A stretch of DNA of 64,000 nucleotides from Alphaproteobacteria bacterium (GTDB lineage: Bacteria > Pseudomonadota > Alphaproteobacteria > Rhizobiales > Xanthobacteraceae). Shown piece by piece: positions 1-64,000 of this stretch. Each line of letters opens with the position of its first letter. Position 1 is the stretch's first letter. The notes under the pieces are model-generated. The model was not told the DNA's origin. It saw nothing but the letters and a program-made list of their open reading frames with translations, and did no database searches. The stretch spans positions 124,001 to 188,000 of the forward strand of contig VBAH01000028.1 in assembly GCA_005884685.1 (NCBI GenBank). The letters are read 5' to 3'. The position numbers were made by a program, and so were the translations under genes.

Positions 1-345
1 TTCGGCCGCACCATCGGCAAGAACCAGGGCGTCCAGTTCCCGATCGCGCGCGCCTACGCGGAGCTCGAGGCGGCCGACATGATGTGCCGCCGCGCTGCCG
101 CGCTGTTCGACGCGAACGCGCCGTGCGGCGCGGATGCCAACATGGCGAAGCTGCTCGCCTCGGAAGCGTGCTGGAAGGCCGCCGAAGCCGCGATGCAGAC
201 GCACGGCGGATTCTCGTATGCCAAGGAATACGACATCGAGCGCAAATGGCGCGAGGTGCGGCTCTACCAGATCGCGCCGGTGTCGACGAACCTGGTGCTC
301 GCCTATCTGGGGCAGCACGTGCTCGGCATGGAGCGGTCGTATTAA
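1..345 (+). CDS. Acyl-CoA dehydrogenase, C-terminal part (cut by window start)
   Basis: The reading frame is open from base 1 to the stop at 343-345, so the gene begins before the window. The visible 114 residues look like the C-terminal helical domain of FAD-dependent acyl-CoA dehydrogenases, which oxidise acyl-CoA thioesters to enoyl-CoA. The stretch with 'KLLASEACW', 'THGGFSYAKEYDIER', 'RLYQIAPVSTNLVL' is typical of the region holding the last part of the active site and the FAD/dimer contacts. The substrate cannot be told from this fragment. A tRNA gene follows about 50 bp later. Confidence 0.85.
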   Translation, partial: FGRTIGKNQGVQFPIARAYAELEAADMMCRRAAALFDANAPCGADANMAKLLASEACWKAAEAAMQTHGGFSYAKEYDIERKWREVRLYQIAPVSTNLVLAYLGQHVLGMERSY

Positions 346-396
346 GCGCGGTTGCGCTTGTGAGCCGGCACTCCAGCGGATATTGACGGGATCGAC

Positions 397-473
397 GCGC
401 CCGTAGCTCAGCTGGATAGAGCATCAGACTTCGAATCTGAGGGTCGGGAGTTCGAATCTCTCCGGGCGCGCCA
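397..473 (+). tRNA. tRNA-Arg (anticodon TCG)
   Basis: A full cloverleaf can be drawn: acceptor stem GCGCCCG (397-403) pairs with CGGGCGC (463-469), the anticodon stem TCAGA/TCTGA closes loop CTTCGAA with anticodon TCG, the T loop is TTCGAAT, and CCA is encoded at 471-473. It decodes CGA. The last 49 bases (425-473) are repeated exactly at 1291-1339, the pattern left by an element that integrated into the 3' part of the tRNA gene. Confidence 0.95.
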
Positions 474-484
474 CGATCAGTTCA

Positions 485-991
485 TCATGGGGGAACGTCC
501 CCCGGATTTGATTTGATCTTGTAGTCGATGCCGTTGTTTGCCGGCGCACCCAGCTTCACGACCTTGATGAACCCGTAGCCCATTCCTGCATGACAGCCGT
601 TGCAAGCACCAATGGCCGCGGTATACGCGGGTTCGAATGCCTTGAAATCTTTGGCCGCGATGGCCTTGGTTACCGGGGCAAAGGTATTCTCATAGAAGCT
701 CTTCCACGTCTTGTACTCATCCGGCTTGGTTACGCTCGCCGGATTCATTGCCCCATTCATGTACTTGGACATGTATGCCGCGAGCGCCCAATTGTCGCCC
801 TTGGCGGCGAAATACATATTTTGAAAGCGGTCGCCGACTTCGCGCATCGGGATGGCAAACTTGGGAAGCGTCGACTTCACTTGATCGATCTGCTTTTGCA
901 GGTCCTTTGGAGGGTCTTGGGCGAATGAACTTGAAGCGCTCAGGACCGAACCTGCCAAGCAAACTGCTGCAATTCTTGTAATTCTCCGCAT
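485..991 (-). CDS. Secreted c-type cytochrome, single heme
   Basis: This 168-residue protein starts with a signal peptide (basic 'MRRITR', hydrophobic stretch, then 'SSFAQ') and carries one heme-binding C-x2-C-H motif ('CNGCH') near residue 128, so it is probably a periplasmic monoheme cytochrome c that carries electrons. The late heme motif and helical body recall class II cytochromes c, but the exact family is not recognised. The start at 991 is chosen because GGAGG lies 5 bases before that ATG; an upstream in-frame ATG would read through the ribosome site. It is the only gene between the tRNA-Arg and the duplicated tRNA 3' end, so it may be cargo of a decayed element. Confidence 0.75.
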   Translation of the reverse strand: MRRITRIAAVCLAGSVLSASSSFAQDPPKDLQKQIDQVKSTLPKFAIPMREVGDRFQNMYFAAKGDNWALAAYMSKYMNGAMNPASVTKPDEYKTWKSFYENTFAPVTKAIAAKDFKAFEPAYTAAIGACNGCHAGMGYGFIKVVKLGAPANNGIDYKIKSNPGDVPP

Positions 992-1427
992 TGTGTCCTC
1001 CATCAGAGGTAACAAATTAGGAAATTACAAAAAACCGAGCAGCGCGTTGATTAGAATCAAAGGATCAAAAGAATCGTGCAGCGCCGCATATAGAAGGTCA
1101 CGCGTCTCAGATGCGGCACCCACCGTCCACTCTTGGCTGTTCTCGGAAGATCACGGATAGTCCGCAAGGTGCAGGTGAGCGGACATCGGCTGAGGGCTGG
1201 AATGGGTTGCAGTCAGCTACGCGATTGATCCGCAAGCGGCTGAATGGTGCTCGGTTTGCAAAAAGAACCTGATATAACAACGCCTGCCGCCAGACTTCGA
1301 ATCTGAGGGTCGGGAGTTCGAATCTCTCCGGGCGCGCCAGCAAAAGGCCCCACTGTGTTACCCATGTCTCCGGAATGAACTGTCACTCTTCTCCCAGGAA
1401 GGGCATCTCCGCCGTGACCGCCCGCGC
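992..1427. other. Intergenic region with duplicated tRNA end
   Basis: No convincing gene is present in these 436 bases. The left part is the likely promoter region of the minus-strand cytochrome gene. The only structured item is the tRNA-Arg 3' duplicate at 1291-1339. An 78-codon open frame on the minus strand here translates the antisense of the tRNA fragment and is not a gene. Confidence 0.6.
1291..1339 (+). repeat. Duplicate of tRNA-Arg 3' end (attachment-site-like direct repeat)
   Basis: These 49 bases are identical to bases 425-473 of the intact tRNA-Arg, covering the anticodon arm, T arm, acceptor 3' strand and CCA. The flanks on both sides differ from the tRNA copy. Full tRNA on one side and a 3' fragment on the other is the usual attL/attR layout of a tRNA-targeting integrative element. 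No integrase is left in the 866 bp between them, so any element has been deleted down to a remnant. Confidence 0.8.
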
Positions 1428-1805
1428 ATGACCGAACCAGAAAATCCCGACGCCGCGCTCGACCGCATCTTCGTGCACGATTTCGTGCTGCCGGCGCGCA
1501 TCGGTGCGTTCGACGAGGAGCACGACCGGCCGCAGCAGGTGCGCTTCACCGTGGATTGCCGGATTGCGCGGCCCACGCGCGTGCCCGAGCGCCTGCCGGA
1601 GGTTTTCTCCTACGATCTGATCACCGACGGCATCCGCGCCATCGTCGCCGAGGGCCACATCCATCTGGTCGAGACGCTGGCCGAGCGCGTCGCCGCGATG
1701 GTGCTGGTGCATCCGGTGATCCAGCAGGTGACTGTGCGGGTGGAGAAGCTGGAAGTCATTCCCGGCAGCACCGTCGGCGTGCAGATCACGCGTCAGCGCC
1801 GGTAA
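1428..1805 (+). CDS. folB: Dihydroneopterin aldolase
   Basis: The 125-residue product matches FolB in length and layout. FolB cleaves 7,8-dihydroneopterin to 6-hydroxymethyl-dihydropterin and glycolaldehyde in cytosolic folate synthesis. Diagnostic stretches are '[19 protein letters not shown]' at the N-terminus (substrate pocket, usually '..IGvyeeEr'), '[30 protein letters not shown]' with the conserved Glu of the active site, and a C-terminal '[11 protein letters not shown]' strand. Its stop overlaps the end of the convergent pqqE gene by 13 bp. No other folate gene is next to it. Confidence 0.9.
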
Positions 1806-2875
1806 TCATACGCCGCGTCTTCTCGCATCTCCGCCAGTTCGGCGACCAGCGCGTGCCGCGGCGACAAGTGGCACACGGGATCGGTCGCGCGCGCATCGCC
1901 GGTGAGGGCGAAGGCCTGGCAGCGGCAGCCGCCGAAATCCTCTTCGCGCTTCGGGCACGAGCGGCACGGCTCCTGCATCCAGCCGGTGCCGCGAAACGCC
2001 ATGAAGGCCGGCGAATTGTCCCAGATGTCGGCGAGCGAATGCTCGCGCACGTTCCAGAACGTCAGCGCCGGAATGCTCTCGGCCGCGTGGCAGGGCAGCA
2101 CCCTGCCGGAGGGCGTGACGTTGAGCGAGCGCCGCCCCCAGCCGCCGACGCAGGCCTTGGGAAAGCGCGCGTAGTAGTCGGGCACCACGGCATCGATCAC
2201 GATCTCCCCGTGATGGCGCAGGCGCAGCGTCTCGACGGCCTTCACGGCGCGCTCGACCTGCTCGCGCGTCGGCATCAGGCGCGCCCGATTCTTGAGCGCC
2301 CAGCCGTAATACTGCACGTGGGCGATCTCGACGCGCTTCGCCCCGAGCTTGAGTGCGAGCGCGACCATGCCCTCGACATGATCGATGTTGGCGCGGTGCA
2401 TCACGGCGTTGACGGTGAGCGGAATGCCGAGCCGCGTCACTTGCGCGGCGAGCGCTGCCTTCCGCGCGTACGCGCCCTTGTATCCGGCAATATGATCGGC
2501 GCTGCCAGGTTCGCTGTCCTGGATCGAGATCTGCACATGGTCGAGCCCGGCATCGGAAAGCTTCGCGAAGGCTTCCGGCGTAATGCCGACGGCCGACGTG
2601 ATGAGGTTCGTGTAGAGCCCGGCGTCATGCGCCGCCTGCGTGATGTCCACCAGGTCGCGCCGCGCGCCCGGCTCGCCGCCGGAGAGATGCACCTGCAGCG
2701 CGCCGAGCGCCGCGGCTTCGCGAAACACGCGCGCCCAGGTCGCGGTGTCGAGCTCGTCCGCGCGGGCCTCGAGCGCAAGCGGGTTGGAGCAGTACGGGCA
2801 GCCGAGCGGGCAGCGGTGCGTCAGCTCGGCGAGCAGGCCGAGCGGGCGCGGTGCGTTGTTCGCCCTTGCATCCAT
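1793..2875 (-). CDS. pqqE: PqqA peptide cyclase (radical SAM)
   Basis: PqqE forms the Glu-Tyr carbon-carbon crosslink in the PqqA peptide, the first step of pyrroloquinoline quinone (PQQ) synthesis. The 360-residue protein has the radical SAM cluster motif C-x3-C-x2-C at Cys22, Cys26 and Cys29 ('CPLGCPYC'), an SAM-binding 'GGEP', and a C-terminal SPASM region rich in cysteine ('[21 protein letters not shown]', '[16 protein letters not shown]', 'PVCHL') for auxiliary Fe-S clusters. It is the last gene of the minus-strand order pqqABCDE and is separated from pqqD by 111 bp that hold a palindromic repeat. Confidence 0.97.
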
Positions 2876-2889
2876 CAGCTCATCACCTC

Positions 2890-2968
2890 CCCGCTCGTCC
2901 CCGCGAAAGCGGGGACCCAGAGCCAGGAAAAGAAAGAACTGGATTCCCGCTTTCGCGGGAATGAGCGG
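2890..2968. repeat. Palindromic repeat, family A (copy 1)
   Basis: Two inverted modules lie head to head: a 'CCCCGCGAAAGCGGGG' hairpin followed by a 'TCCCGCTTTCGCGGGA' hairpin, bracketed by CGCTC and GAGCG. Similar units occur at 9779, 36568, 61615 and 61951. This is a REP/BIME-like chromosomal repeat. Here it sits between pqqD and pqqE inside the operon, so it may affect mRNA stability or relative expression. Confidence 0.85.
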
Positions 2969-2986
2969 AGTTCGTGGTGCGCACCA

Positions 2987-3262
2987 TCACACTTCCACCA
3001 ACCGCTTCTCGACCAGTCCGCCGAGCATTGCCGAAACATCCGTCATGATCCGTTCGCGCGGCGCGTTGAAGGCCTTGGCCAGATCGTCGACGATCTCGGC
3101 GACCGTCGCCTCGCCGGTGCAGCGCTTGACGATCTCGGCCGCGATCGCGTCGGCCTTGAACACGCGCTCCGGCGCGAGCAGCACCCAGCCGCCCTGCGCC
3201 TCGTTGTGCGTCAGCCGCACGCCGCGCGGCAGCTTCGGCTTCGCGTCGGGCGATATGCTCAT
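2987..3262 (-). CDS. pqqD: PQQ biosynthesis peptide chaperone
   Basis: The 91-residue product has the size and features of PqqD, the RiPP recognition element that binds the PqqA precursor peptide and presents it to PqqE. Typical features are 'PKLPRGVRLTHNEAQGGWVLLAPERVF' (beta strands of the winged-helix-like fold), 'AAEIVKRCTGEATVAEIVDDLAKAF' and a C-terminal 'MLGGLVEKRLVEV' helix. It lies between pqqC and pqqE in the expected order. The gap to pqqC (about 176 bp) is filled by a repeat. Confidence 0.95.
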   Translation of the reverse strand: MSISPDAKPKLPRGVRLTHNEAQGGWVLLAPERVFKADAIAAEIVKRCTGEATVAEIVDDLAKAFNAPRERIMTDVSAMLGGLVEKRLVEV

Positions 3263-3282
3263 GCGCGCGCCTCGCGCTCGGA

Positions 3283-3413
3283 TACCCTCCCCTGGAGGGG
3301 GAGGGTCGACGCGAACGAAAGTGAGCGGCGGGTTGGGGTGAAGATTTCGCCACGCGATTCACCCCCACCCGGCCCGCTGCGCGGACCGACCTCCCCCCTC
3401 CAGGGGGAAGTAA
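3283..3413. repeat. Palindromic repeat between pqqC and pqqD
   Basis: A long imperfect palindrome: 'CCCTCCCCTGGAGGGGGAGGG' type arm at 3284-3305 and the complementary 'CCTCCCCCCTCCAGGGGG' arm at 3389-3410, with internal GC-rich pairing. It resembles the dispersed 'Cys-rich ORF'-type repeats of Bradyrhizobium relatives. It interrupts the pqq operon between pqqC and pqqD; I infer a role in RNA processing at most. Confidence 0.6.
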
Positions 3414-3438
3414 GAAGAGTATGCGGCGCGCCCATGCG

Positions 3439-4167
3439 TCACTCCTGCGGCACGAAGGCGCCGGGCGGAATCTGCCCCGGCTCGACGTAGGCGAAATGCA
3501 GCGCGTCGAGCATCGACCACAGCACGGCGCATTTGAACTCGAGCGCCGCCAGCACGGCGCGCTGCTCGGCCGGCGTGCGCGCATTGCGCTTCACATAATC
3601 GAGCGCGAAATCGGAATCCTTCTTCGCCTGCGGCGGGCGCTTGGCGAAATAGGCGAGCGTTTCGCTCGTGACGAACGGATAGCCCTTGAGCATGCCCTCG
3701 ACCCGCTCGCCGATGATCGCCGGCGAGAACAGCTCGGTGAGCGACGACGCGATCGCTTCGAGCAGGGTCTTCTCGCGCACGAATTGCACGTAAGCCTCGA
3801 CCGCGAACCTGGTGCCGGGCAACAGCCCGCGCAGCGAGGTGACGTAGTCGCGGTCGAGCCCGAGCCCGTCGGTCAGCTTGAGCCAGCGCGCGATGCCGCC
3901 GTCGCCCTCCTGTTCGCCGTCATGATCGTGCAGGCGCGAGCGCCATTCGCGGCGGATCGCGGGATTGTCGCAGCGCGCGATCAGGCTCGCGTCCTTGATC
4001 GGGATCATCGCCTGGTAATAGTAGCGGTTGAGCGCCCAGGCCTGCACCTGGCCCTTGCTGCATCGGCCGCCGTGCAGCAGGCCATGGAATGGGTGCAGGC
4101 GATGATAGCGCTTCGCGCCGATCTCGCGCAGCTCGGCTTCCAGCTCGTCGGGCGTCAGCAGCTTCAC
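3439..4167 (-). CDS. pqqC: Pyrroloquinoline-quinone synthase
   Basis: PqqC is the cofactorless oxidase that performs the final ring closure and eight-electron oxidation to PQQ. The 242-residue protein has the all-helical HO-like fold signatures 'YHRLHPFHGLLHGGRCSKGQVQAWALNRYYYQ', 'IKDASLIARC', 'WRSRLHDHDG' and 'GLLPGTRFAVEAYVQF', which hold the conserved His, Tyr, Lys and Arg of the active site. A GTG start at 4167 is preferred because an ATG start further upstream would overlap the pqqB coding end and add 17 residues not found in the family. The gap to pqqB is 11 bp, so the two are co-transcribed. Confidence 0.95.
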   Translation of the reverse strand: MKLLTPDELEAELREIGAKRYHRLHPFHGLLHGGRCSKGQVQAWALNRYYYQAMIPIKDASLIARCDNPAIRREWRSRLHDHDGEQEGDGGIARWLKLTDGLGLDRDYVTSLRGLLPGTRFAVEAYVQFVREKTLLEAIASSLTELFSPAIIGERVEGMLKGYPFVTSETLAYFAKRPPQAKKDSDFALDYVKRNARTPAEQRAVLAALEFKCAVLWSMLDALHFAYVEPGQIPPGAFVPQE

Positions 4168-4178
4168 AGGTCTATCCC

Positions 4179-5081
4179 TTAGAGCGAAATTTCTTGCCCG
4201 TCCGCGGCGACTTCCCAACCGGCGGCTTCGACGCGCGCGCGTTCGGCGGAGCCGTCGATCAGGATCGGATTGGTGTTGTTGATGTGGACGTAAATGCGCC
4301 GCTTGCCAAGACCGGTCAGCGCCGCGAGCGAGCCGTCCGCGCCGTCGATCGGCATGTGGCCCATGCGGCGTCCGGTTTTATCGCCGATGCCGGATGCGAT
4401 CATCTCGTCGTCGGTGAATAGCGTGCCGTCGAACAGGATGACGTCGGCGCGGGACAGGCGCTCGCGCAGCGCCTGCGTCACCGCGGCGGCGCCGGGGATG
4501 AACATCAGTGTCGCGCCGCCGGCCTTGATCTCGACGCCGACATTGGCGCCGCTCTCGACCGACGTCTCGGGCATGCCTCGCTCGAGATAGAGCGGGACCT
4601 TGCCCGGCACCATGAACAACTCCGCCGAAAGCCCGCCCGGCAGCACGAATGGCGTGCCCGGGCTGATCGGGCGCCGCATCACCACCTCGTGGCTGAGCGC
4701 GCCGAACATCGGATTGTCGCCGAGCGCGGCGTGAGTTTGTTCTGTCGCCATCAGGGCGAACGGCTGGCGCTCGCGCAAATTCAACAGGCCGGCGGTCTGG
4801 TCGATCTCAGCCCCGGTGAGCACCACCGCTTCGATCGGGCTGCCGCGCAGTTTTTCGCGCGGGTGCAGCGCGGGTGTCGCAGCGATCTGCGCGCGCAGAT
4901 CGGGAGAGGCGTTGAGCAAGCTCCAGCGTGCGCCATCGGCGGAGACCGCAAGGCTCGCCTGCGTGCGCGGGCGCACGCGCGGATCGCCGTCCCATGCGAG
5001 ACGGCACACCGCACATCGGCAATTCCATTGCGGATAGCCGCCACCCGCCGCTGCGCCGAGCACGATGGCGGTCAAACCCAT
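4179..5081 (-). CDS. pqqB: PQQ biosynthesis protein PqqB (metallo-beta-lactamase fold)
   Basis: PqqB belongs to the metallo-beta-lactamase superfamily and is thought to hydroxylate the tyrosine part of the crosslinked Glu-Tyr intermediate. The 300-residue protein starts with 'LGAAAGGGYPQWNCRCAVC', the family signature with a zinc-binding cysteine pair, and includes 'LLNASPDLRAQI', 'VVLTGAEIDQTAGLLNLRE' (replacing the usual HxHxDH motif) and 'HINNTNPIL' near the C-terminus. It follows pqqA by about 45 bp. Confidence 0.95.
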   Translation of the reverse strand: MGLTAIVLGAAAGGGYPQWNCRCAVCRLAWDGDPRVRPRTQASLAVSADGARWSLLNASPDLRAQIAATPALHPREKLRGSPIEAVVLTGAEIDQTAGLLNLRERQPFALMATEQTHAALGDNPMFGALSHEVVMRRPISPGTPFVLPGGLSAELFMVPGKVPLYLERGMPETSVESGANVGVEIKAGGATLMFIPGAAAVTQALRERLSRADVILFDGTLFTDDEMIASGIGDKTGRRMGHMPIDGADGSLAALTGLGKRRIYVHINNTNPILIDGSAERARVEAAGWEVAADGQEISL

Positions 5082-5126
5082 CAGCCCCTCAGGCGGGGCG
5101 CGGGCCCAGTACCAGGAAGTCTAACG

Positions 5127-5204
5127 TCAGAATTCGGCCGGCAGATAGCCGTTGATCTCAAGGCCGATGCAGATCTCGACGAGTGTCGGGGTGGTCCAGG
5201 CCAT
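5127..5204 (-). CDS. pqqA: PQQ precursor peptide PqqA
   Basis: A 25-codon gene just upstream of pqqB encodes the ribosomal precursor of PQQ. The peptide begins 'MAWTTPTLVEICIGLEINGY' and ends 'LPAEF'. The key residues are the Glu and Tyr of 'EINGY' (E-x3-Y), which PqqE links and which become the PQQ skeleton. A purine-rich ribosome site lies just before the ATG. The pqqA-E set is complete here, but no PQQ-dependent dehydrogenase is found in the window. Confidence 0.95.
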   Translation of the reverse strand: MAWTTPTLVEICIGLEINGYLPAEF

Positions 5205-5341
5205 GGCGTTGCTCCGCGTGGTTTCTCGTACTCGCAATTGCCGCAAGAGTAGTCGAGCAAAAACCGCCACGCAACGCCCTTGCGGCAGCTACGCGCTCAA
5301 TCGGCAGTGAACACCTAAGTCTTTGATCCCGTTTTGGTTTG

Positions 5342-8164
5342 TCAAGCGGCCGGCCCCGGCGGCTTCTCCAGCGCGCCCAGATCCGGCTCGCCGACATGCT
5401 TGAGCATCGCGGCGCGGGCCGCGTCGCGCAGGTTGAGCATCGCGGTGAAGTCCGTGCCGGCCGGCCGGATCGGCTGCTCGATGATCACGCTCACCGGCGT
5501 ACGGCGCGGGAACCACTGGTCGCCGCGCAACAAGGTGCGCACGCCGCGCAGGATGCCCGGCACCACCGGCAGGTTCGCTTCCGCCGCGACCTTGAATGCC
5601 CCCATGTAAAAACCGAGCAGCCCCGCGCGGCGGGTGAACGTGCCTTCCGGAAAGAACACGAACAGGCGGCCTTCCTTCGCGAGCCCCGTCACCGCCTCGG
5701 CATCCGCGAGGCTGGCGGCGGCATCGAAGCGCTCGACAAACGACACGCCGAGCCGGCGCATGAAGCTGCCGGCGAACGGCTGATCGGCGAATTCCTTCTT
5801 GGCGATGAACGCTGGTTCGCCCGGCAGCACCGAGGCGATGATCACCGCGTCCATGTAGCTCGTGTGATTGAACAGGATCACGACGTTGCCGTGCGGCAGA
5901 TTCTCCAACCCCGTGACGTCAACCTTGATGCCGGTGAGCGAGAGCGTCGCGCGCACGATGGCGCGGATCGCCGCCCAGCGCGCGGGGATCGTCGGCATGA
6001 TCAGCGTTGCGAGAAACGCGAACACCAGCGCAATCGCCGTCACGAAATACCACCAGCCGGCGTAAAGCGTGTCGCCGATCACGCGCACGACGCGCGTCGC
6101 CGAACGTCCGGCGCTCGAGACCGCAAGGCGCGCGATCTGCAGCCACACGCCGTGCTGCTTCACGTCGGTGCGGCCGGTTTCGTACAGCTCCTTCGCCGAA
6201 GAGCGGCGCACCTTGCCGCTCGATGTCTTCGGCACGCCGCGCGGCGGCACCAGCACCACGTCATCGGCGGCAGAGCCCGCAATGGCGGTCACCACCTCGT
6301 GCGCCTGTGCGATCAGTTTGGCGCGCGCCTCGGCGTTGCCCTCCTTGGTCTCGGCCATCACGATCAGGCGCTCGGTGCCGGTCTGCGGATCGGGCGAGCC
6401 GAAGGCCGCGACGCCGCCCTTGCGGATGCCGGGGATCGCCGAGATCGCTTCCTCGATCTCGTGCGGATAGGTGTTGCGGCCGGCGCGAATGATGATGTCC
6501 TTCACGCGCCCGGTGATGTGGATGTCGCCGCCCGCGATGTAGGCGCGGTCGCCCGACTTGATCCAGCCGTCGTGGAACAGCTCGCGGGTCTTTTCCTCAT
6601 TGCGGAAGTAGCCGCGGGTCATCGAGGGCCCGCGAAACTCCAGCATGCCCTCCTGGCGCTCGCCGAGCTCGCGTCCGGCATCGTCGACGATGCGCACGTC
6701 GTTCTTCTCGATCGGGTGACCGCACGCGACCATCTCGATCGCGTCGTTATCCTCAGGTCCGGCCGGCTCAGCGTAACTGCGCTTCGCGAGCGATTCGCGC
6801 TTGATGCGGTCGATCAGCGGCCCGCGCCCGAACGGCGGGAAACAGAGGCCCACGCAGTTCTCGGCGAGGCCGTAGCTCGGCGACGGCACGCCGCGGCTCA
6901 TGCCGTATTTGGCGAAGCGGTCGGTGAACTTGCGCAGCGTCTGCGGCGAGATCGGCTCGGCGCCGTTGACGACGAAACGCAGCGAGGAGAGATCGAGCCC
7001 TTCCAGATCGGCATCCGGGATGCGGCTCGCGCACAGCTCGAATGCGAAGTTCGGCCCGCCGGAAAACGTCGCGCGGTATTTGTGCATCGTCCACAGCCAG
7101 GTGGCCGGGCGCAACAGGAACGAGATCGGCGACATCACGTAGAGCCGCGCGCCGAAATAGCAGCAGCCGAGCCACGCGCCGATCAGGCCCATGTCGTGAT
7201 AGAGCGGCAGCCAGCTCACGAACACGTCCTTGGAGGTGGCCTCCATCGCGTGGCCCATCGCGCGCACGTTTTCCAGGAGGCCCCAATGCGTGAGCATCAC
7301 GCCCTTCGGATCACCGGTGCTCCCCGAGGTGTACTGCATCAGCCCAAGCGCTTCCGGATCGTTGAGCGGCGGCAGCGGCGCGGCGGAGCGCTCCGCCGAG
7401 AGGGTGGTGACGGTCTCGACCGACTCCAGTGTCGTAACCTGGCTGCGCAGCAGCACCGCGAGCTTGCGGCCCTCCGGCACCGTGATCAGCATGCGCGCGC
7501 CGGCGTTGTTCAGGATCACGATCTGGCGGCGCATGTGCTCTTCGAGCTGCGCCATGCGCGCGGGCGGATAGATCGGCACCGGCACCGCGCCGGCATAGAG
7601 AATGCCGAAGAACGAGGCGAAGAAATCCGTCGAGGTCGGCAGCATCATGGCGATGCGGTCGCCGGGCACGATGTCGCGGCTGATCAGCCCCTGCGCGACC
7701 GCGCGCGCGGCGGTCTGCAGGTCGCGATAGCTCATGGTGCCGAGCACGGTGTTCTCGTCCTCCAACACCGTGACGTGGATGTGGTCGGGATGCTCCTGCA
7801 CATGCCAGTCGAGCATCTCGGTCAGCGTCCTCGCGTGGTCCGGCTGGCCGATCAGCGGCGTTGTCGTTTGTGTGGCGATGTCGAGCGTGTAGGCGACCGG
7901 CCCATCCGGCGCGGCCTGCTCCACGGCGTTCAACGGGTCGGCGACGGTCTCCATCTCGGCGACATCGGTGACGGCGAGCCGCACGTGGAATTTGCGCTCG
8001 ATGCGCAGCACCAGTTCGGTGCGGCCGAGCGAGTCGATGCCGAGATCGCGGTCGAGCCGGCTCGACAGCGTCACGTCGCCGCGCTTCAGCCGCTGGGGCG
8101 AAAGCTCGCGCACCAGTTCGCGCACGACCGCAATCAGCTCAAACTCGCGCGACGGCATGTCCAT
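5342..8164 (-). CDS. ACP / acyl-AMP ligase / PlsC acyltransferase fusion
   Basis: The 940-residue protein has three domains. Residues about 8-90 form an acyl-carrier domain with the phosphopantetheine site Ser45 in 'GIDSLGR'. Residues about 110-680 form an adenylating fatty-acyl ligase (P-loop 'YTSGSTGDPKGV', 'SYGLAENCVG', 'KSGDRAYI', 'GRVKDIIIRAGRNTYP'). Residues about 690-940 have hydrophobic segments and a PlsC-type acyltransferase ('NHTSYMD' H-x4-D motif, 'FFPEGTF'). I infer that it activates a fatty acid, loads it on its own carrier domain and transfers it to a lysolipid or other alcohol at the membrane, comparable in logic to Aas but with a different domain order and an added carrier. 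It stands alone, downstream of a Gfo/Idh oxidoreductase gene. Confidence 0.85.
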   Translation of the reverse strand: MDMPSREFELIAVVRELVRELSPQRLKRGDVTLSSRLDRDLGIDSLGRTELVLRIERKFHVRLAVTDVAEMETVADPLNAVEQAAPDGPVAYTLDIATQTTTPLIGQPDHARTLTEMLDWHVQEHPDHIHVTVLEDENTVLGTMSYRDLQTAARAVAQGLISRDIVPGDRIAMMLPTSTDFFASFFGILYAGAVPVPIYPPARMAQLEEHMRRQIVILNNAGARMLITVPEGRKLAVLLRSQVTTLESVETVTTLSAERSAAPLPPLNDPEALGLMQYTSGSTGDPKGVMLTHWGLLENVRAMGHAMEATSKDVFVSWLPLYHDMGLIGAWLGCCYFGARLYVMSPISFLLRPATWLWTMHKYRATFSGGPNFAFELCASRIPDADLEGLDLSSLRFVVNGAEPISPQTLRKFTDRFAKYGMSRGVPSPSYGLAENCVGLCFPPFGRGPLIDRIKRESLAKRSYAEPAGPEDNDAIEMVACGHPIEKNDVRIVDDAGRELGERQEGMLEFRGPSMTRGYFRNEEKTRELFHDGWIKSGDRAYIAGGDIHITGRVKDIIIRAGRNTYPHEIEEAISAIPGIRKGGVAAFGSPDPQTGTERLIVMAETKEGNAEARAKLIAQAHEVVTAIAGSAADDVVLVPPRGVPKTSSGKVRRSSAKELYETGRTDVKQHGVWLQIARLAVSSAGRSATRVVRVIGDTLYAGWWYFVTAIALVFAFLATLIMPTIPARWAAIRAIVRATLSLTGIKVDVTGLENLPHGNVVILFNHTSYMDAVIIASVLPGEPAFIAKKEFADQPFAGSFMRRLGVSFVERFDAAASLADAEAVTGLAKEGRLFVFFPEGTFTRRAGLLGFYMGAFKVAAEANLPVVPGILRGVRTLLRGDQWFPRRTPVSVIIEQPIRPAGTDFTAMLNLRDAARAAMLKHVGEPDLGALEKPPGPAA

Positions 8165-8211
8165 TCAGTATTCCCCTTGCGGCGGAACATATGAGCCTGC
8201 CGCCGCCAAGG

Positions 8212-9273
8212 CTAGTGTGGCGGGTCGCCCCGCAACAGCGCCGCAACCGACACCGGACGGCCGGTTCTGGCCGATTCCGCAATCGCCAGCGTTGCGGCGA
8301 GCGTGCGCGCGCCCTCCGCGGCGTCGATGACGGGCTTCTCTTCCCCGCGGATGACGCGCGCGAAATGGCGCAGCTGGCGCGGGTAGGGGTCGGCATGCCG
8401 GACCGGCAACGTGCGGCGCGTCAGCGGATCGGTCCAGGCGCCGTCCGGCTTGTCGTAGGACCAGTGTTGCAGTTGCGGGATTGCGAGGCTGCCCATGGTG
8501 CCCGCGACGATGAAGCAGTTCTCCAACTCGCCCGGCGTGATCGCGCTTTCGCGCGACGTCGCCTCCCAGTTCCACGGGCTTGGCGTCGCGTCGCTGACGA
8601 TGAAGGTGCCGAGCGCGCCATTCGCAAAGGTGAGGACAGCGGCCGCCGTATCCTCGACCGCAAACCCGCGCGTCTTGCCCGATGCGGTCGCCTGCACGCT
8701 CGCGATCTCGCCGACCACCATGCGCAGGCAATCGATGTCGTGGATCGCGTTGATCAGGATCGGCCCGCCGCCGGCCTCGCGCCGCCACGTGACATTGAAA
8801 TAGTCGTCCGGCTTGCGGTGCAGCCATGCCCCGCTCGCGGCGACGACCGTGCCGAGCGCGCCGCCTGCGACGAAGTCGCGCGCCGCCTGCATGATCGGAT
8901 TGTGCCGCCGGTGATGGCCGGTGAGGACGGGCACCCTGGTGTTCGCCGCAGCCTCGACGATGGCGAGCGCATCGGAGATCGTGTCGGCGAGCGGCTTCTC
9001 GACGATCGCCGGAATGCCGCGCGCAATTGCTGCCAGCGCCGTCACGCGGTGCAGCGCGTTCGGATTGGCGACGATCACGCCGTCGGGTTTTGTCTGGTCG
9101 AGCAGCGCTTCGGTATCGGCGAAATGCGCGAAATTGTTCGCGCGCGCATAGGCGGCCGTCTCCGGCGACGGATCCGCGATCCCCGCGACCTCGAACGCCG
9201 GATCGTCTTTCAGAATGCCAAGATGCTTGCGGCCGATCAGGCCCGCCCCGATGACGGCGATGCGCGTTACCAT
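8212..9273 (-). CDS. Gfo/Idh/MocA family oxidoreductase
   Basis: This 353-residue NAD(P)-dependent dehydrogenase has the N-terminal Rossmann motif 'IAVIGAGLIGRKHL' (G-x-G-x2-G), 'IVANPNALH' and the family signature 'IVEKPLADT' containing the conserved Lys of E-K-P. The C-terminal half fits the GFO_IDH_MocA_C beta-sheet domain. Members act on sugars, inositols or other cyclic polyols; the substrate is not evident here. ATG 9273 is preferred because the Rossmann strand begins right after it. The divergent MaoC-like gene begins 62 bp away. Confidence 0.88.
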   Translation of the reverse strand: MVTRIAVIGAGLIGRKHLGILKDDPAFEVAGIADPSPETAAYARANNFAHFADTEALLDQTKPDGVIVANPNALHRVTALAAIARGIPAIVEKPLADTISDALAIVEAAANTRVPVLTGHHRRHNPIMQAARDFVAGGALGTVVAASGAWLHRKPDDYFNVTWRREAGGGPILINAIHDIDCLRMVVGEIASVQATASGKTRGFAVEDTAAAVLTFANGALGTFIVSDATPSPWNWEATSRESAITPGELENCFIVAGTMGSLAIPQLQHWSYDKPDGAWTDPLTRRTLPVRHADPYPRQLRHFARVIRGEEKPVIDAAEGARTLAATLAIAESARTGRPVSVAALLRGDPPH

Positions 9274-9335
9274 GAGGCAAACTTGTAAGGCAGTTGCCGG
9301 ATGACGCATAGTCGACCGTCACAAGGACGAGGCGC

Positions 9336-9767
9336 ATGAGTGATTTCTATGTCACGGTCGGCGACACGACGTCGTTCTCGAAAACGGTGGGCGAGTACGA
9401 CGTGTACGGTTTCGCCGGCATCTCGGGCGACTTCGCGCCGAACCATGTCAACAAGGCTTACATGGAGAAGTCGAGCTACGGGGCGCTGATCGCGCACGGC
9501 GCGCTGCTGGTCGGCTATATGTCGACCGCCTCCACCCAAATGGCGGCGCACACGCGCGCCGACCCGAGCGTCACCGGCGTGTCGCTCGGCTACGACCGCA
9601 TGCGCTTCCTCGCGCCGGTATTTTTCGGCGACACCATCACGGTGAGCTACACGATTGCGTCCATTGATAGAGAGAAGCTGCGCGCCACCGCGGATATCAG
9701 GATCACCAACCAGGACGGCACACTGGTCGCGGTCGCGACGCATCTGTTGAAGTGGGTGAGGAATTGA
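9336..9767 (+). CDS. MaoC-like dehydratase (hot-dog fold)
   Basis: The 143-residue protein shows the R-hydratase signature of MaoC domains: 'SKTVGEYDVYGFAGISGDFAPNHVNKAYMEKSSYGALIAHGALLVGYMS', with the Asp and His that activate water in hydration of enoyl-CoA. A C-terminal 'RMRFLAPVFFGDTITVSYTI' strand is also typical. The likely reaction is reversible hydration of a 2-enoyl-CoA; the pathway is not clear. A palindromic repeat follows directly after the stop. Confidence 0.88.
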   Translation: MSDFYVTVGDTTSFSKTVGEYDVYGFAGISGDFAPNHVNKAYMEKSSYGALIAHGALLVGYMSTASTQMAAHTRADPSVTGVSLGYDRMRFLAPVFFGDTITVSYTIASIDREKLRATADIRITNQDGTLVAVATHLLKWVRN

Positions 9768-9778
9768 GCGCGATCTCT

Positions 9779-9858
9779 CCCGCTCGTCCCCGCGGAAGCG
9801 GGGACCCAGGGCCGAGCGAAGAAAGAACTGGATTCCCGCTTTCGCGGGAATGAGCGGA
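9779..9858. repeat. Palindromic repeat, family A (copy 2)
   Basis: The same two-hairpin unit as at 2890, with one base change in the first loop (GCGGAAGC in place of GCGAAAGC). It lies between two convergent genes, a common position for such units, and may act as a transcription end or RNA-stability element. Confidence 0.85.
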
Positions 9859-9868
9859 GTACGTGGAG

Positions 9869-11101
9869 TCACGCCCGCTTCACGTCGCTCACCGCAAATC
9901 CCGCGATCCGCTTGTAATTGTCGCTCAATGCCCGCAGCTCGTCCTGCGTGATATAATCATCGAGATTGCCGAACGGTCTGTCGCCGGTCAGTTCCTCGAC
10001 CCTGATGTTGATGAAATCCGGCGGATGCTCGCGGTTGGTGCGCACGATCTTGCCGGTCGCTTCGCGCCGCGCCGCCTCATAAGCCGCGAGCGCATCGCGC
10101 GGATCGGTATTCGCCGCGAGACACTCCGCCAGCACGCGCGCATCGATCACGCTCTGTGCCGCGCCGTTCGATCCGCGCGGATACATCGGGTGCGCGGCAT
10201 CGCCCGCGAGCGTCACGCGCCCGAACGTCCAGCGCGGCAGCGGGTCCTTGTCGACCATCGGGTATTCGAAGATGAAGTCGGATTTGCGGATCATCTCCGC
10301 CACATCCAGCCAGTCGAAGCGCCACGAGTCGTACACCGATATGAAATCGGCGAGATCGCCCGGCTTGTTCCAGTCATTCATCTCCGTCGTGTCGCGCTTG
10401 AACTCGGTGGTCCAGTTGATCAGCTGGTTGCCGTCGCCATCGATGTCGTCGGCGATCGGATAGATCACGATCTTGCCGGTGAGGATCGAGCCGATGCGCA
10501 GGTAGCTGCGCCCGGTCAGGATCGGCTTGTGTCTGGTGACGCCGCGCCAGGTGTTGATCCCGGTGAACACCACGCTGTCGCCGACAAGCTGCTTGCGGAT
10601 GGCCGAGTTGACGCCGTCGGCGGCAACTACGATGTCCGCCGCGACCGGCGGCAGCGCGCGGCCGCTGCTCGTCTCCTTGAACTGAAGCTGCGCGCCCGCC
10701 TCGTCCTGCTCGACGCCGGCGCAGAGATGATTGGTGACGACGCTGTCCGGCCCGAGCCGCTCCTTGACCGCGCGATAGAGCGCGAGATGCAGCCGGCCGC
10801 GATGGATGCCGACCTCGGGATATTGATAGCCGGCGCGCTTGCCGCGCGGCTCCCGGTAAATCAACTGGCCGAAGCGGTTGAAGAAGCAGCTCTCGGCGTT
10901 CTCGATACCGGCGCGCAGCAGCTCGTCGCCGAGGCCGAGCGCCGTGAACTCGCGCATCGCATGCGGCAGCAGCGTGATCCCGACGCCGAGCTCCTTCACC
11001 TCGGGCGCCGCCTCGTAGACGCGGCAGGCGATCCCGCGCGCGTGCAGGTTCAGCGCGAGCGACAATCCGCAAATCCCGCCGCCGACGATCGCGATGGTCA
11101 T
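9869..11101 (-). CDS. FAD-dependent aromatic-type monooxygenase
   Basis: The 410-residue protein is a group A flavin monooxygenase (UbiH/salicylate hydroxylase-like). It has the dinucleotide-binding 'IAIVGGGICGLSLALNLHARG', the 'DIVVAADGVNSAIRK' motif (DG motif, NADPH/FAD), and the second FAD motif 'GRVTLAGDAAHPMYPRGSNGAAQSV' (GD motif). These enzymes hydroxylate aromatic or related rings using NAD(P)H and O2. The substrate is not shown by the sequence and no catabolic partner genes are adjacent. Confidence 0.87.
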   Translation of the reverse strand: MTIAIVGGGICGLSLALNLHARGIACRVYEAAPEVKELGVGITLLPHAMREFTALGLGDELLRAGIENAESCFFNRFGQLIYREPRGKRAGYQYPEVGIHRGRLHLALYRAVKERLGPDSVVTNHLCAGVEQDEAGAQLQFKETSSGRALPPVAADIVVAADGVNSAIRKQLVGDSVVFTGINTWRGVTRHKPILTGRSYLRIGSILTGKIVIYPIADDIDGDGNQLINWTTEFKRDTTEMNDWNKPGDLADFISVYDSWRFDWLDVAEMIRKSDFIFEYPMVDKDPLPRWTFGRVTLAGDAAHPMYPRGSNGAAQSVIDARVLAECLAANTDPRDALAAYEAARREATGKIVRTNREHPPDFINIRVEELTGDRPFGNLDDYITQDELRALSDNYKRIAGFAVSDVKRA

Positions 11102-11110
11102 ACACGCACC

Positions 11111-11261
11111 TTGTCATCCCGGCCGAACCCCGGCGTTAGCCGGGGGAGAGCCGGGACCCATGTATCCCCGCATCGCCGATTGATCGCAAGACTTGTGGTT
11201 CATGGGTCCCGGCTCGCGCTCACCGGCCTGCGGCCGGGTTCGCTTGGCCGGGATGACAGTT
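11111..11261. repeat. Long palindromic repeat ('GTCATCCCGGCC' type)
   Basis: Outer arms 'TTGTCATCCCGGCC' (11111-11124) and the complementary 'GGCCGGGATGACAG' near 11247-11260 bracket an internal pair 'GCCGGGACCCATG'/'CATGGGTCCCGGC'. Together they can form one long stem of about 150 nt. It lies in the gap before a permease gene and is a host-type dispersed repeat. Confidence 0.7.
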
Positions 11262-11342
11262 GGGGACTATGGCGCGCACCGTCTTGACCATGCTCCCGCA
11301 CAGGCAAAGCATCCTCTCAGCTTCGCGCGGGGGGAGGCACTC

Positions 11343-12662
11343 ATGGCAGAACGCTATTTCGTCGTCTGGACCGTCAAGCGCGAAGGCGTGATCCTGCCCG
11401 AGGAGCGCCTGCCGACGGGTCCGACGATCCTCGTCGGACTGCAGCACGTGGTCGCGATGTTCGGCGCAACCGTGCTGGCGCCGATCCTGATGGGCTTCGA
11501 CCCCAACGTCGCGATCTTCTTCTCCGGCATCGCAACGTTGATCTTCTTCGTGGTCACCGGCGGGCGGGTGCCGAGCTATCTCGGCTCGAGCTTCGCCTTC
11601 ATCGGTCCGGTGCTGGCCGCGACCGGCGCCACCGTCGCGGCCGGCGCGAATCCGAACATCGGTCTGGCGCTCGGCGGCATCATCGCGGCCGGCGCGCTGC
11701 TCACGCTCATCGGCCTGATCGTCATGGCGACCGGTCACCAATGGGTCGAGAGGGTCATGCCGCCGGTGGTCACCGGCGGGATCGTGGGGGCCATCGGCTT
11801 GGTGCTCGCGCCGATTGCGATCAACAGCGCGTCCGGCATCGGTCCCGGCAACGCGGATGGCTCGGCGTTCGCGCGCTGGATCGCGCTGATCACGGTGGTG
11901 GCGGTGGGGCTGTTCGCGGTCTATGCGCCGGGCATTTGGCGGCGCATCCCGATTCTCCTCGGCGCGATCGCCGGCTACATCGTCTATTACGTCGCGGCGA
12001 ACGTGATGGGCTACGGACCGGCGATCGACTTCTCCAGGATTGGCGCCGCCGCGTGGCTGGGCTTGCCGAACTTCGCCGCGCCGGTGTTCGAGTCCAGGGC
12101 CATGGTCCTGATCGCGCCGGTCGCGATCGTGCTGGTCGCCGAAAACCTCGGGCACATCAAGGCGATCGGCGCGATGACCGGGCGCAACCTCGATCCCTAT
12201 CTCGGCCGCGCCTTCCTCGGCGACGGCATCGCCACGATGGTGTCGGGCTCGGGCGGCGGCACCGGCGTCACCACCTACGCGGAGAACATGGGCGTGATGG
12301 CGATCACGCGCATCTACTCGACCGCGCTGTTCATCGCGGCCGCGCTCATCGCGATCCTGCTCGGCTTCTCGCCGAAGTTCGGCGCGCTGATCCTGACCAT
12401 TCCGGGGCCGGTCCTCGGCGGGCTGTCGATCGTGGTGTTCGGCCTGATCGCCGCGACGGCGGGGCGCATCTGGGTGGAAAACCGCGTCGACTTCTCCGAC
12501 GCGCGCAATCTCATCACGGTGGCGGTCGCGCTGGTGCTCGGCGCCGGCAACTTCAAGCTGTCGCTCGGCGGGTTCACGCTCGACGGCATCGGCACCGCGA
12601 CGTTCGGCTGCATTATTCTGTATCACCTGCTCAACGCCGGCCGGCGGGAGGATGTGATTTAG
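11343..12662 (+). CDS. Uracil/xanthine permease, NCS2 family
   Basis: This 439-residue polytopic membrane protein is a nucleobase:cation symporter-2, most like UraA/RutG uracil permeases. Family features are 'GLQHVVAMFGATVLAPILMG' in the first helix, the Pro-rich 'RVPSYLGSSFAFIGPV' half-helix, 'VLVAENLGHIKAIGAMTGRNLDPYLGRAFLGDGIATMVSGSGGGTGVTTYAENMGVMAITRIYS' (substrate site with the acidic residue) and about 12-14 hydrophobic segments. An AGGAGG-like site precedes the ATG at 11343. No other pyrimidine-utilisation gene is nearby. Confidence 0.93.
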   Translation: MAERYFVVWTVKREGVILPEERLPTGPTILVGLQHVVAMFGATVLAPILMGFDPNVAIFFSGIATLIFFVVTGGRVPSYLGSSFAFIGPVLAATGATVAAGANPNIGLALGGIIAAGALLTLIGLIVMATGHQWVERVMPPVVTGGIVGAIGLVLAPIAINSASGIGPGNADGSAFARWIALITVVAVGLFAVYAPGIWRRIPILLGAIAGYIVYYVAANVMGYGPAIDFSRIGAAAWLGLPNFAAPVFESRAMVLIAPVAIVLVAENLGHIKAIGAMTGRNLDPYLGRAFLGDGIATMVSGSGGGTGVTTYAENMGVMAITRIYSTALFIAAALIAILLGFSPKFGALILTIPGPVLGGLSIVVFGLIAATAGRIWVENRVDFSDARNLITVAVALVLGAGNFKLSLGGFTLDGIGTATFGCIILYHLLNAGRREDVI

Positions 12663-12687
12663 CGCGAGGCGCGAGCCGCATACTCCG

Positions 12688-12831
12688 CTTCCCCCTCTCC
12701 CGCCTGCGGGAGAGGGTGGCGAACGCCGAAGGCGTGAGCCGGGAGAGGGCTCTTTGACGTGAATTGCAAGCTTCCCTCTCCCGCCCTCGCTGCGCTCGGG
12801 CACCCTCTCCCGCAAGCGGGAGAGGGGAAAG
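12688..12831. repeat. Palindromic repeat pair ('CCCTCTCCCGC' type)
   Basis: Two successive units: 'CCCTCTCCCGCCTGCGGGAGAGGG' hairpin with a partner GGGAGAGGG at about 12740-12750, then 'CCCTCTCCCGCCC' and 'CCCTCTCCCGCAAGCGGGAG' at 12773-12826. These are inverted-repeat units of a host family different from family A. They fill the gap between the permease and DoxX genes. Confidence 0.75.
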
Positions 12832-12876
12832 AGGAGTTCGCGGAGGGATCACGGCACTTCAACAGGGGGCTCACAC

Positions 12877-13332
12877 ATGCCATCAAACTCCGACCCGCGC
12901 CCGCTCATCCCGGCGCTTGGCGTCCTCTACGCACACACCGCCGACCTCTCCTGGCTGATCGTGCGCGCGACCGCGGGCCTGATGCTGCTGCCGCACGGGA
13001 TTCCGAAAATCTTTACCCAGGGTGTCGCGGCATTCGCCGCCGCAGGCCTCTCCCGCCGCGGCATCGAGCCGGCGCTGCCGCTCGCCTACCTGATCGCGTT
13101 TCTCGAAACGGTCGGCGGCGTGTGCGTCGCCCTCGGCCTGTTCACGCGCTTCTTCGCCGCCGCGATCGCAATCGAGATGGCGGTGATCGCGTATCACAGC
13201 GCGGCGAAAGGCTTCGGCTGGATCAACGGGGGCTACGAATATCCGCTGATGTGGGGACTGATCATGTTCGCGATCGCGCTGCGCGGCGGGGGCCCGTATT
13301 CGCTCGACCGGCGGATCGGGAAGGAGTTGTAG
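12877..13332 (+). CDS. DoxX family membrane protein
   Basis: The 151-residue product has four hydrophobic segments and the DoxX layout: 'LIVRATAGLMLLPHGIPKIF' in the first helix, 'FLETVGGVCVALGLFTRFFAAAIAIEMAVIAY' in the middle, and 'GGYEYPLMWGLIMFAIALRGGGPYSLDRRIG' at the end. DoxX-type proteins are inner-membrane quinone-related or redox-stress proteins of poorly defined activity. No partner gene is close by. Confidence 0.87.
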   Translation: MPSNSDPRPLIPALGVLYAHTADLSWLIVRATAGLMLLPHGIPKIFTQGVAAFAAAGLSRRGIEPALPLAYLIAFLETVGGVCVALGLFTRFFAAAIAIEMAVIAYHSAAKGFGWINGGYEYPLMWGLIMFAIALRGGGPYSLDRRIGKEL

Positions 13333-13335
13333 CCG

Positions 13336-13507
13336 CGGAGGGCGGATCAAGCGAAAGCGCAATCCGCCGGCAGCCTCAGGGGCGGCGCAAAGCGGAGCGC
13401 ATTGCGCCCGGAGGCGGAGGAATCGTAGGGCGGATCAAGCGCAGCGCAATCCGCCGATAACGGCCGGGCGGCGCAATGCGCTCTCGCCCCCGCCTTCGCG
13501 GGGGCAT
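13336..13507. repeat. Repeat cluster 'GGGCGGATCAAGCG...CAATCCGCC'
   Basis: Two copies of the inverted unit 'GGCGGATCAAGCG'/'GCGCAATCCGCCG' occur at about 13341-13376 and 13430-13460, followed by a 'GCCCCCGCCTTCGCGGGGGC' hairpin at about 13487-13506. These are host dispersed palindromes in a gene-free area of nearly 1 kb (13333-14297). Confidence 0.7.
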
Positions 13508-13599
13508 ACTTATTGCGCCCTACGCCGATGCACCCATTTTTGTGCACATAGTCCTTGACCTAGGATCGGACTTCATTCATAAGCGATCTCCCTGCTCGC

Positions 13600-14080
13600 T
13601 GAGGGGCGCACTCATGAGGCGTCTTGAGCGTGGAGCAGGCCGGACAAGCGGGGCCGGAGATGCGGCCTCGTCTTCCGGCAGCCGGCGCCCGGCAATTCCG
13701 GGCCTCGGACTGGAGCGGCGCCCGCGCTGCCGGCTCGCAACCGGCACCCGGGCGGCGGCGGGGCTCCGCCCGGAGGTACTACGGCCTCCTGCCAGGAGCT
13801 GGCTGACGGATGGCGGGCACACGTTTGCGCCGCCGTCCGAAAGCGCGGCCCGCCGCCGTAAGGAAGACGCCGCCGCAGAGCGCCGAAAGGCGCGCCGGCC
13901 TCCGTTACTGGCCGGTGATCTTCGGGCGTTCCCGGAGATCGGCCCAACCGCGAGGCGGCCACCGGGTGCGGCGCTTCCGCACCAGCGCCTGTCGGCGCTC
14001 TGCTCCCCTCTTTTTTCGGGGGGCGGACAACGGACGAAGGGGTCCCCGGAGCCCCACCCAAACCGGCGGCGGAGCGTTGG
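13600..14080. ncRNA. Candidate structured RNA: consecutive perfect hairpins
   Basis: At least eight perfect stem-loops can be seen here: 13687-13703 (6 bp), 13720-13753 (nested 5+5 bp), 13757-13770 (5 bp), 13880-13893 (5 bp with a GAAA tetraloop), 13895-13915 (6 bp), 13917-13940 (10 bp including one G-T pair), 13965-13983 (7 bp) and 13984-13999 (6 bp). Between 13880 and 13940 they abut with one-base gaps. A C/T-rich 'CCCCTCTTTTTTCGGGG' unit follows at 14005-14022. Open frames exist on both strands but show no domain, no ribosome site and arginine/proline-rich low-complexity translations. I recall similar translations annotated as hypothetical proteins in Bradyrhizobium genomes, which would fit a conserved RNA or repeat; this is memory, not a search. 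It does not look like RNase P, tmRNA or 6S RNA. The strand is not known. Confidence 0.4.
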
Positions 14081-14090
14081 CTACGCCCGT

Positions 14091-14257
14091 GTCATTCCGG
14101 GGCCGAGCGGAGCGAGGAGCCCGGAATCCATAAACACCGAGCGAGAGGATGAAACCGAGCGCCAACGAAAGGTTTGTGGCTATGGATTCCGGGCTCGCGC
14201 CCATGGCGCGTCGCAGACGCGCGTGAACGCGCTTTCGGGCGCGCCCCGGAATGACGG
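14091..14257. repeat. Long palindromic repeat ('GTCATTCCGGGG' type)
   Basis: Outer arms 'GTCATTCCGGGGC' (14091) and 'GCCCCGGAATGAC' (about 14243-14255) bracket inner arms 'CCCGGAATCCATA' and 'TATGGATTCCGGG'. A stem of about 165 nt can form. It directly follows the hairpin-rich region and precedes the end of the aldo/keto reductase gene. Confidence 0.75.
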
Positions 14258-14297
14258 CAGACGGCTGGAGCCGCGGGAAGTTTGACGAATTCCTTCA

Positions 14298-15227
14298 CTA
14301 CACCTTGGTCAGCTCATCAATCTCCTTCATCTCCTCGCCGCTCAGCTCCCAGCTCACCGCCTTCACGTTGGCGGCGATCTGCTCCGGCTTGGTCGCGCCC
14401 GCGATGATGCTGGCGACCGTCGGCCGCGCGGCGAGCCAGGAGAAGGCAAGCTCCAGCATGGTGCGGCCGCGCGCTTTGACGAACGCCTGGAGCTTTTCGA
14501 CCTTGTCGAAGTTCGCGTCGTTGATCCAGGTGGAGAACATCGGCATGGCGAGGCGCGTGCCGGCCGCTGCGGCGCCGCGCTTGTGCTTGCCGGTGAGCAG
14601 GCCCGAGGCGAGCGGATAGTAGGGCAGAACTCCAAGCCCGTAGCGCTCGTACACGCCGAGCGCTTCCGCCTCGATCTCGCGCTTGAGCAGGCTGTATTCG
14701 TCCTGCGCGGAAACGAAGGTGTTGAGATTGAAATGCCGCGCCGCCCATTGCGCCTCGAGGGTCTGTGCCGGCGTGAAATTGGAGTGGCCGATGTAGCGCA
14801 CCTTGCCGGCGCGCACGAGATCGTCGAGCGCGCGCAGCGTCTCCTCGATCGGCGTGTGCGGGTCGGGCCGGTGCTGCTGGTAGAGGTCGATCCAGTCGGT
14901 TTTCAGCCGCTTCAGGCTCGCCTCGACGGCCGCCATGATGTAGCGGCGCGATGCGCCGACCTTTTCGCCCTCGTCCATCGCCATGCCGAATTTCGAGGCC
15001 AGCACGATGTCCTTGCGCCGGTCGCCGAGCACGGTGCCGAGCACGGTTTCCGAGCCGCCGCGCCCGCCATAGACGTCGGCGGTGTCGAACAGCGTGATGC
15101 CCTCGTCGAGCGCCTTGTGAATGACGGCGCGCGAGCTCTCCAGATCCATCCGCTGGCCGAAATTGTTGCAGCCAAGCCCGACCTGCGATACCCGCAAGCC
15201 CGACTTGCCCAGATTGCGCAAAATCAT
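14298..15227 (-). CDS. Aldo/keto reductase
   Basis: The 309-residue protein is an NADPH-dependent (alpha/beta)8-barrel reductase. It has 'VGLGCNNFGQRMD' near the N-terminus, 'GITLFDTADVYGGRGGSETVLG' with the catalytic Asp and Tyr, 'VLASKFGM' with the Lys, 'DWIDLYQQHRPDPHTPIEETLRALDDLVRAGKVRYIGHSN' with the His, and 'IIAGATKPEQIAANVKAVSWELS' for cofactor binding. The set fits the AKR subgroup of aldehyde/ketone reductases (tas/yakC-like); the natural substrate is unknown. The divergent membrane gene starts 180 bp upstream. Confidence 0.92.
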   Translation of the reverse strand: MILRNLGKSGLRVSQVGLGCNNFGQRMDLESSRAVIHKALDEGITLFDTADVYGGRGGSETVLGTVLGDRRKDIVLASKFGMAMDEGEKVGASRRYIMAAVEASLKRLKTDWIDLYQQHRPDPHTPIEETLRALDDLVRAGKVRYIGHSNFTPAQTLEAQWAARHFNLNTFVSAQDEYSLLKREIEAEALGVYERYGLGVLPYYPLASGLLTGKHKRGAAAAGTRLAMPMFSTWINDANFDKVEKLQAFVKARGRTMLELAFSWLAARPTVASIIAGATKPEQIAANVKAVSWELSGEEMKEIDELTKV

Positions 15228-15407
15228 GTTCGCTCCCTACGTCAATGCGGCCGCACGCTCGCACGCGCATCCGCCGCAGACAATCCGACTGCCATGCGCG
15301 GCATCGGTACGACCCATGCGCCTATCGCGCTCTGCCTGACGTTCTGCTACGGATTTGCGCAGCCCGAAAAAAACAAACAGGGGCTTCACCGGCCCGAGGG
15401 AAAAGGA

Positions 15408-16382
15408 ATGCTCCATCCACTGCGCGCAGCGGCGCGGTTGATCGATCAGAAGATCGGCTGGAACCGGATCGGCCTCGCACTCAGCCTGATCATCATCGCG
15501 GCGGCCGTGGTGGTGATGTATCGCATCCTGCGCGGCATCAACTTTTCCGACGTGATCGTCGCGCTCAAGGCGACGGACCTTGCCGATGTGCTGCTCGCCG
15601 GCCTGTTCGTCGCCGCCGGGTATTTCACGCTCACGTTCTATGACCTGTTCGCCCTGCGCACGATCGGCGCCAACCACATTCCCTACCGCATCGCCGCGCT
15701 CGCCGGGTTCACCAGCTATTCGGTCGGCCACAACATCGGTGCTAGCGTGTTCACCGGCGGGGCGGTGCGCTACCGCATCTATTCGGCCTGGGGGCTGACC
15801 GCGATCGACGTGGCGAAGATCTGCTTCATCGCCGGCCTGACGTTCTGGCTCGGCAATGTCGCGGTGCTCGGCCTCGGCATCGCCTACGAGCCGCAGGCGG
15901 CGAGCGCGATCGACCAGCTGCCGCCCTGGTTCAACCGGCTGATCGGCTGCGCGGCGCTCGCTCTGCTGGCCGCCTACGTGGCGTGGGTCTGGGTCAAGCC
16001 GCGCGTCATCGGGCGCGCCGACTGGGTCGTCACCCTGCCGGGCGGGCCGCTCACCCTGCTTCAGATCGCGATCGGCATCGTCGACCTCTCCTGCTGCGCG
16101 CTCGCGATGTACGTCCTGCTGCCCGACGACCCGCAGATCGACTTCATCAAGCTCGCGGTGATCTTCGTCTCAGCCACGATGCTCGGCTTCGCCAGCTCAT
16201 CGCCCGGGGGCCTGGGCGTATTCGATGCCGCCATGCTGGTCGCGCTGATCGAGTTCGAGAAGGGGGAATTGGTCGCCGGGCTGCTGCTGTTCCGGCTGCT
16301 CTACTATGTTATTCCCTTTGCGCTATCGCTGTTGATCCTGGGCGCGCGCGAGTTGTGGCTGGGCGTCGCGCCGAAGGCGTGA
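15408..16382 (+). CDS. YbhN/LPG-synthase-type integral membrane protein
   Basis: The 324-residue protein has about eight hydrophobic helices and fits the UPF0104 / lysylphosphatidylglycerol synthase transmembrane (AglD/MprF-like) family: 'AGYFTLTFYDLFALRTIG', 'SYSVGHNIGASVFTGGAVRYRIYS' (the best conserved stretch), 'FVSATMLGFASSSPGGLGVFDAAMLVAL'. Members are thought to flip or shield lipids; no synthase domain is attached here. Start 15408 has AAAAGGA just before it. The stop lies 39 bp before phoR in the same frame, so phoR may share its transcript. Confidence 0.85.
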   Translation: MLHPLRAAARLIDQKIGWNRIGLALSLIIIAAAVVVMYRILRGINFSDVIVALKATDLADVLLAGLFVAAGYFTLTFYDLFALRTIGANHIPYRIAALAGFTSYSVGHNIGASVFTGGAVRYRIYSAWGLTAIDVAKICFIAGLTFWLGNVAVLGLGIAYEPQAASAIDQLPPWFNRLIGCAALALLAAYVAWVWVKPRVIGRADWVVTLPGGPLTLLQIAIGIVDLSCCALAMYVLLPDDPQIDFIKLAVIFVSATMLGFASSSPGGLGVFDAAMLVALIEFEKGELVAGLLLFRLLYYVIPFALSLLILGARELWLGVAPKA

Positions 16383-16421
16383 GCAGCGCCAAAGCGCGCG
16401 GGACGGTGCGGGATACGCGAG

Positions 16422-17546
16422 ATGGTGTTTGACTGGCTCACCGGGCGGGGCACGGAGCGCGCAGCCGCCGCGCCCGCAAGCGAGGCGGGCGATACGGAGC
16501 AACTGCTCGATGCCGTGATCGCGAGCCTGCCCGACGCCGCGATCGTGCTCGACCGCGAGAGCCGTGTCGTTGCCTTCAACGCGGCCGCGCGCACCATCGC
16601 GCCGGCGCTCGCGCGCGGCGCACCGGCCTCGCTCGCGCTGCGCGTGCCCGAAGTGGTCGAAGCGGTGCGCGAGGCTGCGGCCGGCAACGAGCCGCGCACA
16701 GCGGAGTTCGCCCAGCGCGTGCCGGTCGACCGCTGGTTCATGGCGCACATCCGGCCGCTCGCCGGCGTCGCGCCGGCCACGATGCTGCTGGTGTTTCACG
16801 ACCTCACCCCGCTGCACCGCGTCGAGGAAATGCGCGCGGACTTCGTCGCCAATGCAAGCCACGAATTGCGCACGCCGCTCGCCGCATTGTCCGGATTCAT
16901 CGACACGCTGCTCGGCTCCGCGCGCGAGGACGCCCAGGCGCGCGCGCGGTTTCTGGCGATCATGAAAACGCAGGCGACCCGCATGGCGCGCCTGATCGAC
17001 GATCTGCTCTCGTTGTCGCGCGTCGAATTGATCGAGCATATGCATCCCGAAACGCCGGTCGATCTCGTTCCGATCGTGCGCCAGGTGGTGGACGGCCTGC
17101 AGATGCTTGCGACCGACCGCAATGTCGAGATTGCGATTGCGCTGCCGGAGGAGCCGACGCCCGTGCCGGGCGACCGCGACGAGCTCACGCGCGTGTTCGA
17201 GAACCTGATTGAGAATGCCCTCAAATATGGAGCGAGCGGCAAGCGCGTCGATATCACTTTCTCGGCCGGGACTGCGGCGGGCGACGAAGCCGAAACGCTC
17301 GTCACGATCCGCGATTACGGTCCCGGGATCGCGGAGGAGCATATCCCGCGCCTGACCGAGCGGTTCTACCGCGTCGACGTCACGCAAAGCCGTGCCGAGG
17401 GCGGCACCGGACTGGGCCTTTCGCTGGTCAAGCACATCCTCAACCGTCATCGCGGCCGCCTGACCATAGAGAGCGAAGCCGGCAAGGGCGCGACATTCAC
17501 GGTGCGGCTGCCGGTCCTCCACAGCAAGTTCCCTGCGGCCGCCTGA
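16422..17546 (+). CDS. phoR: Phosphate regulon sensor histidine kinase PhoR
   Basis: The 374-residue protein has a PAS-like domain (about 25-125), a HisKA domain with the phospho-acceptor His in 'NASHELRTPLAALSGF', and a HATPase domain with N box 'ENLIENALKYG', G1 'DYGPGIAEEHIPRLTERFYRVD' and G2 'GGTGLGLSLVKHI'. It would phosphorylate PhoB when phosphate is scarce, with signal from PstSCAB/PhoU encoded downstream. No N-terminal transmembrane helix is present, unlike many PhoR proteins, and an in-frame stop 39 bp upstream rules out a longer N-terminus. Confidence 0.92.
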   Translation: MVFDWLTGRGTERAAAAPASEAGDTEQLLDAVIASLPDAAIVLDRESRVVAFNAAARTIAPALARGAPASLALRVPEVVEAVREAAAGNEPRTAEFAQRVPVDRWFMAHIRPLAGVAPATMLLVFHDLTPLHRVEEMRADFVANASHELRTPLAALSGFIDTLLGSAREDAQARARFLAIMKTQATRMARLIDDLLSLSRVELIEHMHPETPVDLVPIVRQVVDGLQMLATDRNVEIAIALPEEPTPVPGDRDELTRVFENLIENALKYGASGKRVDITFSAGTAAGDEAETLVTIRDYGPGIAEEHIPRLTERFYRVDVTQSRAEGGTGLGLSLVKHILNRHRGRLTIESEAGKGATFTVRLPVLHSKFPAAA

Positions 17547-17573
17547 AACCATCAATCAGTTCAATTGTTTGCG

Positions 17574-17602
17574 CTGTCATACTGGCGTCGCCCAAGCGTC
17601 AT
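17574..17602 (+). promoter_or_regulatory. Pho box (PhoB binding site) upstream of pstS
   Basis: Three 7-mers of the PhoB half-site type lie at 11-bp spacing: CTGTCAT (17574-17580), GCGTCGC (17585-17591) and GCGTCAT (17596-17602), separated by 4-bp spacers. This is the known direct-repeat layout of Pho boxes. It lies 65 bp before the pstS start, so phosphate limitation should induce pstS and the genes behind it. Confidence 0.75.
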
Positions 17603-17666
17603 AGAACGATGACAAGTGGCGCCTAACGCTCCGCACGGCTGCATCTCGGCCAACAGGAGAGAACCC

Positions 17667-18716
17667 GTGAGATTGATTCACACCGTAGCGGCTGCCGCGC
17701 TTGTTTCCGCGGCAATCATTGCGCCAGCGAGCGCGGTCGACATCTCGGGCGCGGGCGCGACCTTCCCGTACCCGATCTACGCCAAGTGGGCGGACGCCTA
17801 TAAGAAGGAAACCGGTATCGGCCTGAACTATCAGTCGATCGGCTCCGGTGGCGGCATCAAGCAGATTCAGAACAAGACCGTGACCTTCGGCGCTTCCGAT
17901 GCGCCGCTCAAGGGCGACGACCTGAACAAGCATGGACTCGTCCAGTTCCCCATGGTGATGGGCGGCATCGTGCCGGTCGTGAATCTCGAAGGCGTCAAGC
18001 CCGGCGAACTCGTGATCGATGGCCCGACGCTTGCGAAGATCTTCCTCGCCGACATCAAGAGCTGGGACGATCCCGCGATCGCCAAGCTCAATCCGAACGT
18101 GAAACTGCCGAACCAGGCGATCGCCGTCGTGCACCGCTCGGACGGCTCCGGCACGACTTTCAATTTCGTCTATTACCTGTCGGACGTCAGCGCGGACTTC
18201 AAGTCCAAGGTCGGCGTCAACACATCCGTGCAGTGGCCCGCGGGCATCGGCGCCAAGGGCAACGAAGGCGTCGCCAACAACGTCGCCAACACCAAGGGTT
18301 CGGTCGGTTACGTCGAGTACGCCTACGCGAAACAAAACAAGCTGACCTTCACCAAGATGGTCAACAAGGACGGCAAGGCCGTCGCGCCGACCTCGGAAAC
18401 CTTCCAGGCGGCGGCGGCCAACGCCGATTGGAAGTCGCAGCCCGGCTTTGGCGTGATCCTCGCCAACCAGCCCGGTGCGACCTCCTGGCCGATGACCGCG
18501 GCGACCTGGATCCTCATGTACCGGGTCCCGCAGGATGTCGCGAACAGCACCGAGGCGTTGAAGTTCTTCGACTGGGCCTACAAGACGGGCGGCAGGATGG
18601 CCGAGGAACTCGACTACGTCCCGATGCCCGCCAACGTCGTGAAGGACGTCGAGGGCACCTGGGCGGCCGAGATCAAGGACGCCAATGGCAAGCCGCTGTA
18701 CAGCGTGACGAACTGA
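17667..18716 (+). CDS. pstS: Phosphate ABC transporter substrate-binding protein PstS
   Basis: PstS captures phosphate in the periplasm for PstCAB. The 349-residue protein has a signal peptide ('[25 protein letters not shown]') and the PstS motifs '[20 protein letters not shown]', '[13 protein letters not shown]', 'GASDAPLK' and '[13 protein letters not shown]', which form the phosphate site. A GTG start at 17667 is chosen: AGGAGAG lies ahead of it and the signal peptide begins there. A strong hairpin follows the stop, which probably limits read-through to pstC. Confidence 0.97.
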
Positions 18717-18728
18717 TCGCAGGCGGAG

Positions 18729-18760
18729 GGAAAAGGCGCGGCCAAGGCGCCTTTTCCTTA
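18729..18760 (+). terminator. Stem-loop after pstS
   Basis: A perfect 11-bp stem (18729-18739 with 18747-18757, loop GGGCCAAG-like) ends in CTTTTCC followed by TTA. It lies between pstS and pstC. Such hairpins often protect the pstS mRNA and reduce transcription into pstCAB, giving more binding protein than permease; that role is inferred. Confidence 0.7.
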
Positions 18761-18825
18761 TCCACCGCAATCCTTGCGTTTGCGGCTTGTTTTGGGGGAA
18801 GCGGGCGGCTTGATTGAGCTCCTTA

Positions 18826-19863
18826 ATGGCGTCTGAGGGAGCCATCGATGCAGCTCGACCGGAGAATCCTGTGGTCGATCTCGCATTACACGGGCAAAGC
18901 GTCGTGACCGGCGAAATCCGGTCGCGCGCGAAGATTCTCGACCGCCTGCGCATCGGCGATGCCGTCTTTCGCCAACTGACCCGCGCCGCCGCCGTAATGG
19001 TCCTGGTGATCCTCGGCGGGGTGATGATTTCGCTGGTTATCGGCGCCTCACCCGCGTTGCGGGAATTCGGCCTTGGCTTTTTGGTCGAAGAGACCTGGAA
19101 CCCGGTGACCGAGCGCTTCGGCGCCATCGCGCCGATCTACGGCACCATCGTCACCTCGTTCATCGCGATGCTGATCGCGGTCCCGGTTGGCTTGATGATC
19201 GCGGTGTTCCTGACCGAGCTGTGCCCGATGTGGCTGCGCCGCCCGATCGGCATCGCAATCGAGCTGCTCGCCGGCATCCCCAGCATCATCTACGGCATCT
19301 GGGGCTTGTTCGTCTTCGCGCCGTTCCTGCAGCAATACGTGCAGCCCGCGCTGATCGGCCTGTTCGGCAACGTGCCGATCCTCTCCACGCTGTTTGCCGG
19401 CCCGCCTTACGGCATTGGCGTGCTCACCGCCGGCCTGATCCTCGCCATCATGGTGTTGCCGTTCATCACCTCGATCTCGCGCGACGTGTTCGACGCCGTG
19501 CCCCCGATGCTCAAGGAGTCGGCCTACGGTCTCGGCTGCACCACGTGGGAAGTCGTGCGCTACGTGGTGCTGCCTTACACCCGCGTGGGCGTGATCGGCG
19601 GCGTGATGCTGGGGCTCGGACGCGCCCTCGGCGAGACCATGGCGGTCACCTTCGTGATCGGAAACGCGCACAGGATATCGGCGTCGATCCTCGCGCCCGG
19701 CACCACGATCTCGGCGACCATCGCGAATGAATTCACCGAGGCGGTGGGCGATCTCTACACGTCGTCGCTGATCGCGCTCGGACTGATCCTGTTCGTCATC
19801 ACCTTCATCGTGCTCGCTTGCGCGCGTTACATGCTGATGCGGCTCGAGCGGAGGATCGGCTGA
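18826..19863 (+). CDS. pstC: Phosphate ABC transporter permease PstC
   Basis: PstC is one of two permease subunits of the high-affinity phosphate importer. The 345-residue protein has about six transmembrane helices and the BPD_transp_1 features '[33 protein letters not shown]', '[20 protein letters not shown]' and the EAA-like loop '[46 protein letters not shown]'. ATG 18826 is used; a TTG 12 bases upstream is possible. The stop overlaps the pstA start (TGATG). Confidence 0.95.
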
Positions 19864-20714
19864 TGGCGACCGCGACTCCCCTCTACCGCGCGCGCCGCAG
19901 GCGCAGCGGCATCGCAATGGGGCTGTCGCTGGCCGCGACACTGTTCGGGCTCGGCTGGCTGGTGCTGATCCTGAGCGTGCTGCTGTATGAAGGCTTCAGC
20001 GGGCTGTCGCTCAAGGTCTTCTCCGAGATGACGCCGCCGCCCGGCGCGGACGGCGGGCTGCTCAATCCGATCATGGGGAGCTTGGCGCTGACCGCATTGG
20101 CCGTCCTGATCGGCACTCCGATCGGCATCCTCGCCGGCACCTATCTGGCGGAATACGGCCGCCACGATAAGCTTTCAAGCGTCGTCCGCTTCATCAACGA
20201 CATCCTGCTCAGCGCGCCGTCGATCGTGATCGGCCTGTTCGTCTACGAGATCATGGTTGCGCCGATGGGCCACTTTTCCGGTTGGGCCGGCGCGGTGGCG
20301 CTCGCCGTCATCGTCATCCCGGTGGTGCTGCGCACCACCGAAGACATGCTGACGCTGGTGCCCGACACCTTGCGCGAGGCGGCCGCCTCGATCGGCCTGC
20401 CGCGTTCGCTGATGATCATCCGCATCGCCTACCGGGCGGCCAGCGCCGGCATGCTGACCGGCGTGCTGCTCGCGGTCGCGCGGATCAGCGGCGAGACCGC
20501 GCCGCTGCTGTTCACGGCGCTGAACAACCAGTTCTGGAGCTCCAATCTCAACGCGCCGGTCGCGAGCCTTCCGGTCGTGATCTTCCAGTTCGCGCTCAGC
20601 CCCTACGCCGACTGGCAGAAGCTCGCATGGACCGGCGCGCTCATCATCACCATGACCGTGCTGGCGCTCAGCATCATCGCGCGAATCATCGCCGCACCGA
20701 GAAAGACATCATGA
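19863..20714 (+). CDS. pstA: Phosphate ABC transporter permease PstA
   Basis: The second permease subunit, 283 residues, with six predicted helices. Recognisable stretches are '[36 protein letters not shown]', '[22 protein letters not shown]' and the EAA loop '[50 protein letters not shown]'. Start and stop overlap pstC and pstB (TGATG and ATGA), so translation of the three is coupled. Confidence 0.96.
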
Positions 20715-21526
20715 GTGCGCCCTCCGTCGCAGTCCCGACCGTCACCCACGCCGCGATCGATCCGGCCAGCCTGGACGCCAAGGTCACGATCCGCGACCTG
20801 AATTTCTATTACGGCGATGCCCGGGCGCTGAAGAACATCAGCCTGTCGCTTTACGAGAACAAGGCGACCGCGTTCATCGGCCCCTCGGGCTGCGGCAAGT
20901 CAACGCTGCTGCGCGTCCTCAACCGCATGTACGACCTCTATCCGGGCCAACGCGCCGAGGGCGAGGTGCTGTTTGACGGCGAGGACATTCTCTCTGCCGG
21001 CCAGGACGTCAACTTGTTGCGTGCGCGCATCGGCATGGTGTTTCAAAAGCCGACGCCATTCCCGATGTCGATCTACGAGAACATCGCATTCGGCATCCGT
21101 CTTTACGAGCGCCTGTCCAAGTCGGAGCTGGACAGCCGCGTCGAGCACGCGCTGCGCCGCGCCGCGCTGTGGGAGGAGGTCAAGGACAAGCTCGCCAAGA
21201 ACGGACAAAGCCTGTCCGGCGGGCAGCAGCAGCGCCTTTGCATCGCGCGCACCGTCGCGGTCAAGCCCGAGGTGATCCTGTTCGACGAGCCGTGCTCGGC
21301 GCTCGACCCGATCTCGACCGCGAAGATCGAGGAACTGATCGACGAATTGAAGCGGGACTACACGATCGTGATCGTGACCCACAACATGCAGCAGGCGGCG
21401 CGCGTATCCGACTTCACGGCGTTCATGTATCTCGGCGAGCTGATCGAATTCGGCTCGACCAGCCGCATGTTCACCTCACCCGGCGATCGCCGCACCCAGG
21501 ATTACATCACCGGCCGCTTCGGCTGA
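20711..21526 (+). CDS. pstB: Phosphate ABC transporter ATPase PstB
   Basis: PstB drives phosphate import by ATP hydrolysis. The 271-residue protein has Walker A 'GPSGCGKST', Q loop '[12 protein letters not shown]' (the PstB form), signature '[10 protein letters not shown]', Walker B '[16 protein letters not shown]' and H loop '[14 protein letters not shown]'. The C-terminal '[12 protein letters not shown]' is also typical of PstB. It is followed by phoU after 30 bp. Confidence 0.97.
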
Positions 21527-21556
21527 CGCTGGGACCAGGAACAAGGGTAAAGGCTC

Positions 21557-22276
21557 ATGGTCGATCAACACACCGCGAAAGCCTTCGACGTCGATCTGCA
21601 GGATCTCGCCCGCATGGTCGCCGAGATGGGCGGCCTCGCCGAGAAGCAGATCGCCGACTCGATCGACGCGCTGGCCAAGCGCGACGCGCGTCTCGCTCAG
21701 CGCGTGGCCGCGCTCGATCCGACCATCGACGGACTGCAGCGCGAGATCGAGGAGCGCGCGATCCTCACCATCGCACGGCGCCAGCCGATGGCGGTGGACC
21801 TGCGCGAGATCGTCGGCGCGCTGCGCGTGTCGAACGATCTCGAGCGGATCGGCGATCTCGCCAAGAACATCGGCAAGCGGGTGATCGCGCTTGGGGCGCC
21901 CACCTACCCGAACCAGGTCATCCGCGGGGTGGAGCACATGTCGGAACTCGTGCTTGCCCAGCTCAAGGACGTGCTCGACGCCTACGCGCGCCACGATGTC
22001 AACAAGGCGCTGGCGGTATGGCGCGGCGACGAGGAGATCGACGCGGTCAACAATTCGCTGTTCCGCGAATTGCTGACCTACATGATGGAAGACCCGCGCA
22101 ACATCACATTCTGCACGCATCTGCTGTTCTGTGCCAAGAACATCGAACGGATGGGAGACCATGCGACCAACATCGCCGAGACGGTGTATTACATCGTGGA
22201 AGGCCGGGCGCTTACCGACGAGCGGCCGAAGGGCGACAGCACGTCGTCGACCACCGTGCCGTTTCCGGCGGCGTAG
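21557..22276 (+). CDS. phoU: Phosphate signalling regulator PhoU
   Basis: The 239-residue all-helical protein couples PstB to PhoR and damps the Pho response when phosphate is plentiful. Both PhoU repeats carry the metal-binding E/D-x3-D motifs: 'ALRVSNDLERIGDLAKNIGKR' in the first and 'FCAKNIERMGDHATNIAETVYYIVEG' in the second. It sits between pstB and phoB, as usual in alphaproteobacteria. Confidence 0.96.
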   Translation: MVDQHTAKAFDVDLQDLARMVAEMGGLAEKQIADSIDALAKRDARLAQRVAALDPTIDGLQREIEERAILTIARRQPMAVDLREIVGALRVSNDLERIGDLAKNIGKRVIALGAPTYPNQVIRGVEHMSELVLAQLKDVLDAYARHDVNKALAVWRGDEEIDAVNNSLFRELLTYMMEDPRNITFCTHLLFCAKNIERMGDHATNIAETVYYIVEGRALTDERPKGDSTSSTTVPFPAA

Positions 22277-22285
22277 TAGATCATC

Positions 22286-22987
22286 ATGAGCGCGCGCATC
22301 CTGATCATCGAGGACGAGGAGCCGCTGACGCTGCTCTTGCGTTACAACCTGGAAGCCGAGGGTTATGACGTCGATACCTCGGCGCGCGGCGACGAAGGCG
22401 AGACCAAGTTGAAGGAAAGTCCGCCCGACCTGCTGGTGCTCGACTGGATGCTGCCCGGCATGTCCGGCATCGAGCTGTGCCGCCGCCTGCGCGCGCGGCC
22501 CGACACCGAACGCCTGCCGATCATCATGCTGACCGCGCGCGGCGAGGAGAGCGAGCGCGTGCGCGGGCTTGCGACCGGCGCCGACGACTACATCGTCAAG
22601 CCGTTCTCGGTCCCGGAGCTGCTGGCGCGCATCCGCTCGCTGCTGCGCCGCGCGCGCCCCGAGCGGGTCGCGGCCGTGCTCGGCGCCGGCGATCTCGAGC
22701 TCGACCGCGAGAAGAAGCGCGTGGCACGCTCCGGCCGCGAAGTGCATCTCGGGCCGACCGAATTCCGGCTGCTCGAGTTCCTGATGGAGAATCCCGGCCG
22801 CGTCTACACGCGCGCGCAGTTGCTCGACGGCGTCTGGGGCCGCGACATCTATATCGACGAGCGCACCGTCGACGTGCACGTCGGACGGCTGCGCCGCGCG
22901 CTCAACCGCGGCCGCGCCTCCGACCCGATCCGCACCGTGCGCGGCGCCGGGTATTCCTTTGACGAGCGCTTCGGCCGGCCGGCGTGA
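22286..22987 (+). CDS. phoB: Phosphate regulon response regulator PhoB
   Basis: The 233-residue OmpR-type regulator has a receiver domain with acidic pocket 'EDEE', phospho-acceptor Asp53 in 'LLVLDWMLPG', and Lys in 'IVKPFS', then a winged-helix domain with 'HLGPTEFRLLEFLMENPGRVYTRAQLLDGVWG' and 'ERTVDVHVGRLRRAL'. It binds Pho boxes such as the one at 17574-17602. It ends the phoR-pstSCAB-phoU-phoB cluster. Confidence 0.96.
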   Translation: MSARILIIEDEEPLTLLLRYNLEAEGYDVDTSARGDEGETKLKESPPDLLVLDWMLPGMSGIELCRRLRARPDTERLPIIMLTARGEESERVRGLATGADDYIVKPFSVPELLARIRSLLRRARPERVAAVLGAGDLELDREKKRVARSGREVHLGPTEFRLLEFLMENPGRVYTRAQLLDGVWGRDIYIDERTVDVHVGRLRRALNRGRASDPIRTVRGAGYSFDERFGRPA

Positions 22988-22989
22988 AT

Positions 22990-23020
22990 AAAAAAGGGCG
23001 GCATTGACGCCGCCCAGTTT
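22990..23020. terminator. Bidirectional terminator between phoB and gcrA
   Basis: A 7-bp perfect stem (GGGCGGC at 22996-23002 with GCCGCCC at 23009-23015) is flanked by six A on the left and AGTTTGTT on the right. Read on the minus strand it ends in TTTTTT and would stop gcrA transcription; on the plus strand it is a weaker end for phoB. Confidence 0.8.
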
Positions 23021-23044
23021 GTTACGCTCGGGAGGACACTCGGA

Positions 23045-23578
23045 TCACGGACGCGAAGGACGCCTGTCGCGCCGGGCTGCCGGCGGCTGATAGGCAACGC
23101 GCCCGTGGTATCCGCAATAAGGTGTCCCGCTGGTGGTCTTGCCACCGCAGAAAAAGAAATCGGGCTGGCCCGGATCGCCGATCGGCCAATGGCACTTCTC
23201 GCTGTCCAGTTCGAGCAGGCTGCAACGCTGTCCGATCGGAATGATGTTCTCGATCGGCTCCGGCTCGGGGTCCGGCTCGTAGTCATAGGCCGGCATATGC
23301 GCGAGCGCGGTGTTGCCGCGCATCATGGTGCGCTGCGGCCGGAACATGGACGGCGCGCGCGGCTTGCGCTGGCGCGGCACCGAGGAGGAGGGGGCCTTGG
23401 CGCGGCCCGAGAGCCCGAGGCGATGCACCTTGCCGATGACGGCATTGCGCGTGATGCCGCCGAGTTCGCCCGCGATCTGGCTTGCCGAGAGGCCGTCAGC
23501 CCACAGCTTCTTCAAAAGCTCGACCCGGTCGTCGGTCCAAGTCTGCAGCTCGGGCCGCTTCTGGTCCAAAAACGTCAT
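23045..23578 (-). CDS. gcrA: GcrA cell cycle regulator
   Basis: GcrA is a sigma70-associated transcription factor of alphaproteobacteria that senses CcrM methylation at GANTC sites. The 177-residue protein shows the N-terminal DNA-binding helices 'WTDDRVELLKKLWADGLSASQIAGELGGITRNAVIGKVHRLGLSGR' and the C-terminal sigma-binding region with conserved Cys/Trp residues ('CSLLELDSEKCHWPIGDPG', 'FFFCGGKTTSGTPYCGYHGRVAY'). ATG 23578 is chosen since the family begins with this short lead before 'WTDDRVE'. Two GANTC sites lie upstream. Confidence 0.95.
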   Translation of the reverse strand: MTFLDQKRPELQTWTDDRVELLKKLWADGLSASQIAGELGGITRNAVIGKVHRLGLSGRAKAPSSSVPRQRKPRAPSMFRPQRTMMRGNTALAHMPAYDYEPDPEPEPIENIIPIGQRCSLLELDSEKCHWPIGDPGQPDFFFCGGKTTSGTPYCGYHGRVAYQPPAARRDRRPSRP

Positions 23579-23953
23579 TGGGCTCTGCTCCACTCTTCCT
23601 GGTGGCCGATGTCCCGTGCAGAATCCGCCCCCGACGCCCGGCAAGCCCACGCTGCCGTACGTACGCTATACCTGGTAGGACCGAACTCAGGAGACAGTCC
23701 GCCGCACGAGATGTCGTACCTGACAGTCACAAAACTACAATATACCGTGACTCGTGCGCAAGAGTCGGGGTTTACCGGATGCACCGCCATCCTCTGTTTT
23801 CCCCAGCAATGTCCCTTCTGACGGCAGGAAACGGCAAGCGTGTGGCAATGCGGTCATGTTGACCGGAGTCCGCGGCGCACATAGAATTCGTTCGAGAGTG
23901 CCGCCCGGCGAGGCGGCACATTTCATTTCAGGGCTCGCCAACGAGAACGTGCC
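23579..23953. promoter_or_regulatory. Divergent gcrA/argD promoter region with two GANTC sites
   Basis: These 375 bases hold no gene. They must contain the promoters of gcrA (minus) and argD (plus). Two CcrM methylation sites lie 9 bp apart: GACTC at 23748-23752 and GAGTC at 23762-23766. In the alphaproteobacterial cell cycle network GcrA acts at methylated GANTC promoters, so a control of gcrA or argD here is possible but only inferred. Confidence 0.4.
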
Positions 23954-25162
23954 ATGAGCACCGCTCATCTTCTCCCGGCTTTCGCGCGCGTCGACCTCGC
24001 ATTCGACCATGGGGAGGGTGCGTGGCTCACCGCCACCAACGGCGAGCGCTACCTCGACTTTACCTCCGGCGTTGCGGTCAATGCGCTCGGCCATGCGCAT
24101 CCGAAGGTCGCCGACGCGATTGCGCGCCAGGCGCACAAGGCGATCCACGTCTCCAACCTCTTCCGCGTGCCGGAGCAGGAACAACTCGCCGACCGGCTGT
24201 GCGCGGCAAGCTTTGCCGACTACGTTTTCTTCTGCAATTCGGGCGCCGAGGCGATGGAAGGCGCGATCAAGACCGCGCGCAAATTCCAGGCGGTGAACGG
24301 TCATCCGGAACGCTACCGCATCGTCACGTTCGAGGGGGCATTCCACGGCCGTACGCTTGCCACGCTCGCGGCGGGAGGACAGAAGAAATATCTCGAAGGC
24401 TTCGGCCCGGTGGTCGAGGGCTTCGATCAGGTGCCGTTCGGCGACCTCGAGGCGGTGAAGAAAGTCATCGGTCCGGAAACCGCCGCGATCCTGGTCGAGC
24501 CGATCCAGGGCGAGGGCGGGGTGCGCGTGCCCGCCAACATGTTCCTGCAGGGGCTGCGCGCGTTGTGCGACCAGCAAGGCCTGCTGTTGATCTTCGACGA
24601 GGTGCAGACCGGCATGGGCCGCACCGGCGAGCTGTTTGCGCATCAGCGCACCGGCGTGGAGCCGGACATCATGGCGGTTGCCAAGGCGCTCGGCGGCGGC
24701 TTTCCGGTGGGGGCGTTTCTCTCCACCAAGGAAGCCGGCGAAGGCATGACCCCCGGCACGCACGGCTCGACCTTCGGGGGCAATCCGCTCGCGATGGCGG
24801 CCGGCAATGCGACGCTCGACGTGATGCTCGAGCCCGGCTTCCTCGATCGGGTGAAGCGCATCGGCCTGCTCTTCAAGCAGCGCCTCGCCGAGATCAAGGA
24901 TCGTTTCCCCAGCGTCGTCGCGGAGGTGCGCGGCGAGGGCCTGCTGCTCGGCCTGCGCTGCCTCGTGCCGAACAGCCAATTGGTCGACGCGCTGCGCGAG
25001 GAGCATCTGCTTGTGGTCGCGGCCGGCGACAATGTCGTGCGTCTCGTGCCGCCGCTGATCGTCAGCGAAACGGAAGTCGGCGAGGCGATGGGCATGCTGG
25101 AGCGCGCCTGCACGCGGCTCGCGCGCGCTGAGACGCCGGCAAAACGGGGGGCGGTGGGGTGA
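23954..25162 (+). CDS. argD: Acetylornithine aminotransferase
   Basis: ArgD is the PLP-dependent class III transaminase that makes N-acetylornithine in arginine synthesis. The 402-residue protein has '[17 protein letters not shown]', '[20 protein letters not shown]' (PLP phosphate), '[14 protein letters not shown]', '[20 protein letters not shown]' (Asp to the PLP nitrogen) and the Schiff-base Lys in '[15 protein letters not shown]'. The argF gene starts inside its stop codon region (4-bp overlap), so both are one operon. Confidence 0.95.
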
Positions 25163-26085
25163 GCGCTCAGGCGCTGCGGCACTTTCTCGATCTGACGGAA
25201 ATCCCGGTCGCAGAACTTCGCGGGATGATCGAGTCGAGCCGCGCCATGAAGGAGCGCGTCAAGCGCGATCGCGCGAGCGCCGACAAGCCGCTCGCCGGCA
25301 AGACGCTGGCGATGATCTTCGACAAGCCCTCGACGCGCACGCGCGTGTCGTTCGACGTGGCGATGCGCCAGCTCGGCGGCGACGTCGTGATGCTCACCGG
25401 GCAGGAAATGCAGCTCGGCCGCGGCGAGACCATCGCGGACACGGCGCGCGTGCTGTCGCGCTATGTCGACGCGATCATGATCCGCATCCTCAATCACGAA
25501 GCGCTGGTCGAGCTGGCGCGCCATGCGACCGTGCCGGTGATCAACGGGCTGACGCGGCTGTCGCACCCGTGCCAGGTGATGGCCGACGTCATGACTTTCG
25601 AGGAGAAAAAGGGGCACATCAACGGCCACACGGTCGCGTGGACCGGCGATGCCAACAATGTGCTGTCGTCGTGGATGCATGCGGCCAAGAGCTTCGACTT
25701 CCGTCTCAGGGTCGCGACACCTCCGGAGCTCAAGATCGACCGCAAGATGACGGCGTGGGCGCGCGAGTCCGGCGCGAAAATCGACATCGGGCACGATCCC
25801 GAGGAGGCTGTGTCCGGCGCCGACTGCGTCGTGACCGATACGTGGGTCTCGATGGGCGATCGCGACGGTGAGCGCCGCCACAATCTGCTCCGGCCCTATC
25901 AGGTCAACGCGCGGCTGATGGCGCAGGCCAAGCCCGATGCGATCTTCATGCATTGCCTCCCGGCCCATCGTGGCGACGAGGTGACCGACGACGTGATCGA
26001 CGGGCCGCAATCGGTCGTGTTCGACGAGGCCGAGAACCGGCTGCACGCGCAGAAGGGCATCCTGGCCTGGTGCCTGGGGCGGTGA
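25159..26085 (+). CDS. argF: Ornithine carbamoyltransferase
   Basis: ArgF joins carbamoyl phosphate and ornithine into citrulline. The 308-residue protein has the carbamoyl-phosphate loop 'STRTR', 'HPCQ', the ornithine/SMG region 'VSMGD' and the catalytic '[15 protein letters not shown]' with Cys. A GTG start overlaps the argD stop. Downstream lies hslO, a frequent neighbour in rhizobial relatives. Confidence 0.96.
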
Positions 26086-26244
26086 GCTTTCTCCTAGTCC
26101 GCATGGCGAAAGCGCGTTTACGCGCGTCTTTGACGCGCTATGGCGGACTGTGGGGTTCCCGGATTTCGCTGCGCTCCATCCGGGCTGCTGATGCTTTGAA
26201 GTTCAGGCTCGCAATTCCAGCCTGAATCTCTAGATAAGTTCCGC

Positions 26245-27261
26245 ATGCCCCATCCGGATATTGCGATACCCAGCCGAGCTCCCGCGGAGGTTTCGGCCGA
26301 CGACACCGTCCTGCCGTTCGAGGTCGCGCCCCTCGACCTGCGCGGCCGCGTCGTGCGGCTTGGCCCCGCGGTCGACACGATCCTCACCGGCCATGACTAT
26401 CCGCAGCCGGTCGCGAAGCTGCTCGGCGAGGCGATCGTTCTCGGCGTGCTGCTCGGGACCGCGCTGAAATTCGACGGCCGCTTCATCCTGCAGACGAAAA
26501 CCGACGGGCCGGTGCGCATGCTGGTCGTCGACTTCATGACCCCCGACAAGGTGCGGGCCTGCGCGCGTTTCGACAAGGAGCGCGTGGTTGAAGCGATCGC
26601 GGCGGGCGCAACGGATGCCGGTGCCCTGCTCGGACGCGGCCATCTCGCGATGACGATCGATCAGGGCGGCGAGATGAGCCGCTATCAGGGGCTGGTCGCG
26701 CTCGAAGGCGGCACTCTGGAAGATGCCGCGCACGAATATTTCCTGCGCTCCGAGCAGATCCCGACGCGGGTGCGGCTTGCCGTCGCCGAGGAGTTGCGCG
26801 CGGCATCCGGCGGTCCGAGCCACCGCTGGCGCGCCGGCGGGATGCTGCTGCAATTCGTGCCGCGCGCGCCCGAGCGCGCGCGCGTTGCCGATCTCCACCC
26901 GGGCGACGCCCCCCAGGGCACGGCACCGCACACGGTTCCCGAAGACGACGCGTGGATCGAGGGCCGCGCGCTGATCGAAACCGTGGAGGATGTCGAATTG
27001 ATCGACCCGGCGCTTTCGTCCGAGCAACTGCTCTATCGCCTGTTCCACGAGCGCGGTGTGCGCGTCTTCCGCAGCATCGACCTGCATGCAGAATGCTCAT
27101 GCTCGCGCGAGAGCGTTGAGGCGATGCTGCGCTCGTTTCCGCAGCGCGACCGCGACGACATGATCGAGAACGGCGTGATCTCGGTGACCTGCGAGTTCTG
27201 CAGCACGAATTATGTGTTTGAGCCGGCGGACGTGGCGGACAAACTGGCGAACAACGAATAG
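26245..27261 (+). CDS. hslO: Redox-regulated chaperone Hsp33
   Basis: Hsp33 is a cytosolic holdase activated by oxidation and unfolding. The 338-residue protein has the N-terminal domain ('LLGEAIVLGVLLGTALKFDGRFILQTKTDGPVRMLVVDF') and a C-terminal zinc centre with C-x-C ('ECSCSRE') and C-x2-C ('CEFC'). About 20 residues precede the usual family start. It follows argF by about 160 bp, with no clear terminator between them. Confidence 0.95.
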   Translation: MPHPDIAIPSRAPAEVSADDTVLPFEVAPLDLRGRVVRLGPAVDTILTGHDYPQPVAKLLGEAIVLGVLLGTALKFDGRFILQTKTDGPVRMLVVDFMTPDKVRACARFDKERVVEAIAAGATDAGALLGRGHLAMTIDQGGEMSRYQGLVALEGGTLEDAAHEYFLRSEQIPTRVRLAVAEELRAASGGPSHRWRAGGMLLQFVPRAPERARVADLHPGDAPQGTAPHTVPEDDAWIEGRALIETVEDVELIDPALSSEQLLYRLFHERGVRVFRSIDLHAECSCSRESVEAMLRSFPQRDRDDMIENGVISVTCEFCSTNYVFEPADVADKLANNE

Positions 27262-27291
27262 CTCAAGTCCCTGCTTGCTATTCGCTGTCGC

Positions 27292-27684
27292 TCAATTGAT
27301 CGTGCGCTGCGAATCCGGGCTGTCGAGCGAGAAGGTCGGGATGGCGATCTCGAACGCTTCGCCGTCGGCCGACGCCATGCCATACGTGCCGGTCATGAAG
27401 CCGGACGGCGTCGGCAGCGGCACGCCGCTGGTATACTCGAATGACTGGCCGGGCTCGAGCACCGGCTGTTTGCCGACGACGCCGGCACCGCGCACCTCCT
27501 GGCGGCGGCCCATCGCATCGGTGATGCGCCAATGCCGCGTCCGCAACTGAACCGTCTCGGCGCCCCGATTTGTGATCTCGATCGTGTAAGCCCAGAAATA
27601 TTCTCCGCTTTCCGGCGAGGAGCGCTCCGCGAGATACTGCGGCGTGACGGTGACCTCGATGTTGCGGGTGACGGACTGGTACAT
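27292..27684 (-). CDS. apaG: ApaG protein
   Basis: The 130-residue protein is ApaG (Co2+/Mg2+ efflux-associated, fibronectin-III-like fold). It has 'YQSVTRNIEVTVTPQYLAERS', 'YFWAYTIEITNRGAETVQLRTRHWRITDAMGRRQEVRGAGVVGKQPVLEPGQSFEYTSG' and 'MTGTYGM', the family signature. ATG 27684 fits the usual length; the open frame extends upstream without similarity. Function in bacteria is not settled. It is convergent with hslO. Confidence 0.95.
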   Translation of the reverse strand: MYQSVTRNIEVTVTPQYLAERSSPESGEYFWAYTIEITNRGAETVQLRTRHWRITDAMGRRQEVRGAGVVGKQPVLEPGQSFEYTSGVPLPTPSGFMTGTYGMASADGEAFEIAIPTFSLDSPDSQRTIN

Positions 27685-27803
27685 GGCTGATCGCTCATGA
27701 GCATCGGTTGGCAGGCCTGCCGGCGCCGCAACAGTGAATCGCGTTCCGCGCGGGTGCGCAATGGTCGCGGCGGCCGCCATTCTCAATTCGCCGCCATCGC
27801 ATT

Positions 27804-29000
27804 ATGATCCACGAAGCGCGCCAACAAGAGCACTTCATGCCCCCAATTGAACCAGCCGGACGGGACCTGCGCCTCGATCTGTTTCGTGGCCTCGCTCTCT
27901 GGCTCATTTTTCTCGACCACATTCCGGCGAATATCGTCAACTGGGTCACGATCCGCAATTACGGCTTTTCCGACGCCGCGGAGATCTTCGTCTTCATCTC
28001 CGGCTACACGGCGGCCTTCGTCTACGGCCGCACGATGCAGCAGCGCGGCGTGGTGGTTGCGAGCGCGCGCATCCTCAAGCGCGCCTGGACCGTCTATATC
28101 GCGCACATCTTCATCTTCGTGATCTTCATGGCGGAGATCGCCTATCTCACCCGCAGCCTGGACAACCCCCTCTACAACGAAGAAATGGGCGCGCTCGATT
28201 TCATGAAAGAACCGGGCGACACGCTGATCCAGGCGTTGTTGCTGAAGTTCAAGCCGACGTTCATGGACGTGCTGCCGCTCTACATCGTCCTGCTGATCGG
28301 GTTTCCGCCGGTGCTCTGGCTGCTGCAGCGCGCCCCGACGGTGGCGCTGGCGCTCTCGGTCGCGCTTTATACGCTCAGCTGGAATCTGAGCTGGAACCTG
28401 CCGTCCTATCCGAGCGGCACGTGGTACTTCAATCCGCTCACTTGGCAATTGATTTTTGTCTTCGGGGCGTGGTGCGGTCTCGGCGGGGTGAAGCGGCTCC
28501 GTCCGTTCCTGCAATCGCGCTGGCTGCTCGGCATCGCAGTCGCATACCTGCTGTTCTCGTTTCTCGTGGTGATGACGTCGTATTTCCCGCGCTATGCCGT
28601 CTACATCCCGAAGTGGTTTCAGGATTGGATGTACCCGATCGACAAAACCAACATGGATGTTCTGCGCTTCGCGCATTTCGTCGCGCTCGCGCTCGTCACG
28701 GTGCGGTTCATTCCGGCCGACTGGCCCTATCTGAAATCACCGGTCCTGCGGCCGATGATCCTGTGCGGCCAACACTCGCTGGAGATCTTCTGTCTCGGGA
28801 TCTTCCTGTCGTTCCTCGGGCATTTCGTGACCTCGGAAATCTCCCGGTCGATGGGAATGCAGATAGTCATCAGTGCGTTAGGTATCTTTGTGATGATTTG
28901 CGTTGCCTGGCTGCTCTCGTGGTACAAGAGAATCGAAGGACGAGGCTCGGGGCCACAACCGAACGCGTCCAACGCGGACCTCGCGGGAGGCGAGGCATGA
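27804..29000 (+). CDS. OpgC-like integral membrane acyltransferase
   Basis: The 398-residue protein has about ten hydrophobic helices and the OpgC features 'RDLRLDLFRGLALWLIFLDHIPANIVNWVTIRNYGFSDAAEIFVFISGYTAAFVYG' with a conserved His and Asp/Arg at the membrane face. OpgC adds succinyl groups to periplasmic glucans. It forms an operon with two secreted SGNH hydrolases (ATGA overlaps), so the trio probably adds and edits acyl groups on an extracytoplasmic glycan. The target glycan is not known from the sequence. ATG 27837 is an alternative start. Confidence 0.88.
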   Translation: MIHEARQQEHFMPPIEPAGRDLRLDLFRGLALWLIFLDHIPANIVNWVTIRNYGFSDAAEIFVFISGYTAAFVYGRTMQQRGVVVASARILKRAWTVYIAHIFIFVIFMAEIAYLTRSLDNPLYNEEMGALDFMKEPGDTLIQALLLKFKPTFMDVLPLYIVLLIGFPPVLWLLQRAPTVALALSVALYTLSWNLSWNLPSYPSGTWYFNPLTWQLIFVFGAWCGLGGVKRLRPFLQSRWLLGIAVAYLLFSFLVVMTSYFPRYAVYIPKWFQDWMYPIDKTNMDVLRFAHFVALALVTVRFIPADWPYLKSPVLRPMILCGQHSLEIFCLGIFLSFLGHFVTSEISRSMGMQIVISALGIFVMICVAWLLSWYKRIEGRGSGPQPNASNADLAGGEA

Positions 29001-29758
29001 GGGCAGTTGCCGGGATAGCGCTAGGTATATTCACGTATGTCGGCGCGGCTTTCGCCGTCGCCGGCGACGGCTGCGACGTAGCGGCGCATCTGGTGCACGC
29101 CGATGCCGAGCTTCCGCGCGTCGCGGCGGCTATATCAAAGTCGAAAAGCCTTACCGTTGTGGTTATTGGAACCACGTCGTCGACGCTCCCGGGCGCTGGC
29201 GGACAGGCGCTTGCGTATCCCGCGCGGCTCGAAGCTGCATTGCAGAAAAAGTTGCCGGGCGTGGCCGTGAAGGTTATATCCATGGCCAAGCCGCGGCAGA
29301 CCGCGGCCGACATGGCTGAGGGATTTCCCAGGCTTCTGCGAGATGAAAAGCCCGCGCTGGTGATCTGGCAGACCGGCACGGCCGACGCCATGAAAGGCGT
29401 CGGTGCCGAGGCCTTCCAGGGGACGCTCGAGGCGGCGGTGGACAGACTGCACGAAGGCGGCGCGGACGTAATCTTCATGAACATGCAATACAGTCCGCGC
29501 ACCGACGCCGTGATCTCAACCGCGGCATATGCCGACGCGATCCGCTGGGTCGCGCTGGAGCACGCCGTCAACCTGTTCGATCGCCAGGCGATCATGCGCC
29601 AGTGGAGCGAGCTCGGGACCTTCGATCTTCTCGCCGCGACCAAGTCGCTCGATACCGCGGCCAAGGTGCACGATTGCTTCGGCCGGATGCTGGCCGAGCT
29701 GATCGTCGAGGCGACGACTGTGCAACCCGACAGGCCGAAGGACATCGACAAGCAATGA
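28997..29758 (+). CDS. Secreted SGNH/GDSL-like hydrolase (first of pair)
   Basis: The 253-residue protein has a signal peptide ('GIALGIFTYVGAAFAVAGD') and SGNH-fold features: block I 'VVVIGTTSSTLPGAGG' (the nucleophile Ser lies in TTSST), 'YPARLEAALQKKL', a weak block III 'IWQTGTADAM' (where G-x-N-D is usual, Asn replaced), and 'YSPRTDAV'. No clear C-terminal DxxH is visible; 'KVHDCFGRM' may supply His. It overlaps the acyltransferase stop (ATGA). It looks like a diverged partner of the next gene and may be less active. Confidence 0.65.
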   Translation: MRAVAGIALGIFTYVGAAFAVAGDGCDVAAHLVHADAELPRVAAAISKSKSLTVVVIGTTSSTLPGAGGQALAYPARLEAALQKKLPGVAVKVISMAKPRQTAADMAEGFPRLLRDEKPALVIWQTGTADAMKGVGAEAFQGTLEAAVDRLHEGGADVIFMNMQYSPRTDAVISTAAYADAIRWVALEHAVNLFDRQAIMRQWSELGTFDLLAATKSLDTAAKVHDCFGRMLAELIVEATTVQPDRPKDIDKQ

Positions 29759-30552
29759 GCCGTTCGCGTTATTCTGCCGCCGGCGCGGCGTTCCGTTTTG
29801 CGCTGGTGCTGTCCGTGTTTTGCCCGGCTGCTGCAGTCACGGCGTACGCGCAGGACGCTTTGCCCTGCGCCGCGCCGGCCGAGGCCACGGCCCTGGAGCA
29901 TGTGCCGGTCCGTTTCCGTGAGCGCATCGCGCAGGGCCTGCCGATCAAGATTGTCGCCATCGGCTCCTCTTCCACCTTCGGAGCGGGCGCGACCAGCCCG
30001 GCCGCCAGCTATCCGAGCCGGCTCGAGGCGGAGTTGAAAGCGCAGCTTCCCGGCTTGCCGATCACGGTTCTCAACAAGGGCGTCGGCGGCGAAGAAGCCG
30101 CGCAGATGGTCGCACGCTTCGACGCTGACGTGATCGATGAGAACCCCGATCTCGTGCTGTGGCAGGTCGGCAGCAACTCCGTGCTACGCGATCATCCGAC
30201 CCCGGGCGAGGTGATCCGCCAGGGCGTCGAGCGCCTGAAACAGAGCGGCGCCGAAGTGATCCTCATCAATCCGCAATATGCGCCGAAGATCATCGTCAAG
30301 CCCGACATCGGGCACGCGGTCGATGTGATCACGGCGACGGCGCGCGACGAAGAGGTCGGCGTGTTCAATCGCTTCGCCGTGATGCGGCATTGGCGCGAGG
30401 CCGAGCGGATTCCTTACGAGCAGTTCCTTTCGCCCGATCTGTTGCACATGAACGACTGGAGCTATGGCTGCACCGCCAGGCTGCTCGCCAGCGCGATCCT
30501 TGACGGTGTGAAGCTCCCCGCCGCGACCGCGAAGATCAGTACGCTGAAGTAA
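29755..30552 (+). CDS. Secreted SGNH/GDSL-type esterase (second of pair)
   Basis: The 265-residue protein has a signal peptide ending near 'AYAQD' and good SGNH blocks: 'KIVAIGSSSTFGAGATSPAASYPSRLEAEL' (Ser nucleophile), 'NKGVGGEEAAQM' (Gly), 'LVLWQVGSNSVLR' (Asn), and 'DLLHMNDWSYGC' (D-x2-H dyad). It is expected to cleave or transfer acyl esters in the periplasm. It overlaps the preceding paralogue by 4 bp; the two share the order 'P(A/S)RLEA.L...LPG' and arose by duplication. Confidence 0.82.
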   Translation: MSRSRYSAAGAAFRFALVLSVFCPAAAVTAYAQDALPCAAPAEATALEHVPVRFRERIAQGLPIKIVAIGSSSTFGAGATSPAASYPSRLEAELKAQLPGLPITVLNKGVGGEEAAQMVARFDADVIDENPDLVLWQVGSNSVLRDHPTPGEVIRQGVERLKQSGAEVILINPQYAPKIIVKPDIGHAVDVITATARDEEVGVFNRFAVMRHWREAERIPYEQFLSPDLLHMNDWSYGCTARLLASAILDGVKLPAATAKISTLK

Positions 30553-30556
30553 CCGG

Positions 30557-31744
30557 CTAGACCTTATCCAGCGCGGCGAGCAGATCCTCGCAGACATCGT
30601 CGGGGTGTTCGAGCCCGCACGACAGGCGCACCATTCCATCCGTGATCCCGAGCTCGGCGCGCGCGGCCGCTCCGATGCGCTGGTGCGTCGTGGTGGCCGG
30701 ATGCGTGATCAGGCTCTTGGCGTCGCCGAGATTGTTGGAAATGCGGATGAGCTTGAGCGCGTCCTGAAACCGGAAGGCGCCCGCCTTGCCGCCCTTCACC
30801 TCGAATGCCACGAGCGTTGACCCGCCGCGCATCTGTTTTTGCGCGATCGCGGCCTGCGGGTGATCCGGCCGCCCTGGATAGATCATGCGCGTCACCTTGG
30901 GGTGATCGACCAGCGCGACCGAAACGGTCGCGGCCGTATCGGTCTGGCGGTGCACCCGCACGCTCAGGGTTTCCAGACCCTTCAGCAGGACCCATGCGTT
31001 GAACGGGGAGATCGAGGGGCCGGTCTGGCGGATCAGGCTCTGCACGTTGTCCTGGATGAATTTCTCCGCCCCAAGAACGACGCCGCCGAGACAGCGCCCT
31101 TGCCCGTCGATGTGCTTGGTCGCCGAATAGACGACGCAGTCGGCGCCGAGTGCGAGCGGCGACTGAAACAGCGGCGTGGCGAACACATTGTCGACAACGA
31201 GCGTCGCGCCCGCCGCGCGCGCGATCTTGGCGACCGCCGCGATGTCGATGATGTCGAGGTTGGGATTGGTCGGGGTTTCGAGAAAGAATGTCTTCGTGTT
31301 CGGCCGGACCGCGTTCTTCCATTGCTTGAGATCGGTGCCGTCGACCAGCGTTGAGGCGATGCCGTAGCGCGGCAGGAAATCCTCCACCACGTAGCGGCAC
31401 GAGCCGAACAGCGCCTTCGCGGCGACGACATGATCGCCTGCCTTGCACTGGCCGAGCAGCGCGACCGTCACGGCCGCCATCCCTGTTGCCGTCGCGCGCG
31501 CGGCCTCGGCCCCTTCGAAGGCCGCCATGCGCGCTTCGAACATCGCGACCGTCGGATTGGCAAAGCGCGAGTACTGGTAGCCGGGCTCCTCGTTCTTGAA
31601 CCGGCGCTCGGCCTGCGCGGAGGTTTCGTAGACATAGCCCTGCGTCAGAAAGAGTGCCTCGGACGTCTCGCCGAATTGCGAGCGCAGCGTGCCGGCGTGC
31701 ACCAGTCGGGTTTCGGGGCGGTAGCGGGCTTGCGACGCGGGCAT
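30557..31744 (-). CDS. metZ: O-succinylhomoserine sulfhydrylase
   Basis: MetZ is a PLP-dependent Cys/Met-metabolism enzyme that makes homocysteine from O-succinylhomoserine and sulfide. The 395-residue protein has 'YQYSRFANPTVAMFEARMAAFEGAEAARATATGMAA', the Schiff-base Lys in 'VVYSATKHIDGQGRCLGG', and 'LSCGLEHPDDVCEDLLAAL'. The start at 31744 is chosen because the longer frame would run across a terminator hairpin (31767-31803). A SAM-II riboswitch upstream links expression to S-adenosylmethionine level, which supports the methionine role. Confidence 0.92.
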   Translation of the reverse strand: MPASQARYRPETRLVHAGTLRSQFGETSEALFLTQGYVYETSAQAERRFKNEEPGYQYSRFANPTVAMFEARMAAFEGAEAARATATGMAAVTVALLGQCKAGDHVVAAKALFGSCRYVVEDFLPRYGIASTLVDGTDLKQWKNAVRPNTKTFFLETPTNPNLDIIDIAAVAKIARAAGATLVVDNVFATPLFQSPLALGADCVVYSATKHIDGQGRCLGGVVLGAEKFIQDNVQSLIRQTGPSISPFNAWVLLKGLETLSVRVHRQTDTAATVSVALVDHPKVTRMIYPGRPDHPQAAIAQKQMRGGSTLVAFEVKGGKAGAFRFQDALKLIRISNNLGDAKSLITHPATTTHQRIGAAARAELGITDGMVRLSCGLEHPDDVCEDLLAALDKV

Positions 31745-31766
31745 CACGGCCTCCTCGGCGACCAGC

Positions 31767-31803
31767 AAAAAACCCGGCCAGGACTTCACGTCCACATGCC
31801 GGG
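31767..31803 (-). terminator. Riboswitch-linked intrinsic terminator before metZ
   Basis: On the minus strand a CCCGGC arm (31803-31798) pairs with GCCGGG (31778-31773), followed by TTTTTT (31772-31767). It lies between the SAM-II aptamer and the metZ start, so it may be the expression platform; SAM-II elements often act on translation, so the mechanism is not certain. Confidence 0.7.
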
Positions 31804-31825
31804 TCGCGGGTCGCTTCGCGTCCCC

Positions 31826-31884
31826 GGCCTTTTAGCACCCTTGTTTAACGTGGCGGCAAGCCGGCCGGCTCAAATGACCACGGG
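31826..31884 (-). ncRNA. SAM-II riboswitch
   Basis: Read on the minus strand from 31884, the leader shows the SAM-II (metA motif) order: P1 arm CCGTGG, the 'TCATTTG' joining strand, a CCGGCCGG loop region, 'GCTTGCCGCCACG' closing P1, then 'TTAAACAAG' and 'GCTAAAAGGC', which make the pseudoknot. SAM-II riboswitches occur in alphaproteobacteria ahead of methionine genes such as metZ. It lies 82 bp before metZ. Confidence 0.88.
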
Positions 31885-31961
31885 ATGGCCGTGCTGATAA
31901 GCACAATCCGAGTTGGCGTCAATGCCTCGATCGGTTAGAAAAATGTCGTCTCCGGGTGGCC

Positions 31962-33176
31962 ATGGCACGACAACTTGGGTTTGCGATTCCTATGACCCTC
32001 GAAACAAAGAAACCACCGAACAAGCTCAGCGAGCTCTTGGAGCCAACTGGGCCACTTGCAGACGTCGGGACCAAAGTAGGAGTCTTGCCTCGTCAAAGGA
32101 TCAAAGCGCTCATACACCGGAGGATGGTCCAAAGTTCGATCGAGATCGAGGAAAGCCAACTTCAACCCGCGAGCCTTGATCTTCGACTTGGAACGAAGGC
32201 CTACAGAGTGCCGGCAAGCTTCTTGCCAGGAAAAGAAAAAACAGTTGAACGTCAGCTTTCCGAATTGGAGTTCGACGAGATCAATCTCGAGGACGGGGCC
32301 GTCTTGGAAAGAGGAATTGTGTATCTCGTCGAGCTTCTCGAGGTGCTGGATCTTCCCGACAGTGTGTCAGCGGCAGCGAACCCAAAGAGTTCTACCGGCC
32401 GACTTGACGTGTTTACACGGCTCATCGCGGACAACAGCGATGTGTTCGACAGCGTACCCAGTGGATACAGGGGAAAGCTTTATGCTGAGATATCGCCCTG
32501 TAGCTTCAGCATTCGTGTACGCAGAGGGTCGCGGCTGAATCAGATTCGATTTCGCCGTCGAGATCCCGCCCAAGGTGAGACGACTAAATTCACGTTACCG
32601 GATCGTGACCTGCTCGTGAAGCACCAAACGTCCGTTCTGGTGGACGGCGACATTCGAGTCCGCAACGGACTGATACTGAGTGTCGATTTGCATGAAGATC
32701 ATGCAACTGGCTTCGTGGGCTACAGAGCTCAGAAGTACACGGGCGTCATCGACGTTGACCAAGTAGCCGAGTACGACCCCCGAGATTTTTGGGAGCAGGT
32801 TCATGTTCGGAATTACAAAAAACTGATATTGGACCCGAACCAATTTTATATCCTTGCGTCGCGTGAACGCATACACATACCGCCGGATTGGGCTGCCGAG
32901 ATGGTTCCAATTGATCCGATGATGGGCGAGTTTCGGGTCCACTATGCCGGTTTTTTTGACCCGGGCTTTGGCTTTACAGAACACGGCCACCCTGGAAGCA
33001 GAGCGGTCCTGGAGGTGCGGAGTCACGAAGTCCCGTTTGTTTTGGAGCACGGTCAGGCCATTGGCAGATTGGTCTACGAACCGATCGCCGAAACGCCCGA
33101 CGTCCTCTATGGGCAGATCACTACCTCAAACTATCAAGGCCAAGGCCTCAGGCTTTCGAAGCACTTTCGGATGTAG
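31962..33176 (+). CDS. dcd: dCTP deaminase, long form (acquired copy)
   Basis: The product of about 404 residues is a 2'-deoxycytidine 5'-triphosphate deaminase of the long alphaproteobacterial type, with two dUTPase-like halves. It turns dCTP into dUTP for dTTP synthesis. Motifs are 'IEIEESQLQPASLDLRLG', 'NPKSSTGRLDVFTRLIADNS' and, in the second half, 'GFFDPGFGFTEHGHPGSRAVLEVRSHEVPFVLEHGQAIGRLVYE'. Base composition is much lower in GC than the neighbours (about 43% in 32221-32280). Its last 54 codons are mirrored by a GC-rich stump just downstream, so it seems to have displaced a resident dcd. GTG 31956 and ATG 31992 are alternative starts. Confidence 0.88.
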   Translation: MARQLGFAIPMTLETKKPPNKLSELLEPTGPLADVGTKVGVLPRQRIKALIHRRMVQSSIEIEESQLQPASLDLRLGTKAYRVPASFLPGKEKTVERQLSELEFDEINLEDGAVLERGIVYLVELLEVLDLPDSVSAAANPKSSTGRLDVFTRLIADNSDVFDSVPSGYRGKLYAEISPCSFSIRVRRGSRLNQIRFRRRDPAQGETTKFTLPDRDLLVKHQTSVLVDGDIRVRNGLILSVDLHEDHATGFVGYRAQKYTGVIDVDQVAEYDPRDFWEQVHVRNYKKLILDPNQFYILASRERIHIPPDWAAEMVPIDPMMGEFRVHYAGFFDPGFGFTEHGHPGSRAVLEVRSHEVPFVLEHGQAIGRLVYEPIAETPDVLYGQITTSNYQGQGLRLSKHFRM

Positions 33177-33186
33177 CCGGTGTGCT

Positions 33187-33348
33187 TTGCGCTCGCGCGA
33201 AGTTCCGTTCATTCTCGAGCACGGACAGATCGTCGGCCGCCTCGTCTACGAGAGAATGCTCGCGCGCCCCGACACGCTCTATGGGCAAGGCATCGGGTCG
33301 AACTATCAGGCGCAGGGCCTGAAGCTCTCCAAGCATTTCAGGGTCTGA
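33187..33348 (+). pseudogene. 3' stump of the original dcd gene
   Basis: This frame encodes 'LRSREVPFILEHGQIVGRLVYE', then 'RMLARPDTLYGQGIGSNYQ' and 'AQGLKLSKHFRV' and a stop: a second dCTP deaminase C-terminus, closely parallel to the end of the intact gene but with high-GC, host-like codons. It has no start or N-terminal part and lies 10 bp after the intact gene. I read it as the remainder of the resident gene after replacement of most of it by a foreign homologue. Confidence 0.85.
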
Positions 33349-34090
33349 CGGAGTCGCCGACCCTGAGCGACAGCTGGCCGAACTGGGGCGGGCGTCCGGG
33401 CTCGATCAGGTAAGATTCAACCCGCACTTCGCCGCTGGCGAAGGGCTTGAGCCTGAGGCCCCCTTCGCGGCGCACCACCGTGCCGTTGGTGACGACGAAC
33501 TTCCAGTAGGCGTCCTCGCCTCCGGGATAGGTTGCCTTGTAGTCGAGCGCGAGCTCCCGGCCCGCCGCCACGATGTTCTCCGGAGTGGAGAGGGAGAGTG
33601 TGGGTTCCCGCACCGCCGGCCGCTCCTCCATGCGCGCGCTCAACTGGCGGGCAACCGGCACCACGTCGGCGGGTTTGCTGCCGAAGCTTGCCAGCAGGAC
33701 GGACAGGTTACCGTAGACAAAATACACCGCGGGCGGCGCATAAGGCGGATGCATGAACGACACGAGGCCGAGACCGCCCGGTCCGTCCAGCACGCGCTCG
33801 AGCTGATTGTTTTCCAGCATCGTCGCCAGCATCTCGACGGCGTCCGCGGCCGATGCGCACGCGATGATATCGATCAGGATGCGCGACGCGGGATCCCGCG
33901 GGTCATCCCAGACCGTGCGCAGCTGCGCGCGGTCGTTCGTTTCCGGCTCGCGCTCGCGGACGGTTCGCCGCCAGCCCTGCAGATGCTCTGCCGTCGGGAC
34001 GAAGCCGGTGAAGAATTCCGCCTGGTAGGGCGGTATGCGTTTGAGCAAACCGTCGATGTCGTATTTGACGCGAACCTGATCGTCGGCCAT
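33338..34090 (-). CDS. Unknown protein, partner of the transglutaminase-like gene
   Basis: The 250-residue protein is not recognised. It has no signal peptide or membrane segment. A middle part ('RILIDIIACASAADAVEMLATMLENNQLERVLDGPGGLG') looks helical, and the C-terminal half ('YWKFVVTNGTVVRREGGLRLKPFASGEVRVESYLIEPG') looks like beta strands. It begins 10 bp after the stop of the next upstream gene, so both form an operon. Its stop overlaps the dcd stump by 11 bp. Base composition is host-like. Confidence 0.6.
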   Translation of the reverse strand: MADDQVRVKYDIDGLLKRIPPYQAEFFTGFVPTAEHLQGWRRTVREREPETNDRAQLRTVWDDPRDPASRILIDIIACASAADAVEMLATMLENNQLERVLDGPGGLGLVSFMHPPYAPPAVYFVYGNLSVLLASFGSKPADVVPVARQLSARMEERPAVREPTLSLSTPENIVAAGRELALDYKATYPGGEDAYWKFVVTNGTVVRREGGLRLKPFASGEVRVESYLIEPGRPPQFGQLSLRVGDSVRP

Positions 34091-34099
34091 GCGGACTCC

Positions 34100-35251
34100 T
34101 TACTTCACGAGCCTGCGGCTGGTCGTGCTGGCCAGAGTAGCGGGACCGCTCTGCACGAGGCGGAAACGATAGTCGTTGGGAGCGCTCATGCCGAATGGCA
34201 TCTTGACCGGGTGCTGCGCAACATGGGTCCCGGCCGTGTTGGACAGGTCGAGCTGCAGGCAGCCGTCGTAGGTCAGCTCGTTTTGCCCGATCTGATGCAG
34301 CCAGCAGATTTCGTGATAGCTCCAGTTCCAGGTGACCCAGTCGGTGGCCGTCGCGGGATTGCCGTTGAGCGTGAGGAACGGCTTGGTCTGCATGTTGAAG
34401 AATCGGCCCTCGAACAGATCGCAGCCGAGCAGGTTGGAGAAGGTCGTGACGGCATCGGCGCAGTCGGTGCAATTGAGCTTGAATGGCGCTCCGCCGTTGA
34501 TCTGCGTCAGGTAGCTCGTCAGCTTGTAGGCTCCCGTGGCGGAGTCGAGGAACATCGTCGAGGGCGTGTACGACTGGTTGGACTGCGTGTTGACCGCGAC
34601 GGTGATGCGCTCGGCGGCAGCGTCCTTGGTGGTGACGCCGAGCGCCCAGCTGCAGGCCCTGTCGAGTGCGTCGGTCCAGGGAAGCTGCAGGTTGTTGCCG
34701 GCCGGATTCTGGTTCCACGGCGCCTGCGGCATGTCGAGCACGAGATAGATCTTGTGCTGCGTCGTGTCGAAGTCGTGCCAGTGGCTGCCGTGGCGGTACT
34801 GCCATTTCCAATCCGTCGTGCGGATGCCCACGCCCGAGGTCTTGAGCTTGTGATTGAGCAGGGTGAACGTCTCGAGGCCCGAGTTGCCGGCCGCGTCGAA
34901 CGTCACGGTGCGCGCGTCGGTGTTGCCGAGGACATTGCCGAACAGGGCGTGCAATAGTTGAGCGAGCCATTGCGTCAGCCAGCCGAGGCACCCGGCGGGA
35001 GTCGCCGGCGGCACCCAGGCGTCGATCGCCCGGATCCGGTGCGCACCATCGCTCGGCCCGCCCGAGAAGCGCGCCTTGATCGTCACCTGCGCGCCGAGCG
35101 CCGCGGCGGCGTAGGCGGCCGGCTGAGAGGGTAAGCCCCGCTTCCACTCCGGAGCGACGATCGACGTGCCCGCAGCATTGACGCGGATGTTCAGCGCGTC
35201 CGCGCTCGCCGCGCCGGTGTCATGGTTGAAATGGACTTCTTCAACGCGCAT
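34100..35251 (-). CDS. Unknown protein with transglutaminase-like Cys/His/Asp pattern
   Basis: The 383-residue product is not assigned to a family. The middle holds 'KLNCTDCADAVTTFSNLLGCDL' (Cys261/Cys264), 'WSYHEICWLHQ' (His313) and 'LTYDGCLQLDL' (Asp329), spacing that resembles the Cys-His-Asp triad of transglutaminase-like and related cysteine peptidase folds. The N-terminal third is strand-rich ('VTIKARFSGG', 'HRIRAIDAWVP') and could be a binding domain. No signal peptide is seen. An upstream ATG at 35278 is possible. It is followed at 10 bp by the unknown 33338-34090 gene, which suggests joint function. The enzymatic role is inference only. Confidence 0.5.
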   Translation of the reverse strand: MRVEEVHFNHDTGAASADALNIRVNAAGTSIVAPEWKRGLPSQPAAYAAAALGAQVTIKARFSGGPSDGAHRIRAIDAWVPPATPAGCLGWLTQWLAQLLHALFGNVLGNTDARTVTFDAAGNSGLETFTLLNHKLKTSGVGIRTTDWKWQYRHGSHWHDFDTTQHKIYLVLDMPQAPWNQNPAGNNLQLPWTDALDRACSWALGVTTKDAAAERITVAVNTQSNQSYTPSTMFLDSATGAYKLTSYLTQINGGAPFKLNCTDCADAVTTFSNLLGCDLFEGRFFNMQTKPFLTLNGNPATATDWVTWNWSYHEICWLHQIGQNELTYDGCLQLDLSNTAGTHVAQHPVKMPFGMSAPNDYRFRLVQSGPATLASTTSRRLVK

Positions 35252-35510
35252 GGCCCTGCCCCCAGGGTCCGCCGTCATTCGGCACCGGGCCGAACGGTCG
35301 GACGGCCGAGCCGCAGGATGCTAGCGCAGATCGGATCGGGGGACAACCAGACCGCGAGTTGGGGAGGCTCGCCGACAGCCGGCACGGCACTGCGCGCTGA
35401 GCGATTCCAATTTTAGCGATTTGCGCGCCGGGCTTCCCAAATCAGGACAGCGCCGGGCAGGAACGTTTCACGCCCGCCTCCGGTTGACGTCGCAGCAACT
35501 GGAGGCGCGC

Positions 35511-35747
35511 ATGCGGATCGTTCCTGTCTACCTCGCTCTGGTGGCGGCGTCGTCGATCGCCGCCGCGCAGAGCGGCACGTCGACGAATGTCACAGCCGCG
35601 CCGGCCAACACGCCGCCGTCGGTCACGCAGCCGAACGGTCAGAAGAAGGCCGTGATCCCGCCGGCCGCACGCGCAGGCGAGAAAGGCCTGCGCGTCGGCG
35701 ACGGCGCGGTGACCGGCGAACCGATCGAGATCAAGCGGCAGAAGTAA
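35511..35747 (+). CDS. Small secreted protein, unknown
   Basis: The 78-residue product begins with a short signal peptide ('RIVPVYLALVAASSIAAAQ'). The mature part is rich in Thr, Pro and Ala with a basic end ('PIEIKRQK') and has no domain I recognise. ATG 35511 is chosen because the signal peptide starts there. Confidence 0.5.
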   Translation: MRIVPVYLALVAASSIAAAQSGTSTNVTAAPANTPPSVTQPNGQKKAVIPPAARAGEKGLRVGDGAVTGEPIEIKRQK

Positions 35748-35750
35748 TCG

Positions 35751-36116
35751 TCAATCGCAGCGCCGGACCGTGACGATGCTGCCGTCGGGGCGCCGCGTGG
35801 TGACAGTGCGACACTCGCGCCGCGGCGGGCCGACCACGACGCCGCCGACTCCCGGTACCACGACGCCGACGCCCGGCCCGCGGCCACGCGGCCCGCACCA
35901 CTCGAGGCCGTTGCGCGCGCACACTTCCGGCGGTCCCGGGATGTAGCGTCCGCCATTGCGGCAGGTCACGCCGCACATCGCCACAGGTGTCGCGAGCGGG
36001 TCGGCGGAAATGCCGGTGAGGGCAGGGCCCGCGATGAAAGCATGGGCGCTCCCCGCGCCGAAGGCGAGCGTCAGCAGCGTCGCACACACGAACCCAATTC
36101 TGGCGAAAGTCGTCAT
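35751..36116 (-). CDS. Small secreted cysteine-containing protein, unknown
   Basis: The 121-residue product has a signal peptide ('FVCATLLTLAFGAGSAHAF'). The mature part has six Cys, 'AMCGVTCRNGGRYIPGPPEVCARNGLEWCGPRGRG', a Gly/Val-rich centre ('GPGVGVVVPGVGGVVV'), and ends in 'RRECRTVTTRRPDGSIVTVRRCD'. It is probably periplasmic or exported with disulfides. The function is not known. The convergent neighbour stops 3 bp away. Confidence 0.55.
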   Translation of the reverse strand: MTTFARIGFVCATLLTLAFGAGSAHAFIAGPALTGISADPLATPVAMCGVTCRNGGRYIPGPPEVCARNGLEWCGPRGRGPGVGVVVPGVGGVVVGPPRRECRTVTTRRPDGSIVTVRRCD

Positions 36117-36247
36117 GGTCTTCCTCGTTGGTCGGTCCCCGAACGAACGGTATCAGGCTGTGGGAACCGGGACCAGTCCTCCGGTTCCCGATGAAACCGG
36201 TTCCGGCGATGCGGCGTTAGCCCGGCGGGAGAACATGGAGCAACGCC

Positions 36248-36505
36248 ATGATGGACGATCGCAACGACCCGAACCGGCCGCTGAACTACAGCGACTACGA
36301 CCGCTCCCGGCTGAGCAATGACCGCTTTTCCGGCTGGGGCCTGCCGATGTTGATCGGCGCCGTCGTGCTGGTCGGCGGCCTCCTGTTGTTCGGCACCGGC
36401 CCGACCAACAAGACGACCACGGCGCAGAACGAGCGCGCGCCGATCACCACCACCGTGCCGCCGCAGACGCCGGCGCCGCAGCCGCCGGCGGGTGCGCCGA
36501 AATAA
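36248..36505 (+). CDS. Small single-span membrane protein, unknown
   Basis: The 85-residue product has a charged N-terminus, one membrane helix ('LPMLIGAVVLVGGLLLFGTG') and a Pro/Thr-rich tail ('TTTVPPQTPAPQPPAGAPK') likely in the periplasm. Such proteins are common in Bradyrhizobium relatives and have no known role. A strong terminator follows at 36532. Confidence 0.6.
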   Translation: MMDDRNDPNRPLNYSDYDRSRLSNDRFSGWGLPMLIGAVVLVGGLLLFGTGPTNKTTTAQNERAPITTTVPPQTPAPQPPAGAPK

Positions 36506-36531
36506 CCCACACGGCCCGCGGCATCAGCATT

Positions 36532-36556
36532 CAGCCCCGCTGCGGCGGGGCTGTTT
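36532..36556 (+). terminator. Intrinsic terminator
   Basis: A perfect 9-bp stem (36532-36540 with 36545-36553, loop TGCG) is followed by TTTG. It lies 27 bp after the stop of the small membrane protein gene. Confidence 0.75.
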
Positions 36557-36567
36557 GCTGGAACATG

Positions 36568-36649
36568 CTCCGCTCATTCCCGCGCAAGCGGGAATCCAGC
36601 GCCAGAAGAAGATAAGGACTGGGTCCCCGCTTTCGCGGGGACGAGCGAA
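36568..36649. repeat. Palindromic repeat, family A (copy 3)
   Basis: The same two-hairpin unit as at 2890 but in the opposite order: 'ATTCCCGCGCAAGCGGGAAT' comes first and 'GTCCCCGCTTTCGCGGGGAC' second. It lies between a terminator and the 3' end of the Ku gene. Confidence 0.85.
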
Positions 36650-36669
36650 GATGAGAGCTATTCCGGGCG

Positions 36670-37593
36670 CTACCCCGCCTTGCGCCGCGGCGCCGGCTTG
36701 GCCACGTCCTTCGCGGCGTCCTTGCCCTTCTTGCCGGAAATGGGCAGCAGCATCTCGCGCTGGCCGGCGGCGGCCTTCTTCTTGCCCTTCGCAGGCTTGG
36801 CGGCCTTCGCGGGCGTCGTCTGCACCGAGCGGCGCAACGCATCCATCAGGTTGATCACGTTCTTCGGCGCCGAAGCTTTCTCCGTGCTCTTCTTCAGCGG
36901 GATGTGCGCCTGCTTTTTGCGGATGATCTCGACCACGGCCTCTTCGTAGTGATCGACGAACTCTTCCGGCGCGAACTCGCCCTCTTTCTCCGCGACGATG
37001 TGCTGCGCCAGCTTGAGCATGTCCGGCGCGATCTTGATGTCCGGAATGTCGCCGAAATAATCCTCCGCCTTGCGCACCTCGTAGGCGTAATGCAGCGTGG
37101 TGCCGATCAGCCCCTTGCCGTGCGGCTCCAGCGCGATCACGCGCTCGCGCTTGTTCATCACCACGCGCGCGAGCGCCACGACGCCCTTGCCGACCATCGC
37201 CTCGCGGATGACCGAGAACGCCTCCACGCCGACGTCGTCGTTCGGCACGATGTAATAGGGCTGGTCGTAATAGCGCTTGTCGATCTGCGCGAACGGCACG
37301 AACTGGTCGATCTCGATCGTGTGCGTGCTCTCGAGCTCGACCGCCTCGAGCTCGTCGTCGTCCATGATGATGAATTCGTTCTTGCCGGCCTCGTAGCCCT
37401 TGCCGATCTCGTCGTTGGTGACCTCTTCGCCGGTCTCGCTATCCACCTTCTTGTAGCGGATGCGGTTTCCCGTCGCCTTGTTGACCTGGCGGAACGAGAC
37501 CTTCTCCGAGCTCGACGTCGCCGGCGTCAGCGCGATCGGGCACGAGACGAGGGAAAGCTTGAGGTAGCCCTTCCAATAGGGACGCGGCGCCAC
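36670..37593 (-). CDS. ku: DNA end-binding protein Ku
   Basis: Bacterial Ku forms a homodimer on double-strand ends and recruits ligase LigD for end joining. The 307-residue protein shows 'PYWKGYLKLSLVSCPIALTPATS', 'FRQVNKATGNRIRYKKVDSETGEEVTNDEIGKGYE', 'VPFAQIDKRYYDQPYYIVPND' and 'RERVIALEPHGKGLIGTTLHYAYEVR', all typical of the Ku core, plus a Lys/Ala-rich tail. No ligD is in the window. The upstream side (37594-37817) holds no gene. Confidence 0.96.
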   Translation of the reverse strand: MAPRPYWKGYLKLSLVSCPIALTPATSSSEKVSFRQVNKATGNRIRYKKVDSETGEEVTNDEIGKGYEAGKNEFIIMDDDELEAVELESTHTIEIDQFVPFAQIDKRYYDQPYYIVPNDDVGVEAFSVIREAMVGKGVVALARVVMNKRERVIALEPHGKGLIGTTLHYAYEVRKAEDYFGDIPDIKIAPDMLKLAQHIVAEKEGEFAPEEFVDHYEEAVVEIIRKKQAHIPLKKSTEKASAPKNVINLMDALRRSVQTTPAKAAKPAKGKKKAAAGQREMLLPISGKKGKDAAKDVAKPAPRRKAG

Positions 37594-37817
37594 GGGACAC
37601 TCCTACGCAACGGACAAAGGCACGAAGTGCTGAATCTGAGGCGGGATTGGTTAGAGTCAAGCTAACGGGAATGCGGGGTTCACGGAGTGTTCTCGGTGTA
37701 TTTGGCAGAGAGGCGGGGCGCGCGCTCCCGATGTCACGTCAGCATATTCGTGACGCATCGTCGCGCCCAGTTTTTTCCAGTTTCGTTCGCTCAGCATCCA
37801 AGCCCGCCATTACACCC

Positions 37818-38849
37818 TCACGCGCTGTTTTTCGCCGGAGGCTTTTTGGACTGTGTTTCAGTTCCAGGTGGACTGCCAGCCGCTGCGGATGACCTGGCCA
37901 CTAGGCTCTCCGCGAGCGGTCCAGCAATTTTGTGAATGCTCGTCAATGATCGTTCGATTAGCGTTCGCAGCCGCTCGCTCGTGAGTCCGACCTCGCCAAT
38001 CTGAAACTGTATGAGCACATGCGCGGTCGGCACCCAGACCGAAGAAACCGATGTCCACGTCTCACGACCACTCAAGCTTGCCATTACATCAAACAATGGT
38101 TCGGCGCTCTCGACACGCGCTACTTTGTCTATGCATCCCGGCACTCTGAAGACCTTCGTTTCGACCGTATCGGGCGTATAGGGCTCGCGTGACTCGACCT
38201 TCGTTCCATTCGGCAATGGGGTCTTGGTGACTTTCCAGAACCGCCGATAGGAGCCGGTTATCCAGCACCCTTGTTGCTGCGCCGGAGGCATCAGTTCCAG
38301 CCACACCTCTCGCTCGACTAATACATCTCCACCCGGGCTCGGCTCGACCAACGTCGTTCCCTGTCCGGTTCCCCATTTCTCCTCCGCGGGCGGCAGCCAA
38401 ACGGCCGGATCCCCGCCGTCCTGCGGAGGCGGCGAAGATGGCGCGGTCGCGGCGCCCTCTGGGCAAAATACCCTAATGACGGGTTTCGGGCCGCCTTCCT
38501 TGTACTGGTCCTGATTTGGGTCATCCTCCGTGGTTGAAACCAACGTCTTGGGCGGCCCCACCCACCAAGTCTCGGACACGCGCCAGCATTGCCGCATGAT
38601 TGCGAAAACCGAGCACCCGCTGTCCTGATCAAGAATCCTGCGCGCGGTTCCCTTGAGCAGCTGACACTTCGCGTAACTCCGTTTGTAGAAGCGCTGGCCG
38701 CTCGCAAGCTTTTCGTCCGGAGTTAGGGCGCTCGGCGGCAGACCCGATCCGGGTCGGACCTTCAAAAATGGTATTGACACCACGGACTCAGGACCCTCGC
38801 GCTCATTCGATCGTGTCGGCTCGAATGCGCTGTCAGGAATATCCGTCAT
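37818..38849 (-). CDS. Hypothetical protein, unknown family
   Basis: The 343-residue product has no recognised domain, signal peptide or membrane span. It contains several Cys (for example 'KCQLLKGTARRI', 'SGCSVFAIMRQCWR', 'QQQGCWITGSYRRFWKV') and a Pro-rich middle ('SSPPPQDGGDPAVWLPPAEEKWGTGQG'). Base composition is lower than in the backbone genes. It lies just outside the tRNA-Gly integration site, so it could be an older acquisition at the same hot spot. ATG 38849 is chosen over 38882 because GGAGG stands 5-9 bases ahead of it. Confidence 0.6.
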   Translation of the reverse strand: MTDIPDSAFEPTRSNEREGPESVVSIPFLKVRPGSGLPPSALTPDEKLASGQRFYKRSYAKCQLLKGTARRILDQDSGCSVFAIMRQCWRVSETWWVGPPKTLVSTTEDDPNQDQYKEGGPKPVIRVFCPEGAATAPSSPPPQDGGDPAVWLPPAEEKWGTGQGTTLVEPSPGGDVLVEREVWLELMPPAQQQGCWITGSYRRFWKVTKTPLPNGTKVESREPYTPDTVETKVFRVPGCIDKVARVESAEPLFDVMASLSGRETWTSVSSVWVPTAHVLIQFQIGEVGLTSERLRTLIERSLTSIHKIAGPLAESLVARSSAAAGSPPGTETQSKKPPAKNSA

Positions 38850-39252
38850 GGCAACCTCCCGTAGATCAGGCCGGGTACTCACCCGGCCCCGGATGCACCC
38901 AAGGTCTATTATTTATTTCGGAACGAGGTCGCCGCCGTCAGGTGCGCAACGAGCAGCGTCACGCAGCACTGGCGACATTTGAGCGAACAGGTCGACACCA
39001 ATACCGAGCAACAAGGGGCCCCTCGATATGATGAATACTCGCGTTGCAAAGCATCAATGCGCGCGCCAAGACGACAGCTAGACGCTGTAGATCAGTCTCC
39101 AGTTGTATCCTATTGGGAAATGGCAACAGCGAATAGAGCTCGAAAAGTCGGCTTTTGAGAGCCGGTTGTTTTCAAGTCTCGCATCGATCTGCTATCTGGT
39201 TGGTGCCTTTCCAGTGCAGGGCTTGGTAAGAACGGCCAAGGGTTTTGATTAC
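38850..39252. other. Gene-free stretch before the tRNA-Gly site
   Basis: About 400 bases of mixed composition without a convincing gene or repeat. It must hold the promoter of the split host tRNA-Gly gene at its right end and that of the 37818-38849 gene at its left end. Confidence 0.5.
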
Positions 39253-39291
39253 GCGGGCGTAGTTCAGTGGTAGAACGTCAGCTTCCCAAGC
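39253..39291 (+). pseudogene. 5' half of host tRNA-Gly(CCC), attL
   Basis: Acceptor strand GCGGGCG (39253-39259), a D arm (GTTC/GAAC) and the 5' anticodon strand TCAGC with loop TTCCCAA are present, then the sequence diverges after 'CAGCTTCCCAAGC' (39279-39291). Joined to 59998-60033 it gives a perfect cloverleaf, with acceptor GCGGGCG/CGCCCGC and anticodon stem TCAGC/GCTGA. The gene was cut in the anticodon arm by the element. Confidence 0.92.
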
Positions 39292-39356
39292 ACTAGAGAA
39301 GCCAAGTAAGGTCAATGCTATAAGGGAATTTAGTCACCGTTTTTACACCGTGATAT

Positions 39357-39430
39357 GCGGGTGTAGCTCAATGGCAGAGCAGGAGCTTCCCAAGCTCACG
39401 ACGAGGGTTCGATTCCCTTCACCCGCTCCA
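39357..39430 (+). tRNA. tRNA-Gly (anticodon CCC), carried by the element
   Basis: A full cloverleaf with acceptor GCGGGTG/CACCCGC, D stem GCTC/GAGC, anticodon loop TTCCCAA (anticodon CCC), T loop TTCGATT and encoded CCA. The anticodon stem has one outer mismatch. It decodes GGG, the same codon as the split host gene, from which it differs in D arm, T arm and stem bases. It lies 65 bp after the broken 5' half and in the same direction, so it could be read from the old host promoter. Confidence 0.93.
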
Positions 39431-39472
39431 TCCATCCAGGAACGCTTCTGCTATCGCGGTGACATCGTTCAA

Positions 39473-39610
39473 GTGAAGTCGGGTGGACCAGAGATGTTCG
39501 TTGTGGCCCTGGAAGGTGAGTGCATCGTCTGCGAGTGGGTCGAGTGCGACGTCATCATCGAGCGTGAGACGTTCAAGGCCGAAGACCTCGTTCTTATGCG
39601 GAGAGCATAG
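39473..39610 (+). CDS. DUF2158 (YodC-like) small protein
   Basis: The reading frame contains 'RGDIVQVKSGGPEMFVV' and 'GECIVCEWVECDVIIERETFKAEDLVLM', which match the DUF2158/YodC pattern ('G-D-x-V-x-L-K-S-G-G-P-x-M', then 'C-x-W', then 'F....L'). Function is unknown. The start is uncertain: similarity begins near 39452, ahead of the GTG at 39473 used here, and the next ATG upstream lies inside the tRNA gene. The original start may have been lost or may be a rare codon. Confidence 0.55.
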   Translation: MKSGGPEMFVVALEGECIVCEWVECDVIIERETFKAEDLVLMRRA

Positions 39611-39614
39611 AGCG

Positions 39615-40100
39615 ATGGTGCTGAAGTTGGGCGACATCAATCAGCCCGAAGCCAACCTTTCCTGCGCACTTACGATGCTATGCGCGATCTCAGGCAGGAG
39701 CCCCGATGAGATGGGCTTGCTCATGCAGCAGGTGTGTGCGGACGACGGCAGACATGTAGAGCTGAGACGACCTGACTACGCTCCGGCGGACTGGTTAGAG
39801 GCTATCAAACGCCTAGGCGGGGTCATCGCCGGCACCAACGAGCATGGCAACAAGCCCTATGAGCAGCGGCCGACTATCGACCAATGGATCGCAAGCACCA
39901 CCGATACGGGCTTGATCGTCATCGTGACTGATGACGGAAAGGTCGGCGGAGAGGCCCATGTGTTCGCCATCGAGAACGGCAACATCGTAGACACCTACAC
40001 GGGCGGGAAGGTGATCAAGTTCACGGGCTCGCCTTTGGTCGCACAGCGCGTAGTCAAAGCATTCAAGATCGAGAACGCACCGGCGCCTATCAAGCAATGA
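39615..40100 (+). CDS. Hypothetical protein, possible papain-like fold
   Basis: The 161-residue protein begins 4 bp after the DUF2158 gene and is probably co-translated with it. It has 'NLSCALTMLCAISGRSPDEMGLLMQQ' near the N-terminus and 'EAHVFAIENGNIVDTYTGG' later; a Cys at the start of a helix with a later His and Asn/Asp resembles C39/papain-like peptidases, but I cannot confirm this. No signal peptide. Its end overlaps the convergent 40090-40662 gene by 11 bp. Confidence 0.55.
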   Translation: MVLKLGDINQPEANLSCALTMLCAISGRSPDEMGLLMQQVCADDGRHVELRRPDYAPADWLEAIKRLGGVIAGTNEHGNKPYEQRPTIDQWIASTTDTGLIVIVTDDGKVGGEAHVFAIENGNIVDTYTGGKVIKFTGSPLVAQRVVKAFKIENAPAPIKQ

Positions 40101-40662
40101 TCTGATCGTCATCGGCGAATGGCAAAAGTCGGCCAAGCTCTGTCGTGTATGACTGTATTTCATTCGCCATGTTGCCAAGTTCGGACCACAAAATATTGTC
40201 ATCGGTGTCAGACACGACGGTTGTCTGCTTCCACGGGCGGCCGATCTGCCGGATCACCTTGCCATCGCTCCATCCGAGCGCCGTATGCACCACCTCATTG
40301 CGCCTAAGCCCGAGCGACCGAACGCGCTCCCTTAGCGCCTCCCAATCTCGCCGGAGCTGCTGTAGGCGGGCATCTTGCCTAACCCGGCCGGCGACCGGCG
40401 CATTTTCAAAAGCACGCGTCACGCGAGTCAGTCGGCCATCCAGGTGCAGATATTTGTCCCAGTTCGCGCGCTCTGCTCGTAGCGCCGTCTGCCGATCGGG
40501 TTGCGTCGCCTGCGGATGGTTTTTGTCCCAGGCATACGCTGTGAGCTGCCATTCAAGATAAGAAACGGCCGCTTCCAGGCGCGCACACGCGTCAATGATC
40601 TGCCCCGCTCGGCGGTGCGCCGCGGCAATTTCATCTCCGCCTACCAATATCGATCGCGCCAT
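40090..40662 (-). CDS. Hypothetical protein with HEPN-like R-x4-H motif
   Basis: The 190-residue protein is mostly helical. It holds 'RRAGQIIDACARLEAAVSYLEWQLTAYAW' and 'LGLRRNEVVHTALGW', where Arg and His stand in the R-x4-H spacing of HEPN ribonucleases. HEPN proteins often act as toxins or defence nucleases, but no nucleotidyltransferase (MNT) antitoxin partner is next to it. ATG 40662 is chosen because GGAGGGGG precedes it; upstream ATG codons have no ribosome site. Confidence 0.55.
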   Translation of the reverse strand: MARSILVGGDEIAAAHRRAGQIIDACARLEAAVSYLEWQLTAYAWDKNHPQATQPDRQTALRAERANWDKYLHLDGRLTRVTRAFENAPVAGRVRQDARLQQLRRDWEALRERVRSLGLRRNEVVHTALGWSDGKVIRQIGRPWKQTTVVSDTDDNILWSELGNMANEIQSYTTELGRLLPFADDDQIIA

Positions 40663-40739
40663 AGAACCCCCTCCAATCCGCCTTATTTGTATCACGTTAG
40701 GCATGGAACTTTGTTCCAAATGGAGACATGGGGGGCGTA

Positions 40740-41378
40740 ATGAGTGGGTTCACTGACGAAATACGTTCATTCCTGTGCTCGCAGCGCATCCCCGACGATT
40801 GGGTCTGCGACGCTTCCATGGTGGGGCCCCGCCGCTATAAGCGAAAGATGGAAGCCGAGGGCAAGCTGTTCGCGATCGTTCGCGAGCCTTGTTACAACGG
40901 CCACTACATCCGCAGCCACAAAGGCCATTGTATGCAATGTGACACGTCGCGGATCGCATACGTGCTCCGGCATTACAAGGAAGCCTACGTGTATATCGCT
41001 GGCTCGCGGAGCCAACGCCTGTTGAAGATCGGATGGTCGGAAACGCCGTATGATCGCGCGGAGCATCTAAATTCCATCGGCTACGGTGCGATCTCCGACT
41101 GGGAGCTGCTGTACTACGGAAGCTATCCGGAAGCCGGCAAGGTCGAGCTGTCCTCGCACTCCCGGCTGTCCTGGCACATGACACCGCGCGGCTGGTTCCG
41201 CGAAGGCGTTCCACAAGACGCCCGCGAGATATTCAAATGCTCATATACGGAAGCGCGGGAAGCGATCCGGCGCGTTGCGGGCATGGAGGGCGAGGGTGAA
41301 TGGGAGGCCCACTGGGTCAAGCGCAAGTTGTACGAGCCGAAAGAGGAAAAGCGGGAAGCGCTTGCCGTTATTGCATAA
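40740..41378 (+). CDS. GIY-YIG-like nuclease domain protein (T5orf172 type)
   Basis: The 212-residue protein has an N-terminal Cys/His cluster ('CYNGHYIRSHKGHCMQCDTSR') that may bind zinc, then 'YVYIAGSRSQRLLKIGWSETPYDRAEHLNSIGYGAISDWELLYYG', the pattern of the T5orf172/Mug113 branch of GIY-YIG domains (Y-V-Y, K-I-G, R, L-N). 'GWFREGV' closes the domain. Such proteins occur in phages and islands; a DNA-cutting role is likely but unproven. ATG 40740 is used (GGGGGG ahead). Confidence 0.75.
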   Translation: MSGFTDEIRSFLCSQRIPDDWVCDASMVGPRRYKRKMEAEGKLFAIVREPCYNGHYIRSHKGHCMQCDTSRIAYVLRHYKEAYVYIAGSRSQRLLKIGWSETPYDRAEHLNSIGYGAISDWELLYYGSYPEAGKVELSSHSRLSWHMTPRGWFREGVPQDAREIFKCSYTEAREAIRRVAGMEGEGEWEAHWVKRKLYEPKEEKREALAVIA

Positions 41379-41691
41379 GATGGAGGCTCACGGTGTCGAA
41401 GCGGAAACGAGCGGCTACGTAGAGCGGCGTCTCGCGGCCGCGTAGCGTCGCAAAACAGATATTGTGCGGCGTTGAAAATGTGGCTCAGTTGAGCGATGAA
41501 ATCGGTGTCGCCTATTCTACGGCTTTGTTGAGCCATTTCTTGACGCATTGTCAGATCGCGTTTGTCGTTCTCTGAATTCCCTTCCTATTTGAAAAAATGA
41601 ATTTCCCTGCTGGGTATTTTTCTTTTGTGTATTCTTAGATGCGTATTCTTATATAGAGTGAACGGCGAATGTTGCCGTTTCAGAACGGCAA
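41379..41691. other. AT-richer gene-free stretch with short repeats
   Basis: No gene is evident. The right part (41580-41660) is clearly AT-rich and has a 9-bp direct repeat GTATTCTTA at 41629-41637 and 41643-41651, 14 bp apart. Perfect hairpins TTGCCGTT/AACGGCAA (about 41670-41690) and GCCGGTC/GACCGGC (41698-41714) border the HTH pseudogene end. Together with the adjoining replication-type HTH gene this could be an origin-like or promoter region. Confidence 0.35.
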
Positions 41692-42118
41692 TCATCGCCG
41701 GTCTTGACCGGCGGATTTTGCCGGTCTGCTCCGGTTGCGTTCGCCCATCCTGATCGTGAGGTGCAGTCGGTAAAGATTGGTTTTGCCAAGGCCTCGTTGC
41801 TTGATCTCCAAGATGTTCGCCCTCTCAAGCTCCTTGAGGTAGGTTCGCACACTGCGCTCCCCTGCTCCCATGTCTTCAGCAAGCTTTCAATTGGCCTGGA
41901 AAGCACGCATCGTCACCCCAAGCGTATTTGAGGAGCATGGCATAAGCGAGCTTCGCCCCAACCGACAGCTCTTTCATGGTCAGGATGAAGTTCGGTACTT
42001 GCGTAAAGCCGTGGCGAGTTATCGGATCAGCGCCGATGATTTCGATATTGCGCTCCTTGAGGATGTCGCCGATGTGTCGTGTGGGGCGAGAGTCCATGTC
42101 GCAATTATAAGGCATCAC
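41692..42118 (-). pseudogene. Replication-initiator-type HTH protein, frameshifted
   Basis: The first frame (from 42118) gives '...ITRHGFTQVPNFILTMKELSVGAKLAYAMLLKYAWGDDACFPGQ' and then stops at 41876. One base shift near 41888-41893 continues the same domain: 'KLAEDMGAGERSVRTYLKELERANILEIKQRGLGKTNLYRLHLTIR' to a stop at 41692. Together they form one winged-helix (HTH_36-like) protein, as seen at the N-terminus of plasmid/ICE replication or regulatory proteins. The shift is either a real inactivating mutation or a sequencing error. Confidence 0.8.
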
Positions 42119-42144
42119 AGTTCCGCTCGCGCACTTATCCCCTC

Positions 42145-42849
<705 letters not shown>

Positions 42850-43137
42850 CTAGGAGCACTCTTTCAGAGCGAGGAGGTTGTCCTTCCAAACGCCGTCGGC
42901 AAAAGTCTGGAGAAACTTGTTGCCTGCAGCGCTTGTACGGACGCCGACCGATGCCGTCACGCCACCCTCCGAAGTGAAGAAGCGATGGGTTTTTTGCTCG
43001 ATCATCCGGACAACGTTCGGGACCGTATCTTTCCAACGTCCTGAACCGTCCGGCTTAGGTCCGCCCACATGTGTGATGTGCTCATGAGGGCTGTTGCGGT
43101 TTGGCTTATTGATGCAGTCGATTCTGTAGTCAGCCAC
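42850..43137 (-). CDS. DUF3892 domain protein
   Basis: The 95-residue product fits DUF3892: 'YRIDCINKPNRNSPHEHITHVGG', 'VPNVVRMIEQKTHRFFTSEGGVTASVGVRTSAAGNKFLQTFADGVWKDNLLAL'. The family is small and of unknown function, often encoded on islands. A GTG start at 43137 is chosen since AAAGGTGG stands a few bases ahead and the domain begins at once. Confidence 0.75.
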   Translation of the reverse strand: MADYRIDCINKPNRNSPHEHITHVGGPKPDGSGRWKDTVPNVVRMIEQKTHRFFTSEGGVTASVGVRTSAAGNKFLQTFADGVWKDNLLALKECS

Positions 43138-43272
43138 GGGCTGCCACCTTTCAAAAAGATGACCCGTCCGAAGCCTCCGGGTCATTGATCTTTGGGGAGG
43201 GGCCAGCTAGATTCGTGGTGTTCAAGACACGACTAGCGGGGCTTCGGCCCTCGGGTTTAGGGAAACCGGCTG

Positions 43273-43524
43273 TTAGCGCAGCCGGTTTTCTTGCCATGCC
43301 ACCTTCGGGACCAGGTAGGGTCCCTTGGGCGGTAAGTCCTTGGTGGTGGCGGCCGGAACGCCCGGAAACCGGGACCCATCCTTGATTTCAGCAATGCGGC
43401 CCTGATTCACGCCGAAGAACGCTGCGATATCGTGGTGACGGTCACCGCGGTCGATCATCCCTCGAATCAGCGCGGCATCCTGTGCCGTCAGTGCGAGCCC
43501 GCTCGGCTCGGCTCTAGTACCCAT
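43273..43524 (-). CDS. Small HTH DNA-binding protein
   Basis: The 83-residue product has a helix-turn-helix: 'LTAQDAALIRGMIDRGDRHHDIAAFFGVNQGRIAEIKDG', of the kind used in transposon resolvases and phage regulators. GGAGAAG lies ahead of ATG 43524. It is divergent from the restriction operon that begins at 43690 and might regulate it. Confidence 0.7.
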   Translation of the reverse strand: MGTRAEPSGLALTAQDAALIRGMIDRGDRHHDIAAFFGVNQGRIAEIKDGSRFPGVPAATTKDLPPKGPYLVPKVAWQENRLR

Positions 43525-43689
43525 ATTTCTTCTCCGATCTTGGTTGCTCTCGCCAGACTCACGTCCGACGCTGCCAAGATGGAGAAAGGTTCGGAGGAAA
43601 TCAAGACGTATTCGAATATTTTTCTTCCGTAGCTGAATACGTTTCATTTTTGTATTGACCGTGGCTGCTCGAAAGCGCATAAAACTGCC

Positions 43690-44322
43690 ATGAAAGCAGC
43701 CTCGGTGCAACCTCTTCGACCTACAGCTTCTGTCCGCCTAGGGGACATCGCGGAGGTGTTCGCGGGTATCGGCGTGTCACGCGAAGACACCCTTGAGCGC
43801 CCCGGCGAGAAGCTGCCCGTAATTGGCGTGCGCGATCTGCATGACGGCGCGGTGACCCCGCTCGCGGCCTTGGACGCGGTGGGCTTCCCCGATGTTTCTC
43901 GCGCAAAAACCTACGTCGTGCGCACTCACGACGTGCTCGTCACAGGCCGGGGGACAGTGCTGAAGTTTGGGCTTGTCGGCGATGAGACGGCCGGCGCGGT
44001 AGCCAGTGGCAATGTCATCGTCGTTCGCCCCGGCCCGAAGGCGACCGGCGGCGCGCTTTTCGGGATTCTATCGAGCGAGGTGTTTCGCCCAAAAATCGAA
44101 GTGTTGCGCAGGGGCGCGACTACGCTGTTGTCGTTGTCCCCGAAGGACCTGACCAAGCTCGAAATTGATTTGCCGCCGCTGGACGAGCAGCAGCGCATTG
44201 CCGCGTTTATTGGTGACGCACAGACCGCCTTTCGCACCGCCATCGAGGCCGCCGAAATCCGCCGCACGCTCGCACGCCGTTTAGTGGATGTGCGCCTTTT
44301 CGGCGGCAAACAGAAAAACTGA
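43690..44322 (+). CDS. Half-size HsdS-like specificity subunit
   Basis: The 210-residue protein looks like one target-recognition domain plus one conserved helix of type I specificity subunits: 'VRLGDIAEVFAGIGVSREDT', 'VIGVRDLHDGAVTPL', 'DVLVTGRGTVLKFGLV', 'GNVIVVRPG', and the C-terminal 'LTKLEIDLPPLDEQQRIAAFIGDAQTAFRTAIEAAEIRRTLARRL'. A normal HsdS has two such units. It is the first gene of the operon, 7 bp before hsdM, and could act as a dimer giving a second specificity. GC is higher than in the rest of the operon. Confidence 0.8.
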   Translation: MKAASVQPLRPTASVRLGDIAEVFAGIGVSREDTLERPGEKLPVIGVRDLHDGAVTPLAALDAVGFPDVSRAKTYVVRTHDVLVTGRGTVLKFGLVGDETAGAVASGNVIVVRPGPKATGGALFGILSSEVFRPKIEVLRRGATTLLSLSPKDLTKLEIDLPPLDEQQRIAAFIGDAQTAFRTAIEAAEIRRTLARRLVDVRLFGGKQKN

Positions 44323-44329
44323 GGAAAAC

Positions 44330-45856
44330 ATGGCCAAACTCACACGCTCTGAACTTGAAAACCACCTTTGGAAATCCGCCGACATTTTGCGGGGCTCCAT
44401 CGATAGCTCGGACTACAAGATTTACATCTTCGGCTTCCTATTCCTGAAGCGTCTTTCGGACCGCTTTGAGGAAGAGGCTCAGGAATGCATTCGCAAAGGT
44501 ATGTCAGCTGACATCGCCTACAATGACCCGGACGAACACGAATTTTTCCTGCCTGAAAGATCTCGCTGGACAGAACTCAAGAAACTAACGACCGGCATCG
44601 GCGACCAACTCAACAAGGCTTGCGCGGCGATCGAAGATGCCAACCCCTCGATAGAGGGGGTTCTCGCCAATATAGACTTCAATTCGGAATCGCGTCTTGG
44701 CGACGCCAAGAACCGAGAGGGCGTTCTTGCCAGATTGATCGACCATTTCTCGCGGCTGGATCTCACCAACGCGTCGTTGTCCGAGCCAGACATGTTGGGT
44801 CGTGCCTATGAATATCTCATCGACAAGTTTGCCGACGACGCTGGAAAGAAGGGTGGAGAGTTCTACACACCTCACCACGTGGTGCGCCTGATCGTCGAGC
44901 TGCTCGATCCTAAGCCGGGAATGCGTATCAGTGACCCCACCTGTGGATCAGGCGGCATGTTGATCCAGAGTGCAGACCACGTCGCGCAGCTTGAAGGAAA
45001 ACGGCTCGGTCAGCCGATCAACATCACCCTCCACGGACAAGAAAAGAACTTAGGCACATGGGCCATCGCCAAGATGAACCTCTTGCTACACGGACTGCGC
45101 GACGCACGGATTGAAAAAGGCGACACTATCCGCAATCCGCGGCTGCTTGATAGTGATGGCAACTTGATCCTTTACGATCGCGTAGTTGCCAATCCTCCAT
45201 TCTCGCTTGATGCCTGGGGAGCGGATGACGTGTCGGGCGAGAACGAAAAGAAAAGCTTCAACCGGTTTGTCTATGGAATTCCGCCAAAGAATATGGGGGA
45301 TCTTGCATTTGTTCAGCACATGGTGGCGACACTCAATACGAAGGGCATGTGTGGCGTAGTCATGCCGCATGGTGTGCTTTTTCGCGGCTCCGGAGATGGG
45401 CGCATCCGCGAGGGAATGCTGAAGGCGGATTTGTTCGAGGCCATTATTGGTCTGCCGGAAAATCTTTTCGCGGGTACTGGCATTCCCGCTACGGTCCTGA
45501 TCCTCAACAAAGCAAAGGCGCCCGCACGCAAGGGCAAAGTGTTGTTCATCAATGGTGCGAAGGAATTCGTGGAGCGACCCAAAAAGAATATCATGGACGA
45601 TAGCAACATTATGCGTACCGTCGACGCATTCCGTGCGTGGAAGGATGAAGATCGTTTTTGCCGCGTCGTTGACATTAAGGAGGTAGAGGAGAACGACTTC
45701 AACCTCAATATCTCTCGCTACATCGATACGTTGGAGCCTGAAAAGCCGATCAATGTGAAAGCCGAGCTCGAAAAGCTCTGGAAGGCAGAGCGGGTGCGGG
45801 ATGAGGCAGCCACACGCATGAACGCCCTTCTCAAGGAGATGGGCTATGTGGGATAA
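44330..45856 (+). CDS. hsdM: Type I restriction-modification methyltransferase HsdM
   Basis: The 508-residue N6-adenine methyltransferase has the HsdM N-terminal domain ('LENHLWKSADILRGSIDSSDYKIYIFGFLFLKRLSDRFEEE'), SAM motif 'DPTCGSGGMLIQSA' after 'GGEFYTPHHVVRLIVELL', and the catalytic motif 'VVANPPFSLDAWG' (N-P-P-F). The start at 44330 has GAGGAAA ahead of it. It overlaps the full-length hsdS by 11 bp. Confidence 0.96.
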   Translation: MAKLTRSELENHLWKSADILRGSIDSSDYKIYIFGFLFLKRLSDRFEEEAQECIRKGMSADIAYNDPDEHEFFLPERSRWTELKKLTTGIGDQLNKACAAIEDANPSIEGVLANIDFNSESRLGDAKNREGVLARLIDHFSRLDLTNASLSEPDMLGRAYEYLIDKFADDAGKKGGEFYTPHHVVRLIVELLDPKPGMRISDPTCGSGGMLIQSADHVAQLEGKRLGQPINITLHGQEKNLGTWAIAKMNLLLHGLRDARIEKGDTIRNPRLLDSDGNLILYDRVVANPPFSLDAWGADDVSGENEKKSFNRFVYGIPPKNMGDLAFVQHMVATLNTKGMCGVVMPHGVLFRGSGDGRIREGMLKADLFEAIIGLPENLFAGTGIPATVLILNKAKAPARKGKVLFINGAKEFVERPKKNIMDDSNIMRTVDAFRAWKDEDRFCRVVDIKEVEENDFNLNISRYIDTLEPEKPINVKAELEKLWKAERVRDEAATRMNALLKEMGYVG

Positions 45857-47156
45857 GCGGCCGGCCGACTGGGATGTGAAACGACTATCGGAAATAGCAA
45901 CCCGGATAGTAAGAAAGAATGATGGAGCTGGACATCCCGTCATGACGATTTCGGCAAAGCGTGGCTTCATGCTTCAGTCCGACAAATATAGTCGTGACAT
46001 GGCCGGGCAGAGCGCAGAACGCTATATCCTACTTAGAAAAGGTGAATTCGCATACAATAAGGGTAATTCTCAAACAGCACCTCAAGGCTGCATCTTTCGA
46101 CTAAATCAAGAAACGGCAATCATCCCGTTTGTTTACTACTGCTTTTCGATCGATAGAGATATCGATCCAGACTATGCAACGCATGCATTTCAGGGTGGAA
46201 TTTTAAATCGAGAACTTGCTCGCGCAATAAACTCCGGCGTCCGAAATGACGGCCTGCTAAACCTGCCGGCGGAAGACTTTTTTCGCTTGCAGTTGGCTGT
46301 CCCGCCCATCGCTGAACAGCGCGCCATCGCCGAGGTTATGGGCTCGTTGGAACAAACCATTGCTAAGACGAAGGCGTTTATTGAGACTATTGCCCAAACC
46401 AAGCACGCGACGATGCGCGAGCTACTCACGGTTGGTATCAGACGCGTCACAGTGCCGTTGAAGAGACTTCAAACTCGATGGGTTCTTGGGCGCATCGCCG
46501 AAGGCATCACGCATATCCCAATCGATTGGGAATTGGTGACCCTCACTAAGGTCGCCAAACTTGAGAGCGGGCATACGCCGAGTCGCGACAAGCCGAATTA
46601 TTGGGGGGGCGGCGATATCCCTTGGCTTTCACTTGCGGATACCGACGCGCTTGATGCTCTCGAAGTCAATAAAACGTCAGAATGCGTCACGGCCGAGGGA
46701 ATAGCGAAATCTTCTGCCCGAATTCTTCCCAAGGACACCGTAGTATTCTCACGTACGGCAACTGTAGGAAAGGCAACGCGTCTAAAGCGGCCGATGGCGA
46801 CTAGCCAGGACTTTGCAAATTGGGTTTGCGGTCCGACGCTACTTCCTGCCTACTTAGTGCAGGTCTTCCGCCATATGGGGCGCGAATGGGAGCGACTTCA
46901 AGAGGGGAGCACGCATCAAACGATCTACATGCCGGTATTCAAGAAGCTGCAAATACTTCGGCCTCCAAAAATCGAGCAGGAGAAGATTGCCGAAATTGGT
47001 GAAGCGTTTGACCGTCGTATCGCGAGCGAGCAGGATGCCTTGGCAACGCTGGTCCGAAATCGCGCCGCACTCGCCCAAGAGCTTCTCTCTGGTCGCCTTC
47101 GCCTACCCGATAGTGTGATTGCACGCCATCGCAACAAGCCGGGGAAGGCGGCATGA
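45846..47156 (+). CDS. hsdS: Type I restriction-modification specificity subunit HsdS
   Basis: The 436-residue protein has the two-domain layout: first domain from 'DWDVKRLSEIATRIVRKNDG' to 'LPAEDFFRLQLAVPPIAEQRAIAEVMGSLEQTIAKTKAFIETIAQTKHATMRELL', second from 'IDWELVTLTKVAKLESGHTPSRDKPNYWGGGDIPWLSLAD' to 'KIEQEKIAEIGEAFDRRIASEQDALATLVRNRAALAQELLSGRLRL'. Each ends with the conserved long helix that spaces the target domains. The recognised DNA sequence is not readable from this. Overlaps join it to hsdM (11 bp) and hsdR (ATGA). Confidence 0.94.
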   Translation: MWDKRPADWDVKRLSEIATRIVRKNDGAGHPVMTISAKRGFMLQSDKYSRDMAGQSAERYILLRKGEFAYNKGNSQTAPQGCIFRLNQETAIIPFVYYCFSIDRDIDPDYATHAFQGGILNRELARAINSGVRNDGLLNLPAEDFFRLQLAVPPIAEQRAIAEVMGSLEQTIAKTKAFIETIAQTKHATMRELLTVGIRRVTVPLKRLQTRWVLGRIAEGITHIPIDWELVTLTKVAKLESGHTPSRDKPNYWGGGDIPWLSLADTDALDALEVNKTSECVTAEGIAKSSARILPKDTVVFSRTATVGKATRLKRPMATSQDFANWVCGPTLLPAYLVQVFRHMGREWERLQEGSTHQTIYMPVFKKLQILRPPKIEQEKIAEIGEAFDRRIASEQDALATLVRNRAALAQELLSGRLRLPDSVIARHRNKPGKAA

Positions 47157-50122
47157 GCTCGGCCAACGATAAGCTTGAGTTGGAGTGGGCGGAGGAACCG
47201 GCCGCCGATCTTCTGCGAGTGCTGTTCGACTTTCAGACGTTGTCGGGAGAAGATGTGCGCCGTCTGCGTGAGGGCAACGCGACTGAACCGGTGCTAACAG
47301 TCCGACTCGCCGAATGTCTTGCGCGCCTCAATCCTTGGCTCGCTGATGATGGCGTGCGTCGTGCGGTAGCTGGCGTGACACGTATCGCAGCTGTCGATAT
47401 CATCGAGGCCAACGAAAACGCGCACACCTCGCTTTCGTATGGTGTCACCGTACCACACACTGAGAACGGCCGACGACAAGACCGCACCGTGCGATTTTTC
47501 AATTTTGACGATCCGTCGGCTAACGTATTTGAGTTCGCGCGGCAGGTTTCGATCAAGGGAGCGCGCCAGGAAATCATCCCGGACATTATCGTCTACGTGA
47601 ACGGGCTCCCACTTGCGGTTATTGAGTGTAAATCACCAGCACTCGCCGATCCGATCGGCGAAGCCATACGCCAGTTCCGCCGATATGAGGGGCGCGATGA
47701 GTTCTTGGGGCTTGGTGCGCCACGCCTGTTCGAGACCGCGCAATTCTCCATCGCCCTTGCGCGTGATGTGGCGAAATACGGCACGGCGCTAACCCCCGCG
47801 CGCCAATGGGCAGAATGGAAAGATCCTTACCCGCTGACCCTCGATCAACTGACCGCACAACTCGGGCGCACGCCCACAGGCCAAGATATCTTGCTTGCCG
47901 GACTTCTCGCACCTGCAAATTTGCTCGATCTGGTCCGCAATTTCGTGATGTTCGAAACGATCGACGGCCGACGCATGAAGAAGCTCGCTCGCTATCAGCA
48001 ATTCATCGCTGTTGGAAAAGCGATTGAACGTATTCGGACTGCAGTCAATCCGCAGCGCCGGGGCGGCGTTATCCATCACACCCAAGGCTCTGGAAAGTCT
48101 CTGACTATGGTGTTTTTGGCAACGAAGCTTCGCCGCTTGCCGGAGGCCGAAAACCCAACACTCGTCATAGTGACCGACCGTAATGATCTTGACGATCAGA
48201 TTACTGCTCAGTTCAAACGCTCCGGCTTCCCCAACCCAATTCAGGCCGAAAGCGGCGAAGCGCTACGAAAGGCTGTTGCCGGAGGCGCCGGAACAACAGT
48301 TTTGACGACGGTACATAAATTCCACAGTGCAGTGCCGAAGCGCGCCTCGATTATTACTGATGCTCGAAACGTATTTGTCATGGTGGACGAAGCGCACCGC
48401 ACGCAATACGGCGCTCTCGCGGCCCGGATGCGCGCTGGCCTGCCTAATGCTTGTATGCTTGCATTTACAGGTACACCCATCGACAAGAAGGATCGTAGCA
48501 CTCGCGAAGTATTCGGGGACTACCTGCACCGCTATTTGATTGATCAAGCGGTGAAGGACGGCGCGACGGTCCCCATCTTCTATGAGATGCGCGATGCGCG
48601 ATTGCGCATCGATGGACGCGACCTTGAGCGGGACATCCGGGCGGCCTTCCCGGAGCTGTCAGATAAAGAGATTGAGAAGCTGAAACGCGGGATGCGCCTT
48701 CAGGAAAAGCTTGCGGGCGCTAAGGTGCGTGTGGAAACAATTGCCAAGGACATCCTCGAACACTATCGGACGACGATCGAACCGAACGGCTTCAAGGCGC
48801 AGATCGTGACCGTGAGTCGCGATGTAGCGGTGACGTATATCGAAGCGCTGCGAGAGCTCGGCGCACCGGAATGTGCCCTGATTATGTCGGCATCGAACAA
48901 CGATAGCGCACGGCTACAAGCCCACCATTTATCGAAGCGCGAGCGGGATGATCGAATTTCGCGCTTCAAGAAGCCGGACGACCCGCTCAAGATTTTGGTT
49001 GTCTGCGATATGCTCCTGACTGGTTTCGATGCGCCGATTGAACAGGTGCTCTATTTGGATGCGCCGCTGCGCGAGCACACGCTCTTGCAGGCTATTGCCC
49101 GTGTGAACCGTACAGCAGATGGCAAGAGTTATGGGCTTGTCGTCGACTACTGGGGTGATAATCGGCGCATTACTGACGCGCTGGACCTTTTTTCAGAGGA
49201 GGATGGCGTATCCAACGCGCTGCGCCCTCTCTCCGAGAAGATCCAACTTCTCGAAAGCCGTCACCGTGCCGCCATGAGGCTGTTCGAAGGGATGGATCGC
49301 AAACAAGAAGCGCAATGTCTTGCGCTACTCGATCCTGATGACGTTCGAGCTAAATTCGAATTGGACTTTCTTCGCTTTGCGGAAGCGATGGATATGGTCT
49401 TGCCGGACCCCAAAGCCTTGGAAGAGCCCTACGTCTCCGATCTGAAGTGGCTGGCACGGCTACGTGTAACTGCGCGGCGAGCTCATTATCAAGAGCCGTT
49501 CGACCCGAAGGATTACGGTGCGAAGGTCGGCCAAATCATCACCAAGCATCTCTCCGCCGAAGGCGTTGAGCAACTTCTTGCACCCCGCGATATTCTTGAC
49601 CCGGCATTCAAGCAACATCTTGAAACGATGTCGTCAGCGGAAGCCAAGGCCGCAGAAATTGAGCACGCAATTCGTCATGAGATACACGTTCACCGCGACG
49701 AAAACCCGACTGCTTATGCTTCACTGTGGGAGCAGCTAGAGAAAATTGTTAACGATCGGCGGCAGTCTCGCATCTCCGCCGCCAGTGCGCTTGAACGATT
49801 GCAGGAAATTGCGTTGCAGATTTCGAGTGCGCGCGCCGGCGGTAGCGGATCAGGGAAGGGACTGACAGGTACGGCGGGTGCCATTCTGCCCTTTATCGAC
49901 GATGCTGTTGCAATCGAGGCCCGTACCGGCGCTGCAACGGATGTTGCAAAGGCGCTGGAAAGTTATGCTGTGGTTATTGATTGGCAGCACAAAGAGGATG
50001 TGCAGCGCCAAATGCGTCGGGCGATAAAAGAGCGACTTCGAACGATCGGAATGGATGCAGCAAAAATTGAAGCGGTCACCGCTAAAGTTATGGATGTGGC
50101 ACGCGCGAGACTAGCTCGATGA
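47153..50122 (+). CDS. hsdR: Type I restriction endonuclease HsdR
   Basis: The 989-residue motor/nuclease subunit has an N-terminal PD-(D/E)xK-type nuclease ('IIPDIIVYVNGLPLAVIECKSPALADPIGEAI'), then a superfamily 2 translocase with Walker A 'HHTQGSGKSLTM', DEAH box 'VDEAHRTQYG', motif III 'AFTGTPI' and 'LLTGFDAPIEQVLYLDAPLREHTLLQAIARVNRT'. It cuts unmodified DNA together with HsdM and HsdS. The gene overlaps both neighbours by 4 bp. Confidence 0.96.
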   Translation: MSSANDKLELEWAEEPAADLLRVLFDFQTLSGEDVRRLREGNATEPVLTVRLAECLARLNPWLADDGVRRAVAGVTRIAAVDIIEANENAHTSLSYGVTVPHTENGRRQDRTVRFFNFDDPSANVFEFARQVSIKGARQEIIPDIIVYVNGLPLAVIECKSPALADPIGEAIRQFRRYEGRDEFLGLGAPRLFETAQFSIALARDVAKYGTALTPARQWAEWKDPYPLTLDQLTAQLGRTPTGQDILLAGLLAPANLLDLVRNFVMFETIDGRRMKKLARYQQFIAVGKAIERIRTAVNPQRRGGVIHHTQGSGKSLTMVFLATKLRRLPEAENPTLVIVTDRNDLDDQITAQFKRSGFPNPIQAESGEALRKAVAGGAGTTVLTTVHKFHSAVPKRASIITDARNVFVMVDEAHRTQYGALAARMRAGLPNACMLAFTGTPIDKKDRSTREVFGDYLHRYLIDQAVKDGATVPIFYEMRDARLRIDGRDLERDIRAAFPELSDKEIEKLKRGMRLQEKLAGAKVRVETIAKDILEHYRTTIEPNGFKAQIVTVSRDVAVTYIEALRELGAPECALIMSASNNDSARLQAHHLSKRERDDRISRFKKPDDPLKILVVCDMLLTGFDAPIEQVLYLDAPLREHTLLQAIARVNRTADGKSYGLVVDYWGDNRRITDALDLFSEEDGVSNALRPLSEKIQLLESRHRAAMRLFEGMDRKQEAQCLALLDPDDVRAKFELDFLRFAEAMDMVLPDPKALEEPYVSDLKWLARLRVTARRAHYQEPFDPKDYGAKVGQIITKHLSAEGVEQLLAPRDILDPAFKQHLETMSSAEAKAAEIEHAIRHEIHVHRDENPTAYASLWEQLEKIVNDRRQSRISAASALERLQEIALQISSARAGGSGSGKGLTGTAGAILPFIDDAVAIEARTGAATDVAKALESYAVVIDWQHKEDVQRQMRRAIKERLRTIGMDAAKIEAVTAKVMDVARARLAR

Positions 50123-50847
50123 ATTCAATTCTGGAGCATAGCATCGATTTTGGCGGTGAGGTCGTCAAGTTTTCGATCGAGCGAACATCGAGAAGGAAGA
50201 CGGTTGCGATTTCCGTCGGCTACGATGGCGTTCGTGTACTCGCTCCCGCTGATCTCGATCTCGATAAGATCATTAGAGTTGTTCGCAACAAGGGACCGTG
50301 GTTGTTGCGGAAGCAAGCCGGTTACAGAGAGTTAGGCGGAGAGCCGATTGTCCGCGAATTCGTCAACGGCGAAACATTCTACTATTTGGGGCGAGCATAT
50401 CGACTCAGGCGCGTGACCGATCGATCCTTAGCTGCAACTGAGATTGCAGCGCGCGGATCGCACCTTATTGCGCTGGTCAAGCCCGATGCACAAGCGGCTG
50501 ACATCCGGAATGCACTTCGTCGATGGTATCGAGAACGAGCTAAAATACAGTTCGTTGAGTGTGCGCAGAGAATGGCACAGCGCCTCGGTGTGCAAACGCC
50601 GACTGTTCTAGTTGTAGATCAGTCGAAGAGGTGGGGGAGCTGCGACGCAAAAGGGCGCATTCGTCTAAATTGGCGGCTAACAATGGCCCCGAGATCATTG
50701 ATTGACTATGTCATTGCTCACGAGGTTTGCCATATCTTAGAGCACAACCACTCGCGTCGTTTCTGGCGAAACCTAGAAGTTGTTATGCCTGATTACGAAG
50801 AGCGCGTGCGACGACTAAGCCGAAAAGGCCATCTATACGCTTTCTAG
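50119..50847 (+). CDS. YgjP-like zinc metalloprotease (SprT/M48 type)
   Basis: The 242-residue protein is of the YgjP/DUF45 family, with the zinc motif H-E-x2-H ('IAHEVCHILEHNHSRRFW') and 'WGSCDAKGRIRLNWRLTMAP' before it. Members are often found next to type I hsdR genes; the role there is not known. The start overlaps the hsdR stop (ATGA), so it belongs to the restriction operon. Confidence 0.9.
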   Translation: MNSILEHSIDFGGEVVKFSIERTSRRKTVAISVGYDGVRVLAPADLDLDKIIRVVRNKGPWLLRKQAGYRELGGEPIVREFVNGETFYYLGRAYRLRRVTDRSLAATEIAARGSHLIALVKPDAQAADIRNALRRWYRERAKIQFVECAQRMAQRLGVQTPTVLVVDQSKRWGSCDAKGRIRLNWRLTMAPRSLIDYVIAHEVCHILEHNHSRRFWRNLEVVMPDYEERVRRLSRKGHLYAF

Positions 50848-51213
50848 CGAACAAGGAGATTTGTCGCCCTCTGGCGCGGCAGCGCGCGCGTTGTCGCGAC
50901 CGGTCGGGGTTTGTCGCGCTCCTTCACGACCGAAGAGTTGCACACTTGGATTCTGAGGGCGAGCGCATTTAGCGGGTAGAATGGAGTACGATAGCGCGTG
51001 CGAATGTCCCCCGGCAGCAGCGTCGATGGGGTACCGTCCGGCGACGGGGTTCCAAAAAAACCGGGCGTAGCCTGATGACACGCAAGGTGCGCGTTTATCC
51101 CCCTGCTTTCGAGCAGGGGTTTTCTTACGCTTCGAAAAACTCGCGCGAGGGATTGAAGCCCGAAGGGCGGCAACGAAGTGCCGTTCACGAAAGCCCGGTC
51201 CGAAGGACGCGCC
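50848..51213. other. Gene-free stretch after the restriction operon
   Basis: No convincing gene. Near 50885-50915 there is a GTCGCGAC palindrome and related 'TTGTCGCG' units, like those in the 42145-42732 gene. A terminator lies at 51100. A minus-strand open frame crosses the area but is low-complexity and probably not coding. Confidence 0.5.
51100..51124 (+). terminator. Intrinsic terminator
   Basis: A perfect 8-bp stem (CCCCTGCT at 51100-51107 with AGCAGGGG at 51112-51119, loop TTCG) is followed by TTTTCTT. It is the first strong terminator after the hsd operon, about 250 bp beyond its last gene. Confidence 0.85.
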
Positions 51214-51882
51214 CTAAAGCTTCGGCAAGCCCACGACCACATTCCGATTGCGAGCGCACAGCCGACAAGTCGAGCAGGTGACGCCGTCGCGAGTACGGGC
51301 TGGACAGATGACAACCTTGCGGCCTTTCGGCGTGAAGAAGTTTTCTCTGCAGTTTCCTTCGATGATTACGGCGACTGGCGCAATATCAAGGTCGAGGAAT
51401 GCGTCTGCTTCCTCGATACTGTCTGCGCTGAGGTTCACGGTAAAACCGTCAGCTATAGCTTCTTGGATGACCCGTCGGTTGTGGGCGTTATTGAGGACGT
51501 CGTGATGCGTATAGGTGATGCCAAGTTTGCCGCGATTGGCCCATGCCAGGAGCCGGAGCTTCGTGCTGTCTATATTTCCGTTGCGATCTGCGATGAGGTC
51601 GCCAGCCTGGTTGTGGCGCCACGGCGCTCCGGGCGCGAGAGATGAAATGATGCGGAGAAGCTGGTCGAAATTGTAGACACGGATACCGCTACTGAAGCTC
51701 TCTCCGGGATAGTGCGCGTCCAGACCGGACCAAATGAAGCCGCCGAGAAAGCCATGTTCGGCATAGCAGTCAGTCCCTTTCAGCGGACACGTTAAGGGAC
51801 ATGACGCGCGCGGGCTCGTCGTCACTAGCATTGGGCCAGTGATCGGGTTCGATGAGCTGAAGGAGGCTAGGTATTTGTCCAT
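51214..51882 (-). CDS. Phage Gp88-like cysteine-rich protein
   Basis: The 222-residue protein has 'SSNPITGPMLVTTSPRASCPLTCPLKGTDCYAEHGFL', the hallmark of phage proteins of the Gp88/DUF7227 type, and a C-terminal cluster 'CPARTRDGVTCSTCRLCARNRNVVVGLPK'. The two cysteine groups may bind Fe-S clusters or zinc; the first (C-x3-C-x5-C) is not the radical SAM spacing, although a remote link has been considered. The role is not known. ATG 51882 matches the family start; 51924 is also in frame. Confidence 0.7.
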   Translation of the reverse strand: MDKYLASFSSSNPITGPMLVTTSPRASCPLTCPLKGTDCYAEHGFLGGFIWSGLDAHYPGESFSSGIRVYNFDQLLRIISSLAPGAPWRHNQAGDLIADRNGNIDSTKLRLLAWANRGKLGITYTHHDVLNNAHNRRVIQEAIADGFTVNLSADSIEEADAFLDLDIAPVAVIIEGNCRENFFTPKGRKVVICPARTRDGVTCSTCRLCARNRNVVVGLPKL

Positions 51883-51942
51883 GGTACGATTTGGAAACCG
51901 CCGATCATTGGGGTCGCGCGGCATGCACAAAGGAGGCCAGCA

Positions 51943-52167
51943 ATGGCTTTCCCGAATAAGCGTCCGAAGGAAGAGGCGAGAGAAGAAGGCAAGAAGCCCG
52001 ATTGGGTGATCCGCGCCCGGCAGTCGCCAGGCTCAGAGCACTTCATGACGGCCGGCGTCGCATGGAACGTCAAGGTCAACAGTAAGGACGCGCTCAGCGT
52101 GAAGCTGAACGCGCTCCCCGTGAACTTCGACGGTTCGTTGCTCATTCTTGAGCCGCTTCCTGACTAG
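51943..52167 (+). CDS. Small conserved-looking hypothetical protein
   Basis: The 74-residue product ('MAFPNKRPKEEAREEGKKPD' at the start, 'WNVKVNSKDALSVKLNALPV' and 'FDGSLLILEPLPD' near the end) has no domain I can name. AAAGGAGG ahead of ATG 51943 is the clearest ribosome site of the element. It is divergent from the Gp88-like gene and convergent with the H-NS-like gene. Confidence 0.65.
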   Translation: MAFPNKRPKEEAREEGKKPDWVIRARQSPGSEHFMTAGVAWNVKVNSKDALSVKLNALPVNFDGSLLILEPLPD

Positions 52168-52201
52168 GACACTGAGGCTGTCGGGTCTTCACTCGGCAGC
52201 C

Positions 52202-52576
52202 TCAATCTTTTCCGATAAGGAACTCGTCCTTGGTGCGTCCCGCCTCGATCAGCGTTTTGAGCCATTGTGGTGCATGTCCCTTACCTCCCCAGGTTTCCTC
52301 TGGGTTGGCAGGATTGCGATATTTCGGCTTCATTTCGCGCTTCTTCTTTTGTGTCGGTGGTGCCCGCTCAGTTGAGTTGTCACGAAAGCCGAACAGCGCC
52401 CCGGCACTTACTCCGAGTGACGAAGCAAGCGCATTGAAACGAGACACGAAGCCGTCAAGCTCGTTGTTGCCGCGGCGTTTGATTGCCGTGTCGATTTCGA
52501 CCTTCTTTTCAAGCAGTACATCGAAGGGGAGATTGTCGTATTGAGAGGTAGGCTTAGACTTTCCGAACAGCGCCAT
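52202..52576 (-). CDS. H-NS-family DNA-binding protein
   Basis: The 124-residue protein has an N-terminal helical oligomer region ('LPFDVLLEKKVEIDTAIKRRGNNELDGFVSRFNALASSLG'), a basic linker ('PPTQKKKREMK') and the H-NS DNA-binding motif 'PKYRNPANPEETWGGKGHAPQWLKTLIEAG' (Y-R-N-P, T-W-x-G-x-G-x2-P-x-W-L). H-NS-like proteins bind AT-rich foreign DNA and silence it. It is the last gene of the transfer-type operon and overlaps the Replic_Relax gene by 23 bp. It may silence the element itself. Confidence 0.85.
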   Translation of the reverse strand: MALFGKSKPTSQYDNLPFDVLLEKKVEIDTAIKRRGNNELDGFVSRFNALASSLGVSAGALFGFRDNSTERAPPTQKKKREMKPKYRNPANPEETWGGKGHAPQWLKTLIEAGRTKDEFLIGKD

Positions 52577-53438
52577 TGGGAGGCTCCTTCAGGGTGAACG
52601 CGGCTTCGCCGCTGACTTCCCACGGCCGCTCAAGCAAGCAGGTCGTCGGGAATGGACACCAGTCGGGCATCGACTGGAAGAGGACGTAGCGAGGAGGTTC
52701 CAGCTCGATCATAGAGCGCATGCGAATGGGATCGGTGGTTACGACCAGGAAGAGCGCATGCGTGAACCCGAGTTGGCGAAACAGCTTCTTTTCCGAGATC
52801 GTCCGAATCTGATCGAACATGCTCTCGATCGTCTTGCGTCGGATTGAGAGTTTGGAAGTAAGGGGCTCCGTGCCCCGATCCGCCTCTATGAAGAGGTAGC
52901 GATATCGGTCGTTGCCATAGTCGATGATGATGCAATCATCCGGCTCGTAGTCTTCGGCGGAGGAGAGTTCGAGAAAGACTGTCCTGCGCTTATTAAGCTC
53001 GTCTCGGTGGCGCGGGTCGAGCCTCGGGTTGCCGAGAATGTCCTTCCAGTGGATGAGGCGATACCCGTGCTCGCGGCTTCCAAGCTCCAGCGAAGCGCGG
53101 ATGATATTGATAAGAAGGTTGTGGTCGTCATATCTCTGGCGCCGCTTGCCGTTGCGAGCATAGACTGCATGGCGCTGATGCAGCCCGCTTCCGGAAATCT
53201 GACCGTCGGGCAGAACGAGGAGCTTGTTCGGCTCCTTCATCATGCGTCGGCACAAGCGGCCGAAATAGTTCTCGTTGAGCTTTCCGGGATGAAGCGCGTG
53301 GAGCCAAGGCCAGGGCAGGTAATCGTAGCGATCGAAGAGAGCGAGGAGATCGGTATGATGCGAGGTCAAGGCTTCCAGTGGAAGCGGAACGTCCGTCTTC
53401 GTCGTGAGCCTAAATTTTCTCGCTTTCGCTTTCGCCAT
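52554..53438 (-). CDS. Replication-relaxation (Replic_Relax) family protein
   Basis: The 294-residue protein starts with a winged-helix part ('LTSHHTDLLALFDRYDYLPWPWLHALHPGKLNENYFGRLCRRMMKEPNKLLVLPDGQ'), as in Replic_Relax proteins, which are linked to plasmid relaxation and element mobilisation, and continues with an alpha/beta part that contains acidic 'DDCIIIDYGNDRYRYLFIEADRGTEPL' resembling a nuclease-like core (D...E-x-D). 'FTHALFLVVTTDPIRMRSMIEL' follows. It lies downstream of the two VirD4-like ATPases. If the core is active it could nick DNA; that is inference. Confidence 0.78.
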   Translation of the reverse strand: MAKAKARKFRLTTKTDVPLPLEALTSHHTDLLALFDRYDYLPWPWLHALHPGKLNENYFGRLCRRMMKEPNKLLVLPDGQISGSGLHQRHAVYARNGKRRQRYDDHNLLINIIRASLELGSREHGYRLIHWKDILGNPRLDPRHRDELNKRRTVFLELSSAEDYEPDDCIIIDYGNDRYRYLFIEADRGTEPLTSKLSIRRKTIESMFDQIRTISEKKLFRQLGFTHALFLVVTTDPIRMRSMIELEPPRYVLFQSMPDWCPFPTTCLLERPWEVSGEAAFTLKEPPNGAVRKV

Positions 53439-53540
53439 ACATGACGTGATAATCTTTCATTGAAAATCTCGTAAGAGCAGCATGGTCATCATAGCGCACC
53501 GGGGGAAGCACGGGCCTGATGATGCACTCGAAAATTTTTG

Positions 53541-55523
53541 CTACCACTTTTCCGCAAAGTCGTCGGGATTATGCGGCTTGCGCGTATCGGGTTCGGGTGT
53601 ACGCTGTCGTGATAAACCGCCTTCAGACCCCGAAGGCGGTTTTTTCTTTGGTGCGAGAAATGGTGCTGCAACGCCTGACGCGTCAGTGGCAAGCTTCGAA
53701 TAACTCTCCGGAATGGAAGGTGGCTGATTTTGCTTCTTCGGCAAGTTCTCAAGAATTCCGTACGGCACTGTGACCCTGATCGCATGCGGCGTGACGTTCT
53801 GCACGTAGCACGCCCAGTCCGCACTCTCTCGCTCTCTCGCCTTCATGCTACGAATGAAGTCGGGCGATGTATGCATCTCGCGACTTAACACAACCGCGTC
53901 ATTGTGAGAGACGGGGCCGACGAAACGAATCGCAGTCGCGCCGAGCACGGCCGCTTTCACCTCGTCGCCTATCTGGTGCCAGGTTTGGGTCGCCGCCACG
54001 AACGAACAGCCGTATTTGCGCAGCTCGACCAAAATGTCATTGATGGTTTTCGAGTTGAGAACCGTATGAGCTTCGTCCACGAGCATGATGCAGAGATGCC
54101 GTTCATGGGGCAGCAGCCGTTCCCGGCGAAGTCCGGCCGCGAAGTATTGCGTGATGATGTACTGAAGGAAAACTTCCATCCCGAACTTGCCGAGGCTGTT
54201 CACGCCGCCTTTCACCAGTACGACCTTCCTATCCCGAATAGCCGCGTCGGCGTCGAAGCTGTTGTGACGCGCGCCGAACATCTTTCGGAACGTATCGGAG
54301 GCTAGCGCACCGAGGAGGCGCCAATTGATGGCTTGCTTCGTCTCGCTCATGTCAGAAAACCACACCGTCTCGAAAAAGAGTTGATCAGTGCTGTCGAGCG
54401 CGGCGATCGCGTCGGCGTACGCGGATTGGCGGATGCTTTTTGCCTTCTCGCCGACGATGTGCGCGAGCGTTTGTATCGACGGATTTTCGACCTTGCGCAG
54501 GAGCTTCAGGAGATAGGGGACGATGTTCCGCTGCTTGTCGGAAAGCCCGCCGGCGAGAGCCGACATTAAATATTCAAACGTCTGAAGTGTCTGCGCTTCG
54601 GTCGAGGTGCCGAAGTCGAGGAAATTTAGCGGAGGCGGGTTCGTGTCCGGGTCTAACACGACAAGGCGCTCCGCCGGAACGCGTTCCTTCGCGACATGGA
54701 AGAGGTCGCCATGCGGGTCGAGCAGGAACATGCCGGGACTATCCGGGGCCTCCAACATCTCGCGGAACAACGAGCCGAGAAGCATCGTCTTGCCGTGGTT
54801 CGGAGGCGCTAGGATGATCGCATGAGATGCCCACGTCTTCCTCGGGATGACGAACGGCACCTCTAGACAAAGCAAATTGGCAAACGGCGTGCCGCCTAGA
54901 TATTCCTGGATGAGCTGTGCGATCGGCATCTTCGCTTCGTGCGCCCACGTGAGCGGCTTTCCTTCATAGGTGCTCGGATCGTAGCCAGACGCTCGGATAG
55001 TGTTCTCGCGGAGGGTCTCGACCAGATACTCGAAGATGTAGATGCTTCCATGCTTCGCCTGCGCAAATGCCGTGAGCATCATGATGAGGTCCGGTACATT
55101 TTCGATCAGCTCGTACAGCGGCACGCGCATCGTGCCTACCTGCTCTTCGAAAACAGACTGCGGTAGGCGCCTATAGAGTTCTCGAAACAGCATCGCAGCG
55201 CGGTAGATGCCCTGCTTCGGCCAGTCGGAGGAGGTGAACGCGACTTGGAGGCGCTTCAGGTGGTCCGCATCCTCTTCATCGGGCGGGCCGAGGAAAAACA
55301 CGTTGGCCTGGCGCAAGACGGTGAAGACTGCCTTGCCAAGCTCTGTCGCTATCTGATGCGGAAATCGATCTTCATCGATCTGCTGCATGATGTCGGGCAG
55401 CGCGGCGCGGCCGTCCGCATAGATGCGATACGGATATTTCTCATAGAGCTTCCTGACGTGCGCGAGGTGGGCCGTGAGGTCGTGGGACGGATGGTCGGGA
55501 AGTCCTGTGCTAGGCGGCTTCAT
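53541..55523 (-). CDS. VirD4/TraG-like ATPase 1 (coupling-protein type)
   Basis: The 660-residue protein is a FtsK/HerA-TraG-type P-loop ATPase: Walker A in 'ILAPPNHGKTMLLGSLFREML', 'PGMFLLDPHGDLFHVAKERV', Walker B 'LCIMLVDEAHTVLNSKTINDILVELRKYGCSFVAATQTWHQIGDEV'. Residues about 1-230 are a separate N-terminal domain without clear membrane spans. Related proteins push DNA toward conjugation channels. Note the 'NHGKT' form of the P loop. It overlaps the TPR gene upstream by 4 bp. Confidence 0.85.
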   Translation of the reverse strand: MKPPSTGLPDHPSHDLTAHLAHVRKLYEKYPYRIYADGRAALPDIMQQIDEDRFPHQIATELGKAVFTVLRQANVFFLGPPDEEDADHLKRLQVAFTSSDWPKQGIYRAAMLFRELYRRLPQSVFEEQVGTMRVPLYELIENVPDLIMMLTAFAQAKHGSIYIFEYLVETLRENTIRASGYDPSTYEGKPLTWAHEAKMPIAQLIQEYLGGTPFANLLCLEVPFVIPRKTWASHAIILAPPNHGKTMLLGSLFREMLEAPDSPGMFLLDPHGDLFHVAKERVPAERLVVLDPDTNPPPLNFLDFGTSTEAQTLQTFEYLMSALAGGLSDKQRNIVPYLLKLLRKVENPSIQTLAHIVGEKAKSIRQSAYADAIAALDSTDQLFFETVWFSDMSETKQAINWRLLGALASDTFRKMFGARHNSFDADAAIRDRKVVLVKGGVNSLGKFGMEVFLQYIITQYFAAGLRRERLLPHERHLCIMLVDEAHTVLNSKTINDILVELRKYGCSFVAATQTWHQIGDEVKAAVLGATAIRFVGPVSHNDAVVLSREMHTSPDFIRSMKARERESADWACYVQNVTPHAIRVTVPYGILENLPKKQNQPPSIPESYSKLATDASGVAAPFLAPKKKPPSGSEGGLSRQRTPEPDTRKPHNPDDFAEKW

Positions 55524-56155
55524 TGAACTTCCCCTAAAATGCGCAGTGCATCCGGGTCGTTGTAGTCGAGCTCGACCGCTTTCCTGGCCGCAGCGACTGC
55601 TTCGGCTCTCTGCTTCAGGTTCTTGTGCACTCTCGCTTTGACGGCCCAGAACTGAGCGCGACCGCTGTCGTAGTTGACTGCTTTGTTGATCGCAGCGAGC
55701 GCGGTGCGCTGTCGCTTGTTCTGATGCATCTCCTTTTGGAAATCCAGGCCGTACTTGATGTCGTTCGCGTAGTGGTACGCCTCCACGTACAGCGCGAAGC
55801 CGGACAAGCTATCGAGCGTCATCGTGCCGTCGCCGTCAGAGCCCGGAATGGTCGCGCGCGGGTCCATCTCGCGGGCGATGTTCAGCGCTCTTGTGGCCTG
55901 CTCTAATTTGCCGAGCCAGCCGAATCCGCCGTCGATTGCCTCCTGCATGACGGCCCAGGCAATCTTCAATTGCGTCTGCGCTTGTGCGGTCTCAGCCGGC
56001 GTCGGCGGCCGGGACTGGTCGCGCGTGGGTAGGGGTAGCTCGCGTCGCGCCTGGTGGTCTCGGTACTTCTGATATGCCGCATAGGGCAGATAGAAGGGAT
56101 ACCAGACGATGCATTTCGCCAGAAACCAGAATAGCTCGAAGATGACTTCACCCAT
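55520..56155 (-). CDS. Membrane-anchored TPR protein
   Basis: The 211-residue protein has an N-terminal membrane segment ('VIFELFWFLAKCIVWYPFYLPYAAY'), a linker with 'TRDQSRPPTPAE', and TPR-like helices at the end ('RTALAAINKAVNYDSGRAQFWAVKARVHKNLKQRAEAVAAARKAVELDYNDPDALRILGE'). It may anchor the soluble ATPases to the inner membrane. It overlaps both neighbours in the operon (4 and 8 bp). Confidence 0.75.
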   Translation of the reverse strand: MGEVIFELFWFLAKCIVWYPFYLPYAAYQKYRDHQARRELPLPTRDQSRPPTPAETAQAQTQLKIAWAVMQEAIDGGFGWLGKLEQATRALNIAREMDPRATIPGSDGDGTMTLDSLSGFALYVEAYHYANDIKYGLDFQKEMHQNKRQRTALAAINKAVNYDSGRAQFWAVKARVHKNLKQRAEAVAAARKAVELDYNDPDALRILGEVQ

Positions 56156-56375
56156 CCGAGCGCTCCGCCTGGTCGAGCGCGTCGTCCACCATCTTCAGAA
56201 GATCGGATTGCGTAATCGGCGAATCGACGCCCTGGAGTGTCGCCGCGGGGTCAAGTTGTTGAGCGTGCATGAGCGCTTCGATGGCGGGCGTGATGAACTC
56301 GGCCGCGCCGTCCTGTAGGAGCACCCATGCCTTGAGCATCTCTCGCTGCGCTTCAGACTGTATCGCCACTCCCAT
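56148..56375 (-). CDS. Small helical hypothetical protein in transfer-type operon
   Basis: The 75-residue product ('MGVAIQSEAQREMLKAWVLL' onward) has 'AEFITPAIEALMHAQQLDPAATLQGVDSPITQSDLLKMVDDALDQAERSDG', which looks like a TPR-type helix pair related to the TPR gene that follows. The start is uncertain; an upstream ATG at 56438 adds 21 residues. It overlaps the TPR gene by 8 bp. Confidence 0.6.
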   Translation of the reverse strand: MGVAIQSEAQREMLKAWVLLQDGAAEFITPAIEALMHAQQLDPAATLQGVDSPITQSDLLKMVDDALDQAERSDG

Positions 56376-56485
56376 CTGCCGCCCCGTTCCTCTGGTGAGC
56401 CAAAAAGCCGTTCCTCCGGAGCCGCCAGGATAGCGCAAAAGCGCGCAGCCGCGAAGCAGTCAACCCAATGGCAGCAAGTGCAGCA

Positions 56486-57715
56486 TTATCGGGTTGACGG
56501 CGAGAGGCGAGCGCTACGCTTGCCCGTGCGGCCGAACTGTCTGCGGCTCTGCGCGATTACTCGACTTGCAGTGCCGCGAGCGGCAGTGAACGGCTCAACA
56601 CTATGGTCGGTCGTCTCGCCTTGGTAGTGGTAAAAGCCCTGAAAAGGTTTAAGCCTGCGCAGACGCTGTTCAGGTGCGATAAAGCGGCTGCCCGTGCCAT
56701 GCGAAAGCTCGTCTGGCTCAAGGTCGAGCTGCCGCGCGATCTTGGGCGCGTCGTCCGCACCCACTTGAAACGAAATGAGGGTGCCGACGTTGCCGAAGAT
56801 GGCGTCTTGCACGGACTCAGGAAGCTGCGCCGTGTATTGGTTCAGTAATGTCAGCCAGAGGGCGAACTTGCGCGCCTCCGAAAGCACGGGGATGAAAGCG
56901 TGAGTGATGAACGTCTGCGCCTCGTCTATGTACATCGGGAAAGGCGCGATCTCATGTGCGGGACGCGACATCGCGGCATGGAAGAACGAGCCGATGAGCA
57001 ACGCACCGAAGGCATCGGCCGCGTTCTCTCCAATCGTCATTTTCGCGAGGTTGACCAGAACGATGCGGTTCCTCTTGATGCAGTCCGCGGGGTTCAAGGA
57101 AGGCTGTTCGCACTGAAGGATCGGACGCAAGTATTCATTATCTGTGAGCTGGCCGATGCGATTGATGATGGCGCTAGGCGCCTCTTCTTTCTCCCTCGCG
57201 CTTTTGGTGGGATATTCTTCAGTCCAAAATTGCAAAAGAGCTTCGTCAGTGACTTTCTTTAATTTGCCATCTCTAAAAGGCTTATTCGTTAGAATATCTT
57301 GCACCATAGTCAGGTCTGAGCCCTGCAGATGCATGAGAAGCGCAAGCGTCTTTGCGGTATAGCGCGACATGCGCTCTGACCATCCGCTGTCGATCCACTT
57401 ATCTTTGAAAATCGAAGTGAGCTTTTCTGCTTCGAGGTTGGGGAGGTCTCTATGGGTCACTGGGTTGAATGTGATCGGATGCTCGCGGTCGAGGACATTG
57501 AAATACAGCACGTCATTAATGCGCCTCTTCGGTATGGCATCAAGAAGCTCTAAAACATCCTGGCCGTGCGGGTCTACGTACGCAAGGCCGCGGCCGGCTT
57601 CTATATCGGAGAGTGCTTGATGCTTGGCTTCGGTGCTCTTGCCGCTGCCGGTGACGCCGCAGATGTAGGTGTGCCTAGCTCGTTGCGCTTCGGTTTGCAT
57701 AAGCTCATTCCGCAT
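56486..57715 (-). CDS. VirD4/TraG-like ATPase 2 (coupling-protein type)
   Basis: The 409-residue protein is a second P-loop ATPase: Walker A 'ICGVTGSGKSTEAKHQ' only about 20 residues from the start, 'GLAYVDPHGQDVLELLDAIP', 'FNVLDREHPITFNPV', Walker B 'FPMYIDEAQTFITHAFIPVLSEARKFALWLTLLNQYTAQLPESVQDAIFGNVGTLISFQVGADDAPKIARQL'. It has no membrane or N-terminal domain, unlike classical VirD4. It is the first gene of the six-gene minus-strand operon and follows a repeat-rich region. The two ATPases differ enough not to be recent copies. Confidence 0.85.
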   Translation of the reverse strand: MRNELMQTEAQRARHTYICGVTGSGKSTEAKHQALSDIEAGRGLAYVDPHGQDVLELLDAIPKRRINDVLYFNVLDREHPITFNPVTHRDLPNLEAEKLTSIFKDKWIDSGWSERMSRYTAKTLALLMHLQGSDLTMVQDILTNKPFRDGKLKKVTDEALLQFWTEEYPTKSAREKEEAPSAIINRIGQLTDNEYLRPILQCEQPSLNPADCIKRNRIVLVNLAKMTIGENAADAFGALLIGSFFHAAMSRPAHEIAPFPMYIDEAQTFITHAFIPVLSEARKFALWLTLLNQYTAQLPESVQDAIFGNVGTLISFQVGADDAPKIARQLDLEPDELSHGTGSRFIAPEQRLRRLKPFQGFYHYQGETTDHSVEPFTAARGTASRVIAQSRRQFGRTGKRSARLSPSTR

Positions 57716-57718
57716 CAC

Positions 57719-58080
57719 GCGCCGAACGACATTTCAGAACATCGCCGATCATGAAATCTCATTCTTCACCCCGCATTTCGCTGTGAAGTGCGGCTGCAAA
57801 GGCCGCGCATCTGGTGAGACTGCGGTGGGGCATGATGCGGAATGAGATCACGCATCTAGTGGAATTGTATCAGTGAAAATCTCGACACTGTAGCGAGCAG
57901 CGCGACCCAAAGCCTGAACCCCCGAGCGCGCCCGTTCTCTATTGTCCATGATTAACGGACACGGGCGCGCTCGGGGGCGACGCAATCGCATCGCGTTCAT
58001 AAAGGGCTAGTCGAGGCTTTGGGTCGCGCTGCGAGCGACGACGCTTCGCATTGAATTTTCAGAGGAAATCAGGAACTGGG
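57719..58080. other. Repeat-rich gene-free region, candidate oriT or origin
   Basis: Nested perfect inverted repeats stand out: 19-bp arms at 57897-57915 and 58014-58032, and inside them 17-bp arms at 57919-57935 and 57961-57977. Further left, a 13-bp inverted repeat (57704-57716 with 57834-57846), a related 'ATCTCATTC' at 57756-57764, and a direct repeat CGCATCT(G/A)GTG at 57806 and 57851. No gene lies here. The place, at the head of the operon with coupling-type ATPases, suggests an origin of transfer or replication; a structured RNA is an alternative. Confidence 0.5.
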
Positions 58081-58093
58081 ATAGCTATTCAGA

Positions 58094-58450
58094 ATGGCTA
58101 TACGAATGGCTAGGCTTAGGGACGCGGAGGAGGCAGGCATGATCCCGAGGCGCGCGCTGCAAACGGCAATCGACGGCGGCTATCAGCTGCAAACGCTGAC
58201 AGAACGCTGCATCATTCGCAAGGTTCACTCGCGCACTCCTGAATGGGACGACGTGCTGACGATGTTTCTTGAAGGATCGAAGCTGCCGATAGAGAGGCCG
58301 TGGAAGCGGATCGCGAAAGACGGTGAGTTCTGGTGCAGTCTCTGCCGCGCGCTCAATCGCCATGACGAGAAAGAGCTAAAGGCGGACTTCGAACGCCGCA
58401 TGAAGAAGGGGGAGAGGGGCTATGCGTTCTGGCGATGTGTGCTGCATTAA
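58094..58450 (+). CDS. Hypothetical protein, unknown
   Basis: The 118-residue basic protein has no recognised domain. It contains 'MARLRDAEEAGMIPRRALQTAIDGGYQLQTLTERCIIRKVHSR' and 'DGEFWCSLCRALNRHDEKELKADFERRMKKGERGYAFWRC', with a C-x2-C that might bind metal. It starts just after the inverted-repeat region and could act on it. A terminator follows at once. Confidence 0.55.
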   Translation: MAIRMARLRDAEEAGMIPRRALQTAIDGGYQLQTLTERCIIRKVHSRTPEWDDVLTMFLEGSKLPIERPWKRIAKDGEFWCSLCRALNRHDEKELKADFERRMKKGERGYAFWRCVLH

Positions 58451-58452
58451 AG

Positions 58453-58507
58453 AAAAAGCCGAGAAGTGAAACGAGGGTTGGACGCCTCGCTGCTTCTCGG
58501 CTCTTGC
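58453..58507. terminator. Bidirectional terminator between convergent genes
   Basis: A perfect 10-bp outer stem (58457-58466 with 58493-58502) encloses a second 5-bp stem (CGAGG/CCTCG). A-rich bases lie on the left. It separates the 58094 gene from the AlpA-like gene. Confidence 0.75.
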
Positions 58508-58509
58508 TC

Positions 58510-58722
58510 CTAGAAGGAGCGTTCGCGTCTCATCTCGATCTGGCGCTGAATCCACTCGTGCACTTCGCTCGCCACAAATGCCTTGCGTCCTCTTGGATGC
58601 TTTGAGAGAGCGACCCTCGCGGGAAATGCTTTGCTCTCAATGCGCCGTTCGATTTCGCTCTTGCTTAGGCTCGTCAGCTCGCACACTCGCTTCATCGGCA
58701 GCAGTTGTTCGATCGTTGCCAT
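58510..58722 (-). CDS. AlpA family regulator / excisionase-like protein
   Basis: The 70-residue protein fits the AlpA family: 'LLPMKRVCELTSLSKSEIERRIESKAFPARVALSKHPRGRKAFVASEVHEWIQRQIEMRRE', a winged-helix that binds DNA next to integrase genes. AlpA proteins activate the integrase or serve as excisionase. It lies 75 bp downstream of the integrase on the same strand. Confidence 0.88.
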   Translation of the reverse strand: MATIEQLLPMKRVCELTSLSKSEIERRIESKAFPARVALSKHPRGRKAFVASEVHEWIQRQIEMRRERSF

Positions 58723-58797
58723 TTCGCTTCAGCTCCGTTGAGGAGCCGTCGCGACGGCATCCAGGTTGGACTAAACCCGGCGACCGGACTGACGAGA

Positions 58798-59868
58798 TTA
58801 TGCGGCAACCCGCCGTTTTTCAAGGACTTCTGACCGCAGGTACCGGTGGTACTTCTTTAGAGCCTCCCGGATTTCCGGCAGGCGGTCGTAGCGGTCATAG
58901 ATGCGCTGGATAGGGGATCGGCTCCCGGCCGTATGCGCAAGCAGGGCCTCCGTGACGTCGATAGGCACCTTAAGATGGCGCATGGTCGAGGATACATACC
59001 GGCGGAAGTCATGGAGAGTGAAGTCATCGACGCCGCTGATCTCCTTGAGCCGCCCTGCCGGCTTGCCCCAAGAGATGAAGTAGGCCGGTATGCGCCGAAT
59101 ATCGGCCCGCATGTCGTCAGTGAGCGGGATGACGTGCTTCTCCCCGTTCTTCATCGCTGAGCCGGGCCATTCGACGGTGTCTTTCTTCACGTAGTCCTGA
59201 GAGAAGGCACCGAACTGTCCTTTGCGCTGGCCGGAGAGGATGAGCATGCGAACGATCGCGCCATACTCGCCGAGGCCTTCTGAACTCTGCCAGATGGCCT
59301 TGATCTCATCGTTCGTGAGAAGGCGGTCGCGTGCTGTCTCTCTGTAGGGCTTGGAGAGCTTCGAGATCGGATTAGAAGGCATGTGATCGTGCTTTTCGCA
59401 CCAAGCAAAGAAGGTGCGCAGCACGCCGAAAAGGTGGTTCGCCTCGCTAGGCGCCGTGCCCTTGTAGAGGTTCGTCACGTCCTGAGTGGCGATGGTGTCG
59501 AGGGCCTTGGATTTCAGCTTGCCGCAGTAACGGTCGATGAGGCGGATCGTCTGGTAGAGCGTATAGGGCCGATAGCCCTTCAGGTGGGTATCCTTGTAGA
59601 TCGCGTACGCCGCATCGAACGTGATCGAGCGCTTCGGCGCGTACTTGCCTTCGAGGATGATGCGGGCGCGGCTGCGCGCATCGGCGAGCGACATGACGGG
59701 ATAGTGGCCGATCGTGGTGACGCGGCCGGTGCGGATGGTGTAAAAGGTCTTGCGGCGTTTCCCGACACGAAGACAGAAGGCGGGAAGCATCGCGTCGCCG
59801 TAACTGCCTTCGGCGAGGTTATCGATCGTGCGGTCTGTGAAGCGGATTTTTCTCACCGGATTTCTCAC
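58798..59868 (-). CDS. int: Tyrosine site-specific recombinase (element integrase)
   Basis: The 356-residue protein has an N-terminal arm-binding domain ('KIRFTDRTIDNLAEGSYGDAMLPAFCLRVGKRRKTFYTI'), a core-binding domain ('TFDAAYAIYKDTHLKGYRPYTLYQTIRLIDRYCG') and the catalytic domain with Arg in 'LILSGQRKGQFGAF', H-x2-R in 'LHDFRRYVSS', His in 'LLAHTAGS' and the Tyr nucleophile in 'RIYDRYDRLPEIREAL'. It would move the element in and out of tRNA-Gly. It reads inward from the right end, 116 bp from attR. Confidence 0.94.
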   Translation of the reverse strand: MRNPVRKIRFTDRTIDNLAEGSYGDAMLPAFCLRVGKRRKTFYTIRTGRVTTIGHYPVMSLADARSRARIILEGKYAPKRSITFDAAYAIYKDTHLKGYRPYTLYQTIRLIDRYCGKLKSKALDTIATQDVTNLYKGTAPSEANHLFGVLRTFFAWCEKHDHMPSNPISKLSKPYRETARDRLLTNDEIKAIWQSSEGLGEYGAIVRMLILSGQRKGQFGAFSQDYVKKDTVEWPGSAMKNGEKHVIPLTDDMRADIRRIPAYFISWGKPAGRLKEISGVDDFTLHDFRRYVSSTMRHLKVPIDVTEALLAHTAGSRSPIQRIYDRYDRLPEIREALKKYHRYLRSEVLEKRRVAA

Positions 59869-59984
59869 TGCGTAGGTGAAAAACAGAGGTCAGCATGATC
59901 GAAAACTCTGAAGGACGCGGCGGGGAAAGTCAACAAGAACAGTGACTTCCGGGCAGTATGGGCAGTATGGGGAAGTGCGAGCTA

Positions 59985-60033
59985 CAGCTTCCCAAGCTGA
60001 ATGTCGTCGGTTCGATCCCGATCGCCCGCTCCA
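59985..60033 (+). pseudogene. 3' half of host tRNA-Gly(CCC), attR
   Basis: From the core CAGCTTCCCAAGC (59985-59997) the sequence continues with the anticodon 3' strand (GCTGA), the T arm with TTCGATC, acceptor strand CGCCCGC (60023-60029), T and CCA (60031-60033). It completes the 5' half at 39253-39291. A tandem GGGCAGTAT (59951 and 59960) just inside the end may be an integrase arm site. Confidence 0.92.
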
Positions 60034-60042
60034 ACATCCGCC

Positions 60043-60175
60043 GTCATGGCCGGGCATAGCCCGTCGAAGACGGGCGTAGACGCCCTGACGCCCGGCCGTC
60101 TCGCTTAGGGACGCGTTGTGCCCGACTAAGCGGGATGCCCGGGACAAGCCCGGGCATGACGAAGGAAATAGCGCG
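60043..60175. repeat. Long palindromic repeat after the tRNA site
   Basis: 'CGTCATGGCCGGGCATAGCCCG' near 60042 and the inverted 'CCCGGGACAAGCCCGGGCATGACG' near 60140-60163 can pair, with an internal 'GGCGTAGACGCC' unit. It is a host-type repeat lying right outside the element. Confidence 0.65.
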
Positions 60176-60211
60176 GTGCTATAACCGCACACGAGATTCC
60201 GGGAGGCGCGC

Positions 60212-60427
60212 CTGTCCACCAAGCTGAAAGTCAAAGTCGATCCCACGCGCTGTGAGGGGCACGCGCGCTGCGCGGCGCTGGCGCCCGAGCTGTTCCGGCT
60301 CGACGAGCTCGGCAACGCGCACGAGATCGGCGACGGAAGCGTGCCGGACGCGCTCGCCGAGAAAGCCTGGCTCGCCAAGGCGAACTGTCCCGAGCTCGCG
60401 ATTGAAGTGATCGAGGAAGACACATGA
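60212..60427 (+). CDS. Ferredoxin for the P450, apparent CTG start
   Basis: The frame encodes 'STKLKVKVDPTRCEGHARC', 'AALAPELFRLDELGNAHEIG' and a later 'KANCPELAIEVIEE', a single-cluster [3Fe-4S]-type ferredoxin as found beside bacterial P450 genes (C-x5-C ... C-P). It passes electrons to the P450 that overlaps it by 4 bp (ATGA). No ATG, GTG or TTG occurs in frame ahead of the first cysteine; an in-frame stop lies at 60182-60184. A CTG at 60212 stands 5 bases after GGGAGG and would start the usual 'MSTKL...' form. About 71 residues. Confidence 0.8.
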   Translation: MSTKLKVKVDPTRCEGHARCAALAPELFRLDELGNAHEIGDGSVPDALAEKAWLAKANCPELAIEVIEEDT

Positions 60428-61608
60428 GCACGCGCCCGCCGGTCGCCGATTGGGCCACCGACTTCGACCATCTCGACCCGCGCTGGATCGAGAACCCGTA
60501 TCCGATCTGGCAGGAGCTGCGCGAAAAATGCCCGGTCGCGCACACCGAGCGCTTCCGCGGCGTCTATTTCCCCTCGCGCTATGAGGACGTGCGCGCGGTC
60601 GCCTACGACACCGAGAATTTCTCCTCGCGCCGCATCATCGTGCGCGAGACGCCGCCGCCGCGCATTCCGGCGCCGCCGATCACCTCCGATCCGCCCGAGC
60701 ACCGGCCGGCCAAGAACCTGCTGCTGCCCGCCTTCACGCCCGATGCGATCAAGCGCTACGAGAGCCACACGCGCGACATCTGCGAAAAGCTGATCGCGCG
60801 CTTTGCGGATCAAGGTGGCTGCGATGCGGCGGTCGACTACGCGCAGGAAATCCCGGTGCGCGTCATCGCCGTGATGCTCGGCTTGCCCGAGCAGGAGGGC
60901 GACCGCTTCCGCAAATGGATCCACGAAATCCTCGAACTCGGCATCACCCGGCCCGACATCCTGATGAAGGCGATGGGCGAGACCTCGGCCTACTTCATGG
61001 CTGAAATCGAGAAGCGCAAGGATGCGCCGCGCGACGACCTCATCACGCAGCTCTCGCGCGCGACCATCGACGGCGCGCCGATCACCGAGGATCATCTGCT
61101 CGGTGCGCTGCGCCTCATCTTGATTGCCGGCATCGACACCACCTGGAGCGCGATCGGCTCGTGCTTCTGGCATCTGGCGCGCCACCCCGAGGACCGCAAG
61201 CGGCTGGTCGACGAGCCGGCGCTGATCCCGACCGCGGTGGAGGAATTTTTGCGCGCCTACGCGCCGGTCACCATGGCGCGCGAAGTGATCAAGGAGACGA
61301 CCATCGGCGGCTGTCCGATGAAGCCCGGCGAAATGGTGCTGCTCTCGTTCCCGGCGGCGAACCGCGATCCGCGCATGTTCCCGGACGCCGACCGCGTGGT
61401 GATCGACCGCAAGGAGAACCGCCACGCCGCCTTCGGGCTCGGCATCCACCGCTGCATCGGGTCGAACCTCGCGCGCATGGAGATCAAGGTCGCGCTGGAG
61501 GAGTGGCTCAAGCGCATCCCCGACTTCCGCCTCGATCCTGCCGCCACGGTGACCTGGTCGGAGGGCACGGTGCGCGGGCCCCGCAAGCTGCCGGTGCTGT
61601 TCGGATAG
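60424..61608 (+). CDS. Cytochrome P450
   Basis: The 394-residue soluble P450 has the I-helix 'IAGIDTTWSAIGS', the E-x2-R motif in 'AVEEFLRAYAP', and the heme loop 'AFGLGIHRCIGSNLARMEIKVAL' with the Cys ligand. It hydroxylates an unknown organic substrate using electrons from the adjacent ferredoxin. A ferredoxin reductase gene is not in the window. Confidence 0.95.
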   Translation: MSTRPPVADWATDFDHLDPRWIENPYPIWQELREKCPVAHTERFRGVYFPSRYEDVRAVAYDTENFSSRRIIVRETPPPRIPAPPITSDPPEHRPAKNLLLPAFTPDAIKRYESHTRDICEKLIARFADQGGCDAAVDYAQEIPVRVIAVMLGLPEQEGDRFRKWIHEILELGITRPDILMKAMGETSAYFMAEIEKRKDAPRDDLITQLSRATIDGAPITEDHLLGALRLILIAGIDTTWSAIGSCFWHLARHPEDRKRLVDEPALIPTAVEEFLRAYAPVTMAREVIKETTIGGCPMKPGEMVLLSFPAANRDPRMFPDADRVVIDRKENRHAAFGLGIHRCIGSNLARMEIKVALEEWLKRIPDFRLDPAATVTWSEGTVRGPRKLPVLFG

Positions 61609-61614
61609 CATTCA

Positions 61615-61708
61615 TCCGCTCGTTCCCGCGAAAGCGGGGACCCAGTTCTTGGCCCTGGACTCCCGCTGGAGCCTGTCCCCGCGCAGGCGGGGACGGGAAT
61701 GAGCGGAG
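61615..61708. repeat. Palindromic repeat, family A (copy 4)
   Basis: A longer version of the family A unit: 'CGCTCGTTCCCGCGAAAGCGGGGACC', a central part, then 'GTCCCCGCGCAGGCGGGGACGGGAATGAGCG'. It is nearly identical to the copy at 61951, and the two flank the small gene at 61765-61929. Confidence 0.85.
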
Positions 61709-61764
61709 GGCGTGTTGCCGTCTCCCGCCATCAGGCCTATCTGAAGGGCTTGGGACAACACGCA

Positions 61765-61929
61765 ATGCCCGACGCCGCCGTCCACTCGCACCGTTTCGCC
61801 TCGCTGCCCGTGCTGCTGGTCGGCGCGGTCTGCGGCGTGCTCGTCGCCGCCACGCTCGTTCTGTGGGCGCATTACGGCACGGCGGTGTTCTTCGAGATCA
61901 TCGCGGCCGGCATCGCGGCGTGTTTCTAA
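61765..61929 (+). CDS. Small single-span membrane protein
   Basis: A 54-residue product with one long hydrophobic stretch ('LPVLLVGAVCGVLVAATLVLW' and 'FFEIIAAGIAACF'). I do not recognise the family. It lies between two nearly identical palindromic repeats upstream of the SCO1-like gene, so a role with copper or oxidase assembly is possible only by position. Confidence 0.55.
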   Translation: MPDAAVHSHRFASLPVLLVGAVCGVLVAATLVLWAHYGTAVFFEIIAAGIAACF

Positions 61930-61950
61930 AGATGGCCGAGGCCCTAATTC

Positions 61951-62044
61951 CCGCTCGTCCCCGCGGAAGCGGGGACCCAGTTCTTGGCCCTGGATTCCCG
62001 CTGGAGCCTGTCCCCGCGCAGGCGGGGACGGGAATGAGCGGAGC
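61951..62044. repeat. Palindromic repeat, family A (copy 5)
   Basis: Same long unit as at 61615, with a few base changes. The two copies are 336 bp apart in the same orientation, so recombination between them could delete the small membrane gene. Confidence 0.85.
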
Positions 62045-62055
62045 ATGTTGACACC

Positions 62056-62655
62056 ATGAACCCGCGCACCACCCGGCTCGTGCTCATCCTCTCCGCATTT
62101 CTCGCGGGGCTGGTGCTCTGCTTCGCGGTGGTGCTGCTCGTCACCGGACGCGGGCCCGCGCCGCTCGCCAACCCGACCGCCGCGATCGGCGGCCCGTTCC
62201 GGCTCACCGACCAGAACGGCCAAACCATCACCGACCGGGACCTGAAGGGTCATCCGTCGCTGGTGTTCTTCGGCTTCACCCATTGCCCGGAGATCTGCCC
62301 GACCGCGCTCGCGGACATCTCGCAGATCATCGACACGCTCGGCCCCGACGGCGGCAAGGTGAACGCGCTGTTCGTGACCGTCGATCCCGAGCGCGACACG
62401 CCGGCGGTGCTGAAGGATTATCTGGCGAGCTTCAATCCGCGCCTGATCGGGGTCGGCGGCGATGCCGACGCGCTCGCGGCGATCGCCAAGGCGTATCGGG
62501 TCTATTACAAGAAGGTCCCGCTCAAGGACGGCGACTACACGATGGACCACACGGCAATCGTCTACCTGATGGACAAGAACGGGCAGTTCGTCGCGCCGTT
62601 CAGCCTGAGACGGCGGCCCGAAGACGCGGCGGCCGAGCTGCGGAAGTATCTCTGA
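62056..62655 (+). CDS. SCO1/SenC family copper chaperone
   Basis: The 199-residue protein has an N-terminal membrane anchor ('LVLILSAFLAGLVLCFAVVLLV') and a thioredoxin-like domain in the periplasm. Copper ligands are Cys and Cys in 'HCPEICPTAL' (C-x3-C) and His in 'YTMDHTAIVYLMD'. SCO proteins deliver copper to the CuA site of cytochrome c oxidase. Its 3' end overlaps the convergent glycosyltransferase gene by 56 bp. Confidence 0.94.
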   Translation: MNPRTTRLVLILSAFLAGLVLCFAVVLLVTGRGPAPLANPTAAIGGPFRLTDQNGQTITDRDLKGHPSLVFFGFTHCPEICPTALADISQIIDTLGPDGGKVNALFVTVDPERDTPAVLKDYLASFNPRLIGVGGDADALAAIAKAYRVYYKKVPLKDGDYTMDHTAIVYLMDKNGQFVAPFSLRRRPEDAAAELRKYL

Positions 62656-64000
62656 GCACGATCGTGCGGGCGACGCCGGCCTGCGCGGCAAGGCGCGAGG
62701 TGCGCGCGAGCCCGTGCGCGGTTTTCTCCCAGCGGAACGGGTCGCGCAGCAACTGCCACAGCGCGCGCCAGGCCGCGACCGAGAGCAGCAGCCAGTGCAG
62801 CGGCATCAGCAGCAGCACGAAGCCGTGGCGCAGAAGCTTGCGGCGCTTCAAGCCGAGCAGGCCGAGCGTGGCGGAGGTGAGGTAGCCCGCGATCAGCGCG
62901 CCGCCGCACAGCGAGGCGAGTGCCGCGGAGGCGAGATCGATGCCGGACGGCAGCACACTGTTGCGCGCGAGCGCATAGCCGAACATCGCGATGAACACCG
63001 GGTGCACCAGCGCCGAGAGCACCGTGCCGCCGACCACCAGCTGGAATGTCAGGAATCCGCCGACCCCAAGCTCGCGCGCGAGCCGCACCGGGTGGCGCAT
63101 GTGGACGAGCCAGGTCTGCATCCAGCCTTTGAACCAGCGGGTGCGCTGGCGGATCCACGGCGCCATGCGCGCCGGCGCTTCCTCGTAGGTGGTCGATCCG
63201 ATCACCGCCGCGCCGAAGCCGAGCCGCGCGAGCCGCATGCCGAGATCGGCATCCTCGGTGACATTGTAGGGATCCCAGCCGCCGACCTCGCGCAGCGCCT
63301 GCGTGCGGAAGTGGTTCGACGAGCCGCCAAGCGGCAGCGGCAGTCGTCGTTCCGACAGCCCAGGAAGCAGCACATCGAACAGTCCGGCATACTCGGCGGT
63401 GAACAGCCCGGCCAACCACGAGTCGGCCGTGTTGTCGATGGTCAGCCGCGCCTGCACGCAGGCGATGCCGCGTTCGGCCTCGAAGGCATCGAGCGCGCGG
63501 TGCAGTTGATCCGGCGCCGGCCGGTCCTCGGCATCGAATACGGCGGTGAAGGTGCCGCGCGCGAGCGCGAGCGCTGCGTTGAGCGCCTTCGGCTTGGTGC
63601 GCGGGCCATGGTCCGGCGCGATCAGGGTTTCGAACGGCGCACCGGGCGCGAGCCGCGCCAGTGCGCTTTGCGTGGCGTCATCGTCCGGCTCGAGCACGAG
63701 GATGACCTGGAGCTTTTCGCGCGGGTAATCGAGCCGGTGCAGCGCCGCGACCAGGCCCGGCACGGCGGTCGCTTCGTCATAGAGCGCGACGATCACGGTG
63801 TAGATCGGGAGATCGTGCATCGGCACGCGCAGCGCACGCCATCCGCGCCATCGCGTCGCCGCGCCGACGAGGCGCAGCGCGGTCCACGCCAGAAACGTCA
63901 GCGCCAGGACCGCACTGGTCAGCACCGCCGTGGCGTCATGAAATACGACCGCGGCGCTCACGGCCGCCGCCATGCCGGCAAGCCAGGCCGCGCGCACCGG
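62600..64000 (-). CDS. Membrane glycosyltransferase, family 2 (start beyond window)
   Basis: At least 465 residues of a processive-type GT2 enzyme: 'YTVIVALYDEATAVPGLVAALHRLDYP', 'VFDAEDRPAPDQLHRAL' (D-x-D/ED region), 'GGSSNHFRTQALREVGGWDPYNVTEDADLGMRL' (E-D acceptor Asp) and 'QRTRWFKGWMQTW' (Q-x2-R-W). Membrane helices flank the catalytic part. This arrangement is used by cellulose- and glucan-type synthases; the polymer is unknown. A GTG at 63997 could be a start, but the frame stays open to the window edge. The last residues are read antisense to the SCO gene. Confidence 0.88.
   Translation of the reverse strand, partial: PVRAAWLAGMAAAVSAAVVFHDATAVLTSAVLALTFLAWTALRLVGAATRWRGWRALRVPMHDLPIYTVIVALYDEATAVPGLVAALHRLDYPREKLQVILVLEPDDDATQSALARLAPGAPFETLIAPDHGPRTKPKALNAALALARGTFTAVFDAEDRPAPDQLHRALDAFEAERGIACVQARLTIDNTADSWLAGLFTAEYAGLFDVLLPGLSERRLPLPLGGSSNHFRTQALREVGGWDPYNVTEDADLGMRLARLGFGAAVIGSTTYEEAPARMAPWIRQRTRWFKGWMQTWLVHMRHPVRLARELGVGGFLTFQLVVGGTVLSALVHPVFIAMFGYALARNSVLPSGIDLASAALASLCGGALIAGYLTSATLGLLGLKRRKLLRHGFVLLLMPLHWLLLSVAAWRALWQLLRDPFRWEKTAHGLARTSRLAAQAGVARTIVLRDTSAARPPRLRAAVSG

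Follow-up and report, generated by a model that had tools for sequence, protein, structure and literature searches.

Integration that destroys a tRNA gene and is compensated by a tRNA of the invader is known as tRNA-dependent lysogeny from the mycobacteriophages Fionnbharth, LeBron, and Gaia (Guerrero-Bustamante and Hatfull 2024; PMC10865867) and was proven by mutants in temperate actinobacteriophages. In Gaia and Omega, attP is oriented opposite to the remainder of the genome (PMC10865867). Prophages of Sinorhizobium meliloti that reside in tRNA-Leu(UAG) bring a tRNA-Leu(UAG) (PMC11476347). Ordinary tRNA-targeting islands restore the gene from an attP-borne fragment (PMC4383910). Here, we analyzed 64,000 nucleotides of an alphaproteobacterial genome (the window), which harbor an element of 20.7 kb (39292-59997) inside a 315-kb contig (Table 1). 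We assign a probability of about 70% to the reading that this element destroyed the only tRNA-Gly(CCC) gene found in its host and that the diverged whole copy carried by the element stands in for it.

Table 1. Features of the element and its junctions (window coordinates)
Feature	Position	Strand	Evidence
Host tRNA-Gly(CCC) 5′ half, nt 1-39, attL	39253-39291	+	100% identity to intact congener genes
Attachment core, left copy, 13 bp, anticodon arm	39279-39291	+	exact repeat of 59985-59997
Spacer between core and cargo tRNA, 65 bp, without a half gene able to restore the host tRNA	39292-39356	+	sequence, fold test
Complete cargo tRNA-Gly(CCC), 74 nt, CCA end	39357-39430	+	ARAGORN; Rfam RF00005, 65.9 bits; fold z-score −2.68
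T5orf172-domain protein	40728-41378	+	Pfam PF10544
Type I restriction-modification (R-M) cluster	43690-50122	+	Pfam, NCBIfam, PADLOC
HsdS-like	43690-44322	+	part of type I R-M cluster
HsdM	44288-45856	+	part of type I R-M cluster
HsdS	45846-47156	+	part of type I R-M cluster
HsdR	47153-50122	+	part of type I R-M cluster
YgjP-like metallopeptidase, directly 3′ of hsdR	50119-50847	+	Pfam PF01863
DUF7227 protein, also in virus family phrog_2554 (function unknown)	51214-51930	−	domain and PHROGs matches
Possible replication-relaxation (mobilization) protein, weak	52554-53438	−	Pfam PF13814, E = 0.0012, below cut-off
TraG/TraD-like ATPase (phrog_5156)	53541-55523	−	Pfam matches below cut-off
TraG/HerA-like P-loop ATPase (phrog_5156)	56486-57718	−	Pfam matches below cut-off
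AlpA-family protein, possible excisionase	58510-58722	−	Pfam PF05930, E = 5e-8
Tyrosine integrase with arm-binding domain; 116 bp separate its start codon from the right core	58798-59868	−	Pfam PF13356 above cut-off, PF00589 below; phrog_1, E = 7e-35; alignment
Host tRNA-Gly(CCC) 3′ part, nt 27-75, attR, includes right core (59985-59997)	59985-60033	+	100% identity to congener genes
Host right flank	60201-63985	+	three pieces, 75-85% identity to G002 locus 10772-14376

The first-pass annotation had described a host tRNA that is cut at a 13-bp core and not restored at the left junction. Both half genes and both copies of the core (CAGCTTCCCAAGC) were found where it had placed them; its description needs only the small correction that nt 27-39, the core, are present in both halves. 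The attB thus lies in the anticodon arm of the host gene, and the common core is short. The halves joined in silico were folded as tRNA-Gly(CCC) by ARAGORN, gave a fold z-score of −3.40, and were identical in 75/75 nt to the gene of the two congeners (G001, G002) as well as of five further genomes, which excludes chance as the source of the half genes. Both congeners searched have the split-type gene intact in the same place. The right flank of the element is syntenic with the flank that adjoins the intact tRNA of G002; it holds what we take to be a cytochrome P450-like gene and those following it. The sequence after the left core displayed a fold z-score of 0.09, and ARAGORN found no tRNA at this junction, in agreement with the annotation. 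At the right junction, no rebuilt tRNA was predicted either. Neither junction restores the host tRNA-Gly(CCC).

The annotation had also placed a complete, diverged tRNA-Gly with the same anticodon within the element. This cargo tRNA indeed lies 65 bp inward from the left junction in the orientation of the host half gene, and it shares 76% identity with the host gene. It contains a core-like stretch with 12/13 matches (39383-39395). It was identical in 73/74 nt to a tRNA-Gly(CCC) from a Sphingomonas metagenome-assembled genome. Derivation from the genome's own Gly(UCC) gene (69/74 identity) was dropped, since other lineages have tRNA-Gly(CCC) genes that match the cargo better (72-73/74). Pair 28:42 is G28:C42 in the cargo tRNA versus C28:G42 in the host gene, and because this pair matches between the two halves of the cargo tRNA, they belong to one gene. 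A role of the cargo in codon supply found no support either: GGG made up 34/257 Gly codons in nine element ORFs compared to 13/91 in four host ORFs, and this lack of enrichment speaks against such a role. The proposal that the cargo tRNA is transcribed from the old host promoter was not supported. The congeners do not share the sequence on the left side of the 5′ half, no sigma-70-like promoter was recognized at 39100-39500, and a terminator-like hairpin (39222-39240) is located just upstream of the 5′ half gene. A promoter-like motif was missing both before the half gene and before the cargo tRNA; however, it was also missing in 19/27 intact relatives, so that this comparison says little.

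The tRNA-Gly complement of the host and comparable loci elsewhere bear on whether the cargo is a replacement. No second Gly(CCC) gene, which would have made rescue superfluous according to the annotation, was found in the draft genome; Gly(UCC) and Gly(GCC) genes are present. The genome contains 44 tRNA genes above the Rfam cut-off. Anticodons were read in 35 of them, and the other 9 measure 82-93 nt, unlike Gly. None of these 35 belongs to tRNA-Ile; the draft assembly is therefore incomplete in tRNA genes, and the exclusion of a second Gly(CCC) gene is not strict. Two further loci carry a whole tRNA beside a split gene. An IMG/VR contig of 46.6 kb (G415) displayed the order 5′ half, int, ..., whole Gly(CCC), 76 bp, core plus 3′ half; its whole Gly(CCC) matches the cargo tRNA in 73/74 nt, while the integrases are 33% identical. 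Another genome of the family (G144) retains a relic consisting of a 5′ half, a whole Gly(CCC) of unrelated type, 88 bp, and a 3′ half. To judge from these arrangements, there are three separate cases at one tRNA. The attL-type arrangement with a spacing of 50-80 bp is rare, as it was found in 1/391 family genomes (the host itself) and in 0 IMG/VR contigs; on the attL side, a spacing of 80-110 bp gave none in IMG/VR. Single IMG/VR contigs at other spacings were rejected: one at 30-60 bp (L345) is an ordinary neighboring pair of tRNA genes, and one at 90-120 bp (L346) has a 3′ half with a full tRNA-Gly(CCC) about 40 kb off on the same contig (L300) and is probably an ordinary restoring element. 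A looser sequence pattern fits many native Gly(CCC) genes and was dropped. Among the 391 family genomes, no close integrase relative (E ≤ 1e-48) was found besides that of the host genome. The nearest integrases found by alignment showed 32-35% identity, and the best identities were 29% for a plasmid, 25% for a phage record, and 21% for IMG/VR.

The strongest competing explanation, which we nevertheless regard as unlikely, is that the disruption is harmless and that the cargo is a passenger captured when excision from a previous host was imprecise. The host's own Gly(UCC) may read GGG by wobble, so that replacement may be unnecessary; Gly(UCC) might suffice without any Gly(CCC). In E. coli, glyU is dispensable. 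The closeness of the cargo to tRNA genes of other lineages would also fit a passenger, as would a genome (G036) in which the 5′ half alone and no intact Gly(CCC) was found, although its assembly consists of 310 contigs. Against this explanation speak a whole tRNA of the same anticodon that lies 65-88 bp from the core in each of three separate elements with the same target, and the conserved tRNA fold of the cargo. Moreover, a Gly(CCC)-like gene is kept in 34/36 same-family relatives, counted as full-length matches that share 83% identity or more with the host gene, with the anticodon not read in each.

Far less probable is a composite of two elements, in which an older one gave the 5′ half and promoter of the intact tRNA and a newer one its 3′ half, leaving the half gene at 39253 as a relic. 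Related elements in the family (G005, G025, G033, and G144) do seem to supply new 5′ halves, resulting in 5′-half arrays that end in one full gene; the core copy within the cargo tRNA and the unshared left flank would fit as well. In contrast, joining the host 5′ half to the distant 3′ half gives exactly the congener gene, the cargo halves fit one another down to the uncommon G28:C42 pair and agree with one natural gene at 73/74 positions, and no remnant of a related integrase was found in 30000-39252. A third explanation takes the intact gene as native and regards the half genes as unrelated duplicates or as the product of misassembly. Nothing but the existence of three tRNA-like stretches speaks for it, and it is hardly credible, being already contradicted by the congener loci and countered by the embedding of the element in a long contig and by the GC content (52-61% between the junctions versus 66-71% on the right side and 60-71% on the left).

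The annotation's proposal that the element replaces the host gene with a complete second one, and does not repair it, is the best reading, given the congener loci, the lack of a second Gly(CCC), the two further cases, and the proven precedent; the rescue that it implied may be unnecessary with Gly(UCC) present. A tyrosine integrase would have recombined a short attP core with the anticodon arm of tRNA-Gly(CCC). The host gene is destroyed, as seen in the sequence, and is rebuilt at neither end, because the core is too short for rebuilding it. The cargo tRNA, which lies across the core from the integrase and 65 bp from it, presumably replaces the lost gene, and the host gene would be whole again after precise excision. 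The excised circle is predicted to read int, 116 bp (counted from the integrase start codon), core, 65 bp, tRNA; with this order, the site of recombination and the replacement tRNA would move together. Tentatively, and with more doubt than confidence, we suggest that attP core and complete replacement tRNA act as a portable module, which spares an integrase the need for a matching tRNA half and for a fixed orientation. If so, a target match of about 13 bp would be enough for entry into hosts with a diverged tRNA-Gly(CCC), and an inverted core would work equally well. The replacement tRNA would be exchangeable between unrelated elements, as G415 shares the uncommon tRNA type despite its different integrase, and could outlive the element to become the host's working gene, as in the G144 relic.

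The element is apparently non-phage. No virion structure or terminase genes were recognized among 19 element ORFs searched against Pfam, 10 of these also against PHROGs. The families of both ATPases and of the DUF7227 protein are virus families of unknown function, and a phrog_5156 protein of G415 also had a weak terminase match. A search for relaxases and coupling proteins yielded the TraG-like ATPases and a Replic_Relax match, all below Pfam cut-offs, and no type IV secretion gene was found among the element ORFs scanned. The rule that a destroyed tRNA gene is tolerated if the invader brings its own would extend to such an element and to another phylum, with three separate cases at a single tRNA. 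Island finders keyed on a rebuilt tRNA plus a fragment would misread these elements, which offer a route for the replacement of tRNA genes by foreign ones.

The principle is already published as tRNA-dependent lysogeny, and by analogy the element works like it. In both systems, the tyrosine integrase has an arm-binding domain, attB lies within a tRNA gene, the common core is short (13 bp in this element, 8-17 bp in the phages), the tRNA is not rebuilt, and the element carries a tRNA of the same isotype (PMC10865867). The actinobacterial examples are temperate phages, and their case was proven by mutants (PMC10865867), whereas no virion gene was recognized among the ORFs searched here and a need for the cargo tRNA is putative. 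The tRNA lies 65 bp from the core here but overlaps gene 37 in Fionnbharth and is located downstream of int in Gaia; Table 2 of that study lists Gly(CCC), the target here, in five rows, always as reconstructed (PMC10865867). The Sinorhizobium meliloti prophages are comparable in their alphaproteobacterial host and in that an inactivated tRNA gene is replaced by an element-borne isoacceptor, whose closer matches are in unrelated Alphaproteobacteria; they differ in being intact prophages, with similarity to Mesorhizobium phage Lo5R7ANS, and in using another tRNA (PMC11476347). With ordinary islands (Islander; PMC4383910), the element has in common the tyrosine integrase, the anticodon-arm crossover, and a displaced tRNA fragment at one end; it differs in that neither of its junctions is restored. 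New are the apparently non-phage nature of the element, a tRNA built next to attP, and a core inverted relative to int.

The tRNA-Gly(CCC) gene found in pieces at the two ends of the element is the host's own gene, cut at a 13-bp core (CAGCTTCCCAAGC) that is common to both halves; the core-to-core length of the element is 20,706 bp. The joined halves were folded by ARAGORN into a 75-nt tRNA-Gly(CCC), and the same sequence was found as an intact, identical gene in the congeners G001 and G002 and in G034, G040, G048, G049, and G053 (61 genomes searched). In G002, this gene (10612-10686) lies between the two regions in common with the window: positions 24162-33340 of the window align piecewise to positions 1-9582 of the G002 locus, and positions 60201-63985 align piecewise to 10772-14376. 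Therefore, the split at the core, proposed in a first-pass annotation, stands, and the half genes are native rather than unrelated duplicates. The GC content was 52 to 61% in the element, 60 to 71% in the left flank, and 66 to 71% in the right flank. The draft genome, presumably alphaproteobacterial to judge by its relatives, comprises 107 contigs (estimated completeness, 100%), with the window on contig 3.

The gene is repaired at neither end of the element. The sequence after the left core showed a fold z of 0.09 (cargo tRNA, -2.68; joined host gene, -3.40) and thus no tRNA continuation, and ARAGORN reported only the complete cargo gene there, in agreement with the earlier claim of an unrestored junction. 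With the anticodon CCC, a terminal CCA, an Rfam tRNA-model score of 65.9 bits, and 76% identity to the host gene, this cargo is confirmed as a complete, diverged tRNA-Gly inside the element; it agrees with the Gly(UCC) gene of the same genome at 69 of 74 positions. Its closest matches among those listed (73/74) were a Sphingomonas metagenome-assembled genome (L243) and two IMG/VR contigs (L264 and L270). Among the sequences that fit one search pattern, its pair G28:C42 was present in 2 of the 117 genome matches listed and in 4 of 62 viral ones. Since the host gene carries C28:G42, a hybrid of the cargo with the host halves was ruled out.

Table. Features of the element and its left side (window positions)
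Feature	Position	Remarks
tRNA-Ala(CGC) call	13703-13797	95 nt, ARAGORN; not in Rfam list
Full gene, presumably dCTP deaminase-like	31956-33176	
3′ end of second dCTP-deaminase-like gene	33188-33348	Matches congeners
Region left of split gene	33348-39252	~5.9 kb; Ku homologue, hypothetical genes
Terminator-like hairpin	39222-39240	Upstream of half gene
Host tRNA 5′ half	39253-39291	nt 1-39
Cargo tRNA-Gly(CCC)	39357-39430	
Unknown gene	42145-42780	GTCGCGAC-type motifs repeated at 42368-42727
Type I restriction-modification cluster	43690-50122	YgjP-like peptidase next
Replication-relaxation match	52554-53438	E 0.0012, below Pfam cutoff
Two TraG/HerA-like ATPases		TraG-like Pfam matches below cutoffs; both match phrog_5156
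DUF7227 protein		Matches phrog_2554
T5orf172 protein, unknown ORFs		
Nested inverted repeats	57890-58039	Between TraG-like gene and AlpA
Outer arms	57890-57915, 58014-58039	88% complementary
Inner arms	57919-57935, 57961-57977	100% complementary
AlpA	58510-58722	
Integrase with arm-binding domain	58798-59868	
Host tRNA 3′ half	59985-60033	nt 27-75

Two further cases were found at the same tRNA. The IMG/VR contig G415 (46,593 bp) displays the order host 5′ half (46224-46186), integrase, and, farther on, whole tRNA-Gly(CCC) (519-446) and host 3′ half (376-322), and both host pieces are identical to a gene type that is native in other genomes of the family. The distance from its cargo is 69 bp to nt 20, at which the 3′ match starts, and 76 bp to nt 27, where the core of the window begins; some end-proximal proteins matched phage families (RecT, helicase, primase, methyltransferase, and a weak terminase match). 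On contig 56 of G144, three 5′ halves are each followed by a related integrase, and a fourth lies at 95765. It is followed, after 368 bp, by a whole tRNA-Gly(CCC) that is of a different type (96170-96244; stem GGTTTCCCAAACC) and lacks the core, with a 3′ half 88 bp beyond this tRNA at 96333 and a second one at 97824. Because 368 bp is too short for an integrase, we take this site for a relic with its replacement tRNA left behind. No other Gly(CCC) gene was listed for G144, at a threshold that could miss divergent genes (the G144 cargo itself was missed). The arrangement of the window, at a spacing of 50 to 80 bp, occurred in one of 391 family genomes, its own, and in no IMG/VR contig; the mirror arrangement (60 to 90 bp) occurred in G144 alone of the 391 and in one IMG/VR contig. 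Searches at other spacings gave no further case. Together, the pieces on contig 56 (L314-L318) amount to densely packed serial insertions at a single tRNA: within ~92 kb there are four 5′ halves, two 3′ halves, and one complete tRNA.

The related integrases compared were 32 to 35% identical to that of the element; in the 391 family genomes, no integrase match at an E of ≤1e-48 was found beyond the own genome. Eight related integrases directly follow a tRNA-Gly(CCC) 5′ half (G005, G025, two in G033, three in G144, and one in G415), and all read in the tRNA direction. For seven of the eight, G415 being the exception, the next downstream piece found was either a full gene or a further 5′ half, a pattern to be expected if the far end of each element provided a fresh 5′ half; the order in G033 (three 5′ halves, then a full gene) would have the same origin. 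The integrase of the element in the window adjoins the host 3′ half and points away from it, and the core is thus inverted relative to int. The core is nearly palindromic (AGCTT-CCC-AAGCT), which makes an inverted attachment site plausible. At an inverted site, a carried 5′ half would be useless to the element, so that a whole carried tRNA would offer one way out.

Rfam listed 44 tRNA genes above its cutoff in the own genome. The anticodon was read in 35, among which the glycine genes were GCC, UCC, and the cargo CCC; the remaining nine (82 to 93 nt) are not glycine-like. Thus, the cargo is the sole Gly(CCC) gene found in this draft, which must lack some tRNA genes, since no tRNA-Ile was among the 35. 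The Gly(UCC) tRNA may read GGG, so Gly(CCC) may not be essential. A full-length match at least 83% identical to the host gene was present in 34 of 36 same-family relatives (anticodon read in part of them); the two others were G031 (82% complete) and G036 (96% complete, 310 contigs), the latter with a 5′ half ~5 kb from a contig end. The cargo tRNA is presumably expressed and functional in translation, and it may be needed.

The interval 39100-39500 yielded no sigma-70-like promoter, and no terminator-like hairpin separates the half gene from the cargo. A TTG-N17-19-TAT motif precedes the gene in 8 of 27 relatives and is lacking before both half gene and cargo, which is weakly informative. Transcription of the cargo from the old host promoter, as suggested earlier, is possible but gained no support. 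Because the ~5.9 kb left of the split gene had no match at the G001 and G002 loci, the locus may have been altered repeatedly; a search of this stretch for the remnant of a related integrase found none. The adjacent dCTP-deaminase-like genes read as if a foreign copy had replaced the native gene and left its tail. In G001, a second partial match to this 3′ end lies beside a tRNA-Gly 3′ fragment (L055, ~9259-9386). The tRNA-Ala(CGC) call is probably a false positive.

The element may be of viral or satellite origin: the two phrog families matched by its ATPases and DUF7227 protein are virus families of unknown function, and one phrog_5156 protein of G415 also gave a weak terminase match, but no structural or terminase gene was detected among the 19 ORFs of the element scanned with Pfam or the 10 of these scanned with PHROGs. 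The gene content of the element suggests a defense-carrying integrative, possibly mobilizable, element that would be capable of movement. The nested inverted repeats may mark an origin of transfer or a site of replication. Across 413 aligned bases, the repeated-motif region shares 73% identity with a G033 locus (L042) at the same tRNA hotspot.

Replacement by a whole cargo tRNA instead of repair, as first suggested, is the best reading of the unrestored junctions, the congener gene, the whole cargo tRNA, and the two further cases. Restoration of the tRNA gene is described as the usual rule in the Islander paper (PMC4383910). The logic of the element is the same as in tRNA-dependent lysogeny, proven, according to PMC10865867, for a short core where the tRNA is not rebuilt and the phage tRNA is needed for lysogens; there, the discussion names Lj965 of Lactobacillus johnsonii, a figure legend gives attP as inverted in Gaia and Omega, and the five Gly(CCC) rows of Table 2 are all rebuilt. 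PMC11476347 describes how a prophage inactivated a tRNA-Leu(UAG) gene in Sinorhizobium and replaced it with a tRNA of its own, and PMC12429752 states that such replacement was not seen in phiLM21-like prophages. In the portion of the open-licence literature covered, no report was found of tRNA replacement at tRNA-Gly(CCC) by an element without virion genes. The principle of tRNA replacement is already known; the element adds a new variant, and the same tRNA provides two further cases.
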